From contig NZ_QZMN01000006.1 of the NCBI RefSeq assembly GCF_003702705.1, positions 62,001 through 126,000 on the forward strand: DNA of 64,000 nucleotides. Reading direction: 5' to 3'. The position numbers were made by a program, and so were the translations under genes. The stretch comes from Ornithinimicrobium cerasi (GTDB lineage Bacteria; Actinomycetota; Actinomycetes; Actinomycetales; Dermatophilaceae). Below the pieces are notes generated by a model, which ran no database searches, had not been told where the DNA came from, and worked only from the letters and a program-made list of their open reading frames with translations. Of the stretch, positions 1-64,000 are shown one piece after another; positions within the stretch are counted from its first letter, which is position 1; the number at the start of each line of letters is the position of its first letter.

Positions 1-3000
1 CGTCTCGCGCAGCCCGTCGGCCCGGAAGCCCCGCCCCTCCACCATGCTGTCCGGCACCTTCTTGGTCGGCATGCCGATCGTGCTGAAGTCGCCGGGGTCG
101 GTCATCCGCAGCATGAGCTTGTCGTCGAGCAGGGTCGCCATCCGGCCCAGGCTCAGCGACCGGTCCCCCGTCATCACCACCCGCACACCCACCGCGGCAC
201 CCTCCTGGAGGATCTGCTGGAAGGCCACCACGAGCCGGCCACCGTCGAGCCCGTCGTAGGCCTGGAAGAACCCCTCCCACCGGTCGAAGAGGATGAGCAC
301 GTAGGGCAGGCGCTCCTCCTCGGGGACGGCGGCCCGCTGCTCGGTCACGTCGGCGAAGCCGGCCTCGGCGAGCTGCTGCTGACGGGCGCTGATCAGGTCC
401 CTCAGGCGGCCGATCAGACGCTCCATCCGGTCGGTCTGGTCCCGTGCGACGACCGCGCCCACGTGCGGCATCGCCTGCAGGGGCAGCAGCGCGTTGTTGC
501 CGTTGTCGATGCCGTAGACGTGCACGTCGGCCGGGGACAGATCGCGCGCGACGGCGCCGACGAGGGCCCGCAGTGCGGTCGAGCGCCCGCTGCGCGACGC
601 CCCGACGATCGCCAGGTGGGCCCCGCGCTCGAGGTCGTAGGTCGCCACGTCACGACGCTGCTCGGCGGGCAGGTCCACCACCCCCAGCGGGAGCACGAGG
701 CGCTCCGCGGAGGGTATGCCGTGCGGGTGCGCCGCGAGCACGTCCGCCATGGTCACCCCGTCCTCGAGGGCCGGCAGCCAGGGGCTCGGCGGGGCCTGCA
801 CCCCCGAGCTCTCGCTGGCCTCCTGGCAGGCGAGCACGAGGGCGGCGAGGTCGGTCGGCACGCTCGCGTCCTCCTCGGCGACGGCCGCGGCGGGCGGTGC
901 CACGCCCAGCTCGCGGAACGGCATACCCCTCAAGCGCACCTGCGCGGTGCGGCCCCGGCCCCGCGCCCGACCGCCGACCCGGGACGACTGGAAGGGGATG
1001 AGGCTGGAGTGGCCGAGGCGGGCGTAGGCGCGGCCCGGGGTCGCCTTGGAGATCTCGGCGGCGTCGCGGGACTCGATGACGTCCTGCGAGTCGTTCGCGT
1101 CGGTGACGCGCAGCGCGATCCGCAGGTTGGTGTTGGACTTGATCTCGGCGCTCACCACGCCGGCGGGGCGCTGCGTCGCCAGGATGAGGTGCACCCCCAG
1201 CGAGCGGCCCCTGCGGGCGATGTCGACGAGGCCGGTGACGAAGTCCGGCAGCTCGGCGACGAGCGCCGCGAACTCGTCGATGACGATGAGCAGGCGCGGC
1301 ATCGGGGCGTCGCCCGGTCCGCGCGCGGCGAGGTAGTCCTCGATGTCCTTGGCGTCGGCCGCGGCCAGCTGGTGCTCGCGCCGTCGCAGCTCGGCCCCGA
1401 GCGACTCCAGCGCGCGTCCGGTGAGGTGGCCGTCGAGGTCGGTCACCATGCCGACCGTGTGCGGCAGCCGGTTGCAGTCCTTGAAGGCCGCGCCACCCTT
1501 GTAGTCGATGAGCACGAACGTCATCTCGTCGGGGCGGTTGCGCACCGCGAGCGAGGCGATGACCGTCTGGAGGAGCTCGGACTTGCCGGACCCGGTGGTG
1601 CCGGCCACCAGGCCGTGCGGCCCGTCGCGGACCAGGTCGACGGCGAACGGCCCCTCGACCCCCTCGCCGATCACCGCCGTCGTGGTCCTCCCGACCTGGC
1701 GCCACAGGTCCTCGACCGCGGCACCGGTCGGCGGGTCGAGGCGCAGCACGTCGAGGAGGCGGCTCGCGGTCGGGATCGACGCGGCGGCGTCCTGCGCCGA
1801 GACGTCCCGGACCGGGGAGACCGCCCGGGCGACCCGCTCCGCCCACGCGGTGCTGACCAGGTCGGGACGCACCCCCTCGACCACCCAGCGCTCGGTGACC
1901 CGCACCGTCATGAGGGGCTCGTCCGCCTGGACCACCGCGGAGCACTCCTCCGGGAGGAGGCGCTCGTCCTCGTCGAGGCAGAGGAAGGTCATCTGCACGG
2001 ACGGCCCGTGCTGCAGCAGCGGGATCATGCCCGGCAGCAGCCGCAGCCGACGCGAGCCGTCGAGCACGACGAGCACGGGGTCGAAGGTGCGTGCGGAGGT
2101 GGCGAACGAGGAGGACCCGGCCTGCGCGAGGCGGCGCTCCAGCTCGGCGCCCAGCTCGGCGATGCGGCGGGCGGTCGTCTCGTCGTCGACCCCGACCTGG
2201 GCCAGCTCGGGGTCGCCGTCGTCGGAACGCAGGTGCGGCAGCCAGCGGGCCCAGTGCCAGTCGGCCTCGCCGTCGGGGGCCGTGAGCAGGGTCAGGTCGA
2301 GGTCGACCGGCGAGTGGAGCACCGCCAGCTGCGCGACCACCCACCTCGCCAGCTCCCGGCGGCGCGGGCCGGCGACGCCGGTGACCCCGGCCTCGGCCAG
2401 CCCGACGGTCACCGGCACGTCGGGCGCGGTCCAGACGATGTCGCCCTCGTGCTCCTCGCGCTCCTTGGCCTTGACCGCGACCCGGGAGACCTGGTCGGCG
2501 GTGCCGAACCGGGCGACGAGCCAGTCGGGGTCGGTGCGACGGCGCTCCCACAGCCGGGCGCGCGGCCCGATCGCGGTCATCAGCACCTCGGCCGGGTCGG
2601 CGAAGTCACGACGCCGCGCGGTCCGCTCCTCGGCCAGCGCCTCCAACGCGCTCTGCTGGACCTTGCGCATGCGCAGCGTGTACTCGGCGAAGTCGGCCTT
2701 GTAGCGCTTGCGCTCCTGCGACCGGCCGGAGAACCAGTTGGCGATCGCCATCAGCGGGGTGAGGGCGATGAAGATGAGGACGTACGCGCGCTGGGTGATG
2801 AGGAACATCGCCAGCCCGGCGACGGCCGGCAGGAAGATGAACGCCCATGGGATCTGCTGGCCCAGCGGGCGCTTCGGCTCGGTCGGCAGCACGAACTCCG
2901 TCGGCCGGGCGGCGGGGAGCAGGCGCGGGGGCCGGTTGAAGTCCAGCGTCGCGCCCTGGGGGCTCGGCGAGAGGGACGCGTCCGGCGCGGTGGGCGCGAC

Positions 3001-3846
3001 CAGCTCCAGCAGGCAGGGACCCACGGCGAGCGCCTGTCCCGCGACCCAGTCCTGCCCGGGCTGCACCTCCTCCCGGTCCAGGTGGACGAGGGGTGCCGCG
3101 TCGTCGGGGCTGCGCACCCGGGTGCCCGGCGGCAGCTCCTGGTAGGTGCTCTCCCCCGCCCGCCGCTCCCGGATCTCGGCCTCCGCGTCCAGCACGATCG
3201 GACCGGGGAGGGGACGCGAGCGCCATACCGGCTGCTGGAGTATGCCGCCCACCTCCGGTCCGGGGGTGAGCTCGACCCGGCCGTCCGGGTGGACCCGCAG
3301 GGTGAGGCACTCCTCGGGCAGCCCGATCTGCGGCAGCCGCACGGAGGCGTGGGCGGAGGTACCGACGACATGGTCGCCGGTGGTCAGGCGGACGACCAGC
3401 CCGGCCCCGGGCCCCGACGCCACCCGGACCTCGACGAGCCCGCGCGGCTCGGCCAGGAGGTCCTCGACGGGTCGGCCGAGACCGACGAGGACGCCGTGCC
3501 GCACCCGGCTGGACGCCAGCGGCTGCGCCGGGTCCAGGGGTGCGGGGCCGGCGAACAGCAGGGGGACGGGCAGGTCGACGCCTGCGTCGGCGACGTCGTC
3601 GCCGTCGCCGTCTGCGGTCAGCACACCCGTCGCCGTGGGGCTCTCACCCTCCCGGACGACCCGCAGGTGCGACCCCGCGCGCGCTGCCGGGACGGCTGGG
3701 CGGTGCGGCCCGGGGAGGTGCCGGGCGAGGGCACGGGCGAGGTCGCCGACGGTGGCGTCGTCCTCGGCGTCGACGACGAGGTCGTGCGGGTGCGGGTGGT
3801 CGGCTGCGGCGGGGCCGTCGGGCTGCGCGACGACCACCGTGATCAT
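1..3846 (-). CDS. EssC/EccC-like FtsK/SpoIIIE ATPase (3' end outside window)
   Basis: This is the motor-type ATPase of type VII-like secretion, a membrane-anchored FtsK/SpoIIIE protein. The frame is open from ATG at 3844-3846 to the window edge, so at least 1282 residues are present. The N-terminus (MITVVVAQPDG) is followed by an FHA-like region near residues 120-200. Two membrane segments lie near 340-385 (IPWAFIFLPAVAGLAMF, then YVLIFIALTPLMAI). The first ATPase domain has a full Walker A (GTTGSGKS, about residues 749-756), the acidic strand LLIVIDEFAAL and the sensor LATQRPAG. The second domain has a degenerate P-loop GASRSGRS near residue 1085, with Arg for Lys, as is common in the later domains of this family. 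It starts 14 nt after the LysM-BTAD gene and is the last gene seen in the Tad operon. WXG100 substrates and EccB/D/E partners are not visible here. Family assignment is strong; the secretion role is inferred. Confidence 0.88.
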   Translation of the reverse strand, partial: MITVVVAQPDGPAAADHPHPHDLVVDAEDDATVGDLARALARHLPGPHRPAVPAARAGSHLRVVREGESPTATGVLTADGDGDDVADAGVDLPVPLLFAGPAPLDPAQPLASSRVRHGVLVGLGRPVEDLLAEPRGLVEVRVASGPGAGLVVRLTTGDHVVGTSAHASVRLPQIGLPEECLTLRVHPDGRVELTPGPEVGGILQQPVWRSRPLPGPIVLDAEAEIRERRAGESTYQELPPGTRVRSPDDAAPLVHLDREEVQPGQDWVAGQALAVGPCLLELVAPTAPDASLSPSPQGATLDFNRPPRLLPAARPTEFVLPTEPKRPLGQQIPWAFIFLPAVAGLAMFLITQRAYVLIFIALTPLMAIANWFSGRSQERKRYKADFAEYTLRMRKVQQSALEALAEERTARRRDFADPAEVLMTAIGPRARLWERRRTDPDWLVARFGTADQVSRVAVKAKEREEHEGDIVWTAPDVPVTVGLAEAGVTGVAGPRRRELARWVVAQLAVLHSPVDLDLTLLTAPDGEADWHWARWLPHLRSDDGDPELAQVGVDDETTARRIAELGAELERRLAQAGSSSFATSARTFDPVLVVLDGSRRLRLLPGMIPLLQHGPSVQMTFLCLDEDERLLPEECSAVVQADEPLMTVRVTERWVVEGVRPDLVSTAWAERVARAVSPVRDVSAQDAAASIPTASRLLDVLRLDPPTGAAVEDLWRQVGRTTTAVIGEGVEGPFAVDLVRDGPHGLVAGTTGSGKSELLQTVIASLAVRNRPDEMTFVLIDYKGGAAFKDCNRLPHTVGMVTDLDGHLTGRALESLGAELRRREHQLAAADAKDIEDYLAARGPGDAPMPRLLIVIDEFAALVAELPDFVTGLVDIARRGRSLGVHLILATQRPAGVVSAEIKSNTNLRIALRVTDANDSQDVIESRDAAEISKATPGRAYARLGHSSLIPFQSSRVGGRARGRGRTAQVRLRGMPFRELGVAPPAAAVAEEDASVPTDLAALVLACQEASESSGVQAPPSPWLPALEDGVTMADVLAAHPHGIPSAERLVLPLGVVDLPAEQRRDVATYDLERGAHLAIVGASRSGRSTALRALVGAVARDLSPADVHVYGIDNGNNALLPLQAMPHVGAVVARDQTDRMERLIGRLRDLISARQQQLAEAGFADVTEQRAAVPEEERLPYVLILFDRWEGFFQAYDGLDGGRLVVAFQQILQEGAAVGVRVVMTGDRSLSLGRMATLLDDKLMLRMTDPGDFSTIGMPTKKVPDSMVEGRGFRADGLRET

Positions 3847-3859
3847 CAGCCGCACCCGA

Positions 3860-6751
3860 TCACCCGAGCTCTCGTCCGTCGGGCAGGAGGTGCTCGACCA
3901 GGGCGACCGTCTCCGGCTCGAGGCCGTCGCGGTGGTGACCCAGGGCCCGGTGCAGCTCGGCGACGACCGCGCCGGCCGCGCCGGGGTCGCCCCCACCGGT
4001 CAGACGGACCAGGTCGCGCCACAGCGCCTGGGACCGGGGGACCAGCTGCAGCGCCGCGCGGAGCGTCTGCTCGGCGAGGGGGGCGTCCTGCGCCGAGGCG
4101 TGGGCGGCGGCGGCGCGTCGAGCCACTGCCGTGACGAGCACGCGCGCGTCGCGCGCCGCCTGGTGGAAGGCGAGCCAGGTGTAGCGCCCCACCGGGGTGC
4201 CCGAGAACGCCTCCCCGCGGGCGCGGGTGAGCAGGTCGGTGACCCGACGGCGGTCGTCTGCCGCGTCACCGGCCACCGCGACGAGCTCGAGCCAGTCGAC
4301 GTGCACCTGCGGCGACAGCTGCCAGCGACCCTCGCGGTTGTCGAGGAGAGGGGTGCCGTCGGCGTCCGTGCCCAGCCACTGCACGGCCGCCGCCAGGGTC
4401 GCGGTGACGACGTCGTCCTCCACCCCCCGCGGCCACAGCGAGACCCGCAGGACCGCGTCGTGGACACCCTCGGGGTGCAGCGCCACGAGCGTGACGAGCT
4501 CGGTGAGCAGCTGCTCCCGGGCGGGGTTGAGCGTCCCCTGCGCGGAGACCAGGACGGGGCCGAGCAGCCCCACGGAGGCGCGCGCCGTCCCGGGCGCAGA
4601 CATCGGCCGCGCGGCCGCGGCGAGGCGCCGGCCCTCGTCGGGGAGGGTACGGAGGGCACCCGCCGGGTCGAGTGCGGCGGTCGTGGAGGTGGCCTCCGCG
4701 GCGTCCGCGGCGGCGGAGCGCACCCATCCCGCGACCAGGGCCAGGTCCTCGTGCCGCAGCCGACGCGCGGTGCCGCTCACCCCGAGGACGCCCAGGTCGA
4801 GGGTGCCGCCCTGGTCGACGCCGAACCGCCACCGCGCGGCCAGGCTCTGGCCCACGCACACGGCCGCGAGGCCGGACCGCCCGCCGCCGGTGAGGTCGGT
4901 GAGCTGCTGGGCCTGCTCCGGACTGGGGTCCCCCGACAGGACGAGGACGTGCGGGCGCAGCTCGCGCCCGGAGCCGGCGAGCCGGCCGGCCAGCACGCCG
5001 TCGACGCCGAGCCCTCGCAGCAGGGCGGTCCGTCGTTCGGCGTCACGGCGGGCCCCGGCCAGCGCCTCGTCGATCGAGACGACCGTCCGGACGCGCCCGG
5101 GGGCGAGCTCGGCGAGGGCCTCGTGGCCGGCGAAGCCGACGAGCGTGACGTCGACGGAGTCCGACCACGGGTGGGTGACGAGGTCGACGACCATCGAGAG
5201 GACGACCTCGCGGGCGACCTCCGCGGATCCGCCCACGCTGACCAGCCCGGGAGCGTGCTCGAGGTCGACGAGCACGTCGTAGCCGTGCGTGCGCGCGAGC
5301 GCCACCAGCCCCGGCCAGGGTGCGCCCCCGGTCGGCTGCTGGCCGACGAGGTCGCCCGAGGAGACCGACCAGACGCGGCCCCCCTCGGTGGCGCGCCACG
5401 GGGCGGGAGGCAGGCCGGGGTCGTCCACCACGGCGAGGTGGACGATCACCTGGTCGTCGTCCAGGTAGACCACGGCGGCGTCGGGCAGCGGGAGGGCCTG
5501 CTGCCGCCGGCCGGCCGCGAGGTGGCGCAGCGCGCGGTCGAGCAGGTCGGCCCGCCCCGGGTCGCCGGCGAGGCGCAGCGCCTGCTCCTCCGCACCGGGG
5601 GTGCCGTACGGTCCGCGGCGGCTGCCCAGGGCCAGGGCCAGGCCGGCCAGCACCATCCCGCCCCCGAGCGCGAGCTCGCCGAGGTCGACCGAGGACCCGG
5701 TGGGCGGGGCGACGTCCCGGGACGCCGCGTCGGAGGCCTCCGCAGCGCCCGCGCCATCGACGGCGGCACCGCCCTGCAGGTGCCCCGCGCGGACGCCGTC
5801 GGTCCTCGCAGCACCCGCCTCGGCGACGCCCACCCGGCCACCACCGGCGAGCGCGTCCGTGGCGACCTCGGTCGTGGACCGGGTCAGCGGCGTGTGGGTG
5901 CGGACCGAGGCGATGTCGGGGCCGGTCGCGTCCGCGGGCATGACGAGCTGCCAGCCGGGCTGGATGAGGTCGGCGTCGATCAGACGCCGACCGTCGGGCT
6001 GCACCCGGTCCTTGTTCAGCTCGAAGATCTCCTTGTAGCGGAACGGGTCGCCGAGGGTGCGGTCGGCGATGTCCCAGAGGGTGTCGTGGTGACGGCCCGA
6101 GGGCGGGTTCACCTCGTAGAACTTCGTCACGGTCGGCTGCTGCCGCTCGGCGGTGGCCGCAGCCGCGGCACCCGCCGTCAGCGCCTCCACGCCGTCGGCC
6201 GCACGCGCGACCGGGCCGGCGTCGGCCCCGTCGGCCAGGGCCGGGCCACCGGAGTGCGCTGCCGCGCCGGCGTCGGTGCTGACGACCGCGGCCCCCGGGA
6301 CACCCTCCTGACCGGGGGCGTGCCCGGTCATCGTGGCGGACCCGGCCAGCAGCAGGACGCCGGCGACCAGGCGCCGGGCCAGCAGCTGGGAGCCCCCGCC
6401 GGCGGGGACGAGGCCGGGCATCCGCCCGGCCCGGGCCGCGCGGAGCTCGGTGAGCAGGCAGAGGACGAAGTGCGCCCAGACCACCCACACCAGCACCGCG
6501 AAGATCGAGATGAGCGCGTCCGCGGTGATCGGCGCGGTCAGCCAGCTCCGGTCCGGCAGCGACGAGGGCAGCGGGTTCCCCACGAGGGAGACGAGGGCAG
6601 CTGGCACGCCGACCACCAGCAGCAGCAGGCCGAGGGCGGCCAGCAGCCCGCGCCCGACCGACCGGCCCTCGCCCGCGGGGCGGGGGAGGTGGTCGGCGGC
6701 GGTCCGTGGCCGGTAGCCCGGCGTCGGTCGGTGCGGTGCGGTGGTGCTCAT
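3860..6751 (-). CDS. Membrane LysM protein with C-terminal BTAD domain
   Basis: A 963-residue protein beginning MSTTAPHRPTPGYRP. It has three N-terminal hydrophobic segments (about residues 31-55, 78-100 and 117-137), then a LysM peptidoglycan-binding module near 218-270 (TLWDIADRTLGDPFRYKE ... LIQPGWQLVMP). A long middle region carries another hydrophobic stretch (LGELALGGGMVLAGLALAL). A bacterial transcriptional activator (BTAD) helical-repeat domain fills about residues 725-950. No DNA-binding winged helix is obvious, so BTAD probably acts as a protein-interaction module, not as part of a SARP regulator. LysM-BTAD proteins are known neighbours of actinobacterial Flp/Tad pilus genes. The gene sits between the secreted protein and the EssC-like ATPase, so an envelope scaffold linking pilus and motor is a reasonable inference. 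Confidence 0.85.
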   Translation of the reverse strand: MSTTAPHRPTPGYRPRTAADHLPRPAGEGRSVGRGLLAALGLLLLVVGVPAALVSLVGNPLPSSLPDRSWLTAPITADALISIFAVLVWVVWAHFVLCLLTELRAARAGRMPGLVPAGGGSQLLARRLVAGVLLLAGSATMTGHAPGQEGVPGAAVVSTDAGAAAHSGGPALADGADAGPVARAADGVEALTAGAAAAATAERQQPTVTKFYEVNPPSGRHHDTLWDIADRTLGDPFRYKEIFELNKDRVQPDGRRLIDADLIQPGWQLVMPADATGPDIASVRTHTPLTRSTTEVATDALAGGGRVGVAEAGAARTDGVRAGHLQGGAAVDGAGAAEASDAASRDVAPPTGSSVDLGELALGGGMVLAGLALALGSRRGPYGTPGAEEQALRLAGDPGRADLLDRALRHLAAGRRQQALPLPDAAVVYLDDDQVIVHLAVVDDPGLPPAPWRATEGGRVWSVSSGDLVGQQPTGGAPWPGLVALARTHGYDVLVDLEHAPGLVSVGGSAEVAREVVLSMVVDLVTHPWSDSVDVTLVGFAGHEALAELAPGRVRTVVSIDEALAGARRDAERRTALLRGLGVDGVLAGRLAGSGRELRPHVLVLSGDPSPEQAQQLTDLTGGGRSGLAAVCVGQSLAARWRFGVDQGGTLDLGVLGVSGTARRLRHEDLALVAGWVRSAAADAAEATSTTAALDPAGALRTLPDEGRRLAAAARPMSAPGTARASVGLLGPVLVSAQGTLNPAREQLLTELVTLVALHPEGVHDAVLRVSLWPRGVEDDVVTATLAAAVQWLGTDADGTPLLDNREGRWQLSPQVHVDWLELVAVAGDAADDRRRVTDLLTRARGEAFSGTPVGRYTWLAFHQAARDARVLVTAVARRAAAAHASAQDAPLAEQTLRAALQLVPRSQALWRDLVRLTGGGDPGAAGAVVAELHRALGHHRDGLEPETVALVEHLLPDGRELG

Positions 6752-6780
6752 CGTGTTCTCCCCCGGGGGTGGTCGTCGGG

Positions 6781-7752
6781 TCAGGGCTGGACGAGCGCCT
6801 GGACCTCGTTGACCGGGATCATGGCGCTGCCGGCCTTGGTGAAGCTGTGGAAGGGTTGCCACGCCCCGCCGATGAGGACGTCCACCTGCCACCTCACGTG
6901 GACCTCGGCGGCGTAGTAGTCGTCGGCGCGGGTGAGGCTGGACCTCTTGTAGAGGTGCCAGCACGCCTCGCGCAGGGTCTGCGGGGTGTCCTCCGGCCCG
7001 GCCTGGACACCGGTGCCGCTGCACCGGACCACCGGGCCCGGGCGACCCTCCGGGTAGACGAGCATCTCGGTGATCTTCCCCCGCATCGCCACCCCGGGCA
7101 CGCTCATGTCGACGTGCATCTCGTCCTCGCCGTAGCTGTGGAACGAGACGTCCTCGTTGACGAGGGGCACGGGGTTGGGTGACGCGACCAGGACCGGGTC
7201 CGGCACGTTGCCGCGTGAGACGAACCGGTCGACGAACGCCTGCTGGTTGGGCGTCAGGAAGACCAGGTCGGGGTCGGCGTCGTCGAAGGGCCAGATGCCG
7301 ATCGAGAAGTAGAGGCCGCCCGGCTCGACCGCGAAGGTCTCCGGGTCGATGCCGCGCAGGCAACGGTGCCAGTACCAGCTGCGGCCGTCCCCGTTGACGA
7401 GGTTGGTGTCGCGCAGCTCCTCCTCGGTGAGCCGCTCGTCCCAGCAGTCGGGGAGCGGGTCGCCCTGCAGGACCTCCTGGATCGAGGGCCCGTCGAGGCC
7501 GTTGGCCTGGACGCAGACGCCGCCGAGGGAGTTGGGCGAGGCGATGAAGGAGCAGGCCGAGCCGTTGCCCGTCCCGATCGTCTTGATCTTCACCTGACCT
7601 CCCGCGCCCCAGGTGATCCCCTCGCCGGGCCGCTTGGGCGGGTCGATCGGCGCGCCCTGGGCGGGCGCGGCCAGCGCGAACGCCACGCCGAGGGCCAGGG
7701 CCGCAGCCCCCAGCCGGCGCAGCAGCGGGCGCGCCGCACGTGCCTGCGTCAT
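6781..7752 (-). CDS. Secreted protein of unknown function in the Tad operon
   Basis: A 323-residue protein with a clear signal peptide (MTQARAARPLLRRLGAAALA, hydrophobic core, APAQGA cleavage region). ATG at 7750-7752 was chosen because GGGAGG lies a suitable distance upstream and because it puts the signal peptide at the N-terminus; an in-frame GTG 45 nt upstream is possible. The mature part is rich in Trp, Pro and Asp and contains several Cys that could form disulfides (for example FIASPNSLGGVCVQANG and HRCLRGIDPE). I do not recognise a catalytic motif. It lies 29 nt upstream of the LysM-BTAD gene on the same strand. Proteins like this recur beside actinobacterial pilus genes, so an envelope accessory role is the best guess. 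Confidence 0.75.
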   Translation of the reverse strand: MTQARAARPLLRRLGAAALALGVAFALAAPAQGAPIDPPKRPGEGITWGAGGQVKIKTIGTGNGSACSFIASPNSLGGVCVQANGLDGPSIQEVLQGDPLPDCWDERLTEEELRDTNLVNGDGRSWYWHRCLRGIDPETFAVEPGGLYFSIGIWPFDDADPDLVFLTPNQQAFVDRFVSRGNVPDPVLVASPNPVPLVNEDVSFHSYGEDEMHVDMSVPGVAMRGKITEMLVYPEGRPGPVVRCSGTGVQAGPEDTPQTLREACWHLYKRSSLTRADDYYAAEVHVRWQVDVLIGGAWQPFHSFTKAGSAMIPVNEVQALVQP

Positions 7753-7790
7753 CGTCGTGTCCCTCCCGGAGCCGGTCGTCCTGGCCAACG

Positions 7791-8522
7791 TCACCACGTG
7801 GTGCCCTCCACGTCAACCGCGGAGCAGTCGTAGGCCCCGGCCCACATGGCCTGGACGAGCCAGGCCCCCTCCTGCTCCGGGTGCGCGCTGAGAGCGTACT
7901 CGATGGGGGTGACGGTGCTGCCCGTCACGCCCTCCGGACCCATCGCGAAGCCCTCGGAGACGAGGCAGCCCTGCACCGAGCCGGACCCGTCCTCCAGCTC
8001 GGTCACGTCGATGACGGAGAAGGGCAGCGGCCCGGGGTACTGCTTCCCGAACTCCTCCCCGAGCACCGCCATCAAGGCGTCGTAACCCTCGGGGTCCAGC
8101 GTCTCCAGCCAGTCGGGGCTCTGCGGGTCGCCCGCCGTCGCCGCCCGGGCGAACTCCTCGTTGAAGGTGCGCACGGCCACCACCCGGGGGTCGTCGGCGA
8201 AGACCTCGTCCCCGTCGGTGCGGGGGATCATGCCGGGCTCCTCGGTGAACGTCGCCCAGGTCCCGGGGTCCGACGCCCCGGCCGCAGCACCCTCCTCGTC
8301 CTCCTCGCCGCCGGCTGAGTCGTCGGCCGTCTCCGCCTCGGCCGTCTCCCCGGACGGGGCCGTCGGGGTGGGCGTGGCGGTGGACAGCTGCACCGGGGTG
8401 GGGGCGGCCGGGTCGGCCGGCGACCCCTCCTCGGCGCCGCCGCAGGCGGTGAGGAGCAGGCCCAGCGGGAGCGCGAGGGCGAGGAGCCGCACGGGCTCAG
8501 GGAAGCGTCGGGACGGGCGCAA
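7791..8522 (-). CDS. Predicted lipoprotein of the Tad operon
   Basis: A 243-residue protein starting with TTG at 8520-8522. This start was chosen because AAGGAG sits about 6 nt upstream; a GTG at 8490-8492 lacks such a site. The N-terminus is a lipoprotein signal (RPSRRF..., hydrophobic LLALALPLGLLL, lipobox LTAC with Cys near residue 27). A linker rich in Ala, Thr, Glu and Pro follows, then a folded domain containing DDPRVVAVRTFNEEFARA, which resembles the nuclear-transport-factor-like folds of lipoproteins found with pilus genes. The gene overlaps the end of the preceding TadG-like gene by 26 nt, which argues for translational coupling in the same operon. Confidence 0.8.
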   Translation of the reverse strand: MRPSRRFPEPVRLLALALPLGLLLTACGGAEEGSPADPAAPTPVQLSTATPTPTAPSGETAEAETADDSAGGEEDEEGAAAGASDPGTWATFTEEPGMIPRTDGDEVFADDPRVVAVRTFNEEFARAATAGDPQSPDWLETLDPEGYDALMAVLGEEFGKQYPGPLPFSVIDVTELEDGSGSVQGCLVSEGFAMGPEGVTGSTVTPIEYALSAHPEQEGAWLVQAMWAGAYDCSAVDVEGTTW

Positions 8523-9000
8523 CGAGGTCTCCTTCGACGGGTTCGGCGCGGCCCTCGCCGGCCGCGGTGAGCGTGCGGACCCCGACCATGCCGAGGAGGG
8601 TGGCGGGGATGGTGGTCTGCACCTGCACCACGACGACGAGGGGCCGCGGCGGGCCGTCCGGTGCGGCAGTGATGTCGACGAGCTCGCAGCGCGTCACGTA
8701 GCCACGGCCCAGCACCGTCGAGCAGTAGTCGGCCACGTTGGCGCGGGCCTCGTCCCGGTCGAGCTGGAGCGGCTGCTCGTTGCGCACCGCCTGCGCACCC
8801 GCCCGCGCGGCCTCCTCCGCGAACGCCACGGCCTGGCTGCGGGCGTTCAGCTGCCGGGAGGCGTCGATGACCAGGCCCGCGATCATCAGCATCGCCAGGG
8901 CCATGACCGGCACCACGGGCAGGATGGAGCCGCGCTCACCGTGACCCCGCAGGGACGAGAGGCAACGCACCAGCCGGTCCACCGGGTGAGGACGCGTCAC
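8497..9000 (-). CDS. TadG-like pilus assembly protein
   Basis: A 167-residue protein starting at GTG 8998-9000, which overlaps the stop of the upstream TadE gene as GTGA. The N-terminus has the Tad signature of a short basic region, then ERGSILPVVPVMALAMLM as one membrane helix, then a periplasmic-type domain. It is much shorter than classical TadG and lacks the von Willebrand domain, so it is the small actinobacterial form of Rv3655c-like proteins. It contains DASRQLNARSQAVAFAEEAA, which resembles the pseudopilin alpha-1 extension. It probably works with the two TadE proteins as a minor pilin or assembly factor. Confidence 0.83.
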   Translation of the reverse strand: MTRPHPVDRLVRCLSSLRGHGERGSILPVVPVMALAMLMIAGLVIDASRQLNARSQAVAFAEEAARAGAQAVRNEQPLQLDRDEARANVADYCSTVLGRGYVTRCELVDITAAPDGPPRPLVVVVQVQTTIPATLLGMVGVRTLTAAGEGRAEPVEGDLVAPVPTLP

Positions 9001-9470
9001 GGTGCCCCGCCCTCGATGCCCCGGTGCAGGTCGATGACGCTGGAGAAGCTGGACCGGGGCGTCATCGTGCCGGGGGCGCCGGGCAGGCCGATGTCGGAGA
9101 GGCTGTAGCTGCAGCTCGCCTCCACGGTCAGCGTCTCCCCCGGCTCGAACCGCCCGTCGAGGCGCAGCGCGACGCTGTCGCCGCAGCCGTCGACCGCGGC
9201 GGTGTTCTCGCGGAGCACGGCGAGCGCGTCAGCACGGGCCTCGTCCAGGGACCGGGCCTGGGTGGCGACGCGGGCGGCGTCCCGGGCCCCGGCCTCGAGG
9301 TGGCCGTTGGCCCACGCCACCCGCCCGTAGGTCCAGGTCAGCGCCAGCAGCAGCAGCACGATGGGGGCCGCGAACGCGAACTCGAGCGCGATGCTCCCCC
9401 GCTCCGGGCGGCATGACCTGGGGGTATGCCGTGCGCGCTCCGGTCGGCGTCCGGGCGCCTCGACCCTCAC
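8997..9470 (-). CDS. TadE-family pseudopilin
   Basis: A 157-residue protein starting at GTG 9468-9470, overlapping the upstream stop as GTGA. It has the TadE-like hallmark RPERGSIALEFAFAAPIVLL: a Glu five residues into the hydrophobic segment after a Gly, as in pseudopilins processed by a Flp prepilin peptidase. The C-terminal part has two Cys (DGCGDS, VEASCSYSL). TadE-like proteins are minor pilins of Flp pili. It is one of two TadE paralogues in tandem, which usually act as a TadE/TadF pair. Confidence 0.88.
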   Translation of the reverse strand: MRVEAPGRRPERARHTPRSCRPERGSIALEFAFAAPIVLLLLALTWTYGRVAWANGHLEAGARDAARVATQARSLDEARADALAVLRENTAAVDGCGDSVALRLDGRFEPGETLTVEASCSYSLSDIGLPGAPGTMTPRSSFSSVIDLHRGIEGGAP

Positions 9471-9916
9471 GGGAGCTCCTCGGGTTCCAGGAAGCGCTCG
9501 ACCGAGCCCGAGGCGTCGGCCGAGGCGGTGAGCCGCAGCCCCGGGATCAGCGTGATGACCCGACCGGTGACGGTGACCGTCACCCGGGCCGTGCCGTCGC
9601 CCCGCTCGTCGTAGGAGCTGGTCACCTCGGGGGCCACCAGCCCGGCCCCGCCGACGTTGGCCGCGAACCGCTCGGTGCGCGCGTGCGCGTCACCCCGCAG
9701 GGCGGCATACGCGCCGGCGTCCTCGGCCAGGCGCAGGTGCGAGACCCCCTCGCGCGCGGCGTGGGTGGCGGCGGCCCGGCCGTAGAAGAAGAACCCGGCC
9801 TGCAGGCTGAAGAAGATCAGCGCCAGCAGGGACGGGGCGACGATCGCCAGCTCCAGCGCGGCCGTGCCGCGCTCGGAGGCTCCACGCAGCGCCCGCCGGT
9901 GGCGGGCGGGCGACAT
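9467..9916 (-). CDS. TadE/TadF-family pseudopilin
   Basis: A 149-residue protein starting at ATG 9914-9916, overlapping the flp stop codon as ATGA. The pseudopilin motif is SERGTAALELAIVAPSLLAL, with the Glu inside the start of a single membrane helix. A short extracellular domain ends RFLEPEELP. It lies directly downstream of the major prepilin gene and upstream of the second TadE gene. Expected role: minor pilin needed for Flp pilus formation. The four-base overlaps on both sides indicate strict co-translation. Confidence 0.88.
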   Translation of the reverse strand: MSPARHRRALRGASERGTAALELAIVAPSLLALIFFSLQAGFFFYGRAAATHAAREGVSHLRLAEDAGAYAALRGDAHARTERFAANVGGAGLVAPEVTSSYDERGDGTARVTVTVTGRVITLIPGLRLTASADASGSVERFLEPEELP

Positions 9917-10125
9917 CAGCAGGTGCCGCCGGCCGCGACGTTGCCGCACTGCTGCACCTGCGCGGCGCGGGTCTGGATGACGTTGAAGACGGCGGCGCCG
10001 ATCAGCGCTGCCGCGACCACGACGACGGCGGCGATGAGCGCCCACTCCAGGGCCGACGCCCCGCGCTCCTTGTCCGCCAGCAGCTGCTCGTGGGCACGGC
10101 GCACGGACTTCTTCATGGACTTCAT
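9916..10125 (-). CDS. flp: Flp-type major prepilin
   Basis: A 69-residue prepilin beginning MKSMKKSVRRAHEQLLADKE. It has a basic leader, then ERGASALEWALIAAVVVV and a hydrophobic helix, and a short tail with two Cys (QQCGNVAAGGTC). Size, single helix and Glu after the processing site fit the Flp family (TIGR02523-like). ATG at 10123-10125 is preferred; a second in-frame ATG lies three codons in. The gene follows tadC by an 88-nt gap, the largest in the cluster, so it may have an extra promoter, as expected for an abundant pilin. No prepilin peptidase gene (tadV) is seen in this window. Confidence 0.9.
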   Translation of the reverse strand: MKSMKKSVRRAHEQLLADKERGASALEWALIAAVVVVAAALIGAAVFNVIQTRAAQVQQCGNVAAGGTC

Positions 10126-10213
10126 CACGGATGGTTCCCCTCGATGTGTGTCGGCGCCCCGCTGCAGAGCGCGGCGCAAGCTTCCCGCGGACGATGGTGC
10201 CATAACGATCGGG

Positions 10214-11173
10214 TCACGTTCCACCCGGACCGAGTGCCTGCTCGCCCATCAGCGCCACCAGGGCGGGGTAGGCGAGGTAGACGAGGAAGGCCACCACGAG
10301 CAGCATCTGGGCGATGAGCATGGACTGCGAGCGCTCACCCTCGTCGCCCTCGGCCTCCGAGAGCTGCTTGCGCCGCATGGTCGTCGCGCGCGCCGAGAGG
10401 GACTGCCGGATCTTCGCGCCGTCGTCCGCGGCGAGGACCAGGGTCCCGGCCAGGCTCTCGAGCTCCTCGAGGCCGATGTCCTTGCCCAGGCGACCCAGCG
10501 CCTCCCAGGGCGTCGTCCCGAAGAGGCGCGCGTTGGCCAGGGTCTGGCGGATCCGGACCACGGACCAGTGGTCGCTCACCGAGGAGGCGGCGAGGAGCGC
10601 CTCGGGCAGGCCGCGCCCGCCAGCGAGGTTCATCGCGACGAGGTCGAGGAAGATGCCAACGGTGCGGCGGAACTCCCGGCGGCGGGCCTCGGCCTCGCTG
10701 CGCAGCGACAGGTCCGGGAGGAAGAAGCCGAGCACGGCGAGCACGAGGGCGAGGGCCAGCGGCACCGTGGGGCCGATATCGAGGCCGCCCAGCCGCAGCG
10801 CCCCCCACACCAGGGGGGCGGTGACCAGCATGATCAGCGCGCCGACGACCTTGGTCGCCAGCATCGCGCCGACGCTGCGGTTGAGGATCGCCAGGTCGGC
10901 CCGCTGCCGGTTCAGCTCCCAGCCACGCTGGGCGGCGAGCACCTCCATCCGGTCGGCGAGGGCGGTCATCAGGCCACGCCCCCGCGAGCTCATGTTGGTG
11001 AACGAGCTGTCGTACTCCGACAGCGTCCGGGTCTGCATCGAGCGCGAGCCGGCGTCGATCCGGGCGACCAGGGAGGCGACGCCGGGCCGGGGGCGCAGGA
11101 GCGCGCGGACGACGAGCCACAGCCCCAGGCCGACGAGTCCGCCGCTGAGCATCGGCCACAGCATGGCGCTCAC
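10214..11173 (-). CDS. tadC: TadC-like inner-membrane platform protein
   Basis: A 319-residue type II secretion F-family protein. The start is GTG 11171-11173, overlapping the tadB stop as GTGA. An N-terminal membrane segment (LSGGLVGLGLWLVVRALL) precedes a cytoplasmic domain and two central helices (ALIMLVTAPLVWGAL and LALALVLAVLGFFLP). The typical F-domain motif is EFRRTVGIFLDLVAMNLAGG, and a C-terminal helix is LLVVAFLVYLAYPALVAL. TadB and TadC form the platform on which the TadA ATPase works. The end of this gene faces the flp leader gap. Confidence 0.9.
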   Translation of the reverse strand: MSAMLWPMLSGGLVGLGLWLVVRALLRPRPGVASLVARIDAGSRSMQTRTLSEYDSSFTNMSSRGRGLMTALADRMEVLAAQRGWELNRQRADLAILNRSVGAMLATKVVGALIMLVTAPLVWGALRLGGLDIGPTVPLALALVLAVLGFFLPDLSLRSEAEARRREFRRTVGIFLDLVAMNLAGGRGLPEALLAASSVSDHWSVVRIRQTLANARLFGTTPWEALGRLGKDIGLEELESLAGTLVLAADDGAKIRQSLSARATTMRRKQLSEAEGDEGERSQSMLIAQMLLVVAFLVYLAYPALVALMGEQALGPGGT

Positions 11174-12141
11174 CGGGCCACCCCCCCGGCCCTGTCGGCC
11201 CCCGCGGCGCGCTCGGCTCGCTGGGCCCGGTCCGCCAGCTCGCGCCGCGTCTCCTCGATCGCCGCCTCCCGGTCCCGCTCGCGGGAGCGCCGGTCGACGA
11301 CGAGGAAGCGGTTGAGCTTCTGCGGCTCCGAGAGGCGCCGCATCCAGAGCAGGCCACCGGCGAAGAGCAGCGCGACGACCACGAGCACGGCCTGGCCGAG
11401 CAGCGTCGTGTAGGGCTGCACGTAGACCTGGTTGAACAGCGCCAGGCCCCCCATCACCGAGAGCACGATGACGACGATGATCTTCACCGACCGCCGGATG
11501 GAGCGCCGGCTCGCCGAGATGCGCCGGCGCATGTCGAGCTCCTCGCGGGTGGACTGGGCCAGGGCGCCCAGCACGTCCCGCAGGCCGGGGCCGCGGAGCC
11601 GGGCGTTGAGGACCAGCGCCGCGCAGATGACGTCGGCGGAGGGGTCGTCGAGGTCCTCCGCGAAGGCGATGAGGGCGTCCGGCAGCGGCTCCCGGATCCG
11701 GAGGCGGTCGACGAGCAGGTTGAGCGAGGAGCGGATCGCCGGGTTGGCGTTGACCGCGGTGGCCGGGATCGCCTGCTCCAGGCCGACAGCCCCGGCGATG
11801 GTGTCCCGCAACGACTCCGTCCACGTGGCGAGCGCCTCGAGCTTGGTGATGCCCTGGGTCTCACCCCTGGCATCCCCGGTGATCTGGTCCCACAGCCCCG
11901 CGAGCAGGCCGATGCCGACCGCCGCCACCACCCACCGGGTCAGGAGCAGCGTGAGCAGCCCGGCACCGAGTCCGACGAGGAGCCTGGTGCTGACCCCGCG
12001 CAGGGTGAGGTTGCTGAACCGCCGGGGGGTGCCCGGGTCCCGCTCGGGCAGCCCGACGACGGCCAGGACGGCGACGTAGAGGCCGAGACCGACGAGAGCC
12101 CCGGTGGCCATCGGGAGGAGGAGCGAGGTGAGCTGCGTCAT
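11170..12141 (-). CDS. tadB: TadB-like inner-membrane platform protein
   Basis: A 323-residue T2SS F-domain protein starting at ATG 12139-12141, 7 nt after the tadA stop. It has N-terminal helices (GALVGLGLYVAVLAVVGL, then LLVGLGAGLLTLLLTRWVV), the F domain with LATWTESLRDTIAGAVGLEQ and DVLGALAQSTREELDMRR, and two C-terminal helices. The C-terminus ends in a charged, Arg/Glu/Ala-rich tail (RERDREAAIEETRRELADRA), probably a cytoplasmic coiled coil. Partner of TadC and TadA in Flp pilus assembly. Confidence 0.9.
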   Translation of the reverse strand: MTQLTSLLLPMATGALVGLGLYVAVLAVVGLPERDPGTPRRFSNLTLRGVSTRLLVGLGAGLLTLLLTRWVVAAVGIGLLAGLWDQITGDARGETQGITKLEALATWTESLRDTIAGAVGLEQAIPATAVNANPAIRSSLNLLVDRLRIREPLPDALIAFAEDLDDPSADVICAALVLNARLRGPGLRDVLGALAQSTREELDMRRRISASRRSIRRSVKIIVVIVLSVMGGLALFNQVYVQPYTTLLGQAVLVVVALLFAGGLLWMRRLSEPQKLNRFLVVDRRSRERDREAAIEETRRELADRAQRAERAAGADRAGGVAR

Positions 12142-12148
12142 ACCCCGG

Positions 12149-13507
12149 TCAGTCCCAGCGTGAGATCGGGGTGGGCGTGTAGCCGTGCGGCACGAGGTCG
12201 TCGATGCACTCGATCGGCGCCTTGGCCCGCGCGAACCCGTCCGGGCCGGCGGCGAAGACCTCCGAGGACAGCACGCGGCCGTCGATGCCGGTGACCTCGC
12301 GGATCGACTGCACCCCGCGGGCGAGCCCCCCACCGGTGGCGTGGTCGTTCTTCTTGCGCATGAAGACGACGAAGTTGATCGAGCCGGCGATGAGCATGTG
12401 CGTCGCCTCGACCGGGAGGTTCTCCTCGGCCTGCAGCGCGTAGGTCGCGATGCGGTTGAAGACCTCCATCGAGGAGTTGGCGTGGATCGTGGACAGCGAT
12501 CCGTCGTTGCCCTGGCTCATCGCGTTGAGCATCGTGACGATCTCGTCACCGAGGACCTCGCCGACGATGACGCGCGAGGGGTTCATCCGCAGGCTGCGGC
12601 GGACCAGCTCGGCCATCGTCACCGCGCCCATCCCCTCGGAGTTGGGCAGGCGCTCCTCGAACGCGACGACGTTGGGATGCTGGTCCTCGAACTTGTCCAG
12701 CCCCAGCTCCAACGCCCGCTCGACGGTGACGAGGCGCTCCTCCGGCGGGATCTCCGCAGCCAGCGCACGCAGCATCGTCGTCTTGCCCGAGTTGGTGGCG
12801 CCCGCGATCATGATGTTCTTGCGCGCCGCCACCGCCGCCTTGAGGAAGCGCATGACGTCCTCGGTGAAGGTGTTGGTCGCCAGCAGGTCCTCGAGGCGCA
12901 CCTCGCCCAGGCGGGCGCGGCGGATCGAGAGGCTGGGCCGCTGGCACACGCCCATCACGGCCGAGAGCCGCGACCCGTCGGGCAGGCGCAGGTCCAGCTG
13001 CGGGTTGGCCGAGTCGAAGGGGCGGGAGGTGAGGCCGACGTTGGCGGCGAGGATCTGGATCAGCTCGATGAGCTCCTCGTCGCTGTCCGCGACGGGCGGC
13101 GCGAGCTCCTCGTGGCCGTCCGCGTAGCCCACGAACACCCGGTCGCAGCCGTTGATGTCGATGTTCTCGACCTCACGGTCCTCCAGCAGGGGCTGCAGTC
13201 GACCCACGCCGAACAGCGCGGCGTGGATGGCCGCCGCGATCCGCTCCTCCTGCTCGGCCGTCGGCGGGACGAGGCCCTCGCTGATCTGCAGGGTGGCGTG
13301 GTCCTCGAGGACCTGGACGATGAGGGAACGGGCGAAGTGCCGCTCGTCCTCGCTCGTCATCGGGGAGCGCCCCGCGACCTCGTCGCGGCGGCGCTGCTGG
13401 TTGAGGCGGTCCGCGACCTGGGCGCGCAGGGTGCGGACCAGGGTGTTGGTGGCCGCCATCTCGGCGGGCGTGCCGGCGGGCAGCACGCTGGGTGTGGGCA
13501 GGCTCAC
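12149..13507 (-). CDS. tadA: TadA/CpaF-type pilus assembly ATPase
   Basis: A 452-residue secretion ATPase of the VirB11/CpaF group that powers Flp pilus assembly. Walker A is GATNSGKTT near residues 233-241; Walker B and Asp-box region is RVIVGEVLGDE near 310; the His-box is GSLSTIHANSS. I chose GTG 13505-13507 because it overlaps the tadZ stop as GTGA and lies 8 nt from AGGAGG; another GTG three codons upstream would sit directly on the Shine-Dalgarno sequence. An N-terminal helical domain precedes the ATPase core, as in CpaF. It is the energy source of the cluster. Confidence 0.94.
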   Translation of the reverse strand: MSLPTPSVLPAGTPAEMAATNTLVRTLRAQVADRLNQQRRRDEVAGRSPMTSEDERHFARSLIVQVLEDHATLQISEGLVPPTAEQEERIAAAIHAALFGVGRLQPLLEDREVENIDINGCDRVFVGYADGHEELAPPVADSDEELIELIQILAANVGLTSRPFDSANPQLDLRLPDGSRLSAVMGVCQRPSLSIRRARLGEVRLEDLLATNTFTEDVMRFLKAAVAARKNIMIAGATNSGKTTMLRALAAEIPPEERLVTVERALELGLDKFEDQHPNVVAFEERLPNSEGMGAVTMAELVRRSLRMNPSRVIVGEVLGDEIVTMLNAMSQGNDGSLSTIHANSSMEVFNRIATYALQAEENLPVEATHMLIAGSINFVVFMRKKNDHATGGGLARGVQSIREVTGIDGRVLSSEVFAAGPDGFARAKAPIECIDDLVPHGYTPTPISRWD

Positions 13508-14472
13508 CGCCGCCACCTCCTCTTCCTCGGCGGGGTCGAGTCGGCGGAGCGGCCCGGACCGCCGTCCTCGGGTATGCCGTCCTCGTGCCGCTCAGGCGCG
13601 CCACCCGAGCGGGCGGCCGACCTGGCGTCGCGGCGGGTGGTGAAGGACGTCGCGGGCTCGGGACGGCGGTCGGGCTCCGGCTGGCGCTCGGGCTCGGGGT
13701 CGGGCTGGATCACCGGGCCGACGGCGGCGACCAGCCGCTGGACGAGCGAGCCGCCCGAGCGGACGAGCATGGTCCGCTCGGGGCGGGCGACCGGGTCGCC
13801 GTGGAACAACCGCTCGGCGCGGGCGTCGAGGGCCACCTGGCCGAGGTCGAGGACGTCGGGCAGGTCGCCGCGCACGGTCGCGACGGCCGAGCTGGCCTCC
13901 CCCTGGTGCTGGACGTCCTCGACGCAGACGAGGCCGAGGCGCGGCGCGTCGGGGCCGAGCACCCGGAACGTGTCGTGGAGGGCCGCGACCCGCTGCCGCA
14001 TGTGCATGACGCTGGCCGGGTTCGGCCGCACCACGCCGACGGCCAGGTCGCCGCGCTGGACCAGGCCGAGCTGGCCGGCGCGCAGCGACAGCGCGCCCGC
14101 GTCCACGATCACGTCATACCCGGGGAGCTCGCGGAAGGAGCGGGCCAGGGTCGGCCAGAGCGACCCCGCCGCGTCGGACTGCTCGGGCGACTCGAGGCCG
14201 ACGAGGATCCGCTGGCCGCCGGTGACGACCTGGCTGTGGTCGAGGACCACCCCCGGCGCCAGTCCGTGCCGCGCGAGCGGGAGCAGGGTGAGCAGGCCGG
14301 GGTGCTGGGTCAGGGCGGTGCCCGACTCGTTCGGGAGGCGCATCTGCAGGTCGCCCCCCGCGCCGTCGGCGTCGACGAGCAGCGTCGGGCGGGGCCAGAG
14401 AGCCGCGACGAGCATCGCGGTGCTCGTCACGCCCGGGGCGCCCTTGGCGCTGAAGAAGCTGATCAGTGCCAC
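13504..14472 (-). CDS. tadZ: TadZ/CpaE-like MinD-family protein
   Basis: A 322-residue protein with a MinD/ParA-type fold at the N-terminus (MALISFFSAKGAPGVTSTAM). The deviant Walker A KGAPGVTST keeps the Gly and Thr but lacks the second Lys. The strand LLVDADGAGGDLQMRL and DVIVDAGAL follow. TadZ proteins position the pilus machine in the cell. The C-terminal ~70 residues are disordered and rich in Pro, Arg and Glu, and probably serve as a linker or docking tail. The GTG start at 14470-14472 lies 7 nt after the cpaB stop; the 3' end overlaps tadA. Confidence 0.85.
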   Translation of the reverse strand: MALISFFSAKGAPGVTSTAMLVAALWPRPTLLVDADGAGGDLQMRLPNESGTALTQHPGLLTLLPLARHGLAPGVVLDHSQVVTGGQRILVGLESPEQSDAAGSLWPTLARSFRELPGYDVIVDAGALSLRAGQLGLVQRGDLAVGVVRPNPASVMHMRQRVAALHDTFRVLGPDAPRLGLVCVEDVQHQGEASSAVATVRGDLPDVLDLGQVALDARAERLFHGDPVARPERTMLVRSGGSLVQRLVAAVGPVIQPDPEPERQPEPDRRPEPATSFTTRRDARSAARSGGAPERHEDGIPEDGGPGRSADSTPPRKRRWRR

Positions 14473-14479
14473 GACGACC

Positions 14480-15160
14480 TCACTCGGTGCGCCAGTCGAC
14501 CACCGGCGCCGTGTCGGCCGGCAGCACGGCGAGCGCAGCCGACCCGCTCGAGCTGGCCGCGATGACCGCGGGGGCGTCGGCCTCGGGGACGAGGAGGGTG
14601 ACGTGCACGCTGTCGCTCGTCGTGCTGGCCGCGCCCACCGAGACGACCTTGGCCGCCGTCACCAGCTCCTCGGTCTCCCCCGTCTCACCGACCGCGGCCG
14701 CCGGGGGGACCTGGAAGACGCGGACGATGTCGTTGACGCGGAAGACGTCGGCCGGACGACCCGGGAGCGGGACCAGCACGCCGACCTGGGTCGACCCGGC
14801 GGGAGCCATCGTGCTCGCGGTGAACATCTGCGGGGCCAGGACGGAGTTGGCCGGGATGTGGGTCAGGGCGGAGGCGCCGACGAAGTTGTCGATCGCGGTG
14901 GCGCCGATGAGCTGGGTCTCGCCGTCGTCCCAGGCCATCTCGACGACCCGGAGGTCCTCACGGGTCAGGACCTCACCCTGCTCGATCGGACCGGCCGCCA
15001 TGAGCACCTCGGTGCGCTCCCCCGTCCGGTAGACGAGGAGCGCGCTGCCGAGCGCCCCCAGCAGGACGAGGAGCAGCGCGAGCGCGGCGAGCGCGGGCCG
15101 TCGGTCGCGGGACCGGGCGGGCAGACGGGTGGGCGCGGCGGAACGCGCGGACGTACTCAT
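14480..15160 (-). CDS. cpaB: CpaB/RcpC-like SAF-domain pilus protein
   Basis: A 226-residue membrane protein with one N-terminal helix (LAALALLLVLLGALGSALLV) and an SAF domain (IEQGEVLTREDLRVVEM ... VLAPQMF) followed by a RcpC/CpaB-type domain (GVLVPLPGRPADVFRVNDIV). CpaB proteins are periplasmic/envelope components of Flp pili. The ATG start at 15158-15160 has GGGGAG upstream. It is the first gene of the long minus-strand Tad operon; its promoter must lie in the ~145-nt gap shared with the divergent HAD gene. Confidence 0.87.
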   Translation of the reverse strand: MSTSARSAAPTRLPARSRDRRPALAALALLLVLLGALGSALLVYRTGERTEVLMAAGPIEQGEVLTREDLRVVEMAWDDGETQLIGATAIDNFVGASALTHIPANSVLAPQMFTASTMAPAGSTQVGVLVPLPGRPADVFRVNDIVRVFQVPPAAAVGETGETEELVTAAKVVSVGAASTTSDSVHVTLLVPEADAPAVIAASSSGSAALAVLPADTAPVVDWRTE

Positions 15161-15305
15161 GGTGATGTGGTCTCCCCCTCCGGACGCCCGGAGCACTCCT
15201 CGAGAATCAGGGCGGACGTCACAGTACCCGGTCGGGGCGACCTCCCGGAAACCGGCACGATCGGCACGTCTGGGGGTCTCTAGGGTGCGGGCTAGACTCA
15301 CGCAG

Positions 15306-16136
15306 ATGGGTGCAGAGGGTCTGAGCGGGGCGTCGGTGGGTGCCCGGGTGGTGGTGCGCCACCTCATCGAGGACGGCGCCCGGGCCACCGACCTGCTCGG
15401 CGAGCTCGCCCACCGCGACGCCGAGACCATCACCGTGCGGACGCGGCGTGGTCCGGTGACCGTGGCCCTCGAGGACGTCGTCGTCGCCAAGGTGGTGCCG
15501 GCGGTGACGGGGCGTGGCTGGCGGGTCGCCGCTTTCCTGCGCCGGGCAGGGGTGGCCGTCCTGGACCTGGACGGCGTGCTGCGCACCTTCGACACCGACG
15601 GGGAGCTCGGGCGCGCGGGGCAGGCGCTGGGGATGGGCCCCGGGGAGCTCCTGGAGCTCGCGTTCGCGCTGCCCGAGGCGCGAGCCATGGTCGTCGGGCG
15701 CGCGTGCCACGCCGACTGGATGGCGGCGGTGCGCCGGCGCTTGCTCGAGGCCCATCCGGGCGAGGCGGTCGAGCACCTGGTCGCCACCTGGTTGGCCGAC
15801 CACGGCACGCCGGTCGCCGCGACGGTGGGTCTTGTCGACGAGCTGCTGGACGCCGGGACCCCCGTCTTCGTGTTCACCAACGGCACCGACCGGGTGCCCG
15901 AGGAACTGGTCCGCATGGGGCTGGAGCGGCTGGTGCCCACCTTGCTCAACGCCCACGACCTCGGCTCCGCCAAGCCCGACCCCGAGGCGTATGCCGCCGC
16001 GCACGCCGAGATCGAGCGGCACCTGGCGCGGGTGGTCGGGCGCGCGGAGGTGCACTTCACCGACGACCGGCCGGACAACGTCGACGCCGCCCGGGCCTTC
16101 GGCTGGCAGGCGCGCGTCTTCACTCCGGAGCGCTGA
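15306..16136 (+). CDS. HAD-family hydrolase with N-terminal SH3-like domain
   Basis: A 276-residue protein. The first ~65 residues (GARVVVRHLIEDGARATDLL ... VALEDVVVAKVVPA) resemble the small SH3-like domain at the front of Rv0428c-type acetyltransferases. The rest is a HAD phosphatase: motif I VLDLDGVLRTFD with the Asp pair, motif II VFTNGT, the Lys of motif III in SAKPDPEAY, and motif IV FTDDRPDNV. Substrate unknown. ATG 15306 is chosen because it precedes the SH3-like domain directly. The gene diverges from the Tad operon. The combination of this N-terminal domain with a HAD core is unusual. Confidence in HAD is high, in the N-terminal assignment moderate. Confidence 0.85.
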   Translation: MGAEGLSGASVGARVVVRHLIEDGARATDLLGELAHRDAETITVRTRRGPVTVALEDVVVAKVVPAVTGRGWRVAAFLRRAGVAVLDLDGVLRTFDTDGELGRAGQALGMGPGELLELAFALPEARAMVVGRACHADWMAAVRRRLLEAHPGEAVEHLVATWLADHGTPVAATVGLVDELLDAGTPVFVFTNGTDRVPEELVRMGLERLVPTLLNAHDLGSAKPDPEAYAAAHAEIERHLARVVGRAEVHFTDDRPDNVDAARAFGWQARVFTPER

Positions 16137-16195
16137 CCTTCTCGGCCGCCGGCCGTCACGCACCGGTGGTGGCCTGCGGACGCTTGCCGTCGACG

Positions 16196-16239
16196 TCCGC
16201 GGCGAGTTGTGGCCCCTGGAGGGGCCACGAACCGCCGCA
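16196..16239. repeat. Palindromic element, copy 1 of the pair around the AbiEi/DUF559 gene
   Basis: The core hairpin is GTGGCCCC-TGGA-GGGGCCAC at 16209-16228 (8-bp stem, 4-nt loop). It is extended on the right by GAACCGCCGCA, which pairs imperfectly with CGCGGCGAGTT on the left, giving arms of about 19 nt with four mismatches. The copy at 17333-17374 has the same core and tail. Position: 65 nt beyond the 3' end of the minus-strand AbiEi/DUF559 gene. Confidence 0.8.
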
Positions 16240-16303
16240 CTTGCCTGACGGAGCCGACGTCGGCAGCCCTGTTCGCGGGCGGTACTGCCGTCAACGTCTG
16301 CCC

Positions 16304-17269
16304 TCAGCCGCCGGCCGCGGTGGCCGGAGGCCCCTGCAGGCGGGGGTCGCGAGCCAGCGCGCAGCTCGGGGAGCAGGCCCGCGGATGTCCCGTCCAGCCA
16401 CGGGCGCGTTGCACCACGGCGACGTCCGCAGCCAGCTCGCAGGGGGTGACCACCACGTCAACCCAGCAGGCCCGAAGCGTGATCCGACCTTCACCGGCGT
16501 TGCGACGGTCCCGGGATCGGTCGTCCCGGAACTTCCCGCGGTGGTAGAGCTCACCGTCGATCTCCATCCCGATCCCGCGCTCCTCATCGAGGAAGTCCAG
16601 CCGTCGAACGCGACGACGGGCAGCTGAGTGCGTGCCGTCCAGGGGGGCCTGAGGCGTCATGGGTGGCAGGCCGTGCGGGCGCTCGACCGCCGTGACGTAG
16701 CGCCACTCCGCACCGCTCTCGAGCCCGAGCTCGGCGGCCTCAAGGACGGCGTCGAGCTCCTGCCGACGCGGGTGGCGGGGGTGGTGAGCCAGCTCCGCGC
16801 GCAGGGCGGCCGGTGTCGACCGTCGCGGGGCGCACGCCCTGGCCAGCAGACCGACGACGTCGTCGACGTCCCAGGTGACCAGAGCTGCGACATCCAGGAC
16901 CGTCTGGTGCAACCCCATGACCGGGATCCCCTGCGACCTGGCGGTCGTCAGTCGCCGGCGCCGGCGGACCCTGACCCCCGGCAGCCTCGTCAGCACCTGG
17001 CGGTCCACCGGGACGGCGACCGTGAGGAAGGACGGCTCCCGGGTGCTGAGCCCCCAGAGCACGAGGGCGCACTCGCCGCTGGCCACCGCACCGCGCCCGG
17101 CTGCCAGGACAGCGGCCGCCATCCGCTCCCGCCAGGTGAGTGGTCCCGCGTGGGTCACCAGGACCCCGCGGAAGGGCCGCTGCCAGCGACCGCGGGCCAC
17201 AGCCACGCGGAGCTCCTTGGCGCTGTGCCCCGCAGCCAGTGCCTGCTGACGCGTCATCACCCTCCGCAT
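16304..17269 (-). CDS. AbiEi-type winged-helix protein with DUF559 (Vsr-fold) C-terminus
   Basis: A protein of about 321 residues. The N-terminal ~60 residues (MTRQQALAAGHSAKELRVAV, ARGRWQRPFRGV) match the AbiEi antitoxin winged helix. The C-terminal ~100 residues are DUF559/Vsr-like: GMEIDGELYH gives the Glu-Asp and Tyr-His of the endonuclease-like core, followed by DDRSRDRRNAGEGRITLRAC. ATG 17267-17269 is one option; GTG 17315-17317 would add 16 codons. No partner AbiEii toxin is adjacent, so the gene is an orphan. Two near-identical palindromes bracket it, and a second gene of the same architecture at 36225-37130 is bracketed by a different pair. Nuclease activity is inferred. Confidence 0.78.
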   Translation of the reverse strand: MRRVMTRQQALAAGHSAKELRVAVARGRWQRPFRGVLVTHAGPLTWRERMAAAVLAAGRGAVASGECALVLWGLSTREPSFLTVAVPVDRQVLTRLPGVRVRRRRRLTTARSQGIPVMGLHQTVLDVAALVTWDVDDVVGLLARACAPRRSTPAALRAELAHHPRHPRRQELDAVLEAAELGLESGAEWRYVTAVERPHGLPPMTPQAPLDGTHSAARRRVRRLDFLDEERGIGMEIDGELYHRGKFRDDRSRDRRNAGEGRITLRACWVDVVVTPCELAADVAVVQRARGWTGHPRACSPSCALARDPRLQGPPATAAGG

Positions 17270-17332
17270 GAGCAGGACCGTGCCACGGACGCGGGAGCCC
17301 AGGTCGCGGTCATCCACAGGTCCGGACGGCAG

Positions 17333-17374
17333 TGCGGCGGTTCATGGCCCCCAGGGGGGCCACGATCCGCCGCA
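17333..17374. repeat. Palindromic element, copy 2 of the pair around the AbiEi/DUF559 gene
   Basis: A 42-nt near-perfect palindrome. The left arm TGCGGCGGTTCATGGCCCCC pairs with the right arm GGGGGCCACGATCCGCCGCA with two mismatches and a 2-nt centre. The core and right arm match the copy at 16196-16239 (shared run GGGGCCACGA, then CCGCCGCA). It lies just upstream of the AbiEi/DUF559 gene, between it and the rhodanese gene. It could also act as a terminator for the rhodanese gene, but the sequence-level match to copy 1 goes beyond hairpin shape. Confidence 0.85.
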
Positions 17375-17420
17375 GAGATCGAGGCACGCCAGCCGGCGGG
17401 GGCAGCGGGGCGTGAATCAC

Positions 17421-17750
17421 TCAGACGACGTGCGGCTCCCCGCCGGTCTCGCTGGTCATGGCCTTGCCGGAGGCGTGCCAGGCCTTCATCCCACCCTCGA
17501 CGTTCACCACGTCGAACCCCTGCTGCACCAACCACTGCACGGCGCGGCCGGAACGTCCGCCGCTGCGGCACACGATGGGCAGCGACTCGTCGGTGGCGGG
17601 CAGCTCGTCCAGGCGCGCGGGGATGTCCCCGAGCGGCAGGTGGACGGCACCGGGGGCGTGGCCGGCTATCCACTCGTCGTGCTCGCGGACGTCGATGACG
17701 AGGGCGTCGTCGGGCAGGTCGGTCGGGAGCACCGTGGGGATCTCGCTCAT
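17421..17750 (-). CDS. Single-domain rhodanese-like sulfurtransferase
   Basis: A 109-residue rhodanese. Landmarks are LVIDVREHDEWIAGHAPGAV and the active-site loop CRSGGRSGRA with catalytic Cys near residue 62. GFDVVNVEGGMKAW is the usual C-terminal signature. ATG 17748-17750 was chosen; an ATG three codons earlier is possible. Single-domain rhodaneses carry persulfide sulfur in the cytoplasm; the acceptor is unknown. The gene is 36 nt upstream... in reading order it follows the Fpg/Nei gene on the minus strand, so it may be the last gene of that operon. Confidence 0.9.
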   Translation of the reverse strand: MSEIPTVLPTDLPDDALVIDVREHDEWIAGHAPGAVHLPLGDIPARLDELPATDESLPIVCRSGGRSGRAVQWLVQQGFDVVNVEGGMKAWHASGKAMTSETGGEPHVV

Positions 17751-17785
17751 ACGCCCCATCCTCGCACCGCTCGCGACGGACGTCG

Positions 17786-18646
17786 TCAGCGGAGGAGGCG
17801 CGACATCCGGCGGTCGGCGAGCGGTTTGCCACCGGTCTGACAGGTGGGGCAGTACTGCAGGGAGGAGTCGGCGAACGACACCTCCTGCACCGTGTCGCCG
17901 CAGACCGGGCAGGCCTCCCCCGTGCGGCCGTGGACGTTCATGCCGGACCGTTTGGCGTCCTTCAGCTCGGCAGCCGGCCGGCCCTCGGCCGCCAGGACGG
18001 CTGCGGTGAGCGTCGTGCGCAACGCCTCGTAGAGCGCGGCCACCTGCTCCTCCGTCAGCTTCGACGCGAGCGCGAACGGGGACAGCCGGGCCGCGTGCAG
18101 CACCTCGTCGGAGTAGGCGTTGCCCACCCCCGCCAGCACCGACTGGTCGCGGAGCAGCCCCTTCACCTGCGTGCGGCGGTCGTGCAGGATCGCGGCGAAG
18201 TCCTCGAGCGTGAAGTCGTCCGCCATGGGGTCGGGGCCGAGACTCGCGATGCCCCGGACGTCGGCAGGGTCGCGCACCACGTAGGCCGCGAGCCCCTTCT
18301 TCGTGCCCGCCTCCGTGAGGTCGAAGCCGGACTCGTCGTCCAGCCGCACGCGCAGGGCGATGGGCGACTTCCCCGGACGGACGCGCGTGGCCGGCACCAC
18401 GTCATACCAGCGCAGCCACCCCGCCCGCGCGAGGTGGAAGACCAGGTGGGTGCCGTCCACGTCGAGGTCGACGAACTTGCCGTGGCGGCGCACCGCGTCG
18501 ACAGGGCTGCCGACGAGGGCGTCCGGCGGCGGGTCGAAGGTCTTGAGCACCGCGACCGACCCCAGCTCGACGTCGGTGACGACGCGCCCGACCACCCGCC
18601 CGCCGAGGAAGTCCACGAGCGCCTGGACCTCGGGGAGCTCAGGCAC
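17786..18646 (-). CDS. Formamidopyrimidine/endonuclease VIII-type DNA glycosylase
   Basis: A 286-residue Fpg/Nei-family base-excision repair enzyme. The processed N-terminus PELPEV supplies catalytic Pro and Glu after removal of the initiator; the start codon is GTG at 18644-18646. The beta-lyase Lys is in RRHGKFVDLD. The helix-two-turn-helix is LLRDQSVLAGVGNAYSDEVL. The C-terminal zinc finger has CPVC and CPTC spaced by about 18 residues. It removes oxidised bases and nicks the abasic site. It overlaps the 3' end of the App1 gene by 8 nt. Fpg versus Nei substrate preference cannot be settled from the sequence. Confidence 0.93.
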   Translation of the reverse strand: MPELPEVQALVDFLGGRVVGRVVTDVELGSVAVLKTFDPPPDALVGSPVDAVRRHGKFVDLDVDGTHLVFHLARAGWLRWYDVVPATRVRPGKSPIALRVRLDDESGFDLTEAGTKKGLAAYVVRDPADVRGIASLGPDPMADDFTLEDFAAILHDRRTQVKGLLRDQSVLAGVGNAYSDEVLHAARLSPFALASKLTEEQVAALYEALRTTLTAAVLAAEGRPAAELKDAKRSGMNVHGRTGEACPVCGDTVQEVSFADSSLQYCPTCQTGGKPLADRRMSRLLR

Positions 18647-19691
18647 CTGACCGGCCCCGTCCGCTGACGAGCAGCTGGTGCAGGCCGTAGCCGTTGGGCG
18701 CCTTGAGCATGGGCGCCTCCACCTTCTTGCCGAGCAGCTCGTCGGTGGGCACCGGCAGACCGCTGGAGAGCACCTGCTCCGCCGGGGTCAGCTCCCGGAT
18801 GCAGATCGCCTCGACCGCCTGCGGGTGCTCCTCGGCGAACGCGCCGTAGATGACCGGGTCGTGCTGCCCGTCGTCACCCACGAGCACCCAGCGGATCTGG
18901 GGGAACATCCCGGTCAGCCGCCGCAGCTCGCGCTCCTTGTGCTCCTGCCCGGAGCGGAACCAGCCGGTGTTGGTGGGGCCCCAGTCCGTCAGCAGCAACG
19001 GGCCCACCGGGTAGTCGTGGCGGCGCAGGAAGCGGGTGAGGGCGGGCGCGATGTTCCAGGCTCCGGTCGAGAGGTAGAAGATCGGCATCCGCGGGTCCTC
19101 GGCGAGCAGGGAGCGGTACATCGCCGCCATCCCCGCCACCTCCTGGCGCACCACCTCCGAGCGCACGAAGGTGTTCCAGCCGGCGATGAGGATACGGGGC
19201 AGGTGGGTGACCATGACCGTGTCGTCGATGTCGCTGACCAGGCCCACCCGCACCTCCGGGTCGACGATGAGGACCGAGGTGGTCACCGAGTCGCCGTTGG
19301 GCAGGTCGACGGCGGCCTCCTGCCACCCCGGGCCCAGCCCGTGGCCGTCGACCTCGACATCGAGGTAGCCGCCACGGTCGGTCGTGCCCTCGGCGACCGC
19401 CTGGCCGAGGCGCACCTGGACCCGCACGCCGACGGCCGGGGCGGTGAGGAACACCCGCCAGCCGCGCTGGGCGATGTCGAGCAGCGAGTCCTGGGCGTGG
19501 GTCAGGGCCGTCCGACGCTCCTCCGGCTCCACCCGCGAGAGCGTCACCCGGGCGAACAGCCGGGCATGGTCGGGCGTGCCGTAGCCGGTGTAGCCGTGCA
19601 GCCGTTCGTGCCAGCCACGACGCCTCAGGCGGGCACCGACGCGGCGGCGCACGGTGTCCTCCAGCTGGGCCGCGATGTGGGGACGCGCCAT
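18639..19691 (-). CDS. App1-like phosphatase domain protein (DUF2183)
   Basis: A 350-residue protein with the App1 phosphatidate-phosphatase catalytic domain, a HAD-like fold. The Asp motif is LVSDIDDTVMVTHLP; then FYLSTGAWNIAPALTRFL and WVLVGDDGQHDPVIYGAF. The N-terminal ~150 residues form a beta-rich region. ATG 19689-19691 was chosen. Yeast App1 acts on phosphatidate at actin patches; the bacterial substrate is unknown. The gene is translationally linked to the Fpg/Nei gene by an 8-nt overlap. Confidence 0.88.
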   Translation of the reverse strand: MARPHIAAQLEDTVRRRVGARLRRRGWHERLHGYTGYGTPDHARLFARVTLSRVEPEERRTALTHAQDSLLDIAQRGWRVFLTAPAVGVRVQVRLGQAVAEGTTDRGGYLDVEVDGHGLGPGWQEAAVDLPNGDSVTTSVLIVDPEVRVGLVSDIDDTVMVTHLPRILIAGWNTFVRSEVVRQEVAGMAAMYRSLLAEDPRMPIFYLSTGAWNIAPALTRFLRRHDYPVGPLLLTDWGPTNTGWFRSGQEHKERELRRLTGMFPQIRWVLVGDDGQHDPVIYGAFAEEHPQAVEAICIRELTPAEQVLSSGLPVPTDELLGKKVEAPMLKAPNGYGLHQLLVSGRGRSGA

Positions 19692-19757
19692 GGGGTTCAG
19701 CCTAGCCACCCGGGGGTATGTCGAGGGGCTGAGTCGGTGGGCGGGCGCCGGCCGGCG

Positions 19758-21626
19758 TCAGCCGGCCGAGGCGAGGGACGCCTCGCGAGCCCTCCGCTCC
19801 GCCTCGGCAGCCTCGGCCTTCTGGGCCGCACGCACCTGGGCGGCCTTCTTCTCCGCCTTCAGCCTGGCCGCGTCCACCAGGGCCGCCCTCTCCTCGGCTG
19901 CCTTCTTCTCCGCAGCCTGCGCCTCCTGCTCCGCCTTCTTGGCGGCGCTCGCGCGCGACGCCTCCGCGCCCGGGGCACCGGGCACGCGGCCGGCCTCCAG
20001 GCCGGCTTCCTCGACCGCCACCCAGGTGGGACCGTCGACGACACCGGTGGGCTCCAGCTCGGCGGCCTCCTGGACCGCCTTGACGGCGTCCTCGGTCTTC
20101 GGGCCGAAGCTGCCGTCCGCCTCGACGCCGAGGAGCTCCTGGAGCAGGGTGACGGCGCCACCGGCGTAGGGGCTGTCGACCTTCCCCTCTGCGAGCGTCT
20201 CGGCGACCAGCGCACCCTCGGGATCGGCGACCTGGTCCAGGCTGCCGATGCTCAGCTCGACGTCGCGGACGGCGATGGTCGGGTAGGCGGCACGCTCGAG
20301 GAAGACCCAGGTCAGCGGCGTGACGACGGCAGGGCCGTCGCCGCGGCGCTCCATCTGCACGGCCAGCTCCGGCACGGTCGTCTCCCACTCGCGCAGCGCC
20401 TTGGCCGTCTTCGGTCCGAACGATCCGTCGGGCTCGGCGCCGATGGTGGCCTGCAGGACGGCGACAGCCTCACCCTCGTCGCCCTCCGTCAGCATGGTGC
20501 GGCGCAGCGCTGTGAACTCCGTCTCCTGCCACTCCTCGGGGGCCACCGCGAAGGCGCTCGTCGGCAGCTCGCCGAGCTCCCAGCCCTGGGCCGCGGCATA
20601 CGTCAGGTCGTCGGCGACGCCGGTGGCCGGGAGCTTGTGCTCCTCCTGCCAGGCCACGAGCGCGGACCGGGTCGCGTCGTCGAGGACGCCGGTCTGCTCC
20701 ACGCCGAGCACGTCCTGCAGCATCGCGACGCCGCCGCCGGTCTCACCTGGACGCACCCGGGGCAGGCCGGTCGCCGGGACGGGCACCAGGGTCGAGGTGT
20801 CGCACTCGGCGACGCGCGGGAACTGGTGGAGAGCGGCATACGACCACGGGGTGACGTCGCAGGGCCCGAGGTCGGGCTCCGTCACGGCGACGCCCGTCCA
20901 CCACGAGGTGCGCATGAGCGCGCCGTCCCAGCTGAAGGAGAAGTGGATGTGGTCGGTGTGCGGGTTGCCGGTGTAGAACTGCCAGCCGCGCCCGTCGACG
21001 TAGTAGATGAGGCCGTTCCAGATCATGTACTCCAGGCCCAGCCGCTTGGCCATCTCGGCGTCGTTCTCGGTCAGCCAGACGAGCACCGCGTCCGCGATCA
21101 TCCGGTCCTCGGAGACCCAGGCCGCCAGCGGCCAGTCGAGCGCGCGGCCGTCGTGGTGGAAGGAGGCGTAGTCGATGCAGGGTCGGGCGCCGAAGGTCGT
21201 CGGCCGGCCGTAGTGCTCGGAGACGAGCAGCGCGAAGGCGGTGACGCCCGGACGGTCGACAGGGTCGCAGGAGATCTGCTGGGCGAACGGTGCCTTCTCG
21301 TCCACCTCCAGGGGAAGGTCCTCGTTGACCGGTGGGTCGGGCACGACGTCGGGGTCGGCCGGGACGGGGACGAACGCGGCCCCGCCCTGGCCGGAGCCGT
21401 TCGGCCCCAGACCGGTCAGCGGCTGCGGGACCGAGGGGGGCGGGGCGACCGGGCCGCCCTGCTGCACCGGAGCGGTGGAGTCGGCGGTCCCCTCCCCGGA
21501 TCCTGGCTCGTCGGCCGAGGCCGGAACCCCACCGAGCACGAGAGCCCCGGTGAGGACGGCGACCAGCGTCGCGGGTGCCGTGGTCCGGCGATGAACCCCG
21601 CGAGGACGAACCTTGCCCCTGTGCAT
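19758..21626 (-). CDS. Secreted peptidoglycan-binding protein with Ala-rich coiled-coil tail
   Basis: A 622-residue exported protein. The signal peptide runs to about ASADEP (core LVAVLTGALVLGGVP). A region near residues 90-270 (ALDWPLAAWVSEDRM ... NPHTDHIHFSFSWDG) has conserved His and Asp and may bind metal or act as a peptidase-like domain. Three PG_binding_1 modules follow, for example VAMLQDVLGVEQTGVLDDAT, AVAVLQATIGAEPDGSFGPK and AVTLLQELLGVEADGSFGPK. The last ~90 residues are Ala/Glu/Lys-rich helix (AAKKAEQEAQAAEKKAAEER). It likely sits on the cell wall. Activity of the N-terminal domain is unproven. It is divergent from the CWB2-nucleotidase gene. Confidence 0.85.
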   Translation of the reverse strand: MHRGKVRPRGVHRRTTAPATLVAVLTGALVLGGVPASADEPGSGEGTADSTAPVQQGGPVAPPPSVPQPLTGLGPNGSGQGGAAFVPVPADPDVVPDPPVNEDLPLEVDEKAPFAQQISCDPVDRPGVTAFALLVSEHYGRPTTFGARPCIDYASFHHDGRALDWPLAAWVSEDRMIADAVLVWLTENDAEMAKRLGLEYMIWNGLIYYVDGRGWQFYTGNPHTDHIHFSFSWDGALMRTSWWTGVAVTEPDLGPCDVTPWSYAALHQFPRVAECDTSTLVPVPATGLPRVRPGETGGGVAMLQDVLGVEQTGVLDDATRSALVAWQEEHKLPATGVADDLTYAAAQGWELGELPTSAFAVAPEEWQETEFTALRRTMLTEGDEGEAVAVLQATIGAEPDGSFGPKTAKALREWETTVPELAVQMERRGDGPAVVTPLTWVFLERAAYPTIAVRDVELSIGSLDQVADPEGALVAETLAEGKVDSPYAGGAVTLLQELLGVEADGSFGPKTEDAVKAVQEAAELEPTGVVDGPTWVAVEEAGLEAGRVPGAPGAEASRASAAKKAEQEAQAAEKKAAEERAALVDAARLKAEKKAAQVRAAQKAEAAEAERRAREASLASAG

Positions 21627-21952
21627 GTGCCCCTGATCTCGTCGGTCCTGCAAAGAGAGAGAAGTGCGGACCCGCCACGGCGACCCGCTCCCCCACCGTA
21701 TGTCCCCGGAGGCGTGCTGACCACCCCTGACGTCCACCAATTCCCGGCGAAGCGTCCCAGGACGTCCGCGAAGGTCACATCTGTCACTCCAGTCTCATGT
21801 GTCCCAGTCCGGCCGGGTGGCCGCAAGGATCGTGCAAGGTTCCCACCCGCCCGCAGGTGCCGTCCCAGGACCGCGGGGGTCGACGGATGGTTTACGTTGC
21901 CCTTGACGACCCAACGGCGGGCCGTTCCCCGGTTAGCAGAGGAGCTGCACCC
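21627..21952. promoter_or_regulatory. 326-nt divergent intergenic region
   Basis: No gene is seen here. The region serves the peptidoglycan-binding gene (minus) and the CWB2-nucleotidase gene (plus). On the plus side TTGACG at 21903 is a candidate -35 element, and a perfect 14-nt palindrome AACGGCGGGCCGTT lies at 21913-21926, close to the start of the plus gene, with AGAGGAG as its ribosome site. The base composition is a little lower in GC than in the coding regions. I looked for a cyclic-di-AMP riboswitch before the wall-binding gene and could not fit one. Confidence 0.5.
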
Positions 21953-24661
21953 ATGTCCCCCCGATCCACCTCGATGCGCAGAGCGTTCGTGGCCGCCGGC
22001 GCGGCCATGGCGCTCCTGGCCGGAGGAGCCGCCGTCGCGGCGCCCGACCCGGCCGAGTCCGTGACCGCGCCACCGTCGACGCCCGACACCCCCGTCCTGC
22101 CCGACCCCACCCAGGTCCACCGCATTTCCGGCAGCGACCGCTACCAGACCGCCGCCGCGATCGCCCGCTCCTACCCCACCGACGCCACGCGCACGGTCGT
22201 CGTCGCCTCTGGGCAGAGCTTCCCCGACGCGCTCAGCGCCCAGCTGCCGGCACGGCTGACAGGTGCCTCGCTCGAGCCGGACCGCGCCGCGGGCGCCCCC
22301 GTGCCGATCCTGCTCACCCGGAGTGACGGCCTCCCGCAGGTCACGCGCGCGGCACTGGCCGACCTGCGTCCCAGCCGGATCGTGATCGTCGGCGGGTCCC
22401 TGGCGATCAGCGAGGCGGTGCGCGCCGAGCTGGGTCAGTATGCCCCGACCGTCCAGCGCATCTCCGGCCGCGACCGCTACGCCACCTCGGCCGCCATCGT
22501 CAACACCTACCCCAGCGGCGTGCCCGTCCTCTACGTCACGACCGGGGCGGACTTCCCCGACGCGCTCGCGGCCGGGGCCCGCGCCGGTCGGGACGGTGTG
22601 CCGGTCCTCCTCACCGACCCGAACGCCCTGCGCGGCTCCACCCGGGCCGCCATCGAGGCGCTCCAGCCGCAGTCCGTGGTCGTCCTCGGCGGGCCCCTCG
22701 CCGTCTCCGACACCGTCGTGGACGCGATCGAGGGTCTCGTGCCGGACACTTCGCGGATCTTCGGCAGCGACCGCTACTCCACCGCCGCCGCCGTGGCCTC
22801 CTCCTACGAGGCGGACAGCGTGGCTTTCCTGGCCAGCGGCGTCGACTTCCCCGACGCCCTCACCGGCGGCGCCTTCGCCGGCCACCACCGCGGTCCGCTG
22901 CTGCTGACCCGTCCCCAGGGGGTGCCCGGCACCACGATGAACACCCTGGACGTCCTGTCCCCGCAGGGGATGGTGCTCTTCGGGGGGAACCTCGCCGTCA
23001 CCCCGGCGGTGCAGGCCGCGCTGAACGGCGTCCTGCCGCTGTGGTTCGACGAGCTCGTCGTGCAGATGCTCTCGTTCAACGACTACCACGGGCACATCGC
23101 GGAGGAGAACGGCACGCTCACCCCGGCGCAGGACCCGGAGCAGAACCTCGTCGGCGGTGCGGTGAACCTCTCCACCACTCTCGACATGCTGCGGACCCGC
23201 TCCTTCCCGACGCAGACGCTGACGGTCGCCGCGGGTGACCTCATCGGCGGATCGACCTTCCTCTCCGGGTTGTTCCAGGACGAGCCGGCCGTGGAGACCC
23301 TCGAGGTCGCGGGCCTGGACGTCTCCAGCGTCGGCAACCATGAGTTCGACGAGGGCCTGACCGAGCTGCTGCGGATGCAGCACGGCGGCTGCCACCCCGA
23401 GCTGGGCTGCTTCGAGGACCAGCCCTACGACGGTGCCGACTTCCAGTGGCTGGCCGCGAACGTGGTCGACAAGGTGACCGGGGAGCCGGTGCTGCCCCCG
23501 ACCGAGGTTCGCGCCGTCGCCGGCGTCGACGTCGGCTTCATCGGGATGACGCTCGAGGACACCCCCAGCCTGGTCAGCCCCGCCGGCGTGTCGACCCTCG
23601 ACTTCCTGGACGAGGTCGAGACGGCCAACGCGCAGGCGGCGCAGCTGCAGGCGCAGGGCGTCGAGTCGATCGTCGTGCTGCTGCACGAGGGCGGTGCCCA
23701 GGCCGGCACCTACAACGGTTGCGTCGGCATCTCGGGGCCGATCGTGGCCATCGCCGAGAACCTGGACCCGGCGATCGACGCCGTCGTCACCGGGCACACG
23801 CACCAGCCGTACATCTGCTCGATCCCGGACCCGGCCGGCGAGCCGCGTCTGGTGACCAGCGCCAACCAGTACGGCCGCGTGGTCACCGAGACCGCCCTGA
23901 CCGTCAGCCGGAGCACCGGTGACGTGATCCGCGACCGCGCCTACTCGGGCAACCACCTCGTCCTGCAGTCGGTCGAGGACGACCCGGAGATGGTCTCCGT
24001 GGTCGAAAAGTGGCAGGCCCGTTCTGCCGTCCTGGCCGGGCGCGTCGTCGGCACGGTCGCCGAGGACATCCTCGGGGACGCGGGCGGCAACCGCGGGATC
24101 GAGACCCCGATGGCCGACCTGGTCGCGGATGCGATCCTGGCGGCGACCGACGGGGCCGACGAGGGCGGTGCGCAGATCTCCTTCATGAACGTCGGTGGCG
24201 TGCGAGCCAGCCTGCCGGTCACGACGATCACGAACGGCGAGCAGCCGGGCGAGGTCACCTACGAGGAGGCCTACAACGTCCTGCCGTTCGGCAACCTGCT
24301 GGTGACGGTGGACATGACGGGTGCGCAGGTCAAGGCGGCCCTCGAGCAGCAGTACGTCTCCACCCGGGGTCGGCCCTACCTGGCCCTGGGCGTCAGCGAG
24401 GGCTTCTCCTACACGTGGGACGACACCCAGCCCGAGGGCAGCAAGGTCAGCGGGATGACGCTCGACGGCGTCCCGCTCGACCTGACCGCGACCTACCGGG
24501 TCTCCACGCTGAACTTCCTGCAGCAGGGTGGTGACAACTTCAGCGCGTTCACCCTGGGGACCAACCTCACGGGCGGGCCGGAGGACCTCGCGGCCTTCGT
24601 CGCCTACCTGCAGGCCAACCCCGGCCTGACCGCTCCGGAGGACCGCGTCACGGGTCTCTGA
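21953..24661 (+). CDS. Surface 5'-nucleotidase with three N-terminal CWB2 repeats
   Basis: A 902-residue exported protein. A signal peptide (AAGAAMALLAGGAAVAA) precedes three cell-wall-binding type 2 repeats near residues 56-150, 155-255 and 265-360, each opening with RISGSDRY-type motifs (RISGSDRYQT, RISGRDRYAT, RIFGSDRYST). A metallophosphatase domain follows: LSFNDYHGHI, GDLIGG, GNHEFD and GHTHQ give the metal ligands. A C-terminal 5'-nucleotidase domain starts near 700 (NVGGVRASLP, NVLPFGNLL, LNFLQQGGDNF). It should hydrolyse extracellular nucleotides to nucleosides and phosphate while held on the wall by CWB2. No C-terminal sorting signal is present. ATG 21953 has AGAGGAG upstream. Confidence 0.93.
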   Translation: MSPRSTSMRRAFVAAGAAMALLAGGAAVAAPDPAESVTAPPSTPDTPVLPDPTQVHRISGSDRYQTAAAIARSYPTDATRTVVVASGQSFPDALSAQLPARLTGASLEPDRAAGAPVPILLTRSDGLPQVTRAALADLRPSRIVIVGGSLAISEAVRAELGQYAPTVQRISGRDRYATSAAIVNTYPSGVPVLYVTTGADFPDALAAGARAGRDGVPVLLTDPNALRGSTRAAIEALQPQSVVVLGGPLAVSDTVVDAIEGLVPDTSRIFGSDRYSTAAAVASSYEADSVAFLASGVDFPDALTGGAFAGHHRGPLLLTRPQGVPGTTMNTLDVLSPQGMVLFGGNLAVTPAVQAALNGVLPLWFDELVVQMLSFNDYHGHIAEENGTLTPAQDPEQNLVGGAVNLSTTLDMLRTRSFPTQTLTVAAGDLIGGSTFLSGLFQDEPAVETLEVAGLDVSSVGNHEFDEGLTELLRMQHGGCHPELGCFEDQPYDGADFQWLAANVVDKVTGEPVLPPTEVRAVAGVDVGFIGMTLEDTPSLVSPAGVSTLDFLDEVETANAQAAQLQAQGVESIVVLLHEGGAQAGTYNGCVGISGPIVAIAENLDPAIDAVVTGHTHQPYICSIPDPAGEPRLVTSANQYGRVVTETALTVSRSTGDVIRDRAYSGNHLVLQSVEDDPEMVSVVEKWQARSAVLAGRVVGTVAEDILGDAGGNRGIETPMADLVADAILAATDGADEGGAQISFMNVGGVRASLPVTTITNGEQPGEVTYEEAYNVLPFGNLLVTVDMTGAQVKAALEQQYVSTRGRPYLALGVSEGFSYTWDDTQPEGSKVSGMTLDGVPLDLTATYRVSTLNFLQQGGDNFSAFTLGTNLTGGPEDLAAFVAYLQANPGLTAPEDRVTGL

Positions 24662-24673
24662 GCGGCATCACCC

Positions 24674-24709
24674 GGACGGGGCCGTCACCTTCGGGTGGCG
24701 GCCCCGTCC
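24674..24709 (+). terminator. Intrinsic-type terminator hairpin after the nucleotidase gene
   Basis: A 16-bp stem with one mismatch and a TTCG tetraloop: GGACGGGGCCGTCACC pairs with GGTGGCGGCCCCGTCC. It begins 13 nt after the nucleotidase stop codon. No clear T-tract follows, as is usual in actinobacteria. Confidence 0.85.
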
Positions 24710-24725
24710 GCGCTACCGTTCGGGG

Positions 24726-25181
24726 ATGACGCACGACGACACCCGGGGCCGTGACCTCGACGCCGAGCACTCCCGTCCCGAGGGCGCCACCGACGCCGAG
24801 GTCGAGGCTGCAGGCACGGTGAGCGAGGCGCTGGAGAAGATCGAGCGGGCACGCGGCCACCTCTACTCCTTCCACCAGCTGATCGGCGCCGCCGACTTCG
24901 CGCTCGGTGACGGCGCCGACCAGCTGGAGGCCAGCGGTCACACGGGCCTGGCCGCCCGGTTGCGCGAGGAGCTCATCGGGCTCAACGTCATCGCGGGACG
25001 GTGGAGCTTCCAGATGGTCGAGGACTTCGACGACCACTACTGGGCCACCGCCCGCACGCTCGAGCAGGCGGTGCGCGACGAGGTGACCGAGGGGCGCCGC
25101 CACGTCTACGAGGCGGAGCTCAAGCAGCAGCGGCGCACCCACGGTCGCCCCGGGCACGAGGCGACGCCCCAGGACCTCTGA
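24726..25181 (+). CDS. Conserved hypothetical helical protein
   Basis: A 151-residue soluble protein starting at ATG 24726. The N-terminal ~35 residues are acidic and disordered. The rest is mostly helical (VSEALEKIERARGHLYSFHQ, LIGLNVIAGRWSFQMVEDFD) with conserved-looking Trp, His and Asp. No known motif is visible and I do not assign a function. It stands alone between a terminator and the convergent sugar-permease gene, whose stop lies 3 nt away. Confidence 0.75.
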   Translation: MTHDDTRGRDLDAEHSRPEGATDAEVEAAGTVSEALEKIERARGHLYSFHQLIGAADFALGDGADQLEASGHTGLAARLREELIGLNVIAGRWSFQMVEDFDDHYWATARTLEQAVRDEVTEGRRHVYEAELKQQRRTHGRPGHEATPQDL

Positions 25182-25184
25182 GCC

Positions 25185-26081
25185 TCACCCCTTCTCGGCG
25201 CCGGCGTTCGCACCCTGGGTGAAGTAACGCTGGAACACGATGAACACCAGGGCGCTGGGGATGGTCATGAGCAGCGCCGCCGCCATGCTGATCGGGTACT
25301 GGTTGCCGGACCCCAGGCTGCCGCCGGTGAAGCCCGCGACCCCTCGGGTGAGCGTGTAGAGGTCGGGGTTGTTCGTGGCGATGATGAAGTGCGGCAGCTC
25401 GTTCCACGATCCCTGGAAGGACAGGATCGTCAGCGTGATCAGTGCCGGCTTCGCCATCGGAAGCACCACCGACCAGAAGGTCCGGAAGACGCCGGCGCCG
25501 TCGATCCGCGCCGCCTCCTCCACGGACACCGGGATCGACTCGAAGAACTGCTTCATGATGAAGATGCCCGCGGCGTCGACCATGATCGGCACGATGAGGG
25601 CCGGGTAGGTGTTGTAGATCCCGATGTAGTTGAGCACCAGGAACTTCGGGATCATCAGCACGACGCCGGGCACCGCCATGATGGCGAGCAGGCCGGTGAA
25701 GATCGTGGTCCGCCCGGTGAACTTCAGACGGGCCAGCGCGTAGCCGGCGAGGGAGCAGAAGAACACCCGGCCGGCCGTCACGCACAGCGTGACGATGATG
25801 CTGTTGGTGAACCAGACGGGATAGTCCGAGCTGAACAACGTGTCCCAGGCCCCCGTCGTGAACGGGTCGGGGGTCAGGGACAACGCGTTGTTGGTCGCGT
25901 CGGGGTTGGTCTTGAAGGCGGTGATCAGCTGGATGATGAACGGGTAGATGTACAGGATGGCGAAGAAGATCAGGACCACGTAGAACACGAGCTTCTTGCC
26001 GATCCCGGTCTTGGTGCCGACCGCCTGGATCTCCGGCTCGACCTTGGTCGCCGGGGTCGTGGACCTCGATGCAGTAGTCAT
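25185..26081 (-). CDS. Carbohydrate ABC transporter permease (MalG type)
   Basis: A 298-residue inner-membrane permease with about six helices. The EAA loop is EEAARIDGAGVFRTFWSVVL, the docking site for the ATPase. ATG 26079-26081 overlaps the stop of the first permease as ATGA. Together with the MalF-type permease and the (broken) binding protein it forms a CUT1 sugar importer. No ATPase gene is in the cluster, so a shared MsiK-type ATPase elsewhere is likely. Confidence 0.92.
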   Translation of the reverse strand: MTTASRSTTPATKVEPEIQAVGTKTGIGKKLVFYVVLIFFAILYIYPFIIQLITAFKTNPDATNNALSLTPDPFTTGAWDTLFSSDYPVWFTNSIIVTLCVTAGRVFFCSLAGYALARLKFTGRTTIFTGLLAIMAVPGVVLMIPKFLVLNYIGIYNTYPALIVPIMVDAAGIFIMKQFFESIPVSVEEAARIDGAGVFRTFWSVVLPMAKPALITLTILSFQGSWNELPHFIIATNNPDLYTLTRGVAGFTGGSLGSGNQYPISMAAALLMTIPSALVFIVFQRYFTQGANAGAEKG

Positions 26082-27175
26082 CACGCCTGCGCCTTCCGCA
26101 CGTCGGTGTCCGCGATCACGGACTGTCGCCGCCGGCCCCGGCGCGGGGTGTCGTCGCTCCTGTCGCGCAGCAGCCACCGCTGCACGGTGGTCAGCACGAA
26201 GATGAGCGCGAACAGGATGAACGCGATGGCCGCACCCTCACCCCAGTTGAAGTTGTCGAACGCCGCCTGGTAGGACAGGTAGGCCGGGGTGAGCGTGGTC
26301 TTGGCCGGACCTCCCTGCGTCATGACGTACATCTGGTCGAAGACCTGCCAGGTGCCGATGAACCCGAGGGTCAGCACCAGCAGGATCGCCGGACGCAGGT
26401 GCGGGACCGTCACGTTCATGAACCGCTGCCACTTGTTGGCGCCGTCGACCATGGCCGCCTCCTCGACCTCCACAGGGAGGTCCTGCAGGGCCGCGAGGAA
26501 CATCAGCATGAAGGTGCCCGCGGTGGTCCAGATGACCTGCAGCATGATCGCCGACATCGCCACCGACGGACCGGAGAACCACTGCCACAGGGACAACCCC
26601 ATGACGGGTGTGTCGGCCAGCCAGCCCGGCGGGTCCGCGACGGTCCACAGGCCCACCGCGTCACCGAACATGTGGATCAGGCCACGGGAGTCGGCGAACC
26701 AGTTGGGCCCGTTGACCCCGAACCAGCCCAGCACGTTGTTGATCGCACCGCCGCCGGCGAAGAGGAACAGGAAGAGCAGCGAGATCGCGACCGAGGACAC
26801 CACGGACGGGAAGTAGAAGGCCGTCCTGAAGAAGGTGCGGCCCTTCAGGAACTTGTTGTTGAGCAGGACCGCCAGGCTCAGCGCCAGGACCGTCTGGACG
26901 GGCACCACCCCGATCACGTAGTAGAAGGTGTTGCGGAACGAGAGCATGAGGTCCTGCCGGGCGAGGCCCGGCTCCGCGAGCAACGAGCTGTAGTTCTCGG
27001 CGCCGACGAAACTGACGTCGCTGGAGAACGGGCTGCCTCGCCCTCCCCAGTCGCTGAGGGAGACCCACAGCGCCATCCCGATGGGCAGGATGACGAACAG
27101 CCCGATGACCGCGATCGCCGGGACGACGAAGAGCCACCCTGCGCCCTGCTGGCGCTGCAGGCCTCCGGTTTTCAC
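26081..27175 (-). CDS. Carbohydrate ABC transporter permease (MalF type)
   Basis: A 364-residue membrane protein with six or more helices and EEAAMVDGANKWQRFMNVTV as EAA loop. GTG 27173-27175 overlaps the binding-protein stop as GTGA. The periplasmic loop between helices is long and rich in Trp and Gly (GWFGVNGPNWFADSRGL). Partner of the MalG-type permease. Confidence 0.92.
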   Translation of the reverse strand: MKTGGLQRQQGAGWLFVVPAIAVIGLFVILPIGMALWVSLSDWGGRGSPFSSDVSFVGAENYSSLLAEPGLARQDLMLSFRNTFYYVIGVVPVQTVLALSLAVLLNNKFLKGRTFFRTAFYFPSVVSSVAISLLFLFLFAGGGAINNVLGWFGVNGPNWFADSRGLIHMFGDAVGLWTVADPPGWLADTPVMGLSLWQWFSGPSVAMSAIMLQVIWTTAGTFMLMFLAALQDLPVEVEEAAMVDGANKWQRFMNVTVPHLRPAILLVLTLGFIGTWQVFDQMYVMTQGGPAKTTLTPAYLSYQAAFDNFNWGEGAAIAFILFALIFVLTTVQRWLLRDRSDDTPRRGRRRQSVIADTDVRKAQA

Positions 27176-28403
27176 TGTCCCAGCACCGCCGACGCGTTGG
27201 TGTCGAAGCTCTCCATCACCTGCTGCAGGTCGGCGTCCTTGATGCCCTCGAGCTGCGAGTTGAGGTCAGCGGTCACCTGTGCCATGTCGGGAGCGTTGAT
27301 CGGGCCGCGGCCGTACTCACCCCCGGCGATGAACGGGGCGTCCTCGGGGAAGGCCTCCGTGTAGGCCTCGGTGGCGCTCTGCCGGCTCGGCATGACGCCG
27401 AACGCCTCGGCGAACTTGAGCTGCTGCTCGGGAGAGGTGAGGAAGTTGACGAGGTCGACAGCCTGGGCCTGCGCCTCGGACTCGGCGGCGATGCCCCAAC
27501 AGTTCGAGAACAGCAGGGTGCCCGGTCCGGCCGGCCCCTCGGGCACCTCGGCGACCGTGTACTCCACGTCCGGGTAGTCGTTGGTCATCGCGCCCTTGAT
27601 CCAGTTGCCCTCCATCGTCATGGCGGCGCGCTGGGTGCCGAACGCCTCACCACCCCAGCCGGCGTCGACGTCGGCGGCGTAGGCGAAGTGGCCGGCGGCC
27701 ATGTGCTCCTTGACGTACTCCAGCGCCGCGAGAACCTCCTCGGAGGTGCCGGTCGGCTCCGTGCCGTCGTCGTTGAGCCACCAGCCGCCGTTGCCGACGA
27801 CGAAGGCGCCGAGGCGGTCGATGCCCGGGCCGAGCACGAGGCCCACGGTGTCACCCTGGGTGAGTGTCTCCGCGACCGTGGCGAGCTCCTCGTAGGTGGT
27901 GGGGATGTCGTCGTCCGTCAGCCCCGCAGGGCCAGCGTGGAGAAGTCCTTCGGCGCGCACCACTGCTGCCCGTCGTAGGTGAACGCCTCCTGCAGCGCGG
28001 GGTAGAAGTCGTCGTTGTCCTCGGCCTCGTAGGCGAAGAGGTTGCCCGCCGACGCCTGCTCGGCGACCTGGGAGGCGTCGAGGTAGAAGATGTCCGGCGG
28101 GTTGCCGCCGGCGAAGCCCTGCGCGAGCTCCTGGCCCAGGTCGGTGGCGGGACGCACCTCGACCTCGTTGCCGGTCTCCTCGGCCCAGGCGGCGGTCGCC
28201 TCCTCGACGGCCGTGGTCTCGGCCTCGCCCGAGGAGCCGATGAGCATGACCAGGCTGGCGGGTCCCTCGGCGGACGCGGCCGGCTGGCTGGCGTCGCCGC
28301 CGTCGCCGCCGTCGGTGTCCTCGAAGCTCTCGCCGCCGCCGCAGGCCGACAGGACGAGGGTCCCGGCGGCCGCCAGCGCGAGGATGCTGTTCGTCTTCTT
28401 CAT
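27172..28403 (-). pseudogene. Sugar ABC substrate-binding lipoprotein, frameshifted
   Basis: The 5' part (ATG 28401-28403) encodes a lipoprotein signal (TLVLSACGGG) and about 150 residues of a CUT1 binding protein up to CAPKDFSTLALRG, then a stop at 27918-27920. The 3' part continues in another frame from GLTDDDIPTTYEELATVAET through FGVMPSRQSATEAYTEAF to the true C-terminus. In the family a segment of roughly ten residues (typically of the form VxNTDLWxxAG) lies between TLAL and GLTDDD; it is absent here. A deletion of about 30 nt, not a multiple of three, at about 27920-27935 explains both the loss and the frameshift. It may be a real pseudogene or an assembly error. Confidence 0.85.
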
Positions 28404-28430
28404 GGTGGTTCCTTTCGTGGGCGCCGGAGG

Positions 28431-29501
28431 TCACCGACGGGTTGGGGCAGGGACGGGGGTGTATGACGTGAGCTCGCTCTCCCGGTCCGTGCTGCTCGAG
28501 GGAGCGAGGGTGGGGTCCAGCAGGGCGCCGGCCACGGGCACCGTGCCGTCGAGGAGCTGGTCGTGCACGGTGCGCAGCAGGTGGTCCGCGAGGTCCTCGT
28601 AGGGCTGGACGACCGTGGTGAGCCCGTGCCGGCGCGCCACGAGGGAGCCGTCGAAACCGACCACGCCGAGGTCGCGCCCCACGGCCAGTCCGCGGCGCGC
28701 GGCGGCATACAGGACCGCGAGGGCGATGAGGTCCGAGGCGCACGCCACCGCGTCCCCGGGCCCCAGCTCGTTGAGGAGGGCGTCCGCGGCCTCGACGGCC
28801 GGCCCGAGCTGCTGGTCGGTGACGCCCGCGGGACCCGCGACGCCGAGGCCGGTCGCCGCGTCGACCCACCCGCGGTGACGGTCCTCGGCGACCGCGGGGT
28901 CCTCGAGGTGCAGCGGCCAGCCCAGGTAGCCGACGGTGGCGTAGCCGCGGTCCACGAGGTGCTCGACCGCCAGCTCCAGGCCCCGGTGGCCGTCGACGTC
29001 GGCCCAGCAGGTCAGCTCGGGGTGGCTGTAGAGGCGGCCGAAGGCCGCGAACGGGATCTCGTGCTCCAGCAGCCAGTCCGGGCGGGGGTCGCCGCTGTGC
29101 GTGTCCGCGAAGACGAAGGCGTCGACGAGGTGGCGCCGGGTCATGTCCCGGTAGGCCGCGACCGTCGGGAAGACGTGCGCGTCGCCGAAGGGGACGAGGT
29201 GGACGTCGTGGGCCGGGGCGCGCGCGGTCAGCGCCCCGAGCACGAGCGGGCCGATGTCCGAGCCGCACGTGGGCAGGTTGAGCTCGAGCCCGACGGCACC
29301 GGCGCGCTGGTTGCGCAGCCCCCTCGCGGCCGTGCTCGGACGGTAGCCGAGCCGGTCCACCTCCGCCAGGACCCGGTCCCGCGTCCGGGGGCGCACCCGG
29401 TCGGGGAAGTTCAGCACGTTGGAGACGGTCTGGCGCGAGACACCGGCGGCCGACGCGACGTCGACGATCGTCGCTCGCCTCCGTGCCGTGCTGCTGCGCA
29501 T
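28431..29501 (-). CDS. LacI-family transcriptional repressor
   Basis: A 356-residue repressor. The N-terminal HTH is TIVDVASAAGVSRQTVSNVL followed by NFPDRVRPRTRDRVLAEV and the hinge region. The periplasmic-binding-like sugar domain includes DAFVFADTH, YATVGYLGWP and VVGFDGSLVARRHGLTTVVQ. ATG 29499-29501 is chosen as it precedes the HTH. It is the first gene of the importer operon and probably controls both this operon and the divergent glycosidase through the palindrome at 29557-29570. Inducer unknown, probably an oligosaccharide released from a glucan. Confidence 0.92.
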   Translation of the reverse strand: MRSSTARRRATIVDVASAAGVSRQTVSNVLNFPDRVRPRTRDRVLAEVDRLGYRPSTAARGLRNQRAGAVGLELNLPTCGSDIGPLVLGALTARAPAHDVHLVPFGDAHVFPTVAAYRDMTRRHLVDAFVFADTHSGDPRPDWLLEHEIPFAAFGRLYSHPELTCWADVDGHRGLELAVEHLVDRGYATVGYLGWPLHLEDPAVAEDRHRGWVDAATGLGVAGPAGVTDQQLGPAVEAADALLNELGPGDAVACASDLIALAVLYAAARRGLAVGRDLGVVGFDGSLVARRHGLTTVVQPYEDLADHLLRTVHDQLLDGTVPVAGALLDPTLAPSSSTDRESELTSYTPVPAPTRR

Positions 29502-29556
29502 GCCGTCTCCGTTGACGTGGGCCCCAGTTCGGGTGTGTGCTGGGGGCCCGGTGGGA

Positions 29557-29570
29557 TTGGAACGTTCCAA
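29557..29570. promoter_or_regulatory. LacI-family operator
   Basis: A perfect 14-nt palindrome TTGGAACGTTCCAA with the central CG typical of LacI-family operators. It lies between the divergent lacI-type gene and the glycosidase gene, 74 nt upstream of the glycosidase start. It is the only copy seen in the window. Confidence 0.85.
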
Positions 29571-29643
29571 GTTTGGTGTCTGAGTGGCAGGATGGACCGC
29601 CGGTCCACGTGTGTCAAGAGGAAACGAGCGTCCGGGAGGACCC

Positions 29644-31554
29644 ATGGAGAAGCAGCCCTGGCTCCACGAGCTGGAGATCGCCGTCGACGGCCCCTCGACC
29701 GTGCTGAGCGGGCACGACGGCCAGATCGGCCGGCCGGGCACCGGGTGGTTCGTCGACGACCGACGGGTGCTGTCCGCGCTCACCCTGCACCTCGACGACG
29801 AGCCCGCCGTGGCCGTGGCCTGCGACACCGCAGGTCCCCTGTCCCGCTTCTGGGCCGCTGCCCGGCACCTGGGCGACGACGTCCCCGACCCCACGGTCGA
29901 GGTGCACCGGGTGCGGACGCTGCGCGGGGCCACGCTGACCGAGACGATCACCGTCCGCTCGCGCGCGACCGCCCCGGTGGTCACCTCGCTTCGGCTGCGG
30001 CTCGGCGGCGACGGTGCCGACCTGTCCTCGGTCAAGGTGGGCGGCGCCGACGACACCCCCGTCCTGCCCCTCGACGGCACCGGGCTCAGCTGGTCCGACG
30101 AGCGTCACCGCACCGCGGTCACCGTCGACCCGCAGCCCGAGCAGCAGACCACGGACGGCGGGGGGACGCTGCTCGTCTGGCCGCTCGAGGTCGCCCCCGG
30201 GGAGAGCGCGGCCGTCACCCTCACGCTGACCGCGGACCGCCTGTCCCCCAGCGCCTTCGACGCCGACGCCGGCTCGGGCGCGCTGGACCTGTCGGCCGTC
30301 GACGTCGGGGGCGACGCCGCGTGGCAGCGGATGATCCGGACCAACCTCACCGACCTGCGCCACCTCCTGCTGACCGACCCCCTCGCACCCGAGGACGTCT
30401 TCGCGGCGGCGGGCTCCCCCTGGTACCTCACCCTCTTCGGCCGCGACTCGATCTGGGCGGCCCGCTTCCTGCTGCCCTACACGACCCGCCTGGCCCACGG
30501 CACCCTGCGCGCCCTGGCGCGCCGGCAGGCGACCGAGGACGACCCCGCCCTGGCCGCGGAGCGGGGCAAGATCCTGCACGAGGTGCGGCGCACGGCATAC
30601 ACGGGAGGCACCCTGGACCTCCCGCCGCTCTACTACGGCACGGTGGACGCCACCCCCCTGTGGCTGGTGCTCCTCCACGACGCGTGGCGGTGGGGGCTCG
30701 AGGAGGAGCACGTCCGCGCGCTGCTCCCCGCGGCGCACGAGGCCCTGGGATGGATGGAGCGGATGTGCGGCACCTCGTCCGACGGGTTCCTGCGCTACGT
30801 CGACACGACCGGCACAGGCCTGTCCAACCAGGGGTGGAAGGACTCGGGCGACTCCATGCGACGCGCCGACGGCACCCTGGCCCCGGCGCCGATCGCACTC
30901 CTCGAGGCGCAGGCGTATGCCGTGGAGGCCGCCCTGGGGACCGCCGAGCTGCTGGACGCGCTGGGCGAGGACGGGGCCGACCGCTGGCGCACCTGGGCGG
31001 ACGACCTGACCACGCGGGTCCGGTCACGGTTCTGGGTCGGTCAGGGGCAGGACGCCTACCTGGCGATGGCGCTGGACGCGGACGGCCGAGCGGTCGACGG
31101 CGTCGGGTCCAACATGGGGCACGCCCTGGGCACGGGTCTGCTCACCGAGGAGGAGACCCGCCTCGTGGTCGACCGACTGATGCGCCCCGACATGCTGCGG
31201 GAGTTCGGGATCGCGACCCTGTCGGCCGACAACCCGGCCTACAACCCGGCCGGCTACCACACCGGCTCGGTCTGGGTGCACGACACCGCGATCGTGCTCC
31301 ACGGGCTGGTGCGCACGGGGTATGCCGAGCAGGCTCAGCTGGTCGTCGACGCCCTCGTGCGGCTCTCGTCCGCGGTGCACCACCGCTTCCCCGAGCTCAT
31401 CGCCGGCGACCCGGTCGGCTCCCGGCCGGTGCCCTACCCGGCGTCCTGCCGGCCGCAGGCCTGGTCCGCCGCGTCGGCGGCCGTGCTGGCCGCCGCGCGC
31501 GACGGACGTCAGATGCCGTCGACGAAGGTCCGGGCGACGGCTGCCGGGTCCTGA
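29644..31554 (+). CDS. Glycogen-debranching-type glycosidase (amylo-1,6-glucosidase-like)
   Basis: A 636-residue cytoplasmic protein. The N-terminal ~230 residues are the beta-rich glycogen-debranching N-domain (GTGWFVDDRRVLSALTLHLD). The C-terminal part is an (alpha/alpha)6 barrel glycoside hydrolase: SPWYLTLFGRDSIWAARFLL, NQGWKDSGDSM and NPAGYHTGSVWVHDTAI hold probable catalytic acids (Asp in GRDS; Asp/Glu in KDSGD). ATG 29644 has GGGAGG 4 nt upstream. Likely trims imported oligosaccharides; divergent from and co-regulated with the sugar importer. Its last 46 nt overlap the convergent binding-protein gene. Confidence 0.88.
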   Translation: MEKQPWLHELEIAVDGPSTVLSGHDGQIGRPGTGWFVDDRRVLSALTLHLDDEPAVAVACDTAGPLSRFWAAARHLGDDVPDPTVEVHRVRTLRGATLTETITVRSRATAPVVTSLRLRLGGDGADLSSVKVGGADDTPVLPLDGTGLSWSDERHRTAVTVDPQPEQQTTDGGGTLLVWPLEVAPGESAAVTLTLTADRLSPSAFDADAGSGALDLSAVDVGGDAAWQRMIRTNLTDLRHLLLTDPLAPEDVFAAAGSPWYLTLFGRDSIWAARFLLPYTTRLAHGTLRALARRQATEDDPALAAERGKILHEVRRTAYTGGTLDLPPLYYGTVDATPLWLVLLHDAWRWGLEEEHVRALLPAAHEALGWMERMCGTSSDGFLRYVDTTGTGLSNQGWKDSGDSMRRADGTLAPAPIALLEAQAYAVEAALGTAELLDALGEDGADRWRTWADDLTTRVRSRFWVGQGQDAYLAMALDADGRAVDGVGSNMGHALGTGLLTEEETRLVVDRLMRPDMLREFGIATLSADNPAYNPAGYHTGSVWVHDTAIVLHGLVRTGYAEQAQLVVDALVRLSSAVHHRFPELIAGDPVGSRPVPYPASCRPQAWSAASAAVLAAARDGRQMPSTKVRATAAGS

Positions 31555-32450
31555 CCCTCGCTGACCACCTCGACCATCATCGCGGTGAGGTTCTCCGTGG
31601 TGAGGGCCGCCGAGACCGCGTTGAGGGCGTCCTCGACGGCGGGGTTGACCACGTCGCTGCTGATCAGCGGCACGACGTTCTGGGCGGCGAAGAGCGACTC
31701 CGGGTCCTCGAGGACGACGAAGCTGTTCTCCTCGATGGCGGGGTCGGTGCTGAAGATGTTGGCGACGTCGACCTGGCCGTTGCGCAGCGCCTGCACCGTG
31801 AGGTTGGAGCCGGCCGCGAGCGAGCGGAACTCGGCGAACTCCAGCCCGTAGACCTCCTGCAGCCCGTCCACGCCGTTCGGGCGGCTCTCGAACTCCGGGG
31901 GCCCGCCGAGGACGAGGTCGCCGGCGTGCGGCTCGAGGTCGGCGATCGAGGCCACGCCCAGCTCGTCGGCCGTCTCCTGGGTGACGACGAGGCTGTCCTT
32001 GTCCTCGGCGTCGCTGATCTCGAGCAGCTGCAGGCCCTCGGGCAGGTTCTCCTGGGCGTCCGCGAGCACCTCCTCGGAGGAGGTCACGGTGATCTCGGGG
32101 TTGAGGTAGGTCGCGAGCCCGCCGGTGTACTCCGGGATGAGGTCGATCGACCCGTCGTCCAGCCCGGCCATGTAGGCCTCGCGGCTGCCGATGTTGAGGC
32201 GGGTGGTGACCTCGACCCCGGCGTCGGAGAGAGCTGCGGCGTAGATCTCGGCGAGGAGGACGTTCTCGGGGAAGTTGGCGGAACCGACGATGACCTCGCC
32301 ACCCTCGCCCTCCCCGGTGCCCCCGGACGTGGCGGTCCCGTCCTCGGTCGGGGACCCGGCGTCGGTGGCCAGCGGGTCGTCACCGGAGCCGCAGGCGGCG
32401 AGGGTCATGGCGGTGGTCAGGGCGAGCGCGAGTACGGGTGTGCGGCGCAT
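31509..32450 (-). CDS. Glycine betaine/choline ABC substrate-binding lipoprotein (OpuAC/ProX type)
   Basis: A 313-residue lipoprotein (lipobox LAAC near residue 20) followed by an acidic, Ser/Thr/Gly-rich linker. The binding domain begins GEVIVGSANFPENVLLAEIY, typical of OpuAC/OsmF proteins, and has IDLIPEYTGGLATYLN, the conserved binding motif. It should present a quaternary amine to the permeases. It is separated from the permease/ATPase genes by the carH-like gene and overlaps the glycosidase gene tail-to-tail by 46 nt. Confidence 0.9.
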   Translation of the reverse strand: MRRTPVLALALTTAMTLAACGSGDDPLATDAGSPTEDGTATSGGTGEGEGGEVIVGSANFPENVLLAEIYAAALSDAGVEVTTRLNIGSREAYMAGLDDGSIDLIPEYTGGLATYLNPEITVTSSEEVLADAQENLPEGLQLLEISDAEDKDSLVVTQETADELGVASIADLEPHAGDLVLGGPPEFESRPNGVDGLQEVYGLEFAEFRSLAAGSNLTVQALRNGQVDVANIFSTDPAIEENSFVVLEDPESLFAAQNVVPLISSDVVNPAVEDALNAVSAALTTENLTAMMVEVVSEGQDPAAVARTFVDGI

Positions 32451-32524
32451 GAGTCTCCTCGAGAGATCGGGATGGCGGTCCAACGGTGTCACGCCGCGGG
32501 CCGTCGGTCGAACGGTGGCGGCCC

Positions 32525-33439
32525 CTAGGAGCCGTGGAGGGTGGCTGACAGGGTGCGGGCGGAGTCCACGACCGACCCCGCCAGGATCGAGGCGCCGACG
32601 GTGTCCACGGCGGACGCGGCGGCCCCGCCGAGCATGACCGAGGTGGTGCCGCGGAGCGCTGCGGCCACCTCGGTGGCGGAGTCGACGTCGAGCGTGGTCG
32701 GCACCCCGACGACGACCGCGTCGGGCCGCAGCTGGGTGACGGTCCGCACCCAGCTGTCGGTCGGCACGTCCGGCCCGAGGTAGCGCACGTCCATCCCCTG
32801 CCGACGCAGGACGGTGGCGAACGCCAGCACGGCGAGCTGGTGGAAGGACCCCGGCGGCAGCCCGACGACGACGACCGGCGCCCCGGCCCGTCCGCCGGCC
32901 GCCTCGAAGCTGTGGGCCAGCCGCCGGTGCACCGCGCCGCTGACGAAGTGCTCCCCCGCCACGTCCAGCCGGCCCTCCGTCCAGGCCACGCCGATCTGGG
33001 TCAGGGCGGGCATCAGCCACCCGTCGACGACCTGCTCGAAGCTGCCCGCCGCGAAGGCCTGGTCCAGCGTGCGGTCCAGGAGCACGGGGTCGAGGGACTG
33101 CGCGGCCGTGACGAGCTGGTCGTCGGCGGGCCGGTCGGCCAGCGGGGCGAGCGGGGGCGCCCCCTGCGCGGACGGGACGGCCGCGCTGCCGGGCGCGCCG
33201 GCGGCGGCGAGGAGGGGCGCGTCCCGGGTCACCTCCTCCGCGGCGAGCGAGGCCGGGGTCCCGCCGGCGACGAGCTCGGCCATCCTGCTGAGACGGGCGA
33301 CGTCGGCGTCGTCGTAGAGGCGGTACTTGGAGGCCGTGCGCTCCGGCTCGACGACCGTGTAGCGTCGTTCCCAGGCGCGCAGGGTCGCGGGCGAGACGCC
33401 CGTCAGTGCGGCGACCTGCTTGACCGTGTAGCGGCTCAC
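32525..33439 (-). CDS. carH: CarH/LitR-like MerR-family regulator with B12-binding domain
   Basis: A 304-residue protein. The N-terminal MerR winged helix is TVKQVAALTGVSPATLRAWE and RRYTVVEPERTASKYRLY. A Gly/Ala/Pro linker follows. The B12 helical cap contains W153, E163 and H164 (W-x9-EH), the AdoCbl-capping motif of CarH photoreceptors. The Rossmann part has PPGSFHQLAV with His200 at the lower-ligand position; the usual Asp/Glu two residues before is Ser. GTG 33437-33439 is chosen with AGAGGAG upstream; an in-frame TTG lies 15 codons earlier. It is expected to repress in the dark as a tetramer bound to B12 and release on light. Repeats of GACAAA spaced 11 bp lie just upstream. Confidence 0.85.
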   Translation of the reverse strand: MSRYTVKQVAALTGVSPATLRAWERRYTVVEPERTASKYRLYDDADVARLSRMAELVAGGTPASLAAEEVTRDAPLLAAAGAPGSAAVPSAQGAPPLAPLADRPADDQLVTAAQSLDPVLLDRTLDQAFAAGSFEQVVDGWLMPALTQIGVAWTEGRLDVAGEHFVSGAVHRRLAHSFEAAGGRAGAPVVVVGLPPGSFHQLAVLAFATVLRRQGMDVRYLGPDVPTDSWVRTVTQLRPDAVVVGVPTTLDVDSATEVAAALRGTTSVMLGGAAASAVDTVGASILAGSVVDSARTLSATLHGS

Positions 33440-33477
33440 CGCGGCTCCTCTCGACCTGTTGTCCCCGGGAACGGGGT

Positions 33478-33501
33478 TAGACAAAGTCTAGACAAAGCCT
33501 A
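33478..33501. promoter_or_regulatory. Putative CarH-type operator (11-bp direct repeats) at carH
   Basis: Two exact direct repeats with an 11-bp period: GACAAAGTCTA at 33480-33490 and GACAAAGCCTA at 33491-33501. The 11-bp spacing matches how MerR-type CarH DNA-binding domains line up along DNA. It overlaps the stop codon of the upstream permease gene and lies about 40 nt before the carH start, in position for autoregulation. Confidence 0.65.
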
Positions 33502-34200
33502 CCGCACGCGAGCGGCGGAACTGAGCCCCGGTGACACGACGACGCGCTGCAGCAGGGCCAGCGCCTGGTCCACCAGGAGCGCGAGCGCGGCCACGGCGAT
33601 GGCGCCGCCGGCCATCTGGTCGTACTGCCGGCTGGCCTGCCCGTCGATGAGGAATCGACCCAGGCCACCCAGCCCGACGATCGCCGCGATCGTGGCCGTG
33701 CCGATGATCTGGAGCATCGCCGAGCGGAGCCCGGACATGATCAGCGGGAGCGCGCCGGGGATCTCGACCTGCCGCAGCACCTGCCCACCCGTCATCCCGA
33801 CCCCGCGCGCGGCGTCGCGGGCGGCGGGGTCGGTCGCGTCGACCCCGGCGTAGGTGCCGGAGAGGATCGGCGGGACGGCGAGCGCGACCAGCACGATGAG
33901 GGCGGGCAGCTCGAAGGCCAGCTCACCCCGCAGCCTCGGCAGCAGGAGGAGCACGGCGACGAAGAGGACACCCAGGCTCGGTATGGCGCGCACGGCACCG
34001 GTGAGGTTGACGGCGGCCCAGCGCAGCCTCCCGGTGTGACCGACCCACAGCCCGGTCGGGACCGCGATGAGGGCGGCGACGAGGAGCGCGACGAAGGAGA
34101 GCCGCAGGTGCTCCAGGGACTGGGCGAGGATGCCGCCTCGCCCCTGCCAGTTGGCGGGGTCGGTCAGCCACTCCCAGGTCATCAGGACCGTCTGGTTCAT
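33499..34200 (-). CDS. Betaine/choline ABC permease (OpuAB/OpuBB type), second permease
   Basis: A 233-residue permease with about five or six helices. The EAA-type loop is DAARGVGMTGGQVLRQVEIP, followed by GLRSAMLQIIGTATIAAIVG, a strong OpuB/ProW signature. ATG 34198-34200 overlaps the preceding stop as ATGA. Pairs with the other permease and the ATPase below in the reading direction. TAG stop at 33499-33501 lies inside the putative CarH operator. Confidence 0.9.
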   Translation of the reverse strand: MNQTVLMTWEWLTDPANWQGRGGILAQSLEHLRLSFVALLVAALIAVPTGLWVGHTGRLRWAAVNLTGAVRAIPSLGVLFVAVLLLLPRLRGELAFELPALIVLVALAVPPILSGTYAGVDATDPAARDAARGVGMTGGQVLRQVEIPGALPLIMSGLRSAMLQIIGTATIAAIVGLGGLGRFLIDGQASRQYDQMAGGAIAVAALALLVDQALALLQRVVVSPGLSSAARVR

Positions 34201-34838
34201 GCCGGGACCCTCCGGCGGGACCACGGCGTGAGCAGCGTCGCGACGAGCACGATCAGGGCGTCGAGAGCCACCGCGAGCGCCACGCACGCCACGATGCCGA
34301 CGAGGATCGGCCCCATCGCGTTGCGGTTGAACCCGTCGGTGAACAGCTGGCCCAGCTGGCTGACGCCGATGAGCGCCGCGATCGAGACGATGGACACGTT
34401 GCTCACGGCCGCCACGCGCAGCCCGGCCGCGATGACGGGGATGGCCAGCGGGAGGTCCACGGCGCCCACCCGGCGGAGCTCGCCATACCCCATGGCGGTG
34501 GCGGCCTGGCGGACCGGGGCGGGCACCGACGCGAAGCCGTCGGCGACGCTGCGGGTCAGGAGGGCGACGGTGTAGATGACCATCGCGACCAGGACGTTGA
34601 CGTCGGAGAGCACCTGGGTGCCCAGGACGAGGGGCAGCAGGATGAAGAGGGCGAGCGAGGGGATCGTGTACATGAGGCCGGTGCCGGCGATCAGCGGCGG
34701 CCCCAGCCAGCGCACCCGGGCGGCCAGCCAGCCGAGCGGCACGCTGAGGACGAGGCCGATCAGCAGCGGCAGGCCGGCGAGGTAGAGGTGCCGCAGCGTG
34801 AGGTCACCGAGCGTGGACCACGCGACCCCGCCGATCAC
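34197..34838 (-). CDS. Betaine/choline ABC permease (OpuAB/OpuBB type), first permease
   Basis: A 213-residue permease starting at GTG 34836-34838 (GTGA overlap with the ATPase stop). Helices include LAGLPLLIGLVLSVPLGWLA and IAGTGLMYTIPSLALFILLP, and the EAA loop is ATAMGYGELRRVGAVDLPLA. Homologous to the second permease; the two probably form a heterodimer. Confidence 0.9.
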   Translation of the reverse strand: MIGGVAWSTLGDLTLRHLYLAGLPLLIGLVLSVPLGWLAARVRWLGPPLIAGTGLMYTIPSLALFILLPLVLGTQVLSDVNVLVAMVIYTVALLTRSVADGFASVPAPVRQAATAMGYGELRRVGAVDLPLAIPVIAAGLRVAAVSNVSIVSIAALIGVSQLGQLFTDGFNRNAMGPILVGIVACVALAVALDALIVLVATLLTPWSRRRVPA

Positions 34839-35989
34839 GGCGCGTCCCCCTCGACGCGACCGCTCTCCTCCACCACTCCCACCGAGCCCACCGTGTGCTC
34901 CGCATCCTTCCCCACCGAGCCCACGCTGTGTCGCCGATCCAGGCCACCGAGGACGTCCTGTGTCGTGACCGTCCCCACCACCCGTCCGTCGGCGACCACC
35001 ACCCCCCGGCCGCTGGGCGAGGAGAGGGCTGCGTCGAGGAGCGCCCGGGCGCTGTCGTCCGGGCTCGCGACCGCGCCCAGCCGGTGCAGGCGGTCCTCGC
35101 GCACCGGGCCGCCCCAGCCGGTCCCGTCGACCCAGCCGAGCGGCATACCGGAGCCGTCCGTGACGAGGACCCAGCCGGACCCCGCCCGCACCTGCTCGCC
35201 GACCTGGACCGAGCGCTCGGCGCGCGGGGTGACGCGCACGTCGGCGAACCCCAGCGCCCGGTAGCCGCGGTCCTTGCCGACGAAGCTGGCCACGAAGTCG
35301 TCCGCGGGCTCGGCGAGGAGGTCCGCGGGCGTGGCGAACTGGGCGAGGTGGCCGCCCTGGCGCATGACCGCGACGGAGTCCCCGAGGGTGAGGGCCTCGT
35401 CGATGTCGTGGGTGACGAGGACGACGGTGATGCCGAGGTCGCGCTGGAGCCGGCGGACCTCCTGCTGGAGGTCGGCGCGGACGAGGGGGTCGACGGCGCT
35501 GAACGGCTCGTCCATGAGCACGAGGTCGGGCCCGCTGGCGAGGGCGCGGGCCACCCCGACCCGCTGCTGCTGACCGCCGGAGAGCTGGGCGGGGTAGCGG
35601 CGGGCCTGGTCGGCGGTGAGGCCCACCTTCTCGATGGCCTCCATCGCGGCGGTGCGGGCGCGGGGGCGGTCCCAGCCCAGCAGGCGCGGGACCGTCATGA
35701 CGTTGGCGAGCACGGTGCGGTGCGGGAAGAGGCCGGCGTGCTGGATGACGTAGCCGATCGAGCGGCGCAGCTCGGCGGCGGGGCGGGCGGTGATGTCGTC
35801 GTCGTCGATCGTGATGCGGCCCTCGGTGGGCTCGACCATCCGGTTGACCATGCGCAGGGTCGTCGTCTTGCCGCAGCCCGAGGGGCCCACGAGGACGGTG
35901 ATGCCCCCGCGCGGCACCGCCAGGGAGAGGTCGTCGACGGCGACGGTGCCGTCCGGGTACCTCTTGGTCACGTGCTCGAAGCGGATCAC
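34835..35989 (-). CDS. Betaine/choline ABC ATPase with CBS-type C-terminus (OpuAA/ProV type)
   Basis: A 384-residue ATPase. Walker A GPSGCGKTTT near 35-44; signature LSGGQQQRVG; Walker B LVLMDEPFSAVD; H-loop VTHD. The C-terminal ~130 residues hold CBS-like elements (GSGWVLVTDGSGMPLGWVDG, GRGVVVADGRVVGTVTTQDV), which in OpuA-type ATPases sense ionic strength. The tail repeats VGSVG twice (HSVGSVGKDAEHTVGSVG). GTG 35987-35989 start. First gene of the operon. Confidence 0.92.
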   Translation of the reverse strand: MIRFEHVTKRYPDGTVAVDDLSLAVPRGGITVLVGPSGCGKTTTLRMVNRMVEPTEGRITIDDDDITARPAAELRRSIGYVIQHAGLFPHRTVLANVMTVPRLLGWDRPRARTAAMEAIEKVGLTADQARRYPAQLSGGQQQRVGVARALASGPDLVLMDEPFSAVDPLVRADLQQEVRRLQRDLGITVVLVTHDIDEALTLGDSVAVMRQGGHLAQFATPADLLAEPADDFVASFVGKDRGYRALGFADVRVTPRAERSVQVGEQVRAGSGWVLVTDGSGMPLGWVDGTGWGGPVREDRLHRLGAVASPDDSARALLDAALSSPSGRGVVVADGRVVGTVTTQDVLGGLDRRHSVGSVGKDAEHTVGSVGVVEESGRVEGDAP

Positions 35990-36088
35990 CGGCCCACCCT
36001 AGGACGCGCGGGGGCACCGCGCTCGTCCCCGCGTGTCCGGTCGGTCCCCGCTCGTCCGCCCTCGTGCCCCCGGTCGGCCGTCACGCAG

Positions 36089-36146
36089 AACGGGCACGAT
36101 CACCCCGCTCCTGCGACGACGCGGCCTGAGGAGCGAATGTGCCCGT
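36089..36146. repeat. 58-nt palindrome-ended element, left of second AbiEi/DUF559 gene
   Basis: The element begins AACGGGCACGATC and ends GAATGTGCCCGTT, so its ends are inverted repeats (AACGGGCAC / GTGCCCGTT). The middle contains TCCTGCGACGACGCGG. A near copy lies at 37167-37225 in the same orientation with about 75-80% identity over the interior. A 12-nt perfect palindrome GTTCCCGGGAAC overlaps its right end (36145-36156). Confidence 0.85.
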
Positions 36147-36224
36147 TCCCGGGAACAGCCAGGCGGGCGGCGGCCTGTGGACAACTCCGGCCCCGAGGGA
36201 GCGGGATCAGCCAGGCTCGGGCCC

Positions 36225-37130
36225 GTGGATCCCATCGAGGCCGTCAGGCGGTGCGGGGGGCGGGCGAGCATCAGGCAGCTCCGTGCCGCCGGCGTGCGTC
36301 ACCGGGACCTGCACGCGGCCGTCCGGGACGGGCACCTGGTGCGCAGCCGCCGCGGGCGCTACCGGCTCGCCGACCTGGCCATGCACCTCGACGTGGCGAT
36401 CGAGCTGACCGCGACGCTCTCGCACCGCAGCGCCGCCCTGCACCACGGTCTCGCAGTCGCCACCGCCCCGGAGCTCCCGGAGGTGACGGTCCGGCGCAAC
36501 CGCAACCTCACGGACGACCAGCGGCGTCGGGCGACGGTGCGGTGGCGCGACCTGCCGCCCGAGTCGGTGCACGAGGGGGTCACCACGGTCATCCGGACGG
36601 TGCTGGACTGCGCTCGTGACCTGCCGTTCACGGAGGCGCTCGCGGTGGCCGACTCGGCGCTGCGCCGTGACCTCGTGGACGTGGACCGGCTCCGGGCCGC
36701 GGCTGCGAAGGAGCGGGGTCCCGGTGCGCCTGCCGCCCGCCGGGTCGCCCTGGCGGCCGACGGCATGGCGGCGAACCCGTTCGAGTCAGCACTCCGGGCC
36801 CTGGCCCTGGACGCGGGCCTCCAGGTGCAGCCGCAGGTGCAGGTGACCGCGAGCGGGCTCTTCGCCATGGTGGACCTGGCGGACGAGGGCCGGCGCCTCG
36901 TCGTGGAGGCCGAGAGCTTCGAGTTCCATGCCACCCGGAGAGGCTTCCGCAAGGACGTCCGTCGCTACAGCGAGCTGGTGGTCTTCGGGTGGACGGTCCT
37001 GCGGTTCACGTGGGAGGACGTGATGTTCCAGCCGGGCTACGTGCGCTGGGCGCTGGAGTCGTGGCGGCGGTCGCACGATGCGGGGGCCCGGGTGCCCGCC
37101 CCGCCCGCGCACCTGCGCCGCCTCGCCTGA
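36225..37130 (+). CDS. AbiEi-type winged-helix protein with DUF559 (Vsr-fold) C-terminus, second copy
   Basis: A protein of about 301 residues with the same architecture as the gene at 16304-17269. The N-terminus (SIRQLRAAGVRHRDLHAAVR, RSRRGRYRL) is AbiEi-like. The C-terminal core is RLVVEAESFEFHATRRGFRK and DVRRYSELVVFGWTVLRFTW, the DUF559/Vsr pattern with Glu, His and Lys/Asp in register. GTG 36225 is a likely start; an in-frame GTG at 36177 would add 16 codons. Downstream 36 nt after the stop lies the second palindromic element. Orphan, with no AbiEii toxin nearby. Confidence 0.78.
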   Translation: MDPIEAVRRCGGRASIRQLRAAGVRHRDLHAAVRDGHLVRSRRGRYRLADLAMHLDVAIELTATLSHRSAALHHGLAVATAPELPEVTVRRNRNLTDDQRRRATVRWRDLPPESVHEGVTTVIRTVLDCARDLPFTEALAVADSALRRDLVDVDRLRAAAAKERGPGAPAARRVALAADGMAANPFESALRALALDAGLQVQPQVQVTASGLFAMVDLADEGRRLVVEAESFEFHATRRGFRKDVRRYSELVVFGWTVLRFTWEDVMFQPGYVRWALESWRRSHDAGARVPAPPAHLRRLA

Positions 37131-37166
37131 CAGCGGGCACCGGGCAGGTCCTCCCGTGTTCCGCCG

Positions 37167-37225
37167 AACGGGCACGATCGCTCCGGTCCTGCGACGACAC
37201 GGAGAAATTCGCGAATGTGCCCGTT
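37167..37225. repeat. 59-nt palindrome-ended element, right of second AbiEi/DUF559 gene
   Basis: Starts AACGGGCACGATC and ends GAATGTGCCCGTT, exactly like the left copy at 36089-36146, with TCCTGCGACGAC also conserved. Same orientation as the left copy, so the pair are direct repeats whose ends are also inverted repeats. It starts 36 nt after the gene's stop codon. Confidence 0.85.
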
Positions 37226-37240
37226 GCGCGTCACACACGA

Positions 37241-37374
37241 CAGGAGCACCGGGGCTCGGTGGCGGCCGTGGGCGCGGCCGACGGTCCACGGCAGGCGCAC
37301 CGGGGCTCGGGGGCGGCCGTGGGCGCGGCCGACGGTCCCGCGACAGGCGCTCCGGGGCGCGGTGGTGGCGGGCG
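37241..37374. repeat. Tandem repeat, unit about 51 nt, 2.6 copies
   Basis: Copies begin CAGGAGCACCGGGG (37241), CAGGCGCACCGGGG (37292) and CAGGCGCTCCGGGG (37344). The first two share almost the whole unit, including GGCGGCCGTGGGCGCGGCCG; the third is truncated. Spacers are absent, so this is not a CRISPR array. Confidence 0.85.
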
Positions 37375-37399
37375 TGATCGACGATCCGCGATATCCGGT
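37375..37399 (+). repeat. Dispersed ~22-nt repeat, copy R1
   Basis: Contains GATCGACGATCCGCGATATC. The reverse complement of the whole 25-nt element occurs exactly at 55668-55692. Related copies lie at 50835 and 55533. Confidence 0.85.
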
Positions 37400-37531
37400 C
37401 CACCCCCCACACCGCCTGGCCCCCGCCCGCCCCGGCTGCGTCTCCGGTCCCCGCCCCGCCCCCACCGCATCTCCGGTCCCGCCCGCCCCCACCGCGTCTC
37501 CCGCCCCCGCCCCGCCCACTACCCTCCACCC

Positions 37532-38905
37532 ATGGACCTGGCTGACCTCGGCGCGGCGGTGCTCGCGGACGCCTACGCGAGGGGGGAGCTCTCGCCGGTC
37601 GACGTCGCCGAGGCCGTCGCCCGGCGGATCGACGACGAGGAGCCGCGCCTCAACGCGTTCTGGTCCCGCGACGACCCGGAGGACGTGCACCGGGCCGCGC
37701 ACGCCTCGGCCGAGCGCTGGGCCGAGGGTCGGCCACTCTCGGTGCTCGACGGGGTGCCCGTCACCCTCAAGGAGAACATCGCCCGCGCCGGTGTCCCGAT
37801 GCCGGCGGGGTGCGCAGGCGTCACCCCGGTGGTCCCCGCACAGGACGCACCGGTCACCCGGCGGGTCCTCGGGGCCGGCATGCTCGTCGTCGGCTCGACC
37901 GTGATGCCCGACTGGGGGATGCTCTCCTCCGGCCACTCCAGCCTGCACGGCCAGACCTTCTCCCCGCTGGACCCGTCCTGGTCCACCGGCGGCTCCAGCT
38001 CGGGGGCCGGCGCGGCCGCCGCAGCGGGCTACGGTCCGCTGCACGTCGGCACCGACATCGGTGGCTCGATCCGGCTGCCCGGCAACTGGCTCGGCCTGGC
38101 GACGCTCAAGCCCAGCGCCGGCCGGATCCCGCTCCAGGCCCCCTACCTCGGCAGGGTGGCCGGCCCGATGGCCCGCTCGGCGGCCGACTGCGCGCTGCTG
38201 ATGCGCCTGCTCGCCGGTCCCGACCCGGTCGACTGGACCAGCCTCCCGGCGCAGGAGATCGACTGGGGCACGGACGCCCTGGACCCCGTCGGCCTCAGGG
38301 TGGGGCTGTGGACGTCACCCGGTTACGGGATGCCCCCCGAGCCCGAGACCGTCGCCGCGGTGCGCAGGGTGGCGGACGCCCTCGCCGACGCGGGTGCCGA
38401 GGTCGTGGAGGTCGGGCCCTGGCTGGAGCAGGAGCAGCTCGACGGGGTCGACCGGTTCTGGCGCGCCCGCTCGCTCGCGGACCTCGCGCGGCTGTCCCCC
38501 GACGCGCAGGCGCGGGTGCTCCCCTACGTCGCGGAGTGGGCCCGGGGGGCGGAGGGCCTGCGCGGCACGGACGTCATGGACGGGTATGCCGCGTTCGCGC
38601 AGGTGCAGGCGCGCACCGTCGCGGCGTGGGCCCGGGCGGGAGACCCCGACCTGCTGCTCTCCCCGGTCGCCCCGTGCGCGGCTCCCCCCGCCCACCTGCC
38701 CATGCCCTATCCCGACGAGGGACGGGGCATGTGGCACATCAACTTCACGATGCCGTGGAACATGACCGGGCAGCCTGCCGGCACCGTCGCGGCGGGCGCG
38801 ATGCCGGACGGACGGCCGGTCGGCGTGCAGGTGGTGGGTCGACCGTTCGACGACGCGGGGGTGCTGCGGGCGATGGCCTGGTGGGAGCGGGCGCGCGCGG
38901 CGTAA
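37532..38905 (+). CDS. Amidase-signature family enzyme
   Basis: A 457-residue enzyme of the amidase signature superfamily. The Ser-cisSer-Lys triad is visible: Lys in VTLKENIARAG, the loop STGGSSSGAGAA and the nucleophile segment GTDIGGSIRLPG. A hydrophobic pocket region (GMWHINFTMPWNMTGQPAGT) and RPVGVQVVGRPFDD close the domain. Hydrolyses a carboxamide; substrate unknown. ATG 37532 follows a C-rich leader without an obvious Shine-Dalgarno sequence. Monocistronic. Confidence 0.92.
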   Translation: MDLADLGAAVLADAYARGELSPVDVAEAVARRIDDEEPRLNAFWSRDDPEDVHRAAHASAERWAEGRPLSVLDGVPVTLKENIARAGVPMPAGCAGVTPVVPAQDAPVTRRVLGAGMLVVGSTVMPDWGMLSSGHSSLHGQTFSPLDPSWSTGGSSSGAGAAAAAGYGPLHVGTDIGGSIRLPGNWLGLATLKPSAGRIPLQAPYLGRVAGPMARSAADCALLMRLLAGPDPVDWTSLPAQEIDWGTDALDPVGLRVGLWTSPGYGMPPEPETVAAVRRVADALADAGAEVVEVGPWLEQEQLDGVDRFWRARSLADLARLSPDAQARVLPYVAEWARGAEGLRGTDVMDGYAAFAQVQARTVAAWARAGDPDLLLSPVAPCAAPPAHLPMPYPDEGRGMWHINFTMPWNMTGQPAGTVAAGAMPDGRPVGVQVVGRPFDDAGVLRAMAWWERARAA

Positions 38906-38958
38906 GTGGGAGCAGGCGCGCGGCAGACGGTGGTGGCAGCGCGCCGGGCGCGGGGTCG

Positions 38959-39975
38959 TCAGCGCCGGGCGCCCCGCACGAGGGCGCCGACCCCGGCGGC
39001 CACGACCGCCCCGACCACCGCGCCGACGAGCGCCCCGGCGATCTGGGTCGCGTGCTGCGGGTCAGCCTCCACGCCCTCCATCGCGCGGCGCACGGACTCG
39101 CGGTACGGCGTCACCCCGCCCTCCGGCGCCCCCACCAGCTGCTCGAGATCCTGCTCCCGGCAGACCACCTCGTGCACCAGCGACCCGACGAGCGGCTTGG
39201 CGACCGCGGCGTCGACCGGGGTCACCAGCCCTACCCAGTGGCTCGCCAGCCACGGCGTCATCACCGGGAGGGTGAGGATGATCCGGCGCCGCTGTCCCGT
39301 CTCCTCGGCGAACCCCTGCATCATCTCCTCGTACGTCAGCACGTCGGGACCGCCGATGTCGAAGGTCCGGTTGACGTCCTCCGGGAGCCGCGCCGCGGCG
39401 GTGAGCCAGTGCAGCACGTCGTCGATCCCCACCGGCTGGATCCGGTTGCGCAGCCACTTGGGCGCGACCATCGCCGGCAGCCGGGACGTGAGGTAGCGCA
39501 GCATCTCGAAGCTCGCCGAACCCCGCCCGATGACGGTGGCCGCCTGCAGCACCGCGGTGGGCACGCCGGAGGCCATGAGCAGGTCCCCGACCTCGACCCG
39601 CGAGGCGAGGTGCGTCGACAGCTTCTCCCCCGGGGGGTGCAGGCCGGAGAGGTAGACGATCCGCCCGACGTCCTCCTGCCGGGCCGCCCGGCCGAAGCCC
39701 TCGGCGAGGTCACGGTCCCGGCGCACGAAGTCGCCGGAGCCGTCCATCGAGTGGATGAGGTAGTAGGCCACGTCGACGCCGCGCAGCGCCGACCGCAGGT
39801 CCTCCTCCCGGGTGGCGTCGCCCTGGTGGACGTCGACCTGCCCCACCCACGGGGCGTCGAGGGAGCCGGAGCGGGTCAGGACGCGCACGTCATACCCCTC
39901 CTGGAGGAGTCGTGGGACGAGCAGGCCACCGATGTATCCGGAGGCTCCGGTGACGAGGGCGGTGCGTGGGTTCAT
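38959..39975 (-). CDS. NAD(P)-binding epimerase-like protein with C-terminal membrane-like tail
   Basis: A 338-residue atypical short-chain dehydrogenase. The Rossmann motif is ALVTGASGYIGGLLVPRLLQ, then DVAYYLIHSMDG in place of the active Tyr region and RIVYLSGLHPPG. The C-terminus (ALVGAVVGAVVAAGVGALVR) is one hydrophobic Gly/Ala/Val helix, an unusual anchor. ATG 39973-39975. It lies 7 nt downstream of the CPBP gene in the same operon, controlled from the region holding the GACAAA repeats. Confidence 0.85.
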   Translation of the reverse strand: MNPRTALVTGASGYIGGLLVPRLLQEGYDVRVLTRSGSLDAPWVGQVDVHQGDATREEDLRSALRGVDVAYYLIHSMDGSGDFVRRDRDLAEGFGRAARQEDVGRIVYLSGLHPPGEKLSTHLASRVEVGDLLMASGVPTAVLQAATVIGRGSASFEMLRYLTSRLPAMVAPKWLRNRIQPVGIDDVLHWLTAAARLPEDVNRTFDIGGPDVLTYEEMMQGFAEETGQRRRIILTLPVMTPWLASHWVGLVTPVDAAVAKPLVGSLVHEVVCREQDLEQLVGAPEGGVTPYRESVRRAMEGVEADPQHATQIAGALVGAVVGAVVAAGVGALVRGARR

Positions 39976-39982
39976 GGGAGAT

Positions 39983-40714
39983 TCACCTCAGTGCGGTCAG
40001 GAGGGGCGGGAGGATGAGGAGCATGCCGGTGGACCAGGTGATGTGCGTGATGGCCGGCCCGAGGACGCCGCCGGTGACGCGCCGCTGCAGCCCGCAGACG
40101 AGACCGATGCAGACGGCTGCCAGCACCAGGAGGGGCACGCCGGAACCGACGGTGGTGAGCGCGTAGAGGACCGTCGTCGCGGCGACGGTCCAGCGCTCGG
40201 GGATCGCGGCGTACAGCGCCCCGCGGAAGAAGATCTCCTCCGCGATCCCGTTGACGACGGTGAGCACGAGCACCAGCGCGAGGGAGCCGAACCGCGCGTG
40301 GTCCAGGAGGTCGTCCACCGGCGCCCGCAGCGGCGGGACCTGCGCCACGACGAGCGCGCCGGCGAGGAAGATCCCCAGGAGCAGGCCGCCCAGCGCCAGG
40401 GACTGCACCACCGGACGGGCGTATGACGTGCCCGACCGGGTGTGCGCGCGCCCCAGGTAGAGCGGGCCGGCGAGGAGCGCCCCGACCGTCCACGTGAGGG
40501 CGAGCGCGGCGGAGCCGAGGTAGAAGCGGGGGTCACCGGGCTCGAGGCTGAGCGACCACCACAGCAGCGCCGCGCCGGCGACGAGGGTGACCGCCGAGAC
40601 GACGCGCCGCCGCCGCATGACGTGGGCGGGGTCGCGCCGGGTGCGCGGCACCTTCGTGACGAGGGAGGCGCGCAGGAACGCGCGCAGCTCGGAGACGAGG
40701 TTCACGGTGCCCAC
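39983..40714 (-). CDS. CPBP-family intramembrane protease
   Basis: A 243-residue polytopic membrane protein with about six helices. The CAAX-protease/bacteriocin-processing motifs are EEIFFR and, further on, GPAITHITW with the His. Start GTG 40712-40714; a GTG three codons inside is also possible. Transcribed with the epimerase-like gene. The putative CarH-type repeats at 40745-40781 lie 30-70 nt upstream. Confidence 0.88.
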   Translation of the reverse strand: MGTVNLVSELRAFLRASLVTKVPRTRRDPAHVMRRRRVVSAVTLVAGAALLWWSLSLEPGDPRFYLGSAALALTWTVGALLAGPLYLGRAHTRSGTSYARPVVQSLALGGLLLGIFLAGALVVAQVPPLRAPVDDLLDHARFGSLALVLVLTVVNGIAEEIFFRGALYAAIPERWTVAATTVLYALTTVGSGVPLLVLAAVCIGLVCGLQRRVTGGVLGPAITHITWSTGMLLILPPLLTALR

Positions 40715-40744
40715 TCTGCCCTGTCCCTCCGTCGGTCACACCTC

Positions 40745-40781
40745 GACAAACTTTCTTGTGACAAACCTTTGACAAAGGTTA
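40745..40781. promoter_or_regulatory. Putative CarH-type operator (GACAAA repeats)
   Basis: GACAAA occurs at 40745, 40760 and 40771; the last two are spaced 11 bp (GACAAACCTTT, GACAAAGGTTA). The right part is also a palindrome AACCTTTG-A-CAAAGGTT (40764-40780). This is a low-GC island in very GC-rich DNA, between the divergent CPBP gene (minus) and small secreted protein gene (plus). Confidence 0.6.
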
Positions 40782-40854
40782 TGCAACAGGTGCATGCTAC
40801 CGCTATCCGGTCCGACGGTGGACCGGGACCGCCCCTGAGTCGAGGAGGACTCCC

Positions 40855-41190
40855 ATGAAGAAGACCGCCATCGTCCTGGCCGCCCTGGCGCTGACCGCCA
40901 CCGCCGCCGTGCCCGCCGCCGCGAAAGGCCACAGCCGCCCCGACACCGGCTGCATGCAGGCCGGCATCGCCACCCTCCAGGGCGCCGGTCTGATGGGCGA
41001 GGTCGCCAAGAACGGCCTGCCCGTCTCGCTGGCCCTCGCGCTGGACGTGGCGCCGCGCGACCCCTCGATCGTCCCCTCGCTGCCCGAGACGCTCCCCCTG
41101 TCCGTGGTGCTGGCCGACCACCGCGCCGGTGGGGACAGCATCTTCATCTACCCGTGGACGGTCGACGGCCAGTTCGCCTGCGTGCAGTGA
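40855..41190 (+). CDS. Small secreted protein of unknown function
   Basis: A 111-residue protein with a classic signal peptide (KKTAIVLAALALTATAAVPA, cleavage near AKG). The mature ~85 residues have two Cys (DTGCMQAG and QFACVQ at the very end) that may form a disulfide. No known domain seen. AGGAGG 8 nt before ATG 40855. Divergent from the CPBP gene across the GACAAA repeats. Confidence 0.8.
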   Translation: MKKTAIVLAALALTATAAVPAAAKGHSRPDTGCMQAGIATLQGAGLMGEVAKNGLPVSLALALDVAPRDPSIVPSLPETLPLSVVLADHRAGGDSIFIYPWTVDGQFACVQ

Positions 41191-41195
41191 CCGGC

Positions 41196-41247
41196 CGACG
41201 ACGCGCCCGCTCCTCAGCCGCAGGGCTGAGGCTCGGGCGCGTCGTCG
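41196..41247. terminator. Long bidirectional terminator hairpin
   Basis: Two 24-nt arms, loop GCAG. Left arm CGACGACGCGCCCGCTCCTC plus AGCC; the right arm is its complement except for two central bases. It sits between the convergent secreted-protein gene and flavin-oxidase-like gene, so it can end both transcripts. Confidence 0.9.
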
Positions 41248-41279
41248 TGCGCCACCCCCCTCGGGGAGGCCGCCGTCCC

Positions 41280-41828
41280 TCAGGGCAGCTCGACCACCGT
41301 GGACGACCCGCCCTCGTCGTCCCCACCCTTGCGACCGGTGATCGCCTTCACGGTGCTGACGGCCGTCCCGATCAGCGACTCGCCACCCCAGTAGTGGGCC
41401 GTGTCCCCCGAGATCTTCAGCACGACGTTGTCGGGGTTCTCCGGGCCGCCGTCCATGAACATGTCGGCGCCCTTGGACCACAGCTGCTTCACGAGCGCCC
41501 GGTCCTCGATCAGGGTCGCGGTCCCGGCGAGGGAGACCCACGCCTTCATCGACGAGTACGCCACGTTCACGCGCGGGTCGGCCCGCACGTCGGCCGCGAC
41601 CGCGCTGCTGGCGCGCACCAGGAACAGCACGTCGCCGTCCTCCTCGGCGAGCTGGGTCGAGAGCGGGCGGCTGGTGAGCCGACCCTCGGGCGAGTCCGCG
41701 TCGACGGTGGTCAGCATGGCGATGTCCATGCCGGAGATCAGCGCGTGGACCTTCTCGACGTCCGCCGGGTCGTCGCTGACGCGCACCGGGTCGGAGGGGC
41801 TGGTGTCGTGGTGCTCGTGGTGGGTCAT
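41280..41828 (-). CDS. PNPOx-fold flavin-binding protein (general stress protein 26-like)
   Basis: A 182-residue split-barrel protein of the pyridoxamine-phosphate-oxidase/general stress protein 26 family. Features: MDIAMLTTVDADSPEGRLTS, RPLSTQLAEEDGDVLFLVR and VNVAYSSMKAWVSLAGTATL, the usual FMN-contact strand and loop order. The enzymes in this group bind FMN or F420; substrate unknown. ATG 41826-41828 has AAGGAG upstream. It starts back-to-back with the DUF427 gene. Confidence 0.88.
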   Translation of the reverse strand: MTHHEHHDTSPSDPVRVSDDPADVEKVHALISGMDIAMLTTVDADSPEGRLTSRPLSTQLAEEDGDVLFLVRASSAVAADVRADPRVNVAYSSMKAWVSLAGTATLIEDRALVKQLWSKGADMFMDGGPENPDNVVLKISGDTAHYWGGESLIGTAVSTVKAITGRKGGDDEGGSSTVVELP

Positions 41829-41944
41829 CGAGGAGCTCCTTCTGCAGAGGTATACCGTCGCGCCGGCAGGCGCGGACCGTCCCCTCACGCTAGCCGCGGG
41901 GGGCTGATCCGGCAGGTCGGGACAGCGAGAGGAAGGACGGGACG

Positions 41945-42463
41945 ATGACCCAGGACGAGGGGCAGGCGGTGACGGAGTCGGTGTGGGACTACCCCCGACC
42001 CCCGGCCGTCGACGGGTCCGGCACGGAGCAGGTGGTCGTCGTCTTCGGCGGCGTCGAGGTGGCGCGCAGCACCCAGGCCCTGCGCGTCCTGGAGACCTCG
42101 CACCCGCCGACCTACTACCTCCCCCGGGCCGCCTTCGCCGACGGGGTCCTGCGGGCGGCGCAGGACGCGCACACCACGTGGTGCGAGTTCAAGGGCACCG
42201 CGACCTACTGGGACCTCGTCGTCGGCAGGGTCCGCCGCCCCCGGGCGGCGTGGAGCTACGAGTCGCCGTCGCCGCGCTACCACCGCCTCCTGGGGCACGT
42301 CGCGCTGATGCCGGGGCTGGTCGACCGCGCGACCTGCCCCGAGGACGGCTGCTTCGTCGACGGTGAGCGGGTGCGGCCCCAGGAGGGCGGCTTCTACGGC
42401 GGCTGGATCACCTCGCGGGTCACCGGTCCCTTCAAGGGACCCCCCGGCACCCGCGGCTGGTAG
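41945..42463 (+). CDS. DUF427-family protein
   Basis: A 172-residue DUF427 protein. The motif ETSHPPTYYLPR is characteristic, followed by TTWCEFKGTATYWDL and AAWSYESPSPRY. Function unknown; DUF427 genes are often found near photolyase and other light-response genes. ATG 41945. Ends 7 nt before the convergent TspO-like gene. Confidence 0.88.
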   Translation: MTQDEGQAVTESVWDYPRPPAVDGSGTEQVVVVFGGVEVARSTQALRVLETSHPPTYYLPRAAFADGVLRAAQDAHTTWCEFKGTATYWDLVVGRVRRPRAAWSYESPSPRYHRLLGHVALMPGLVDRATCPEDGCFVDGERVRPQEGGFYGGWITSRVTGPFKGPPGTRGW

Positions 42464-42470
42464 CGCGCCC

Positions 42471-43274
42471 TCACGCCCCTGCCGGGACGGCCCGACCGCG
42501 ACGCACCAGGGCCAGGACGCCGAGGACTGCCACGCAGACGGCGGCGAGCGCGGCGGCATACCCGACGGTGTCGCTGCGCAGGTCGCCGACGAACCGGCCC
42601 ACCGACACCCAGGCCACCCCCCACGTCACGGCGGCGGTGAACGCGCCGCGGAAGACGCGGTCGGGGGTGCGCCCGAGCAGGTACCAGGCCAGCGCGACGA
42701 CGACGGCGAGGACGGCCAGCGTCACCAGGGTCGGCACGCGCCCGTCGGTGGGGACGCCGAGCCCGACGAGCCAGGACGCGATGTTGGCGCAGGTCGCCAC
42801 GCACACCCAGCCGAGGTAGAGGCCGAACGTCCCGGAGACGAGCACCCGCGGCGCCAGCCCCTCGTCCGGCATCCCGGCCGTGCGGCGCAGGACGAGACCG
42901 AGCGAGAGGGCGATCCCGAGGATGACGAGCACCGAGACCAGGATCCAGCCGGCGAAGACGACGAGCAGCCACAGCCCGTTGAGCGCGAGCGAGGCGGCGG
43001 CGGGCAGCCGGGTGAGCCGCGCGCGATCCGAGCGGGCGCCGTCGGGCAGCCACTGCCAGACGACGTAGCCGGCGAGGAACAGGTAGATGACCGACCAGAT
43101 CGAGAACGCCGGCCCGTGCGGCGCGATGAGGGTGGTGCTGTCCGAGAACAACCCCTCGCCCTGCTCCTCGACCCCGCCCGACCCGCCGACGAGGCCGGTG
43201 CCGACCAGGGTGCCGCCGATCCACAGCACGGCGGCGAGGGTCACGATCAGCTGGTCGCGGCGCAGGGTGCTCAT
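42471..43274 (-). CDS. Polytopic membrane protein, TspO/MBR-related
   Basis: A 267-residue protein with about seven helices. Trp-rich segments (SIWSVIYLFLAGYVVWQWLP, GLWLLVVFAGWILVS) recall tryptophan-rich sensory TspO/MBR proteins, but it is longer than the classic ~160 residues. TspO binds porphyrins and takes part in light or stress responses; here that is inferred. ATG 43272-43274 overlaps the stop of the SRPBCC gene. Last gene of the operon that begins with the DUF4397 gene. Confidence 0.75.
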   Translation of the reverse strand: MSTLRRDQLIVTLAAVLWIGGTLVGTGLVGGSGGVEEQGEGLFSDSTTLIAPHGPAFSIWSVIYLFLAGYVVWQWLPDGARSDRARLTRLPAAASLALNGLWLLVVFAGWILVSVLVILGIALSLGLVLRRTAGMPDEGLAPRVLVSGTFGLYLGWVCVATCANIASWLVGLGVPTDGRVPTLVTLAVLAVVVALAWYLLGRTPDRVFRGAFTAAVTWGVAWVSVGRFVGDLRSDTVGYAAALAAVCVAVLGVLALVRRGRAVPAGA

Positions 43275-43786
43275 GACAGGAGGCTAGCGAGGTCGGGCCT
43301 GGCGCCCCGGCGCTCCGCCGCGACCCCCATCCCCCGGACCATGGCCCGCATGACGAGCACGTGCGCCGGTAGCTCGAGCCACCACAGCAGCCGCCCGCGC
43401 CACCCGTCGGGGTGCCACTCGAGCCGCTGCTCCAGCAGGGAGGACGCGCCGTCCGGGGCAGCCACGGCCTCGTGCGTCAGGAAGGCCCGCCCGGGCATGC
43501 GCTGCTCCGAGCGCAGGGTCAGGCTCCGCCCGAGATGTATGTCGTGCACGCGCCACCCGTCCACGGGGTCCCCGGTGCGCAGCGCGCGGTCCGGCCGGCC
43601 ACGCAGGCCCGGTCCGCCCAGGAGCCGGTCCACCCGGCCGCGCACGGCCCAGAGGTGGTTCGCGGCGTACCACCCGGGGGCGCCGCCCAGGTCGGCGATG
43701 CACGACCAGGTGACATCGACGGGGGCGGCGACCCGGACCGTCCGGCGCTCGCGGAAGACGCCGTCACGGTCGGGGAGCAGGGTCAC
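43271..43786 (-). CDS. SRPBCC/DUF2867-type protein
   Basis: A 171-residue protein whose order of elements (RTVRVAAPVDVTWSCIADLG, APGWYAANHLWAVRG, GDPVDGWRVHDI) fits the START-like SRPBCC/DUF2867 fold that binds small hydrophobic ligands. No signal peptide. GTG 43784-43786 overlaps the anti-sigma stop as GTGA. Co-translated with the TspO-like gene. Confidence 0.8.
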   Translation of the reverse strand: MTLLPDRDGVFRERRTVRVAAPVDVTWSCIADLGGAPGWYAANHLWAVRGRVDRLLGGPGLRGRPDRALRTGDPVDGWRVHDIHLGRSLTLRSEQRMPGRAFLTHEAVAAPDGASSLLEQRLEWHPDGWRGRLLWWLELPAHVLVMRAMVRGMGVAAERRGARPDLASLLS

Positions 43787-44451
43787 CCGACCTCGCCACG
43801 GACGAGGCTGTCGCCCCCGTGGGCGGGGTCGCCGTCCATGTGCTCCCGGGAGATGTCGACCACGGGGAACTCCGCCAGCTCCAGCCCGGCGGGCAGGAGG
43901 TACTCGCCGGTGTCCCCGTCGAGGACGCCGAGGGTGATCATCCCGCTGGCGTCGGGCTTGAGCAGCCAGACCTCGAGGTAGCCCTCACCCGGCTGCGGAG
44001 CCGCGTCGAGCTCGACGCGCAGGCGCTGGTGGCCGTCGACCTGCACCACCTGGGCGCTGCCGGCCGGCTGCTCCTCCAGGAGCGGGGCCAGCTGGCCGCT
44101 CGCCAGCACCTGCCCGGCCCGGCCGTCGTCGGCCCCGCCCAGCAGCTCGAAGCCCGTCCACGTCACGAGAGCACCCACCGCGGCCGCGGCGAGGATCGGC
44201 AGCGCGAGCCCGCGGCCGGTCCGCCCGGCGCGACGCCGTCGGTGACGCGCGAGGTCGTCGGTGAGCTGCGGCATACCTGCGGGGTCCGGGCCTGCGGCCG
44301 CGCCCGTCGCGCGCAACCCGGCCACGATCGCCGTCCACACGTGCGGAGGGGGAGACTGCTCGACCACGCCGGCGCGGCGCAGCAGGGTCGTCGCACGGGA
44401 GTCGTCCTCGGGGTCGCCGGGACGGACGGTGGTCCTGAGCTGGTCGTTCAT
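43783..44451 (-). CDS. rskA: Anti-sigma factor (RskA-like)
   Basis: A 222-residue single-pass membrane protein. The cytoplasmic part contains PPPHVWTAIVAGLRATG, the PP.VW motif of anti-sigma-K-type factors. One helix is ALPILAAAAVGALVTWTGFE. The extracellular C-terminal domain has the RskA fold (GEGYLEVWLLKPDASGM). ATG 44449-44451 overlaps the sigma stop as ATGA. It should hold the sigma factor at the membrane until a signal triggers proteolysis. Confidence 0.88.
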   Translation of the reverse strand: MNDQLRTTVRPGDPEDDSRATTLLRRAGVVEQSPPPHVWTAIVAGLRATGAAAGPDPAGMPQLTDDLARHRRRRAGRTGRGLALPILAAAAVGALVTWTGFELLGGADDGRAGQVLASGQLAPLLEEQPAGSAQVVQVDGHQRLRVELDAAPQPGEGYLEVWLLKPDASGMITLGVLDGDTGEYLLPAGLELAEFPVVDISREHMDGDPAHGGDSLVRGEVG

Positions 44452-45059
44452 CGAGCACCTCCCATGAGCGTACGGAGCCGGGCGAGCGTCCGGGTCGTGT
44501 GGGTCTTGACGGTGCCGAGCGGCAGCTGGAGCAGCTCGGCGATCTCCTTCTGGGTCTTGTCGTGGACGTACGCGAGGAGCAGGATCTGGCGCGGCGGGTC
44601 GCCGATCCGCTCCAGCTCCTCGTAGACGGCGAGCAGGTCGTCACGGTCGACGTCCAGCCAGGCCTCCTCCGACCCGTCCTCCTCCAGGGTGCTGGGCACC
44701 TCCGCGCTGCGGTGGCGCTGGCGCAGCGAGTCGGCCACGGCGCGGCGGGTGATGCCGACCAGCCAGGCGCCGAGCGGCCCGTGGCGGGGGTCGTAGGTGC
44801 CCCTCGCGCGCCAGGCCGACAGGAACACCTGCTGGGTGACGTCGTCGGCCTCGACGGGGCCGACGGCGCGGCGGGCCAGGCCGTGCACCAGCGGGCTCCA
44901 CCGGGCGTAGGCCCGTTCGAGCGCGTCCGGCGCACCCGCCATCCACGCGTCACGGATCAGCGCGTCGTGGGCGGTCGTGTCCTGCGCCTCCCTCGAGGCC
45001 GCGTCGGCCTGGTCGCCCTCGGTCATGCGGGCCACTCTAAGAGGAGGCGCGATGGTCAT
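44448..45059 (-). CDS. sigK: ECF-type RNA polymerase sigma factor (SigK-like)
   Basis: A sigma-70 family ECF factor of about 203 residues. Region 2: DVTQQVFLSAWRARGTYDPR; region 4: KEIAELLQLPLGTVKTHTTR. ATG 45057-45059 overlaps the sortase stop as ATGA; ATG 45024-45026 is an alternative that gives the usual length. The adjacent anti-sigma gene supports the SigK/RskA assignment. Its target promoters are unknown; autoregulation of the operon is plausible. Confidence 0.9.
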   Translation of the reverse strand: MTIAPPLRVARMTEGDQADAASREAQDTTAHDALIRDAWMAGAPDALERAYARWSPLVHGLARRAVGPVEADDVTQQVFLSAWRARGTYDPRHGPLGAWLVGITRRAVADSLRQRHRSAEVPSTLEEDGSEEAWLDVDRDDLLAVYEELERIGDPPRQILLLAYVHDKTQKEIAELLQLPLGTVKTHTTRTLARLRTLMGGAR

Positions 45060-45826
45060 TGCTCAGGCACCGCCGAGATGACCAGGTTGTCGGTGTAGCT
45101 GCCGGTGCGCGGCGACCAGTCGCCGCTGCAGGTGACCATGCGCAGCACGGGGTCGCCGTCCCGGCGGAAGATCTCGTCGACGGCCAGGTCGGACTTGGCC
45201 ACCTGCTCGCCGCCGACCACCCGGTATGTCGTGCTCGTCCCGTCGTCGAGCTCGACGACGACCTCCGCACCCTCCTCGACCCGGGTGAGGTCGAGGAAGG
45301 CCCCGGGGCCGGTGGTGGTGTCCACGTGCCCGGCCACGACGACCGAGCCCGCGTCACTCCCGGGGGCCGGACCGTAGCGGTACCAGCCCGCCCGGTCCGG
45401 CTCCTCCGGGATCTCCATCTGCCCGTCCGACGCAACCCCCACACCGTCGATCTCGACCACGAGGTCGAGGGACGGGACGGAGAGACGGACGGGCGCGGCC
45501 TGCTCCTGCGCCGGGGGCAGCGCGGCCGAGGACCGGCCCGGCCCGGGGGTGGTGCTCCCCGCCGCCGGGGCAGGGGTGGGCCCCGACGGCGGAGAGCTGG
45601 TGGCGGTGGAGCTCTCCGCCACCGGGGAAGGAGCCTCTTCCTCCTCCGACGCCGGGCCGGCGACGTCGAGATCGACGGTCGAGGATCCGAAGTCCGCGGT
45701 CTGCGGCACCGGGTCCTGCAGGAGCCCGCGCACCGCCCAGCCGGCGAGGACCAGGCAGAGCAGCGTCACGGCGATCGCGACGACGCTGACCTGACGGGGT
45801 CGCCGGGGGGCGGTGCGGGGCGCCAC
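45056..45826 (-). CDS. Class F sortase
   Basis: A 256-residue membrane transpeptidase. The N-terminal anchor is VVAIAVTLLCLVLAGWAVRG; a Pro/Ser/Thr/Glu-rich linker follows. The catalytic core has His in VVVAGHVDTTTGPG, Cys in LRMVTCSGDW and Arg in SPRTGSYTDN, the class F pattern. GTG 45824-45826. It should link a surface protein to peptidoglycan; the DUF4397 protein just upstream is the obvious candidate substrate, although it lacks LPXTG. Position beside a sigma/anti-sigma pair is unusual. Confidence 0.88.
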   Translation of the reverse strand: MAPRTAPRRPRQVSVVAIAVTLLCLVLAGWAVRGLLQDPVPQTADFGSSTVDLDVAGPASEEEEAPSPVAESSTATSSPPSGPTPAPAAGSTTPGPGRSSAALPPAQEQAAPVRLSVPSLDLVVEIDGVGVASDGQMEIPEEPDRAGWYRYGPAPGSDAGSVVVAGHVDTTTGPGAFLDLTRVEEGAEVVVELDDGTSTTYRVVGGEQVAKSDLAVDEIFRRDGDPVLRMVTCSGDWSPRTGSYTDNLVISAVPEQ

Positions 45827-45829
45827 GGG

Positions 45830-46633
45830 TCAGACCCGCTCGGACCGGACGACGTAGCGACCGGCGATGGCGGCTCCGGCGACACCGGCGAGCGCGAGGA
45901 CGAGCAGCGCGTTGGTGTCCACGAGGCCACCCTGGCCGGACGGCACGCCCTCGGGCGAGCTGTGCAGGCCGTCGATGGTCTGGACCGCGAGGTCCAGGTT
46001 GCCGGCCTCCGCGGAGCCCCACGCGTAGACGATGGTGTTCGTGCCCTCGGCGAGGTCCAGGTCGGCCGGGCCGAGGACGACGTCCTCGGTGCCCGCCAGC
46101 ACCACGTCGGCCGAGACCGTGCCGGCCGGGAGGTCGAGGACCTCCTCGTTCGGGTTGGTCAGGCCCTCGATGACCGGGGTGCCACCGGCGCGGACGTCGA
46201 CGGCCGGGGCCGCAGCGGCGTGGCGGACGGTGATCCGGGCCTCGCCGGCGGCGGTCTGCGACACGTCGTTGACGAAGGCGGACAGCATCGGCGCGCCGGC
46301 CTCGTCGAGGTGCGCGGCGAGGGTGAGGTTGGCGCCGCCCGGGACCTCGAGGCCCTCGGCGGAGATGGCCGGGTCGCCGTCCTCGGGGGTCACGCCGTCC
46401 TCGTAGACGGCGATGTCGTACGTGCCGGCGGCCAGCATCATCGGGTCGGTCAGGGTGCCGGGCGCGAAGTCGGGGATGAGCTCCTCGCCGTTCACGTACA
46501 CGTCGACGGTGAGCCCGGGCACGCCGTGCAGCACCGAGACGGTCGACTCGTGGCTGTCGGCGAGGGCGGGGGCGGCCGCGAAGGCGGTGGTCGCTACGCC
46601 GGCGAGCAGGGCGATGGTGGTGGTCCTACGCAT
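45830..46633 (-). CDS. DUF4397 surface protein with C-terminal anchor
   Basis: A 267-residue exported protein. The signal peptide ends near ALADSH. Two DUF4397 modules follow (VSVLHGVPGLTVDVYVNGEE and ITVRHAAAAPAVDVRAGGTP), Ig-like beta domains related to fasciclin-associated surface proteins. The C-terminus is GLVDTNALLVLALAGVAGAA then RYVVRSERV: a hydrophobic segment and a basic tail as in sortase substrates, but without LPXTG. ATG 46631-46633 has AAGGAG upstream. First gene of the operon; CarH-type repeats lie about 80 nt upstream. Confidence 0.88.
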   Translation of the reverse strand: MRRTTTIALLAGVATTAFAAAPALADSHESTVSVLHGVPGLTVDVYVNGEELIPDFAPGTLTDPMMLAAGTYDIAVYEDGVTPEDGDPAISAEGLEVPGGANLTLAAHLDEAGAPMLSAFVNDVSQTAAGEARITVRHAAAAPAVDVRAGGTPVIEGLTNPNEEVLDLPAGTVSADVVLAGTEDVVLGPADLDLAEGTNTIVYAWGSAEAGNLDLAVQTIDGLHSSPEGVPSGQGGLVDTNALLVLALAGVAGAAIAGRYVVRSERV

Positions 46634-46711
46634 GATGTGCTCCTTGTTCCGGGGGCGGACCGGTTCCGCCCTCACCTGACACTACGGGCGTGGATGCAAG
46701 GTTGGATTCAT

Positions 46712-46732
46712 CTTTGTCCAAACTTTGTCACA
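46712..46732. promoter_or_regulatory. Putative CarH-type operator upstream of the DUF4397-sortase-sigma operon
   Basis: On the minus strand GACAAAG occurs twice with an 11-bp period (CTTTGTC at 46712-46718 and at 46723-46729 on the plus strand). The low-GC patch ATCTTTGTCCAAACTTTGTC lies between the DUF4397 gene start (46633) and the divergent SDR gene (46789). Confidence 0.62.
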
Positions 46733-46788
46733 TGTTTTTCCGGACCCCCCGTCGGGCGCCGGCGCCCACCGCCCCCTACCGTTCGACC

Positions 46789-47766
46789 ATGAGCACCTCA
46801 CCGAGCACGTCGACCCAGCCCGTGGCGCTCGTCGCCGGGGGCTCCCGGGGCCTGGGCCTGATCATCGTCCGCGAGCTGATCTCGCGCGGCTACCGCGTCG
46901 CCCTCTGCGGCCGCACCCTCGAGACCGCGCAGGAGGCCGCGCGCGAGGTGGGCGCCACGGCATACCGCTGCGACGTCCAGGACCGCGACGACGTGTTCGA
47001 CCTGGTCCGCCGGGTCGAGGAGGAGATGGGGCCGGTCGAGGTGCTCGTCCACGTCGCCGGGATCATCCAGGTCGGCCCGGCCGAGACGATGACCCTCGAC
47101 CACTTCGACGACGCCATCGGCACCATGCTCACCGGGCCGGTGCAGCTGGCCTGGGCGGTGCTGCCGGGGATGCGGGCGCGCGGGCACGGGCGCATCGGCG
47201 TCGTCACCTCGATCGGTGGCAAGGTGGCCGCGCCGCACCTGCTGCCCTACGTCGCGGCGAAGTTCGGGGCCGTCGGCTTCACCGAGGGGCTCGCCGCGGA
47301 GCTCGCCGGCACCGGTGTCACCGCCACCGCGCTCGTCCCCGGCCTGATGCGGACCGGCTCGCACGAGGGTGCGCTGTTCACCGGCGACCACGGGGCCGAG
47401 TTCGCGTGGTTCGGCACGGCGGCGTCGCTGCCGCTGCTGTCGATGGACGCCGAGCGCGCGGCCCGGCACATGGTCGACGGCGTGCTCGAGGGCAAGCCGG
47501 TCGTGCAGCTCTCGCTGATGACGCACCTCGCGACGCGCTTCCACGGGCTCTCGCCGACCCTGACGGTGCACCTCATGGGGATCATGAACCGTCTCCTGCC
47601 CTCCTCCCCCGCAGGTATGCCGTTCGCCGGCACCGCCGACACGCCCACCTCGGTCCCGGTGCCGGGTCGGGAGGCCGCCCGGCAGCTCTCGGCGGGAGCG
47701 TCGTCAGCCGTGCGCACCCTGACGACTCTCGGGCGGCGGGCGGCGGGGCGGTTCAACCAGCGCTGA
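46789..47766 (+). CDS. Short-chain dehydrogenase/reductase
   Basis: A 325-residue SDR. Cofactor motif VALVAGGSRGLGLIIVRELI; NAG-equivalent VLVHVAGIIQ; catalytic Ser in GVVTSIGGKVAAP and Tyr/Lys in LLPYVAAKFGAVGF. A C-terminal extension of about 90 residues with HLATRFHGLSPTLTVHLMG distinguishes it from small SDRs. ATG 46789-46791. Divergent from the DUF4397 operon across the CarH-type repeats, so likely part of the same response. Substrate unknown. Confidence 0.88.
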   Translation: MSTSPSTSTQPVALVAGGSRGLGLIIVRELISRGYRVALCGRTLETAQEAAREVGATAYRCDVQDRDDVFDLVRRVEEEMGPVEVLVHVAGIIQVGPAETMTLDHFDDAIGTMLTGPVQLAWAVLPGMRARGHGRIGVVTSIGGKVAAPHLLPYVAAKFGAVGFTEGLAAELAGTGVTATALVPGLMRTGSHEGALFTGDHGAEFAWFGTAASLPLLSMDAERAARHMVDGVLEGKPVVQLSLMTHLATRFHGLSPTLTVHLMGIMNRLLPSSPAGMPFAGTADTPTSVPVPGREAARQLSAGASSAVRTLTTLGRRAAGRFNQR

Positions 47767-47826
47767 CCCGTCCGGAGGGCAGGGCCGTCGGCGGCCTCCT
47801 CACGGGCACGGGTCGGCGACGCTCGA

Positions 47827-50196
47827 TCAGGGGTGGGCCTGCCGCCAGCGCTCGACGACCACGTGCCCGTCCACCGGCTCCACCCACCCCTCCGGCAGCC
47901 ACGCCGGTGGGAGCGGCTCGCCGTGCAGCAGTCGACGGCCGCGGGACCGCGTCGCGACCACGCGGACCCCGCTCGCCTCGTCGGCCACCAGAGCTGACTC
48001 CTGCCCGAGGACCGTGCCCGTGAGGTCGTGCGGGTACGGCGCCCACGGCAGCCGCAGCACCGCGACCGGGCGGCTGACCTCGACGCACGCCCGGGCCCGG
48101 CCCAGCACGGGCGGGGGCGGCAGGCCGAGATGCACCCGTCCACCGCCCGCCCCGCGCAGGAGGCCGGCCGGGACGTCCTCCTCCTCACCGACCCCGTCGA
48201 GCCACACCCCGACGTCCCCCCGCCGCAGGGCCGACTCCGTCACCACCTCGAGCTGTCCCGGCGTCCACCCGCCCGCCCGCAGCACCACCACGACGTCCGG
48301 CTGGTCGTGGACCCAGCCGCGGCCGCGCACCAGCGGGTGCGGCAGCCGGGGCGCCAGCCGCGACGTCTCCCCATTCTTCACCCGGGCCAGCCGCTCGGCC
48401 TCCTGACCCTCCGGCCGCCCCGCCAGGTCCGGCCCGTCGTGCCAGGCCACCGCGCCGGGCACGTGCCGCAGGTCGGCGCCGGCGAGCCAGGTCCGCCAGG
48501 CGAGGTCCCAGTCCTCGCCGCCGTACCCGGTCAGCCCCTCGTCGAAGCCCCCGACCACCTCCCACACCACCCGGGGCACGGCCATCACCGCCGACAGCAC
48601 GTACCGGAACGACCCGTCGTCCGCCGCCCGGAGGTCGTCGGAGGCCGCGAACCCGTCCGCCAGCCACCCCGGCTCCGCCAGCGGCTCCACCGGGGGCCAG
48701 GGCCGGCCGCCGCCCCTCGCGACCGCCCGCAGGTCGGCGTGCCGCCGCCGCCCCACCGCGAGCACCGGGGAGGCGAGGCAGACGCGCTGGAGCGCGGCGG
48801 CATACCCGTCCTCGGGCACCGTGTCGCCGTCGACGAACAGGAGGACCCGGCCCCGCGCCCGGCGCGCGCCGAGGTTGCGGGCGGCGCCCGCGCGGAAGCC
48901 GAGATCCTCCTGGCGGACGACGTGGACGGGCAGCGCGCACGCCGACACGTCCGGGGGCTCCGGCGAGCCGTCGTCGGCGACGACCACCTCGAGCCCACCG
49001 ACGACGCCGGTCTGCGCGTCCAGGCGGCGCAGGATGAGGTCGAGCAGCTCCTGGTCGCGGTAGTACGGCACGACCACCGACACCGCCGGCCCGCGCGCCA
49101 CCTCGCCGAGGAGCCTCCCCGCCTCCGCCGCGGACGGGCCGAGCCGCACCGACGCGTCGAGCCGGGTCGAGGCCGGGTCGGCCAGCGCGTCGGCGACCGC
49201 CTCCGCCAGCCGGTCCGGGGAGATGAGGGTGAGCGCGCCCGGCATCCGGTCGGCGAGCTCCTGGGCGTAGCGCGAGCGCAGCACCACCGGCCGCCGCCCC
49301 GCCGCCAGCCAGGTCGAGATGGACCCGGACGCCGAGAGGTGCTGGTGGGCGGCGACGGGCACGCCCGCCCCGGCGAGCAGCGCCGGGAGGTCCTCGTCGT
49401 CCACCCACCCGGTCGTCGACCAGCTCACCCCCGCGGCCGCCGCACGGGCGGTGAGCTCCTCGACCAGGTCGTCGTGGCCGTCCGAGGCACGACCGAGGTT
49501 GCGGACCTCGACCGCCCGGCCGGCCAGCCGCGGGTCGCGCGCGGCGGCGGCGGCCGCGTCGACGACCTCCTCCAGCCCCTTGCCCGGGTAGACGTAGCCG
49601 AGGGTCACCACGCTCGTCCCCGGGGACGTCGGCTCCACCGCGGGCGCGGACCGCTCCACCGGCAGGGGTATGACGTGCACGCGCGCCAGGACCTGGCGCG
49701 CCGACGCGGGCCGGGCCCAGCGGAGGGCGGCGGCCAGCAGGAGGCGCTCGTGGTGGCTGGCGACGACGACCTCGTCCGACTCGGCGGCGACCGTGGCGTA
49801 GAGGGTGGAGCGCGCTCGGCGCCAGCGACCGTCCGAGGCCTGGGGCAGGTCGTGCAGCACGACCGAGACGCGGACCGCCCCCCGCAGCACGCGGCGCCAG
49901 GCGACCAGCGCGGCGTCGGGGTCCCCGGCGAGGACGCGGTCGGTGACCTGGACGACGACCGAGCGAGCGACCAGCGCCCCGTCGGGGAGGGCGTCGAGGC
50001 GGTCGCAGCGCAGCAGGTCGGCGGCCAGGGCGTCGTGCACGAGGAGGCCGTGGCGGACGACACCGTGCACCTCGGGGCCGGGGACGACGTGCAGCAGCGG
50101 GGGGCCCGCGGACCCGGCGGCGGCGGTCCCGTCGGTCCGGCCAGCCGCCACCCCCGGGTCGGGCGCGGCCCCGGGGCCGGGCGTCCCGTCGCTCAC
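47827..50196 (-). CDS. Two-domain glycosyltransferase (GT4-like plus GT2)
   Basis: A 789-residue protein. The N-terminal ~370 residues are GT-B-like (VVTLGYVYPGKGLEEVVDAA, GWVDDEDLPALLAGAGVPVA, STWLAAGRRPVVLRS). The C-terminal part is a GT2 domain: VSVVVPYYRDQELLDLILRR, VVVADDGSPEP, LLFVDGDTVPEDGY with the DxD motif, GGFDEGLTGYGGEDWDLAWR. GTG 50194-50196 overlaps the preceding stop as GTGA. Last gene of the six-gene glycan operon. Probably adds two sugars in succession to a surface glycan; donors unknown. Confidence 0.85.
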   Translation of the reverse strand: MSDGTPGPGAAPDPGVAAGRTDGTAAAGSAGPPLLHVVPGPEVHGVVRHGLLVHDALAADLLRCDRLDALPDGALVARSVVVQVTDRVLAGDPDAALVAWRRVLRGAVRVSVVLHDLPQASDGRWRRARSTLYATVAAESDEVVVASHHERLLLAAALRWARPASARQVLARVHVIPLPVERSAPAVEPTSPGTSVVTLGYVYPGKGLEEVVDAAAAAARDPRLAGRAVEVRNLGRASDGHDDLVEELTARAAAAGVSWSTTGWVDDEDLPALLAGAGVPVAAHQHLSASGSISTWLAAGRRPVVLRSRYAQELADRMPGALTLISPDRLAEAVADALADPASTRLDASVRLGPSAAEAGRLLGEVARGPAVSVVVPYYRDQELLDLILRRLDAQTGVVGGLEVVVADDGSPEPPDVSACALPVHVVRQEDLGFRAGAARNLGARRARGRVLLFVDGDTVPEDGYAAALQRVCLASPVLAVGRRRHADLRAVARGGGRPWPPVEPLAEPGWLADGFAASDDLRAADDGSFRYVLSAVMAVPRVVWEVVGGFDEGLTGYGGEDWDLAWRTWLAGADLRHVPGAVAWHDGPDLAGRPEGQEAERLARVKNGETSRLAPRLPHPLVRGRGWVHDQPDVVVVLRAGGWTPGQLEVVTESALRRGDVGVWLDGVGEEEDVPAGLLRGAGGGRVHLGLPPPPVLGRARACVEVSRPVAVLRLPWAPYPHDLTGTVLGQESALVADEASGVRVVATRSRGRRLLHGEPLPPAWLPEGWVEPVDGHVVVERWRQAHP

Positions 50197-51107
50197 GGAG
50201 ACCACCCGAGCCGCCGCAGCACCTCCCCCTTCTTCTCGATCCCCACCTCCACGACCCGCGGGTGGTCGGCGTAGAACGCGAGGTGCGCCTCCCCGACCTC
50301 CTCGTCGCTCACCTCCTTGCCGTCGACGACCCACCCCGGCCGCGGCGGGCCGTCGAGCCCGAGGGCGTCCAGCACCTCTGGTCGCAGCGGCGAGAGCACC
50401 GACCCGAGCAGCGTCCGGCCCGGGTCGTGCACCGCCCGTCCGGGCCCCACGGCCTCGTCGACGACCCGCTGCGCGAGCGCCAGCAGCACGGGGTTGCCGG
50501 GGTGGTCGACCGTCCACCCGGCCGCGGCTCCCACGTCGGCGACGACGTCGCTGATCCGCAGCGACCCCTGATCCTCCTCGCGACGCTCCAGCTCGGCCAG
50601 CGACGCGGCGGCGTTGTCACGCACCGCGTCGGCGGGCAGCTCGTCCGGACCGCTCCACCCCGCCGCACGGCCGATCCGGCGCACGTCGTGGTAGGGCACG
50701 ACCGGGGGGTCGAGGACGCCCTCGTCCTCGTGGCGCACGAGCACCTGCTCCGGGTAGAGCACGGTCGAGAAGTAGTTGGGCAGCGGCACGAACCGCGCGT
50801 CCGGCCGCAGTCTGGCCCGGACCTGCGCCGTGCCGATCGACAATCCGCGATATCCGTCCGACACCCTCTGCCCCGCCACGACGTCGGCCCAGGCCAGCAC
50901 GCGCTCGAGGTGCGGCAGGTCCGGCTCGGTCAGCTCGTGCACCGGCGGCATCCGGACACTGTCCACGGCCTCCGCCGTCGCCACTGCGACCCGCAGCGCC
51001 TCCGCCTGACAGTTGCCCAGCACCGCCAGCCGCGGCCGCTCGCCGGACGGCAGCTCCTCCAGCCCGTAGAACGCGCCGTAGTGCCGGCGCCTCCCGTCCT
51101 CGCTCAT
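50193..51107 (-). CDS. WcbI-family polysaccharide biosynthesis protein
   Basis: A 304-residue protein. The motif LAVLGNCQAEALRVAV is typical of WcbI-like proteins (GNCQ with catalytic-type Cys and Gln), and ISDNYRGLPLGT-type sequence appears as VSDGYRGLSIGTAQV. WcbI is required for capsule formation in Burkholderia and binds CoA; the enzyme activity is uncertain. ATG 51105-51107 overlaps the preceding stop as ATGA. A copy of the dispersed ~22-nt repeat lies inside (50835-50856), coding for GYRGLSI with codons rare in this genome. Confidence 0.8.
   Translation of the reverse strand: MSEDGRRRHYGAFYGLEELPSGERPRLAVLGNCQAEALRVAVATAEAVDSVRMPPVHELTEPDLPHLERVLAWADVVAGQRVSDGYRGLSIGTAQVRARLRPDARFVPLPNYFSTVLYPEQVLVRHEDEGVLDPPVVPYHDVRRIGRAAGWSGPDELPADAVRDNAAASLAELERREEDQGSLRISDVVADVGAAAGWTVDHPGNPVLLALAQRVVDEAVGPGRAVHDPGRTLLGSVLSPLRPEVLDALGLDGPPRPGWVVDGKEVSDEEVGEAHLAFYADHPRVVEVGIEKKGEVLRRLGWSP
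50835..50856 (+). repeat. Dispersed ~22-nt repeat, copy R2, inside the WcbI gene
   Basis: GATCGACAATCCGCGATATC with one mismatch to R1. On the coding strand it gives GGA TAT CGC GGA TTG TCG ATC; GGA, TAT and TTG are rare in this GC-rich genome, so codon bias does not explain it. Confidence 0.7.
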
Positions 51108-52249
51108 GCGACCTCCCCGCCCCCGGTCGAGGCGTCGACCCGCTCCCCGGCCAGCACCGCGGCATACACCTCGGCGTGGCGGGCGGCCACGAGCTCGCGC
51201 TCGGCCTCCCGCTCCGCGCGGGTGACCCTCGGCGGCGGGGTGGCGGCCTCTCCGAGCAGCTCGACGATCCGCGCGACGCTCGCGGGCACCTCGGGCGGCC
51301 CCCAGGTGAGCACGCCGCCCTGCTCGGCGAGGAAGCCGACGGCCGGGGCCAGCGCCCACGTGCCGACGTCGCGGCACGCCTCGACCCAGCCGGAGTGCGT
51401 CCCCCAGGCATAGGCGAGCACCGAGACGTCGAGCCCGGCCAGGTAGGCCCAGAGCCGCTCGTCGGAGAGCCGGGGCGCAACGACGACGTCGACGCCGGCG
51501 GGCGGGGCGGCGCGCAGCTCGGCGAGCAGGCCCGCGAGCGCCGGGTCGTGCCGCTGCGCGAACGGCTCGAGGACGTCGGGGTGGGCGCGCACCTCGAGGT
51601 GGACCTGGCCGTCGAGCTGCCCCACCGCCTCGACGAGGGCGGGCAGCACCCGCATCGGCGCGATGTTGGTGCGCAGGCTCTTGAGGTGCAGCCCGACCCG
51701 CAGCGGCCCGGTCCGCGGCGGCCGGGGCGCGCCGACCAGGTCGAGGGGGACGACGTGCGGGTGGGGGACGACCAGCGGCCGGCGCCCGTGCTCGCGCTCG
51801 ACCGCCCGCGCGGCGCCCTCGGTGAGGGTGAGCAGCCCGGCGGACCGCTCGACGAGCAGCGCGAGCTGCTCGCGGTGCCGCGTCTGCTCCACGAGGTGGG
51901 GGTTGACGAGGTCGTGGACGGTGTGGACGAGCGGCAGCCCCACGTCCTGGAGCGTGTCCAGCCACCGCGCCAGCTGCTCGGTCGTCCGCCCCTCCATCCC
52001 GAAGTGGACGTGCACGACGTCCTGCTCGTCGGCGTGGGCGCGGACCCAGCCCGGCTCGAGGACGGGGTGCGGCCACCACTGACCGGGCGGCGCGCCGGGC
52101 ACCGGCGGGTCGGGGAGGTGGACCACGCCGGCACCGGTCGGCGGGTGCACGGGCAGCAGGCTGTGGACGTAGGCGTGGGCGGCGGGCACCATCCGTACCC
52201 TGACCATGCTCCTCGAGCTCCCCGAGCCCATCGGGCTCACCGCGCTCAT
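51104..52249 (-). CDS. GT4-like glycosyltransferase
   Basis: A 381-residue GT-B-fold protein. The N-terminal domain has DVVHVHFGMEGRTTEQLARW and LPLVHTVHDLVNPHLVEQTR; the C-terminal domain has VGLHLKSLRTNIAPMRVLPA and LDVSVLAYAWGTHSGWVEAC, the sugar-nucleotide side. ATG 52247-52249 overlaps the preceding stop. The usual EX7E pair is weak. Member of the glycan operon. Confidence 0.82.
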   Translation of the reverse strand: MSAVSPMGSGSSRSMVRVRMVPAAHAYVHSLLPVHPPTGAGVVHLPDPPVPGAPPGQWWPHPVLEPGWVRAHADEQDVVHVHFGMEGRTTEQLARWLDTLQDVGLPLVHTVHDLVNPHLVEQTRHREQLALLVERSAGLLTLTEGAARAVEREHGRRPLVVPHPHVVPLDLVGAPRPPRTGPLRVGLHLKSLRTNIAPMRVLPALVEAVGQLDGQVHLEVRAHPDVLEPFAQRHDPALAGLLAELRAAPPAGVDVVVAPRLSDERLWAYLAGLDVSVLAYAWGTHSGWVEACRDVGTWALAPAVGFLAEQGGVLTWGPPEVPASVARIVELLGEAATPPPRVTRAEREAERELVAARHAEVYAAVLAGERVDASTGGGEVA

Positions 52250-53118
52250 CCGGTCACCCGCCAGCGTCCGGCGGCGTCCGGCGCGGCGAGCCCGCGCTCG
52301 CGGAACGCCTCCAGCCAGCCCTCCATCGGCCACCAGCCCCACCGGTCCGCGAAGATCCCGGCGTTGCGCACCACCGCCTCGAGGTGCTGCACGGGCGGGG
52401 AGGAGCTCTCGTGGTGCTGGTGGTAGGCCGTCGCCCCGCCCACCCAGGTCAGGCTGCCGCCGCACGCGCCCACCACCTGGGCGAAGTCGGTGTCCTCGCC
52501 GCCGTAGCCGACGTAGTCCTCGCAGAAGCCCCCCGTCGTCGCGTAGTCCTCCGCGGTGAGCGCGAAGCTGAGCGACCAGAACTGGCGCAGGTCCGGCTCC
52601 GCCTGCCGCGCACCCGGCTCCAGCCGCACCCGGTCGGGGCGGTGCTGCGCGACCTCGGCCAGCCGGGCCAGGTCGCCGGGGGCGGTCCAGCCCTCCTGTC
52701 CGGGCGGCAGGGCCGGGAGGTAGGCGACGTCGCCGCAGAGGACGGCCGGGGAGGAGGACTCGCGGGTACGCCGCGCGCCCAGCTCCCGCGCGTACGTCGC
52801 CACGGTGCCGGGCCCGGGGATGCAGTCGACGTCGAGGAAGACGAGCCGGTCCGCGCCCCGCGCCACGGCGGCGGACGCGGCCGCGTTGCGGGCGGCGGCG
52901 AGCGGGAGCCCGTCGGCGGAGGCGGGGACGTCGACGACGACGACCTCCGGAAGGGTGACGTCACCCCACGCCCCGCGGACGACCGCCTCGATCTGCGGGT
53001 CGTCGATCGCGGCGACCACGTGGAGGTCCGGGACCTGCTCGCCGGCGGCGAGCCCGGCGACCTGCCCCCGGAGGTGGTCGTGGCGGCCGTGGGCCAGGGT
53101 GAGGACGGCGACGGTCAT
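52246..53118 (-). CDS. GT2-like glycosyltransferase
   Basis: A 290-residue GT-A protein. TVAVLTLAHGRHDHLRGQVA; DRLVFLDVDCIPGPGTVATY gives the DxD motif; GGFCEDYVGYGGEDTDFAQV is the acceptor/catalytic region. ATG 53116-53118, ATGA overlap on the 5' side. It shares the GYGGED motif with the C-terminal domain of the GT4-GT2 fusion, so the two are paralogues. Confidence 0.88.
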   Translation of the reverse strand: MTVAVLTLAHGRHDHLRGQVAGLAAGEQVPDLHVVAAIDDPQIEAVVRGAWGDVTLPEVVVVDVPASADGLPLAAARNAAASAAVARGADRLVFLDVDCIPGPGTVATYARELGARRTRESSSPAVLCGDVAYLPALPPGQEGWTAPGDLARLAEVAQHRPDRVRLEPGARQAEPDLRQFWSLSFALTAEDYATTGGFCEDYVGYGGEDTDFAQVVGACGGSLTWVGGATAYHQHHESSSPPVQHLEAVVRNAGIFADRWGWWPMEGWLEAFRERGLAAPDAAGRWRVTG

Positions 53119-54125
53119 GCGGCAGCCCCCGCGAGGTCGTCGAGCAGCGTGGCGGCCCGGGCCGCCCCGTCGGCCCCCCAGCGGGACCAGCCGGCACCGC
53201 CCAGGTCGACGGCCCGCTCGAGCAGGTCGGGCCAGGCATCGGCAGGGGGCCAGCCCACCCCGGTGGCGGCGAGCGACATCCGCTCCAGCGCGCGCCCCGT
53301 GGCCAGCTGCTCGTCGTGCGGTCGCGGCTGCGCCAGGACGACGGCGGGTCGGCCCGCGAGCGCGACGTCGGCGACGGCGCCCTGGCCCGCGTGGCAGACG
53401 ACGACGTCCGCCCCGGCCAGGTCGGCGAGCAGGTCCGGGCTGGCCGGACGGCCGCCGCCACGGACCACCCAGGTCCAGCCCGGCGTCGCCGCGGCCGCGG
53501 ACTCCAGCGCCGCGTCGTCGAGGTCGTCGCCACCGCTGCCCCAGACCACGAGCACCCGCCGACCCCCGGCCGGCGGGACGAGCGACGCGTCGTGGAGGGC
53601 AGGCTGCGGGGCCAGCGCGCTGATGCCGCCGACCTCCCAGACCTTGGCCACCCAGGCGTCCGGCCAGCCGGAGTCGGGGTGGGCGCCGGGAGGCCAGGGG
53701 GCGAGGAGGGCGTCGGCGAGGTCGTACGCGAGCCGGTGCGCGCGGTCGGTGCGGTCCCCCGGCATCGCCCCCACGACGACGGGCACCCCGCAGAGGCGGA
53801 CCAGGAGCGCCACCTCGACCGACACGTCCACGACGACGAGCGACGGCCGGGCGTCGGCGACCCAGTCGACCAGCTGCCGGTGCCTCCGGAGCAGGCCGTC
53901 GTGGTGCGCGGGCACCCAGTGCAGCACCCCGCCCGCGGTCACGTCCTGTGAGCTCGGGTCCACGGCGGGCTCGTCGTCCCGCGCGAGCTCGACCCACGCC
54001 CCCGGCCAGCCCTCCGGCGCGCCGCCCGACCCCAGTCCCACGACGTCCGAGCGCAGCGCGCGCGCCACGGCCGTGCCGCGACGGCGGTGCCCCTGTCCCT
54101 GGTGGTGCAGGTAGTAGCCGATCAC
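53115..54125 (-). CDS. MGT/GT28-like glycosyltransferase
   Basis: A 336-residue protein of the UGT/MurG superfamily. N-terminus MIGYYLHHQGQGHRRRGTAV has the Gly-rich donor-side loop and His pair. C-terminal VLVVWGSGGDDLDDAAL, WTWVVRGGG and VVCHAGQGAVADVALAGRPA are the typical nucleotide-binding signature. GTG 54123-54125, GTGA overlap. Confidence 0.85.
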   Translation of the reverse strand: MIGYYLHHQGQGHRRRGTAVARALRSDVVGLGSGGAPEGWPGAWVELARDDEPAVDPSSQDVTAGGVLHWVPAHHDGLLRRHRQLVDWVADARPSLVVVDVSVEVALLVRLCGVPVVVGAMPGDRTDRAHRLAYDLADALLAPWPPGAHPDSGWPDAWVAKVWEVGGISALAPQPALHDASLVPPAGGRRVLVVWGSGGDDLDDAALESAAAATPGWTWVVRGGGRPASPDLLADLAGADVVVCHAGQGAVADVALAGRPAVVLAQPRPHDEQLATGRALERMSLAATGVGWPPADAWPDLLERAVDLGGAGWSRWGADGAARAATLLDDLAGAAA

Positions 54126-55321
54126 CGACCGGCCGTCCCGAGGTCGCCCACCGGGTCACCGGGCAGACCGGGCAGCCGGCGGACGGTCCGACGCAGCGAC
54201 GGCACACCCCGGGCGGCGAGCCGCAGCGGGTCGGACGCGGCGTGCCGGGCGAGCACGTCGGCGTACACCCGCTCGTAGGCGTCCACCATCTTGTCCATCG
54301 AGTGCTCCGTCACGGCGTGCTCGCGGCACGCGTCCCGGGGCAGGGCCACGACCTCCGGCAGCAGCGCCGCCGCCCGCACGACCACCTCGTCCTCGGTGCC
54401 GTCGGTCGGCACCAGTCGACCGACGTGCTCCGCGACGACCTCCGGCAGACCGCCCCGGGCGAAGGCCAGCACCGGAGTCCCGCAGGCGAGCGCCTCGGCG
54501 GCGACCAGGCCGTACGGCTCGTCCCACGCCGGGGTCACCAGCGCCGCCGCGCTCGACCCGACGACCCCGGCGAGCTCGACGCTGTCGAGGTGACCGACGT
54601 AGCGGACGTCGTCCCCGCACAGGGGCCACAGCACCCGCTCGGCGTAGGCCTCGTCCGCGACCGGGCCGGCGAGCACGAGCGGCATGCCTGCGGCCCGGGC
54701 GATCCGCACGGCCAGGTGCGGGGCCTTCTCGGGGACGATCCGCCCCCACCAGACCAGGTGCTCGCCCCCGGGGCCGGGGCGCCACACCTGCGTGTCGACG
54801 CCGTTGTGCACGACGGAGGCCTCCACGACGTGGGCCCAGGAGCGGGCGGTGTAGTCGCTCACCGCGGTCGCGGACAGCAGGGACTCGCGCCGGGCGGAGC
54901 AGGCGATGGCGATCGCCGACTCCAGCCAGGGGGTGGGCGGGGTGTGCAGGCTGAGCAGCGTCGGCACGCGCAGCGTGGGCGCCATCGCGGTCGGGAGGTG
55001 GTGCAGCGCGTGCGTGTGGACGAGGTCGACGTCGTCGCGCTCGGCGAGGGAGAGCATGAGGGCCAGGTATGCGTGGTGCCGCCTCAGGTAGCCCAGGTCC
55101 GGCATCGAGACGTCGGCGCGGGCGGCGTCCGACAGCGGCAGCTCGGCGGGCCACAGGTGCTCGACCCCGGGGAGGACCTCGCTGCCGCGCGCGGCGAACA
55201 GACTGACCCGGTGGCCGCGCTCGACGAGACCCCGGGTCAGGTGCCAGGTCACCGACTCCAGGCCGCCGGCGAAGGGCTGCCGGACGGGGTGGCGCGTGTG
55301 ACCGATGACGACGACATGCAT
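54122..55321 (-). CDS. GT4 glycosyltransferase
   Basis: A 399-residue GT-B protein. N-domain VVVIGHTRHPVRQPFAGGLE and VDLVHTHALHHLPTAMAPTL; C-domain LVWWGRIVPEKAPHLAVRIA and TPAWDEPYGLVAAEALACGT, where the EPYGLVAAE segment carries the EX7E glutamates. ATG 55319-55321. First gene of the six-gene operon (55321 down to 47827). Confidence 0.92.
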   Translation of the reverse strand: MHVVVIGHTRHPVRQPFAGGLESVTWHLTRGLVERGHRVSLFAARGSEVLPGVEHLWPAELPLSDAARADVSMPDLGYLRRHHAYLALMLSLAERDDVDLVHTHALHHLPTAMAPTLRVPTLLSLHTPPTPWLESAIAIACSARRESLLSATAVSDYTARSWAHVVEASVVHNGVDTQVWRPGPGGEHLVWWGRIVPEKAPHLAVRIARAAGMPLVLAGPVADEAYAERVLWPLCGDDVRYVGHLDSVELAGVVGSSAAALVTPAWDEPYGLVAAEALACGTPVLAFARGGLPEVVAEHVGRLVPTDGTEDEVVVRAAALLPEVVALPRDACREHAVTEHSMDKMVDAYERVYADVLARHAASDPLRLAARGVPSLRRTVRRLPGLPGDPVGDLGTAGR

Positions 55322-55532
55322 GGCGACCCTCCTCGCCCGCGCACCCTGACGTGGGCTCCGGTGCGCGGTACCGAGGCCCTGACCGGATGCTAAGCCGTCA
55401 GCGGCAGAGCCGCACGCGCACCGGACCCGTGGCGGTCCGCCCACAGCGTCTTCGTCGGCCCGCGCTCGTTCGCGAGGCGCAGCACCTGCTCGCGCAGCGC
55501 CGCCTCCAGCTGCCCGTCGTCGAGGGGGACGG

Positions 55533-55556
55533 ATATCGACGATCCGCGATTTTCGG
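55533..55556 (+). repeat. Dispersed ~22-nt repeat, copy R3
   Basis: ATATCGACGATCCGCGATTT then TCGG. It shares TCGACGATCCGCGAT with R1 and diverges after it. Orientation is opposite to R4, 111 nt away. Confidence 0.75.
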
Positions 55557-55667
55557 CGGGGCCCCCCACTGTCTTCTCCCGGGTGCTCGGGTCCGGCGTC
55601 TCCCGGGCGGTCGGGTCCGGAGGGTCGGCCGCGGCCTCAGAGGGCGAGCCGGAGGTGGGGGTCCGGC

Positions 55668-55692
55668 CCGGATATCGCGGATCGTCGATCAC
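55668..55692 (-). repeat. Dispersed ~22-nt repeat, copy R4
   Basis: The exact reverse complement of R1 over 25 nt; includes GATATCGCGGATCGTCGATC. Part of it overlaps the first unit of the 20-nt duplication. Confidence 0.85.
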
Positions 55693-55726
55693 ACCGCTCA
55701 CCATGCGATCACACCGCTCACCACGC
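55687..55726. repeat. 20-nt direct duplication at the 3' end of the acyl-CoA-dehydrogenase-like gene
   Basis: GATCACACCGCTCACCATGC followed directly by GATCACACCGCTCACCACGC, 19 of 20 identical. The second unit contains the stop codon of the minus-strand gene. Confidence 0.9.
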
Positions 55727-56743
55727 GGTGGGCATCCCGTCCGCGACGGCCCGGCCGACGACGGCGGCGTCCCGCTCCGCCTTGTGCTGGCGCAGGTAGA
55801 GCTGCAGGTCCGCGACCCGGGCCGCATGCTCCTCCTCGCCCACGAGCGGTCCGGGGCCGAGCCCGTGCGCGGCGGCGCTGAGCACCGTCTCGCACGCCTC
55901 GTGCACCACGTGCCGGGTCCGGATGCAGCGCGGCCAGGCGTGCTCACCCCGCACCAGCCCCTCGTCGACGGCCGCCGCCGCCTCGGCCAGGGTGGCGCCC
56001 GCGCCGGTCAGGGCCGCGTCGACCGCGCCCAGCAGGGCCAGCCCGACCTGGTCGGGGTCCCGCTCCTGCGCCGCCGCCCAGAGCCGGCGCGCCAGCCCCG
56101 CGGCACCGCCGAACCACACCGCGGCCACCCCCAGCCCGCCCCAGGCGAAGCCGCCGCGGGTGAGGTACCAGTTCGGCGGGCCGACGAGCTCGCCGGGGAC
56201 GTCGTGCAGGTCGAGAGCGGTCGAGCGTGCGGACCGGAGCCCCCGCGCGACCCACGGCTCGTCGACCGCTCTGACCCCGCCTTGGTGCAGGTCGATCGCG
56301 ACCAGCCCACGCTCGTGCGGCGAGACCCAGGCCGTGACCAGGGCCCGGTCCAGCAGCGAGGCGAGGGAGCACCACGGCTTGCGCCCGGTCAGCCGGCCGT
56401 CCCGCAGCTCGAGCCGCGGGTCCGCACCCTCGGCCGCGAAGACGCCCCAGACGCCGGAGGTGTCGGGCACGGCATACCCCTCCGCGGTCGCCTGCGCGAA
56501 AATCGCCTGCGCGTCGAGGTGCGGCTCGAGCGCGCGGGCGACGGTGAGGTCCACCGCGGCGAGCTCGGCCAGTCCGCGCCACAGCTCCAGGGTCCGCCCG
56601 TGGCCGGGGAGAGGCAGGAGGTCCGTCGCCCGGTCGGCGAGCGCGAGCGCCGCCGCCGGGTCACCGGCGGCGGCGTGCGCGTCGTGGAGCAGCCCGGCGA
56701 GGTCGTCGTCGACGTGGGCCTGCGCCCAGGAGGAGCCGATCAC
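55718..56743 (-). CDS. Acyl-CoA-dehydrogenase-like protein
   Basis: A 341-residue protein with the layout of the acyl-CoA dehydrogenase family: helical N-domain, a beta middle (GVWGVFAAEGADPRLELRDG, GRKPWCSLASLLDRALVTAW) and a helical C-domain (GVAAVWFGGAAGLARRLWAA). The usual catalytic Glu region is not clear. GTG 56741-56743. It lies 18 nt downstream of the alcohol-dehydrogenase gene and upstream of the glycan operon on the same strand. Confidence 0.75.
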   Translation of the reverse strand: MIGSSWAQAHVDDDLAGLLHDAHAAAGDPAAALALADRATDLLPLPGHGRTLELWRGLAELAAVDLTVARALEPHLDAQAIFAQATAEGYAVPDTSGVWGVFAAEGADPRLELRDGRLTGRKPWCSLASLLDRALVTAWVSPHERGLVAIDLHQGGVRAVDEPWVARGLRSARSTALDLHDVPGELVGPPNWYLTRGGFAWGGLGVAAVWFGGAAGLARRLWAAAQERDPDQVGLALLGAVDAALTGAGATLAEAAAAVDEGLVRGEHAWPRCIRTRHVVHEACETVLSAAAHGLGPGPLVGEEEHAARVADLQLYLRQHKAERDAAVVGRAVADGMPTAW

Positions 56744-56761
56744 CCCGTCATCCTGCCGCGA

Positions 56762-57946
56762 TCAGGGCTTGAGCACCACCTTGATGCAGCCGTCCGACTT
56801 CTCGGAGAAGGTCTGGTACATCTCCGGGGCGTCCTCCAGCGGGACGCGGTGGGTGGCCAGGCTCTCGAGGTCGAGCACGTCCTCCTCGCCGCGGACGATG
56901 TCGTAGAGCTCGTCGGTCCAGCGCCGCACGTGGCACTGGCCCATCCGCAGCTGGATGCCCTTGTCGAAGAGGTCCATCATCGGCAGCGGGTCGGCCATGC
57001 CGCCGTAGACGCCGCTGATCGAGACGGTGCCCCCGCGGCGGACGGCGTCGATGGCCAGCTGCAGGGCGGCGAGCCGGTCCACCCCGGCGGTCTCGATGGC
57101 CTTGCGCGCCAGCGGCTTGGGCAGCCGCTTGGCGGCGGCGACCGCGGCGCCGAGGACGGGGCTGCCGTGGGCCTCCATGCCGACGGCCTCGAGGACCGAG
57201 TCGGGGCCGCGGCCGTCGGTCATCTCGCGCAGCACGTCACCGGGCTTCTTCACCGAGGAGATGTCGACGACGTCGGCACCGTGCCGGCGGGCCTCCTCGA
57301 GCCGCTCGGGCACGAGGTCGACGCCGATGACCTTCTCGATGCCGCGGTGCTTGGCCGCGCGCACGGCCATCAGACCGACCGGCCCGAGCCCGAGGATGGC
57401 GAGGGACCCGCCCTTTGGCACGTCGGCATACTCGAGCCCCTGCCAGGCCGTGGGGAGGATGTCGGAGAGGTAGAGGACCCGCTCGTCGGGCAGCGACGGG
57501 TCGACCTTGACCGGGCCGAAGTCGGCGTGCGGGACGCGCACCATCTCGGCCTGTCCGCCGGGGACCGCGCCGTAGAGGCTCGTGTAGCCGAAGAGGCTGG
57601 CGCCCTTGCCCTGGTCGCGGTTCTGGGTGGTCTCGCACTGGGCGAAGAGGCCGCGGCTGCACATCCAGCAGTGTCCGCAGGAGATGTTGAAGGGGACGAC
57701 GACGCGGTCGCCGACCTGCAGGTTCTGCACGGCGCCGCCGACCTGCTCGACGACCCCCATGAACTCGTGGCCGAGGATGTCGCCGGGCTGGAGGTAGGCG
57801 CCCAGCACGTTGTAGAGGTGCAGGTCGGAGCCGCAGATCGCGGTGCTGGTGATCCGGATGACGGCGTCGGTCGGCTGCTGGATGACGGGGTCGGGGACGT
57901 CCTTGACGTCGACGTCCTGAAGGCCTTGCCAGGTGAGTGCTCGCAT
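56762..57946 (-). CDS. Zinc-dependent alcohol dehydrogenase (formaldehyde-dehydrogenase-like)
   Basis: A 394-residue MDR. Catalytic zinc ligands in ICGSDLHLYN and GHEFMGVVEQVG; structural zinc Cys in NISCGHCWMCSRGLFAQC; nucleotide-binding LAILGLGPVGLMAVRAAKHR. The long form with YTSLYGAVPGGQAEMVRVPH resembles glutathione-independent formaldehyde dehydrogenases. ATG 57944-57946. Divergent from the membrane protein at 58035. Confidence 0.92.
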   Translation of the reverse strand: MRALTWQGLQDVDVKDVPDPVIQQPTDAVIRITSTAICGSDLHLYNVLGAYLQPGDILGHEFMGVVEQVGGAVQNLQVGDRVVVPFNISCGHCWMCSRGLFAQCETTQNRDQGKGASLFGYTSLYGAVPGGQAEMVRVPHADFGPVKVDPSLPDERVLYLSDILPTAWQGLEYADVPKGGSLAILGLGPVGLMAVRAAKHRGIEKVIGVDLVPERLEEARRHGADVVDISSVKKPGDVLREMTDGRGPDSVLEAVGMEAHGSPVLGAAVAAAKRLPKPLARKAIETAGVDRLAALQLAIDAVRRGGTVSISGVYGGMADPLPMMDLFDKGIQLRMGQCHVRRWTDELYDIVRGEEDVLDLESLATHRVPLEDAPEMYQTFSEKSDGCIKVVLKP

Positions 57947-58034
57947 GCCGCCACGCTAGGGCGGGTATGGCGTGCCGGCACCTCGGAGCGATGGCGCGGG
58001 GTCGGCCGCCGGTGCCCGTGGGACGATCGGCGGC

Positions 58035-59807
58035 ATGTCGCAGGGTGAGGGCGGGCGGGGCCCGGGGACCGTGCCCTGGCACCCGGCGCACCTCGTGCCC
58101 GCAGGCCTGGCCGCCGTTGCCGGCCTCGCGGTGGTCCTGGCGACGCAGCGCCACGGCCTGGACTGGACCGACGAGTCGTTCGTCTGGGTGATGATCGCCA
58201 GCGACCGCGTCGCGGTCGGTGAGGCCTGGGGGTTCCAGCACCTGCTGCACCCCGTCTGGGTCGCCCTCGGTGAGCGGGTCCTGCCCATGCGGCTGCTGCG
58301 GGTGGCCGGCTACCTGGCGGTGAGCGGCATCCTCACCTGGGCGGCCGCGCGGGTGCTGTGCGCCTCGGGCGTCGACCTCGTGCGGCGCGAGCGCTGGTTC
58401 GTCCTCCTGGTCGCGCAGACCGGGACGTTGCTGGCGTTCGGCTACCCGCCCCGCTACCTCGGTTACAACGAGCTGTCGGCCTGGACGAGCGCGGTGCTGT
58501 GCGCCCTGCTCGCCGTCGGTCTCGTTCCGCGGAGGCGGGACGACGGATCTCTCGCCAGGGTGCTGCCCTGGGCCGCGGCGGGTCTGCTCCTCCCGCTGCT
58601 CGTCGTAGCCAAGTTCACCGCCGGCCTGGCGTGGATGCCCGTGGTGGCGCTGCTCCTCGTCGTCACGGTGCCGGGCACCCCCCGGTGGCGGCGTCTCGTC
58701 GCCGTGCTGGCGGGCGCCGTCTCGAGCGTCTGGGCCCTCCTGGTCGCGGGGGTCCCGGCGGTGACCGTCGCGCGCAACGCGATGGGGCTGCTCGGGGACG
58801 GCTCGGCGCAGGAGGCGAGCGACCACTCCATCTCGACCGTCCTGGAGACCTACCTCGACTCGACGGTGCTGACCGGGCGCGCCCTCGCCATACCTGCGCT
58901 GCTGCTCCTCGTGCTCGCGCTCCTGTGCGTGCGGACACCCCGGCCCCGGGTGGCTGCTGCAGTAGTGGGGCTCGTCGTCGCCGGGTTCGTGGCGGCCCGG
59001 CTGACGTGGCCGTGGGCGGTGGCCGGCGACTGGGACGGTCTGGGCGTGGTCACCGCCGCCCTCGGCCTCTGCGGCGCGGCCGCCGTGCTGGCGGGGCCGG
59101 CGACCCTGCCCCCGTCCGCGCCTCGGCCCCGGCTGCTCCTCGTCCTCCTCGGCGCCCTCGTCACCCCGCTCCTCGCGTCGGTCGGCACCAACAACGCGAT
59201 CTGGGCCCACACCGTCTTCTCCGCGACGGCGTGGGCGGTGCTGGCCGGCGTCGCCCTGTGCCTGCTGGCCCGCACCGCACCCGCCCCGGTGCGCACCGCG
59301 CCCCTGCTCCTCGGGGGCCTGCTCGTCGCGGTCACGGCGACGGCGGTGGCCTACGACCTCACGGTGCACCCGTACCGCTCGACGCCCTACCTCGCCCAGA
59401 CCACCCCCACCACGGTGCCCGCGCTGGCCGGCCTGCGCCTGAGCGCCGACCAGGCCGCCACGGCCGACTGGCTGCGGTCCGTGGCGCAGGAGCAGGGCGC
59501 CGCCGACCTCCCTGCCGTCGCCCTGAACTCGCCCGGCCACCTCCTCGCCCTCGACGCCAGCGGCTGGGCCAGCCCGTGGCGCGGCGGGAGCTGGGAGGCC
59601 TCGGTCGGGCGAGCCTGCGAGGACGCACCACCCCGGGACCTCCTCGTCGTCGAGCCCGCCGAGCCGGCCGCGCGGGTGTCCGTCGAGCGGGACCGGCTGG
59701 TGTCGGCCCTCGACGGCTGCGGGCTGGCCTTCCCCGGCGACTTCGTCGCCGTCGCCGAGCGGGACGGGACGACGGTGTGGCGCCTGGCTCCGGGCGGTGG
59801 CGGGTGA
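58035..59807 (+). CDS. Polytopic membrane protein, GT-C-like
   Basis: A 590-residue protein with about 11-12 helices. After the first helix LDWTDESFVWVMIASDRVAV carries an acidic Asp-Glu pair in the first loop, as in GT-C glycosyltransferases that use lipid-linked sugars. A soluble C-terminal domain of about 150 residues follows. ATG 58035. It overlaps the DUF218 gene by GTGA, so the two act together, probably in envelope glycan synthesis. Assignment is by topology, so only moderate. Confidence 0.7.
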   Translation: MSQGEGGRGPGTVPWHPAHLVPAGLAAVAGLAVVLATQRHGLDWTDESFVWVMIASDRVAVGEAWGFQHLLHPVWVALGERVLPMRLLRVAGYLAVSGILTWAAARVLCASGVDLVRRERWFVLLVAQTGTLLAFGYPPRYLGYNELSAWTSAVLCALLAVGLVPRRRDDGSLARVLPWAAAGLLLPLLVVAKFTAGLAWMPVVALLLVVTVPGTPRWRRLVAVLAGAVSSVWALLVAGVPAVTVARNAMGLLGDGSAQEASDHSISTVLETYLDSTVLTGRALAIPALLLLVLALLCVRTPRPRVAAAVVGLVVAGFVAARLTWPWAVAGDWDGLGVVTAALGLCGAAAVLAGPATLPPSAPRPRLLLVLLGALVTPLLASVGTNNAIWAHTVFSATAWAVLAGVALCLLARTAPAPVRTAPLLLGGLLVAVTATAVAYDLTVHPYRSTPYLAQTTPTTVPALAGLRLSADQAATADWLRSVAQEQGAADLPAVALNSPGHLLALDASGWASPWRGGSWEASVGRACEDAPPRDLLVVEPAEPAARVSVERDRLVSALDGCGLAFPGDFVAVAERDGTTVWRLAPGGGG

Positions 59808-60364
59808 GGCCCGGTGCGTGGGTCACCACGCTGGCGGGTATGGCGATCGCTTGCCTGGTCGGGTGGGTGGCGGTCTGCGTGGACGTGCTGGTGCACCCCG
59901 AGGTCGACCCGGTCGGTGCCGTCGATGCGGTCTACGTCATCGGTCCCGTCGAGACGCGGATCGAGGAGACGCTGGCGCTGATGGACAGGGGCGTCGCGCC
60001 GGTGCTGCTGGCGACGACGTCGGTGAACCCCGACAGCGGGCAGACCTACGCCACCGACCACTGCGGTCTGGTCACGGACCGGTATGCCGTCGAGTGCGTC
60101 CTGCCCGAGCCGTACACCACGCGGGGTGAGGCGCAGGTGCTGGGTGAGGAGGCGGCATACCGGGGGTGGGACCGCGTCGCGGTCCTGACGAGCACCCCGC
60201 ACGCGGCGCGGACCCGCCTGCTGATGGAGCGCTGCACCGACCCGGACGTGCAGGTGCTGCTGTGGACGGTCGAGGACGGGGAGCGGGGGCTGCGCGGGTG
60301 GCTCGGCGCGTTCGTCTACCAGTCGGCGGCGTGGGTCAAGACGCAGGTGGTGCGAGACTGCTGA
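59804..60364 (+). CDS. DUF218 (YdcF-like) membrane protein
   Basis: A 186-residue protein with an N-terminal helix (VTTLAGMAIACLVGWVAVCV) and the DUF218 core: DAVYVIGPVETRIEETLALM, EPYTTRGEAQVLGEEAAYRG (with the Thr-Arg-x-E motif), VAVLTSTPHAARTRLLMERC. GTG 59804-59806, overlapping the upstream stop. DUF218 proteins are linked to envelope carbohydrate metabolism. Confidence 0.88.
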   Translation: MRPGAWVTTLAGMAIACLVGWVAVCVDVLVHPEVDPVGAVDAVYVIGPVETRIEETLALMDRGVAPVLLATTSVNPDSGQTYATDHCGLVTDRYAVECVLPEPYTTRGEAQVLGEEAAYRGWDRVAVLTSTPHAARTRLLMERCTDPDVQVLLWTVEDGERGLRGWLGAFVYQSAAWVKTQVVRDC

Positions 60365-60588
60365 GCGACCACGACTGGCCCGAGCCGAGGCGCTCGTCCA
60401 CAGGCCGGTGCCACGTGAAGGGCCATCTGCTGCTACCGTTGTCGTAGTTGCCTTTCCAGTCCGCGATTCTCGCGGCCCGACACCCCGAACCGCTGCGCGA
60501 GTATCTTCGCGCGTGGCGCTCGGTGTGAGCATCGGCAACTTGAGGTCTCCACACGGGAGGCCTCGCGATTCAAGAAGAGGCAACACCA
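60365..60588 (+). promoter_or_regulatory. 224-nt leader of the cold-shock gene
   Basis: No coding sequence is seen between the DUF218 stop and the cold-shock gene. The length suits a cold-shock 5' UTR of structured mRNA. AAGAGG lies about 10 nt before the GTG start. The promoter is probably around 60430-60470, where TTGTCGTAG and TTGCC occur; this is weak. Confidence 0.45.
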
Positions 60589-60792
60589 GTGGCAACAGGC
60601 ACCGTGAAGTGGTTCAACAGCGAAAAGGGCTTCGGCTTCATCGAGCAGGACGGCGGCGGCGCTGACGTCTTCGTTCACTACTCGGCGATCGACAGCGGCG
60701 GCTACCGCGAGCTCCAGGAGGGGCAGAAGGTCGAGTTCGACGTCACGCAGGGCCCCAAGGGCCCGCAGGCGGAGAAGGTCCGGGGCATCTGA
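60589..60792 (+). CDS. cspA: Cold-shock protein
   Basis: A 67-residue single cold-shock domain. RNP1 GFGFIEQ (as KGFGFIEQD) and RNP2 VFVHYSAI are intact; [10 protein letters not shown] is canonical. GTG 60589. Binds single-stranded nucleic acid as an RNA chaperone. A strong terminator follows. Confidence 0.96.
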
Positions 60793-60824
60793 TCCCTTCC
60801 CTTCGCTGACCCCCAAGGTCATCA

Positions 60825-60865
60825 CAGCAGGCTCCCCGACCATCAGGTCGGGGAGCCTTCTGCTG
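60825..60865 (+). terminator. Terminator of the cold-shock gene
   Basis: GCTCCCCGACC-ATCA-GGTCGGGGAGC, extended by AGCAG/CTGCT, with a short T-tract nearby. It is followed by the convergent SGNH gene. Confidence 0.9.
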
Positions 60866-60908
60866 TCCCCGGCGCGTCGGCGGGTGGCCGGCTGGGCCAG
60901 GCGTCCGG

Positions 60909-61529
60909 TCAGCCGCGCGCCAGCGCCTCCCTGAGCAGCGCCCCCACCGCCCCGTAACCATCGGCGGTCAGGTGGACCCCGTCGCCGTCGATCCTCCCCG
61001 GCGCCGCCAGCACGTCGGTGACGTCGAGCACCTGCGCGCCCGCCCGGTCCGCCGCGCGGCGCAGACCCGCGTTGGCCTCCCGCACGTCCTCCTCCACGCC
61101 GGGCAGGAGCGGCACCGTCAGCATCACTACGTCCGCCCCCGGCGCCCGCTCGTCGACCGCGGCGAGCAGCGCGACCATGTCGCTCTCGACCTCGTCCGGG
61201 CCCCGGCGGAAGACGTCGTTCGTCCCCGCCCACACGACGACGGTCGTGGCCGCCTCCGGGACCACCTGGCCCACCCGTGCCGTGACGTCGCGGATCTCAA
61301 GACCGCCGACCCCCTCGTTGTCGACGGGTATGCCGAGCAGCTCGGCCCAGGGTCCGCGCTCCACCTGCGAGTCGCCGACGAGGGTCACCCGGGCGCCGCT
61401 CGAGGAGGGCGTCGACGGCATACCCGCCCCGTCCCGCTGCCCGCCCTCACCGAGCACGGCGAGAAGCGCCATACCGACGGCGATGACGAGGACCGCGCCG
61501 GTGAGTAGGAGGGTCGGCCGTCGGTCCAT
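60909..61529 (-). CDS. SGNH-family hydrolase, membrane-anchored
   Basis: A 206-residue protein. A helix at the N-terminus (LLLTGAVLVIAVGMALLAVL) serves as anchor or signal. Block I GDSQ has the nucleophile Ser; block III-like VVVWAGTNDVF; block V DGVHLTADG has the catalytic Asp and His. It should remove an ester (acetyl) group on a surface glycan or lipid. ATG 61527-61529. Confidence 0.88.
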   Translation of the reverse strand: MDRRPTLLLTGAVLVIAVGMALLAVLGEGGQRDGAGMPSTPSSSGARVTLVGDSQVERGPWAELLGIPVDNEGVGGLEIRDVTARVGQVVPEAATTVVVWAGTNDVFRRGPDEVESDMVALLAAVDERAPGADVVMLTVPLLPGVEEDVREANAGLRRAADRAGAQVLDVTDVLAAPGRIDGDGVHLTADGYGAVGALLREALARG

Positions 61530-61557
61530 CTACCGACCCTAGCCACCGACGCACGGA

Positions 61558-61589
61558 GCGCCAGGCCGATCCGCTGATCAGCCTGGCGC
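61558..61589 (-). terminator. Terminator hairpin after the carboxypeptidase gene
   Basis: GCGCCAGGC pairs perfectly with GCCTGGCGC; GATC-CGCT-GATC continues the stem with one mismatch. It lies 20-50 nt beyond the stop of the minus-strand M14 gene. Confidence 0.8.
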
Positions 61590-61609
61590 CCGCTCGTCGC
61601 GAGGTCCGG

Positions 61610-62776
61610 TCAGTCGGCCGGGAGGGTGACGCGGGTCGGGATCTGCTCGTAGTCCTGCGGGTCCAGCGTCTCGACGCTGCCGTCGGCGACGGCCTCGATC
61701 AGACCCATGAGGCCCACCTCGACCTGCTTCGTCAGGAAGCCGTTGCGCTTCTGACCGTCGGACTGGGTGTTGCTCGAGGTCTCGAACAGCACCGTCGCGC
61801 TGCCGCGCAGGGCGAAGCTGCCCAGGGCGGTGCCCGGCAGGTTGGTGTCCTGCGGGTAGAGGGTCAGGTGACCGAAGGCCGAGTTGCCCTGGCCCTGCAG
61901 CGCGTCGTAGACGGCGACGTTGGCACGGCGCGAGGCGTCGTAGTCGAACTTCGGCCAGAGGCCGAACTCGTCGGGGTCGGCGATGAAGCGACCGGAGATC
62001 GACAGGGTGGACATGTTGTTCGTGCCCTCCTGCTTGTAGCAGGGCCACTGGTTGTGCAGGTCGACGAAGTAGTCGACGGTGCCGAACTCCTCCTCCAGGT
62101 CACGGTAGACGTCCCGGGACGTCTGCGCCTCCGGCGTGATGTACCAGCCGGTGTCGGCGCTGTTGCCCGGGAAGTCCTCCGGCTGGGGGACGTAGTCGAG
62201 GTCGGGGTTGAAGTCGCGGTTGAGGTCGAAGCCCGGCACGGAGGCGCGGTAGTTCCACGCCGGCTGCACGCCGGCCAGCTGCGGGAAGTCAGCGACGACG
62301 TCGGCCCAGCTCATCGCGTTCTGGCGGGTGTCGTTCTCCCCGCCGTCGACGTTGAGGCGGGGTATGGCGACGACCGTCACGTTCTCCCGCAGGTCCTGGG
62401 CGGCCTTCGAGCTGCCACCCATCTCCTTGAGGATGTTGAGCATGGCCTCGGTGCCGTGGTTCTCGTTGCCGTGGATCTGGGTCTGGACGTAGATGACGGT
62501 GTCGCCCTCGCCCACACGTGCGCTGTAGATGTCGCGGCCCTGGTTGCTCTGACCGACGACCTCGACGTCGACCAGACCGCCGCTGGTGCGCTCGATCTGC
62601 TGCAGCTGGCTGGTGAGCTGGGCGTGGGTGACGAACGAGCTGCGGTTGCCGGCGGTCTCGATGCCGCAGTGGCTGTTCTCCGGGATGGCCTGCGCGGCGC
62701 CGGGCACCAGCGCGACGGCCGCCATGGTCACCAGCGCGGCTCCGGTCAGCGAGGCCGTCAGGGTCTTTCGGGACAT
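61610..62776 (-). CDS. Secreted M14 zinc carboxypeptidase
   Basis: A 388-residue exported enzyme. The signal peptide ends near AQAIPE. Zinc ligands: IHGNENHGTEA (His and Glu) and DYFVDLHNQWP (His). The catalytic Glu is in VLFETSSNTQSDGQ. FDLNRDFNPDLD is the substrate-binding Arg/Asn motif. ATG 62774-62776 has GGAGGAG upstream. It removes C-terminal residues from peptides in the medium or wall. Confidence 0.92.
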   Translation of the reverse strand: MSRKTLTASLTGAALVTMAAVALVPGAAQAIPENSHCGIETAGNRSSFVTHAQLTSQLQQIERTSGGLVDVEVVGQSNQGRDIYSARVGEGDTVIYVQTQIHGNENHGTEAMLNILKEMGGSSKAAQDLRENVTVVAIPRLNVDGGENDTRQNAMSWADVVADFPQLAGVQPAWNYRASVPGFDLNRDFNPDLDYVPQPEDFPGNSADTGWYITPEAQTSRDVYRDLEEEFGTVDYFVDLHNQWPCYKQEGTNNMSTLSISGRFIADPDEFGLWPKFDYDASRRANVAVYDALQGQGNSAFGHLTLYPQDTNLPGTALGSFALRGSATVLFETSSNTQSDGQKRNGFLTKQVEVGLMGLIEAVADGSVETLDPQDYEQIPTRVTLPAD

Positions 62777-63043
62777 GTGCTCTCCTCCGAGGGGTGGGGG
62801 TCGGTCCCGCCCACCCTGGCCCAACGCAGTTCGTTAGCGCAAGCAACTTTACTGAACCTTGACCAGATCCGAACCTGGTGCTGACCCGGCCATCTGTTGC
62901 GTACGCCTCAACTACCCCGGTACCGTTTGAGGGGCCGCGAACCAATGGCAGAGGGCCCCTGCAACGACGCAGGTGCGCGGCACCGACGATCCCATCACCC
63001 CGCTCGGGCCCTGGGCGGAGGATCGCCCGCGAAAGGTCCGACG

Positions 63044-64000
63044 ATGCACCTCAGATCCCCCTCCCGCCGTCGCAGAGCAGGAGTCCTGGCCGCGGTTGCA
63101 GCCCTCGTGCTCGGCGCCTCCATGGCTCCTACCCTCGCCACTGCCGTGGACGAGCTCCCCAGCACCGACGACCCCCGTTACGGCCTGGACAGCGGGCTGT
63201 TCGACGCCGAGGTCGCGTCGTCCGGCATCGACCAGGTCGGGCACGTCAGCATCTACGACACCCCGTTCGCCCCGCCGAACGCCCCCATGCCCGGCTTCAC
63301 CGGCATCTCGTGGGCCAACTCCGACATCTCCTTCACCGGCGACCACGTCATCCAGGGCAACTACCGAGGGTTCCAGATCTTCGACGTCTCCGACCCCGCC
63401 GAACCGACCCTTCGTACCACCATGCTCTGTCCCGGCGGACAGGGCGACACCAACGTCTACGGCAACCTGCTCTTCCAGTCGGTCGAGGACAACACCGCGC
63501 GCGTCGACTGCGGGTCCGAGGGGGCGGGACTGCCGAACGTCCCCAACCCCGACCGGTTCCGCGGCGTGCGGATCTGGGACATCTCGGACCTTGACAACCC
63601 GGTGCAGAAAGCCACGATCCAGACGTGCCGTGGCTCGCACACCAACCGCCTCGTCGAGGACCCCAACGACCCGGACCACGTCTACATCTACAACAGCGGC
63701 ACCGGCGCCCAGCGCCACATCGGCGAGAAGGTCAACACGCCTGACGGCTTCGTCGACGGCCGCTGCCAGCGGACGAGCATCGCCGACCCCGACCCCTCGC
63801 AGTGGATGATCGAGGTCATCAAGGTCCCGGTGGACAACCCGGCTGCTGCTTCCGTCGTCAAGGAGGCTCGCCTCTTCGCCGACCCGGACACCGGTGCCGT
63901 CGACGGCCTGCAGAACGGCCCCACGCAGCCCCAGCACCCGTGCGCGACGACGCCCAACCCGTTCGGCTCCGGCAACTCCTGCGCACCGGCCTCCGCCAAT
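63044..64000 (+). CDS. Secreted LVIVD-repeat protein (3' end outside window)
   Basis: At least 319 residues are present. The signal peptide has RRRRAGVLAAVAALVLGASM. LVIVD-type beta-propeller repeats are seen as GNYRGFQIFDVSDPAEP, LFQSVEDN and FRGVRIWDISDLDNPV. The start ATG 63044-63046 has GAAAGG upstream. Exported proteins of this type are common in actinobacteria; function unknown. Divergent from the M14 gene across a 267-nt AT-richer spacer that probably holds both promoters. Confidence 0.85.
   Translation, partial: MHLRSPSRRRRAGVLAAVAALVLGASMAPTLATAVDELPSTDDPRYGLDSGLFDAEVASSGIDQVGHVSIYDTPFAPPNAPMPGFTGISWANSDISFTGDHVIQGNYRGFQIFDVSDPAEPTLRTTMLCPGGQGDTNVYGNLLFQSVEDNTARVDCGSEGAGLPNVPNPDRFRGVRIWDISDLDNPVQKATIQTCRGSHTNRLVEDPNDPDHVYIYNSGTGAQRHIGEKVNTPDGFVDGRCQRTSIADPDPSQWMIEVIKVPVDNPAAASVVKEARLFADPDTGAVDGLQNGPTQPQHPCATTPNPFGSGNSCAPASAN

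Follow-up and report, generated by a model that had tools for sequence, protein, structure and literature searches.

The window, i.e. the whole stretch of 64,000 nucleotides from Ornithinimicrobium cerasi that was analysed, encodes a CarH/LitR-type regulator and carries tandem GACAAA repeats with an exact 11-bp period at three promoters. The reading of these as a CarH regulon is supported by the family and signature residues of the protein, by the published operator grammar, by sites that relatives carry at these promoters too, by the absence of sites at the DUF4397 promoters of genus genomes that lack CarH and by a link to carotenoid genes. We consider it very likely that CarH represses four or more promoters in the dark together with adenosylcobalamin (AdoCbl), that light would release them, and that an autoactivating sigma factor loop is among the targets locked in this way. 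The features discussed are collected in Table 1.

Table 1. Coordinates of the genes and putative promoter elements in the window.
Feature	Position	Strand	Remarks
OpuAC glycine-betaine binding protein	31509..32450	-	PF04069; starts 75 bp past carH stop
carH/litR, MerR-HTH + cobalamin-binding, 304 aa	32525..33439	-	GTG start, GAGAGGAG upstream
CarH operator (putative) at carH	33480..33496	+	two tandem TAGACAAA repeats; best matrix score 25.4
NAD(P)-binding epimerase-like protein	38959..39975	-	PF13460/PF01370; co-directional with CPBP
CPBP (Rce1-like) intramembrane protease	39983..40714	-	PF02517, 48.7 bits
CarH operator (putative), CPBP/epimerase (-) and small secreted protein gene (+)	40745..40776	+	best matrix score 43.0
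Small protein, signal-like N-terminus	40855..41190	+	no Pfam match
PNPOx-like protein	41280..41888	-	PF16242; in 11/20 relative stretches
DUF427 protein	41945..42463	+	PF04248
Membrane protein, weakly TspO-like	42471..43274	-	PF03073, 20.6 bits (cut-off 24)
DUF2867 (SRPBCC-like) protein	43271..43786	-	PF11066, E=1e-18
Anti-sigma factor, RskA C-terminal domain	43783..44451	-	PF10099, 39.6 bits, above cut-off
ECF sigma factor, SigK-like	44448..45059	-	Sigma70_r2/r4; TIGR02937 above cut-off
Sortase, class F-like	45056..45826	-	PF04203; NCBIfam class_F_sortase 132.8 bits (under cut-off 166)
DUF4397 protein, first operon gene	45830..46633	-	PF14344, E=8e-32; signal-like N-terminus, hydrophobic C-terminus
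Putative ECF -10 CGTAGT	46681..46686	-	17 bp past TGAATCC
Putative ECF -35 TGAATCC	46704..46710	-	2 bp downstream of last GACAAA
CarH operator (putative), DUF4397 operon (-) and SDR (+)	46713..46740	-	GAAAAA, GACAAA, GACAAA in 11-bp steps; matrix 38.3 (best) and 30.9
SDR oxidoreductase, divergent from DUF4397 operon	46789..47766	+	PF00106 (longer frame)

The regulator and its candidate operators

By its sequence, the regulator belongs to the B12 photoreceptors of the CarH/LitR family. The Pfam domains MerR_1, B12-binding_2 and B12-binding all score above their cut-offs, and the best PDB match is TtCarH (5c8d, E=5e-26); the NCBIfam CarH equivalog model NF052513 gives 118 bits, under its cut-off of 400. 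The W-x9-EH cap and further histidine proposed in the preliminary description (W153, E163, H164 and H200) are correct when numbered from the GTG at 33439, and W-x9-EH is present in 40/40 homologues. The four light-signature elements set out in the accessible part of one study (GxxW, EH, GxxH and GxxxP; PMC11796333) all occur, as GVAW, EH, GSFH and GPDVP, and are complete in 37 of the 40 homologues. The Trp of the cap sets the protein apart from CarA, the B12-independent type in which, according to the accessible text of PMC9304148, it is missing, and the presence of both B12 domains sets it apart from class V LitR, described for Micrococcales as lacking a B12 domain (PMC9758184, accessible part). 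The residue after this Trp, equivalent to H132 of TtCarH, is Thr, and none of 40 distinct homologues has His there; as far as the accessible texts go, this His is present in many but not all CarH proteins (PMC9304148) and is not defining (PMC9304148; PMC11796333). The lower-ligand motif retains its His but reads SFHQLA (SxHxxA) against the classic D/ExHxxG/P, most relatives having xxHxLG. A PduO-type adenosyltransferase is encoded in the genome. Neither a terminator nor a sigma-70 promoter was found in the surroundings of carH and opuAC, and read-through from the former into the latter is possible.

The GACAAA pairs first noticed at carH, CPBP/epimerase and the DUF4397 operon were confirmed; the plus-strand pairs (33480/33491 and 40760/40771) lie exactly where they had been placed, and the minus-strand pair, put at 46723/46712, was off by one base and occupies 46724-46729 and 46713-46718. 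An additional GACAAA at 40745, 15 bp ahead of 40760, falls outside the 11-bp register, and the in-register third copy at the DUF4397 site (46735-46740) is GAAAAA. A genome-wide count, which the preliminary description had proposed as a check, found three copies of exact GACAAA-N5-GACAAA in 3.83 Mb, one at each of the named promoters. With one mismatch allowed, the overlapping copy at 46724 and a single site on a different contig come in as well; a reversed-pattern control gave 1 match. With up to two mismatches the window holds four matches (two overlapping) versus 0.33 ± 0.59 in shuffles, and 0/100 window shuffles got to four. For a scoring matrix trained on 38 sites, all in stretches of other genomes, the three sites are the only matches in the window above background (best score 9.6 over 20 first-order Markov 64-kb sequences).

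Published CarH operators are described in the accessible part of PMC9304148 as tandem 11-bp nnnnTnnACAn repeats, often over the -35 or -10, and the window repeats agree with this grammar: two full repeats stand at carH, one plus partial ones at each of the CPBP and DUF4397 sites, and four at the carotenoid (crt) promoter. At carH no more than two repeats are clean, third repeats being degenerate, and the operator comes directly after TAGGCT at 33496-33501 on the minus strand, by eye a possible -10; 11-bp repeats also stand upstream of carH in several same-genus relatives (by eye).

The carotenoid operon of this genome lies ~70 kb beyond the window, outside the DNA that the preliminary description covered. 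Its idi-crtE promoter carries four perfect tandem TnnACA repeats, reached in 0/200 mononucleotide shuffles; they are placed after a possible -10 and score 27.9 with the matrix. Among the 20 relative stretches, nine contain crtE-crtB-crtI, each with a site ahead of crtE. At idi-crtE orthologues the four-repeat site was significant against shuffles in 0/13 relatives (G149 matched only in its CrtE part); by eye, there are two repeats in G162 and a single one plus a near-repeat in G170. A further candidate site at G000:C1:272232 (L197:4226; matrix 29.5) stands ahead of a small ORF and an FHA-like gene, and the nearby sites of relatives stand ahead of a different gene. A three-repeat TnnACA search of the genus was rejected as a regulon census because several matches resemble DnaA-type TCCACA clusters, words of this type being ones that we take to overlap DnaA-like boxes.

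A pair with at most one mismatch stands immediately ahead of CPBP in 6/16 relative stretches having a CPBP match. Homologues of the small protein are divergent from CPBP in L073, L075, L078 and L081, and in three of these such a site lies between the two genes. For the PNPOx-like gene no separate operator was found. DUF427 had been said to fit known light-response clusters; its membership of the regulon was not borne out, since the intergenic region 41888-41945 gave no matrix match and DUF427 occurs in only 2/20 relative stretches.

The DUF4397 operon and its promoter across relatives

Sigma region 2/4 and RskA_C domains in adjacent genes place this pair in the class of ECF sigma factors with RskA-type anti-sigma factors; the NCBIfam SigK subfamily model NF007228 gives 84 bits, below its cut-off of 226. 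The other assignments made earlier for this operon stand in part: the SRPBCC gene is indeed SRPBCC-like, but Pfam calls it DUF2867 and it has a match in 1/20 relative stretches, and the TspO likeness is weak, PF03073 falling under its cut-off here and in 5/7 relatives scanned, with no TspO match in the other two.

The element TGAATCC is found in 17/17 aligned promoters and occurs together with CGTA in 19/25, being missing or altered in G149 (altered), G170, G162, G165, G104 and G139. The genome has a single copy of the pattern TGAATCC-N16..18-CGTA, which is the one at the DUF4397 operon. The sigma/anti-sigma pair had been expected to extend the response; instead, as the only putative sigma promoter (by the strict pattern) is at its own operon, the pair would amplify the response rather than extend it. 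This conserved ECF-type promoter, TGAATCC-N17-CGTAGT, which the preliminary description had missed, abuts the operator and points to an autoactivating sigma operon that CarH would keep locked in the dark.

Because the 20 relative stretches were picked for pattern or CarH matches, their carrying sites is no independent test; the co-occurrence of CarH and the pair upstream of DUF4397 in 25 genus genomes is one. At a cut-off of 10 of 12 letters, chosen after the scores were seen and applied to related genomes, the pair is present in 20/21 CarH-bearing and 0/4 CarH-less genomes (Fisher 4e-4), and at a cut-off of 9 in 21/21 and 1/4. One CarH-less genome (G047) has kept the ECF promoter and has no pair; another (G165) is 74% complete. 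G127 reaches only 8 within 60 bp of the ECF element, its scoring pair being on the other strand. Over 32 genus genomes, 99 matches with at most one mismatch (overlapping ones counted) compare with 22 for the reversed control, and 21/22 exact copies fall within stretches that also contain carH, crt or DUF4397 genes; the remaining copy (G154) has an epimerase match at a distance of ~3.4 kb and a distant (32%) CarH match 5 kb away.

Beyond the genus, CarH and the pair co-occur poorly. We collected 22 DUF4397 upstreams, of which 21 were usable (L193, with a cut flank and wrong offset, was left out), and four reach 10/12: G053 with 11 on the forward strand, and G093 (11), G066 (10) and G015 (10) on the reverse strand. 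The repeats in G093, which is 94% complete and has no CarH match, speak against a strict link to CarH outside the genus. The pattern GA[AG]TCC-N15..19-CGTA was found in 0/21 of these upstreams; by eye, a GTGCATCC...GGAA(G)TA(G) element is present in several of them.

Proposed mechanism and alternatives

In the dark, the CarH/LitR-family repressor with AdoCbl would bind tandem 11-bp TnnACA(AA) repeats at carH, at CPBP-epimerase and the small protein, at the DUF4397-sortase-ECF sigma-anti-sigma-DUF2867-TspO-like operon (and the divergent SDR) and at the carotenoid operon. Light would break the Co-C bond and take CarH off the DNA, so that the genes are turned on. The ECF-type promoter abutting the DUF4397 operator is probably used by the sigma factor of that operon; CarH would thus keep an autoactivating sigma/anti-sigma loop closed in the dark, its opening calling for light and for release from the anti-sigma factor. 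More specifically, we give about even chances to a two-key dark lock in which a CarH tetramer covers the -35 of the sole promoter of the sigma factor, so that the operon needs both light and an anti-sigma signal, and which would link carotenoid light defence to DUF4397/sortase surface remodelling without the second axial histidine that TtCarH uses.

This missing histidine, together with the altered lower-ligand motif, raises the alternative that CarH binds the sites but is no light switch, sensing cobalamin itself or acting B12-free like CarA. The H132A variant of TtCarH is reported, in the accessible part of PMC10442372, to remain mostly tetrameric in light. We nevertheless regard this as improbable, as the four signature elements and the Trp absent from CarA are present, relatives have sites at carotenoid genes, and CtMerR, with Arg at the same position, is described as light-responsive (PMC11796333, accessible part). 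That the pairs mainly serve as sigma-70 -35 hexamers (TTGACA) or belong to another regulator, with no connection to CarH, would fit the TTGACA inside the CPBP site, the AT-rich words expected in promoters and the repeats of G093, but is made highly improbable by the tandem register, the genome-wide restriction of the exact pair to three promoters, the position of the carH and crt repeats after a possible -10, the match to published operators and the absence of pairs from CarH-less genus genomes, among them G047, which keeps the ECF promoter.

Control by CarH could also be limited to carH, crt and CPBP; the repeats at the DUF4397 site would then serve the divergent SDR, and the ECF promoter would be independent of CarH. 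The site does sit between two divergent genes, and 17 of the 21 usable out-of-genus DUF4397 upstreams have no such pair. We think this unlikely, since the spacing from pair to TGAATCC holds the 11-bp register (2-3 or 13-14 bp) in 17/19 CarH-bearing promoters with a GAATC element, and in none of the 16 relative stretches with DUF4397 does an SDR match adjoin the site.

If the proposed CarH regulon is true, the actinobacterial B12-photoreceptor regulon would reach past carotenoids to an operon with sigma/anti-sigma, sortase and surface-protein genes. Its promoter design, in which a photoreceptor operator adjoins the -35 of an ECF promoter under autoregulation, would be directly testable. The lineage supplies natural controls in G047 and in a CarH clade that lacks the H132 ligand, the latter being relevant to the way CarH comes off DNA in light.

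Comparison with known systems

The sensor type is known; what look new are its putative targets in this genome and the proposed lock on the sigma promoter. Among the open-access literature matches listed (titles and abstract starts), none dealt with Ornithinimicrobium CarH or placed a CarH operator at a DUF4397/SigK-like operon. The domain order, W-x9-EH, the lower His, the tandem 11-bp TnnACA operator and the carotenoid link are common to CarH/LitR of Thermus thermophilus and Bacillus megaterium; the differences are the Thr at the H132 equivalent and a broader putative target set that includes an ECF sigma operon. The ECF sigma factor and RskA_C anti-sigma factor resemble SigK-RskA, which we take to be the name for such a pair, but the sigma factor here is under the SigK cut-off and is placed below a putative CarH operator.

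The Pseudomonas PplR/PmlR light clusters of class II LitR, a class described as lacking one of the two B12 domains, likewise combine an SDR with proteins of unknown function (PMC9758184, accessible part). The light-inducible Pseudomonas genes named there include photolyase, ufaM and folE, whereas the photolyase gene here (L196) has no matrix match above 8 in the surrounding 10 kb. LitR of Streptomyces coelicolor is described as a promoting factor for litS, with crtE transcribed by sigma-LitS (PMC12705666, accessible part); the LitR-LitS-crtE system is similar in that an actinobacterial B12 photosensor acts on a sigma factor gene. Unlike LitS, the sigma factor here is SigK-like, has an RskA-type anti-sigma factor and is encoded in a DUF4397/sortase operon; by the strict pattern, its putative promoter occurs not at crt, but once, at its own operon.

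GACAAA pairs and putative operators

The preliminary description had placed paired GACAAA words with an 11 bp period at three promoters: those of carH, of the CPBP and epimerase genes with a small secreted protein, and of the DUF4397 operon with its divergent SDR gene. All three pairs are present there, although the minus-strand coordinates had been one base off, and a genome-wide count of the exact word GACAAA-N5-GACAAA gave three copies in 3.83 Mb, none outside the window. With at most two mismatches allowed, the window holds four pair matches, compared with 0.33 on average over 100 shuffles. A position matrix was derived from 38 sites, all located in stretches of genomes other than the window's own. 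Its best scores at the three promoters were 43.0, 38.3 and 25.4; ten window matches exceed 8, every one at these promoters, and 20 first-order Markov sequences of 64 kb each scored 9.6 at best.

CarH operators are described in PMC9304148 as tandem nnnnTnnACAn repeats of 11 bp, three to four per row and some degenerate, which often overlie the -35 or -10 element. The window sites match this pattern in part or whole (table). The carH repeats come directly after a possible -10, and the crt promoter has an identical layout; this position suits a repressor.

Coordinates and repeat content of the features discussed (L195 and L197 are stretches read from the own genome, G000)
Feature	Location	Strand	Content
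carH putative operator	window 33480/33491	+	TAGACA/TAGACA
CPBP putative operator	window 40760/40771	+	GTGACA/TTGACA/TATGCA
DUF4397 putative operator	window 46713-46740	-	GTGACA/TGGACA and a degenerate third repeat
Further CarH-like pair	L197:4226-4254 = G000:C1 about 272,226	-	matrix score 29.5; upstream of a small ORF
Isopentenyl-diphosphate isomerase-CrtE-type prenyltransferase fusion	L195:9030-10694 = G000:C63	-	one open frame
Stand-alone cobalamin-binding protein near the crt operon	L195:16235-16885	-	W-x9-EH, without HTH

The DUF4397 promoter across the genus

TGAATCC is followed by CGTAGT after 17 bp (16 in one) in all 17 aligned DUF4397 upstream regions. A close DUF4397 orthologue (at least 351 bits) is present in 25 of the 32 genus genomes; 19 of these 25 carry GAATCC-N16..18-CGTA upstream of it, the element being altered in G149 and absent from G170, G162, G165, G104 and G139. 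Because the operon encodes an ECF sigma factor and an RskA-type anti-sigma factor, we infer that TGAATCC-N17-CGTAGT is the promoter of the operon's own sigma factor, and thus putatively autoregulated. The own genome has a single TGAATCC-N16..18-CGTA, which belongs to the DUF4397 operon. Across the genus, 19 of the 32 genomes together hold 26 matches, 19 being DUF4397 promoters and seven lying elsewhere; the pattern is strict, so weaker sigma targets would escape it. TGAATCC is separated from the pair by 2-3 bp or, with one further repeat length, by 13-14 bp in 17 of the 19 CarH-bearing promoters with a GAATC element. A CarH tetramer on the DUF4397 operator would occlude the -35.

For the pair, both strands of the 230 bp upstream of DUF4397 were scored, and CarH was called present from a match of at least 100 bits. 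At a cut-off of 10 of 12 matching letters, chosen post hoc with the scores already known, the pair precedes DUF4397 in 20 of 21 CarH-bearing genomes and in none of the four CarH-less ones (G047, G104, G139 and G165, the last only 74% complete), giving a Fisher value of 4e-4 uncorrected for kinship; at 9 the counts become 21/21 versus 1/4. The one CarH-bearing genome below 10 is G162, with a score of 9; degenerate 11 bp repeats are visible there by eye. We regard G047 as telling, as it lacks both CarH and the pair (at least 10/12) and retains the ECF promoter; in the 60 bp that precede its GAATC element it scores 9. Restricted to those 60 bp, 18 of the 19 CarH-bearing promoters having GAATC reach at least 10, and G127 reaches 8. 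Outside the genus, the pair is missing from 17 of 21 usable DUF4397 promoters, and G093, one of the four pair-bearing cases there, has no CarH match; the proposed CarH lock at DUF4397 therefore looks like a trait of this lineage.

Four DUF4397 promoters of other genera (L173, L180, L182 and L187) carry an 11 bp pair, which lies on the reverse strand in three of them. The ECF-like element close to these pairs is of another type (GTGCATCC). The arrangement is possibly a parallel one; CarH has no match in one of the four genomes.

Carotenoid, opu and further candidate targets

Among 20 relative genomes, read for up to 20 kb each and selected for holding sites or CarH, DUF4397 was found in 16 stretches, CarH in 13 and PNPOx in 11. 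Sortase, ECF sigma, anti-sigma, TspO-like, PNPOx, CPBP and epimerase genes recur alongside DUF4397 or CarH in these stretches; DUF2867 occurs in one and DUF427 in two. Nine contain crtE-crtB-crtI with a site upstream of crtE (G149, G152, G153, G155, G157, G163, G166, G167 and G171), and in five of those (G149, G153, G155, G166 and G171) the crt genes lie directly beside carH.

The own carotenoid operon lies on the same contig about 70 kb past the window end. Its first gene, an Idi-CrtE fusion, is matched over nearly its full length in 12 further genomes of the genus. The operon's promoter carries TnnACA in four tandem copies, the last of which ends 28 bp upstream of the start codon; this site was equalled in none of 200 mononucleotide shuffles. 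The repeat site was significant in none of 13 other orthologues read; by eye, two repeats can be made out in G162, and a single repeat with a near-repeat in G170. Other genomes of the family also contain matches confined to the B12 part, as in the stand-alone protein near this operon.

In the own genome carH lies between opuCB and opuAC (window 31509-35989, minus strand). Since its stop is 75 bp before the opuAC start and no terminator was found between them, opuAC may come under the CarH switch too. Six relative stretches contain carH together with opuCA (L075, L078, L079, L080, L082 and L087), and all of them have carH placed outside the opu genes.

The own photolyase stretch (L196) has no matrix match above 8. 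Besides the small ORF, the L197 pair has a probable FHA-like gene downstream of it. In four relatives (L043, L050, L053 and L065, near 1501-1560) a CarH-like pair precedes a gene presumably resembling a DUF2236-type oxygenase. Next to it is a gene with a homologue close to the L197 site.

The regulator and known photosensor systems

The regulator, a protein of 304 aa, contains MerR and both B12-binding domains (Pfam). Its best solved relative is Thermus thermophilus CarH (TtCarH), and its nearest named carH relatives are from Ornithinimicrobium pekingense and O. sp. F0845. W153, E163, H164 and H200 are all kept, as had been claimed. The light-response signature given in PMC11796333 (GxxW, EH, GxxH and GxxxP) is complete in the regulator. 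Removal of seven duplicates from 47 rows left 40 distinct homologues, and 37 of these have the whole signature. The own genome also encodes a PduO-type cobalamin adenosyltransferase.

The regulator scores 118 bits against the NCBIfam CarH equivalog model, well below the cut-off of 400. Class V LitR, the Micrococcales class, is without a B12 domain (PMC9758184), so the B12-binding domains rule out this identity. The residue after the Trp is Thr (Thr154), whereas TtCarH has His (H132); none of the 40 homologues has His there. Once TtCarH has been illuminated, H132 serves as its second axial ligand, and the H132A variant largely remains tetrameric (PMC10442372). This His is found in 'many' CarH only (PMC9304148), and CtMerR has Arg at its place yet is light-responsive (PMC11796333).

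As judged from sequence, the system is a CarH/LitR regulon, a kind already known, and the preliminary reading was correct in substance; binding, light and B12 dependence are predictions. Among the matches listed in searches of the open-access PMC literature, we found no report of a CarH/LitR system with this target set and promoter design. A precedent for the photosensor-to-sigma-gene link proposed here is Streptomyces LitR-LitS, in which, according to PMC12705666, a B12 photosensor acts on a sigma gene, but the sigma factor there drives crtE.
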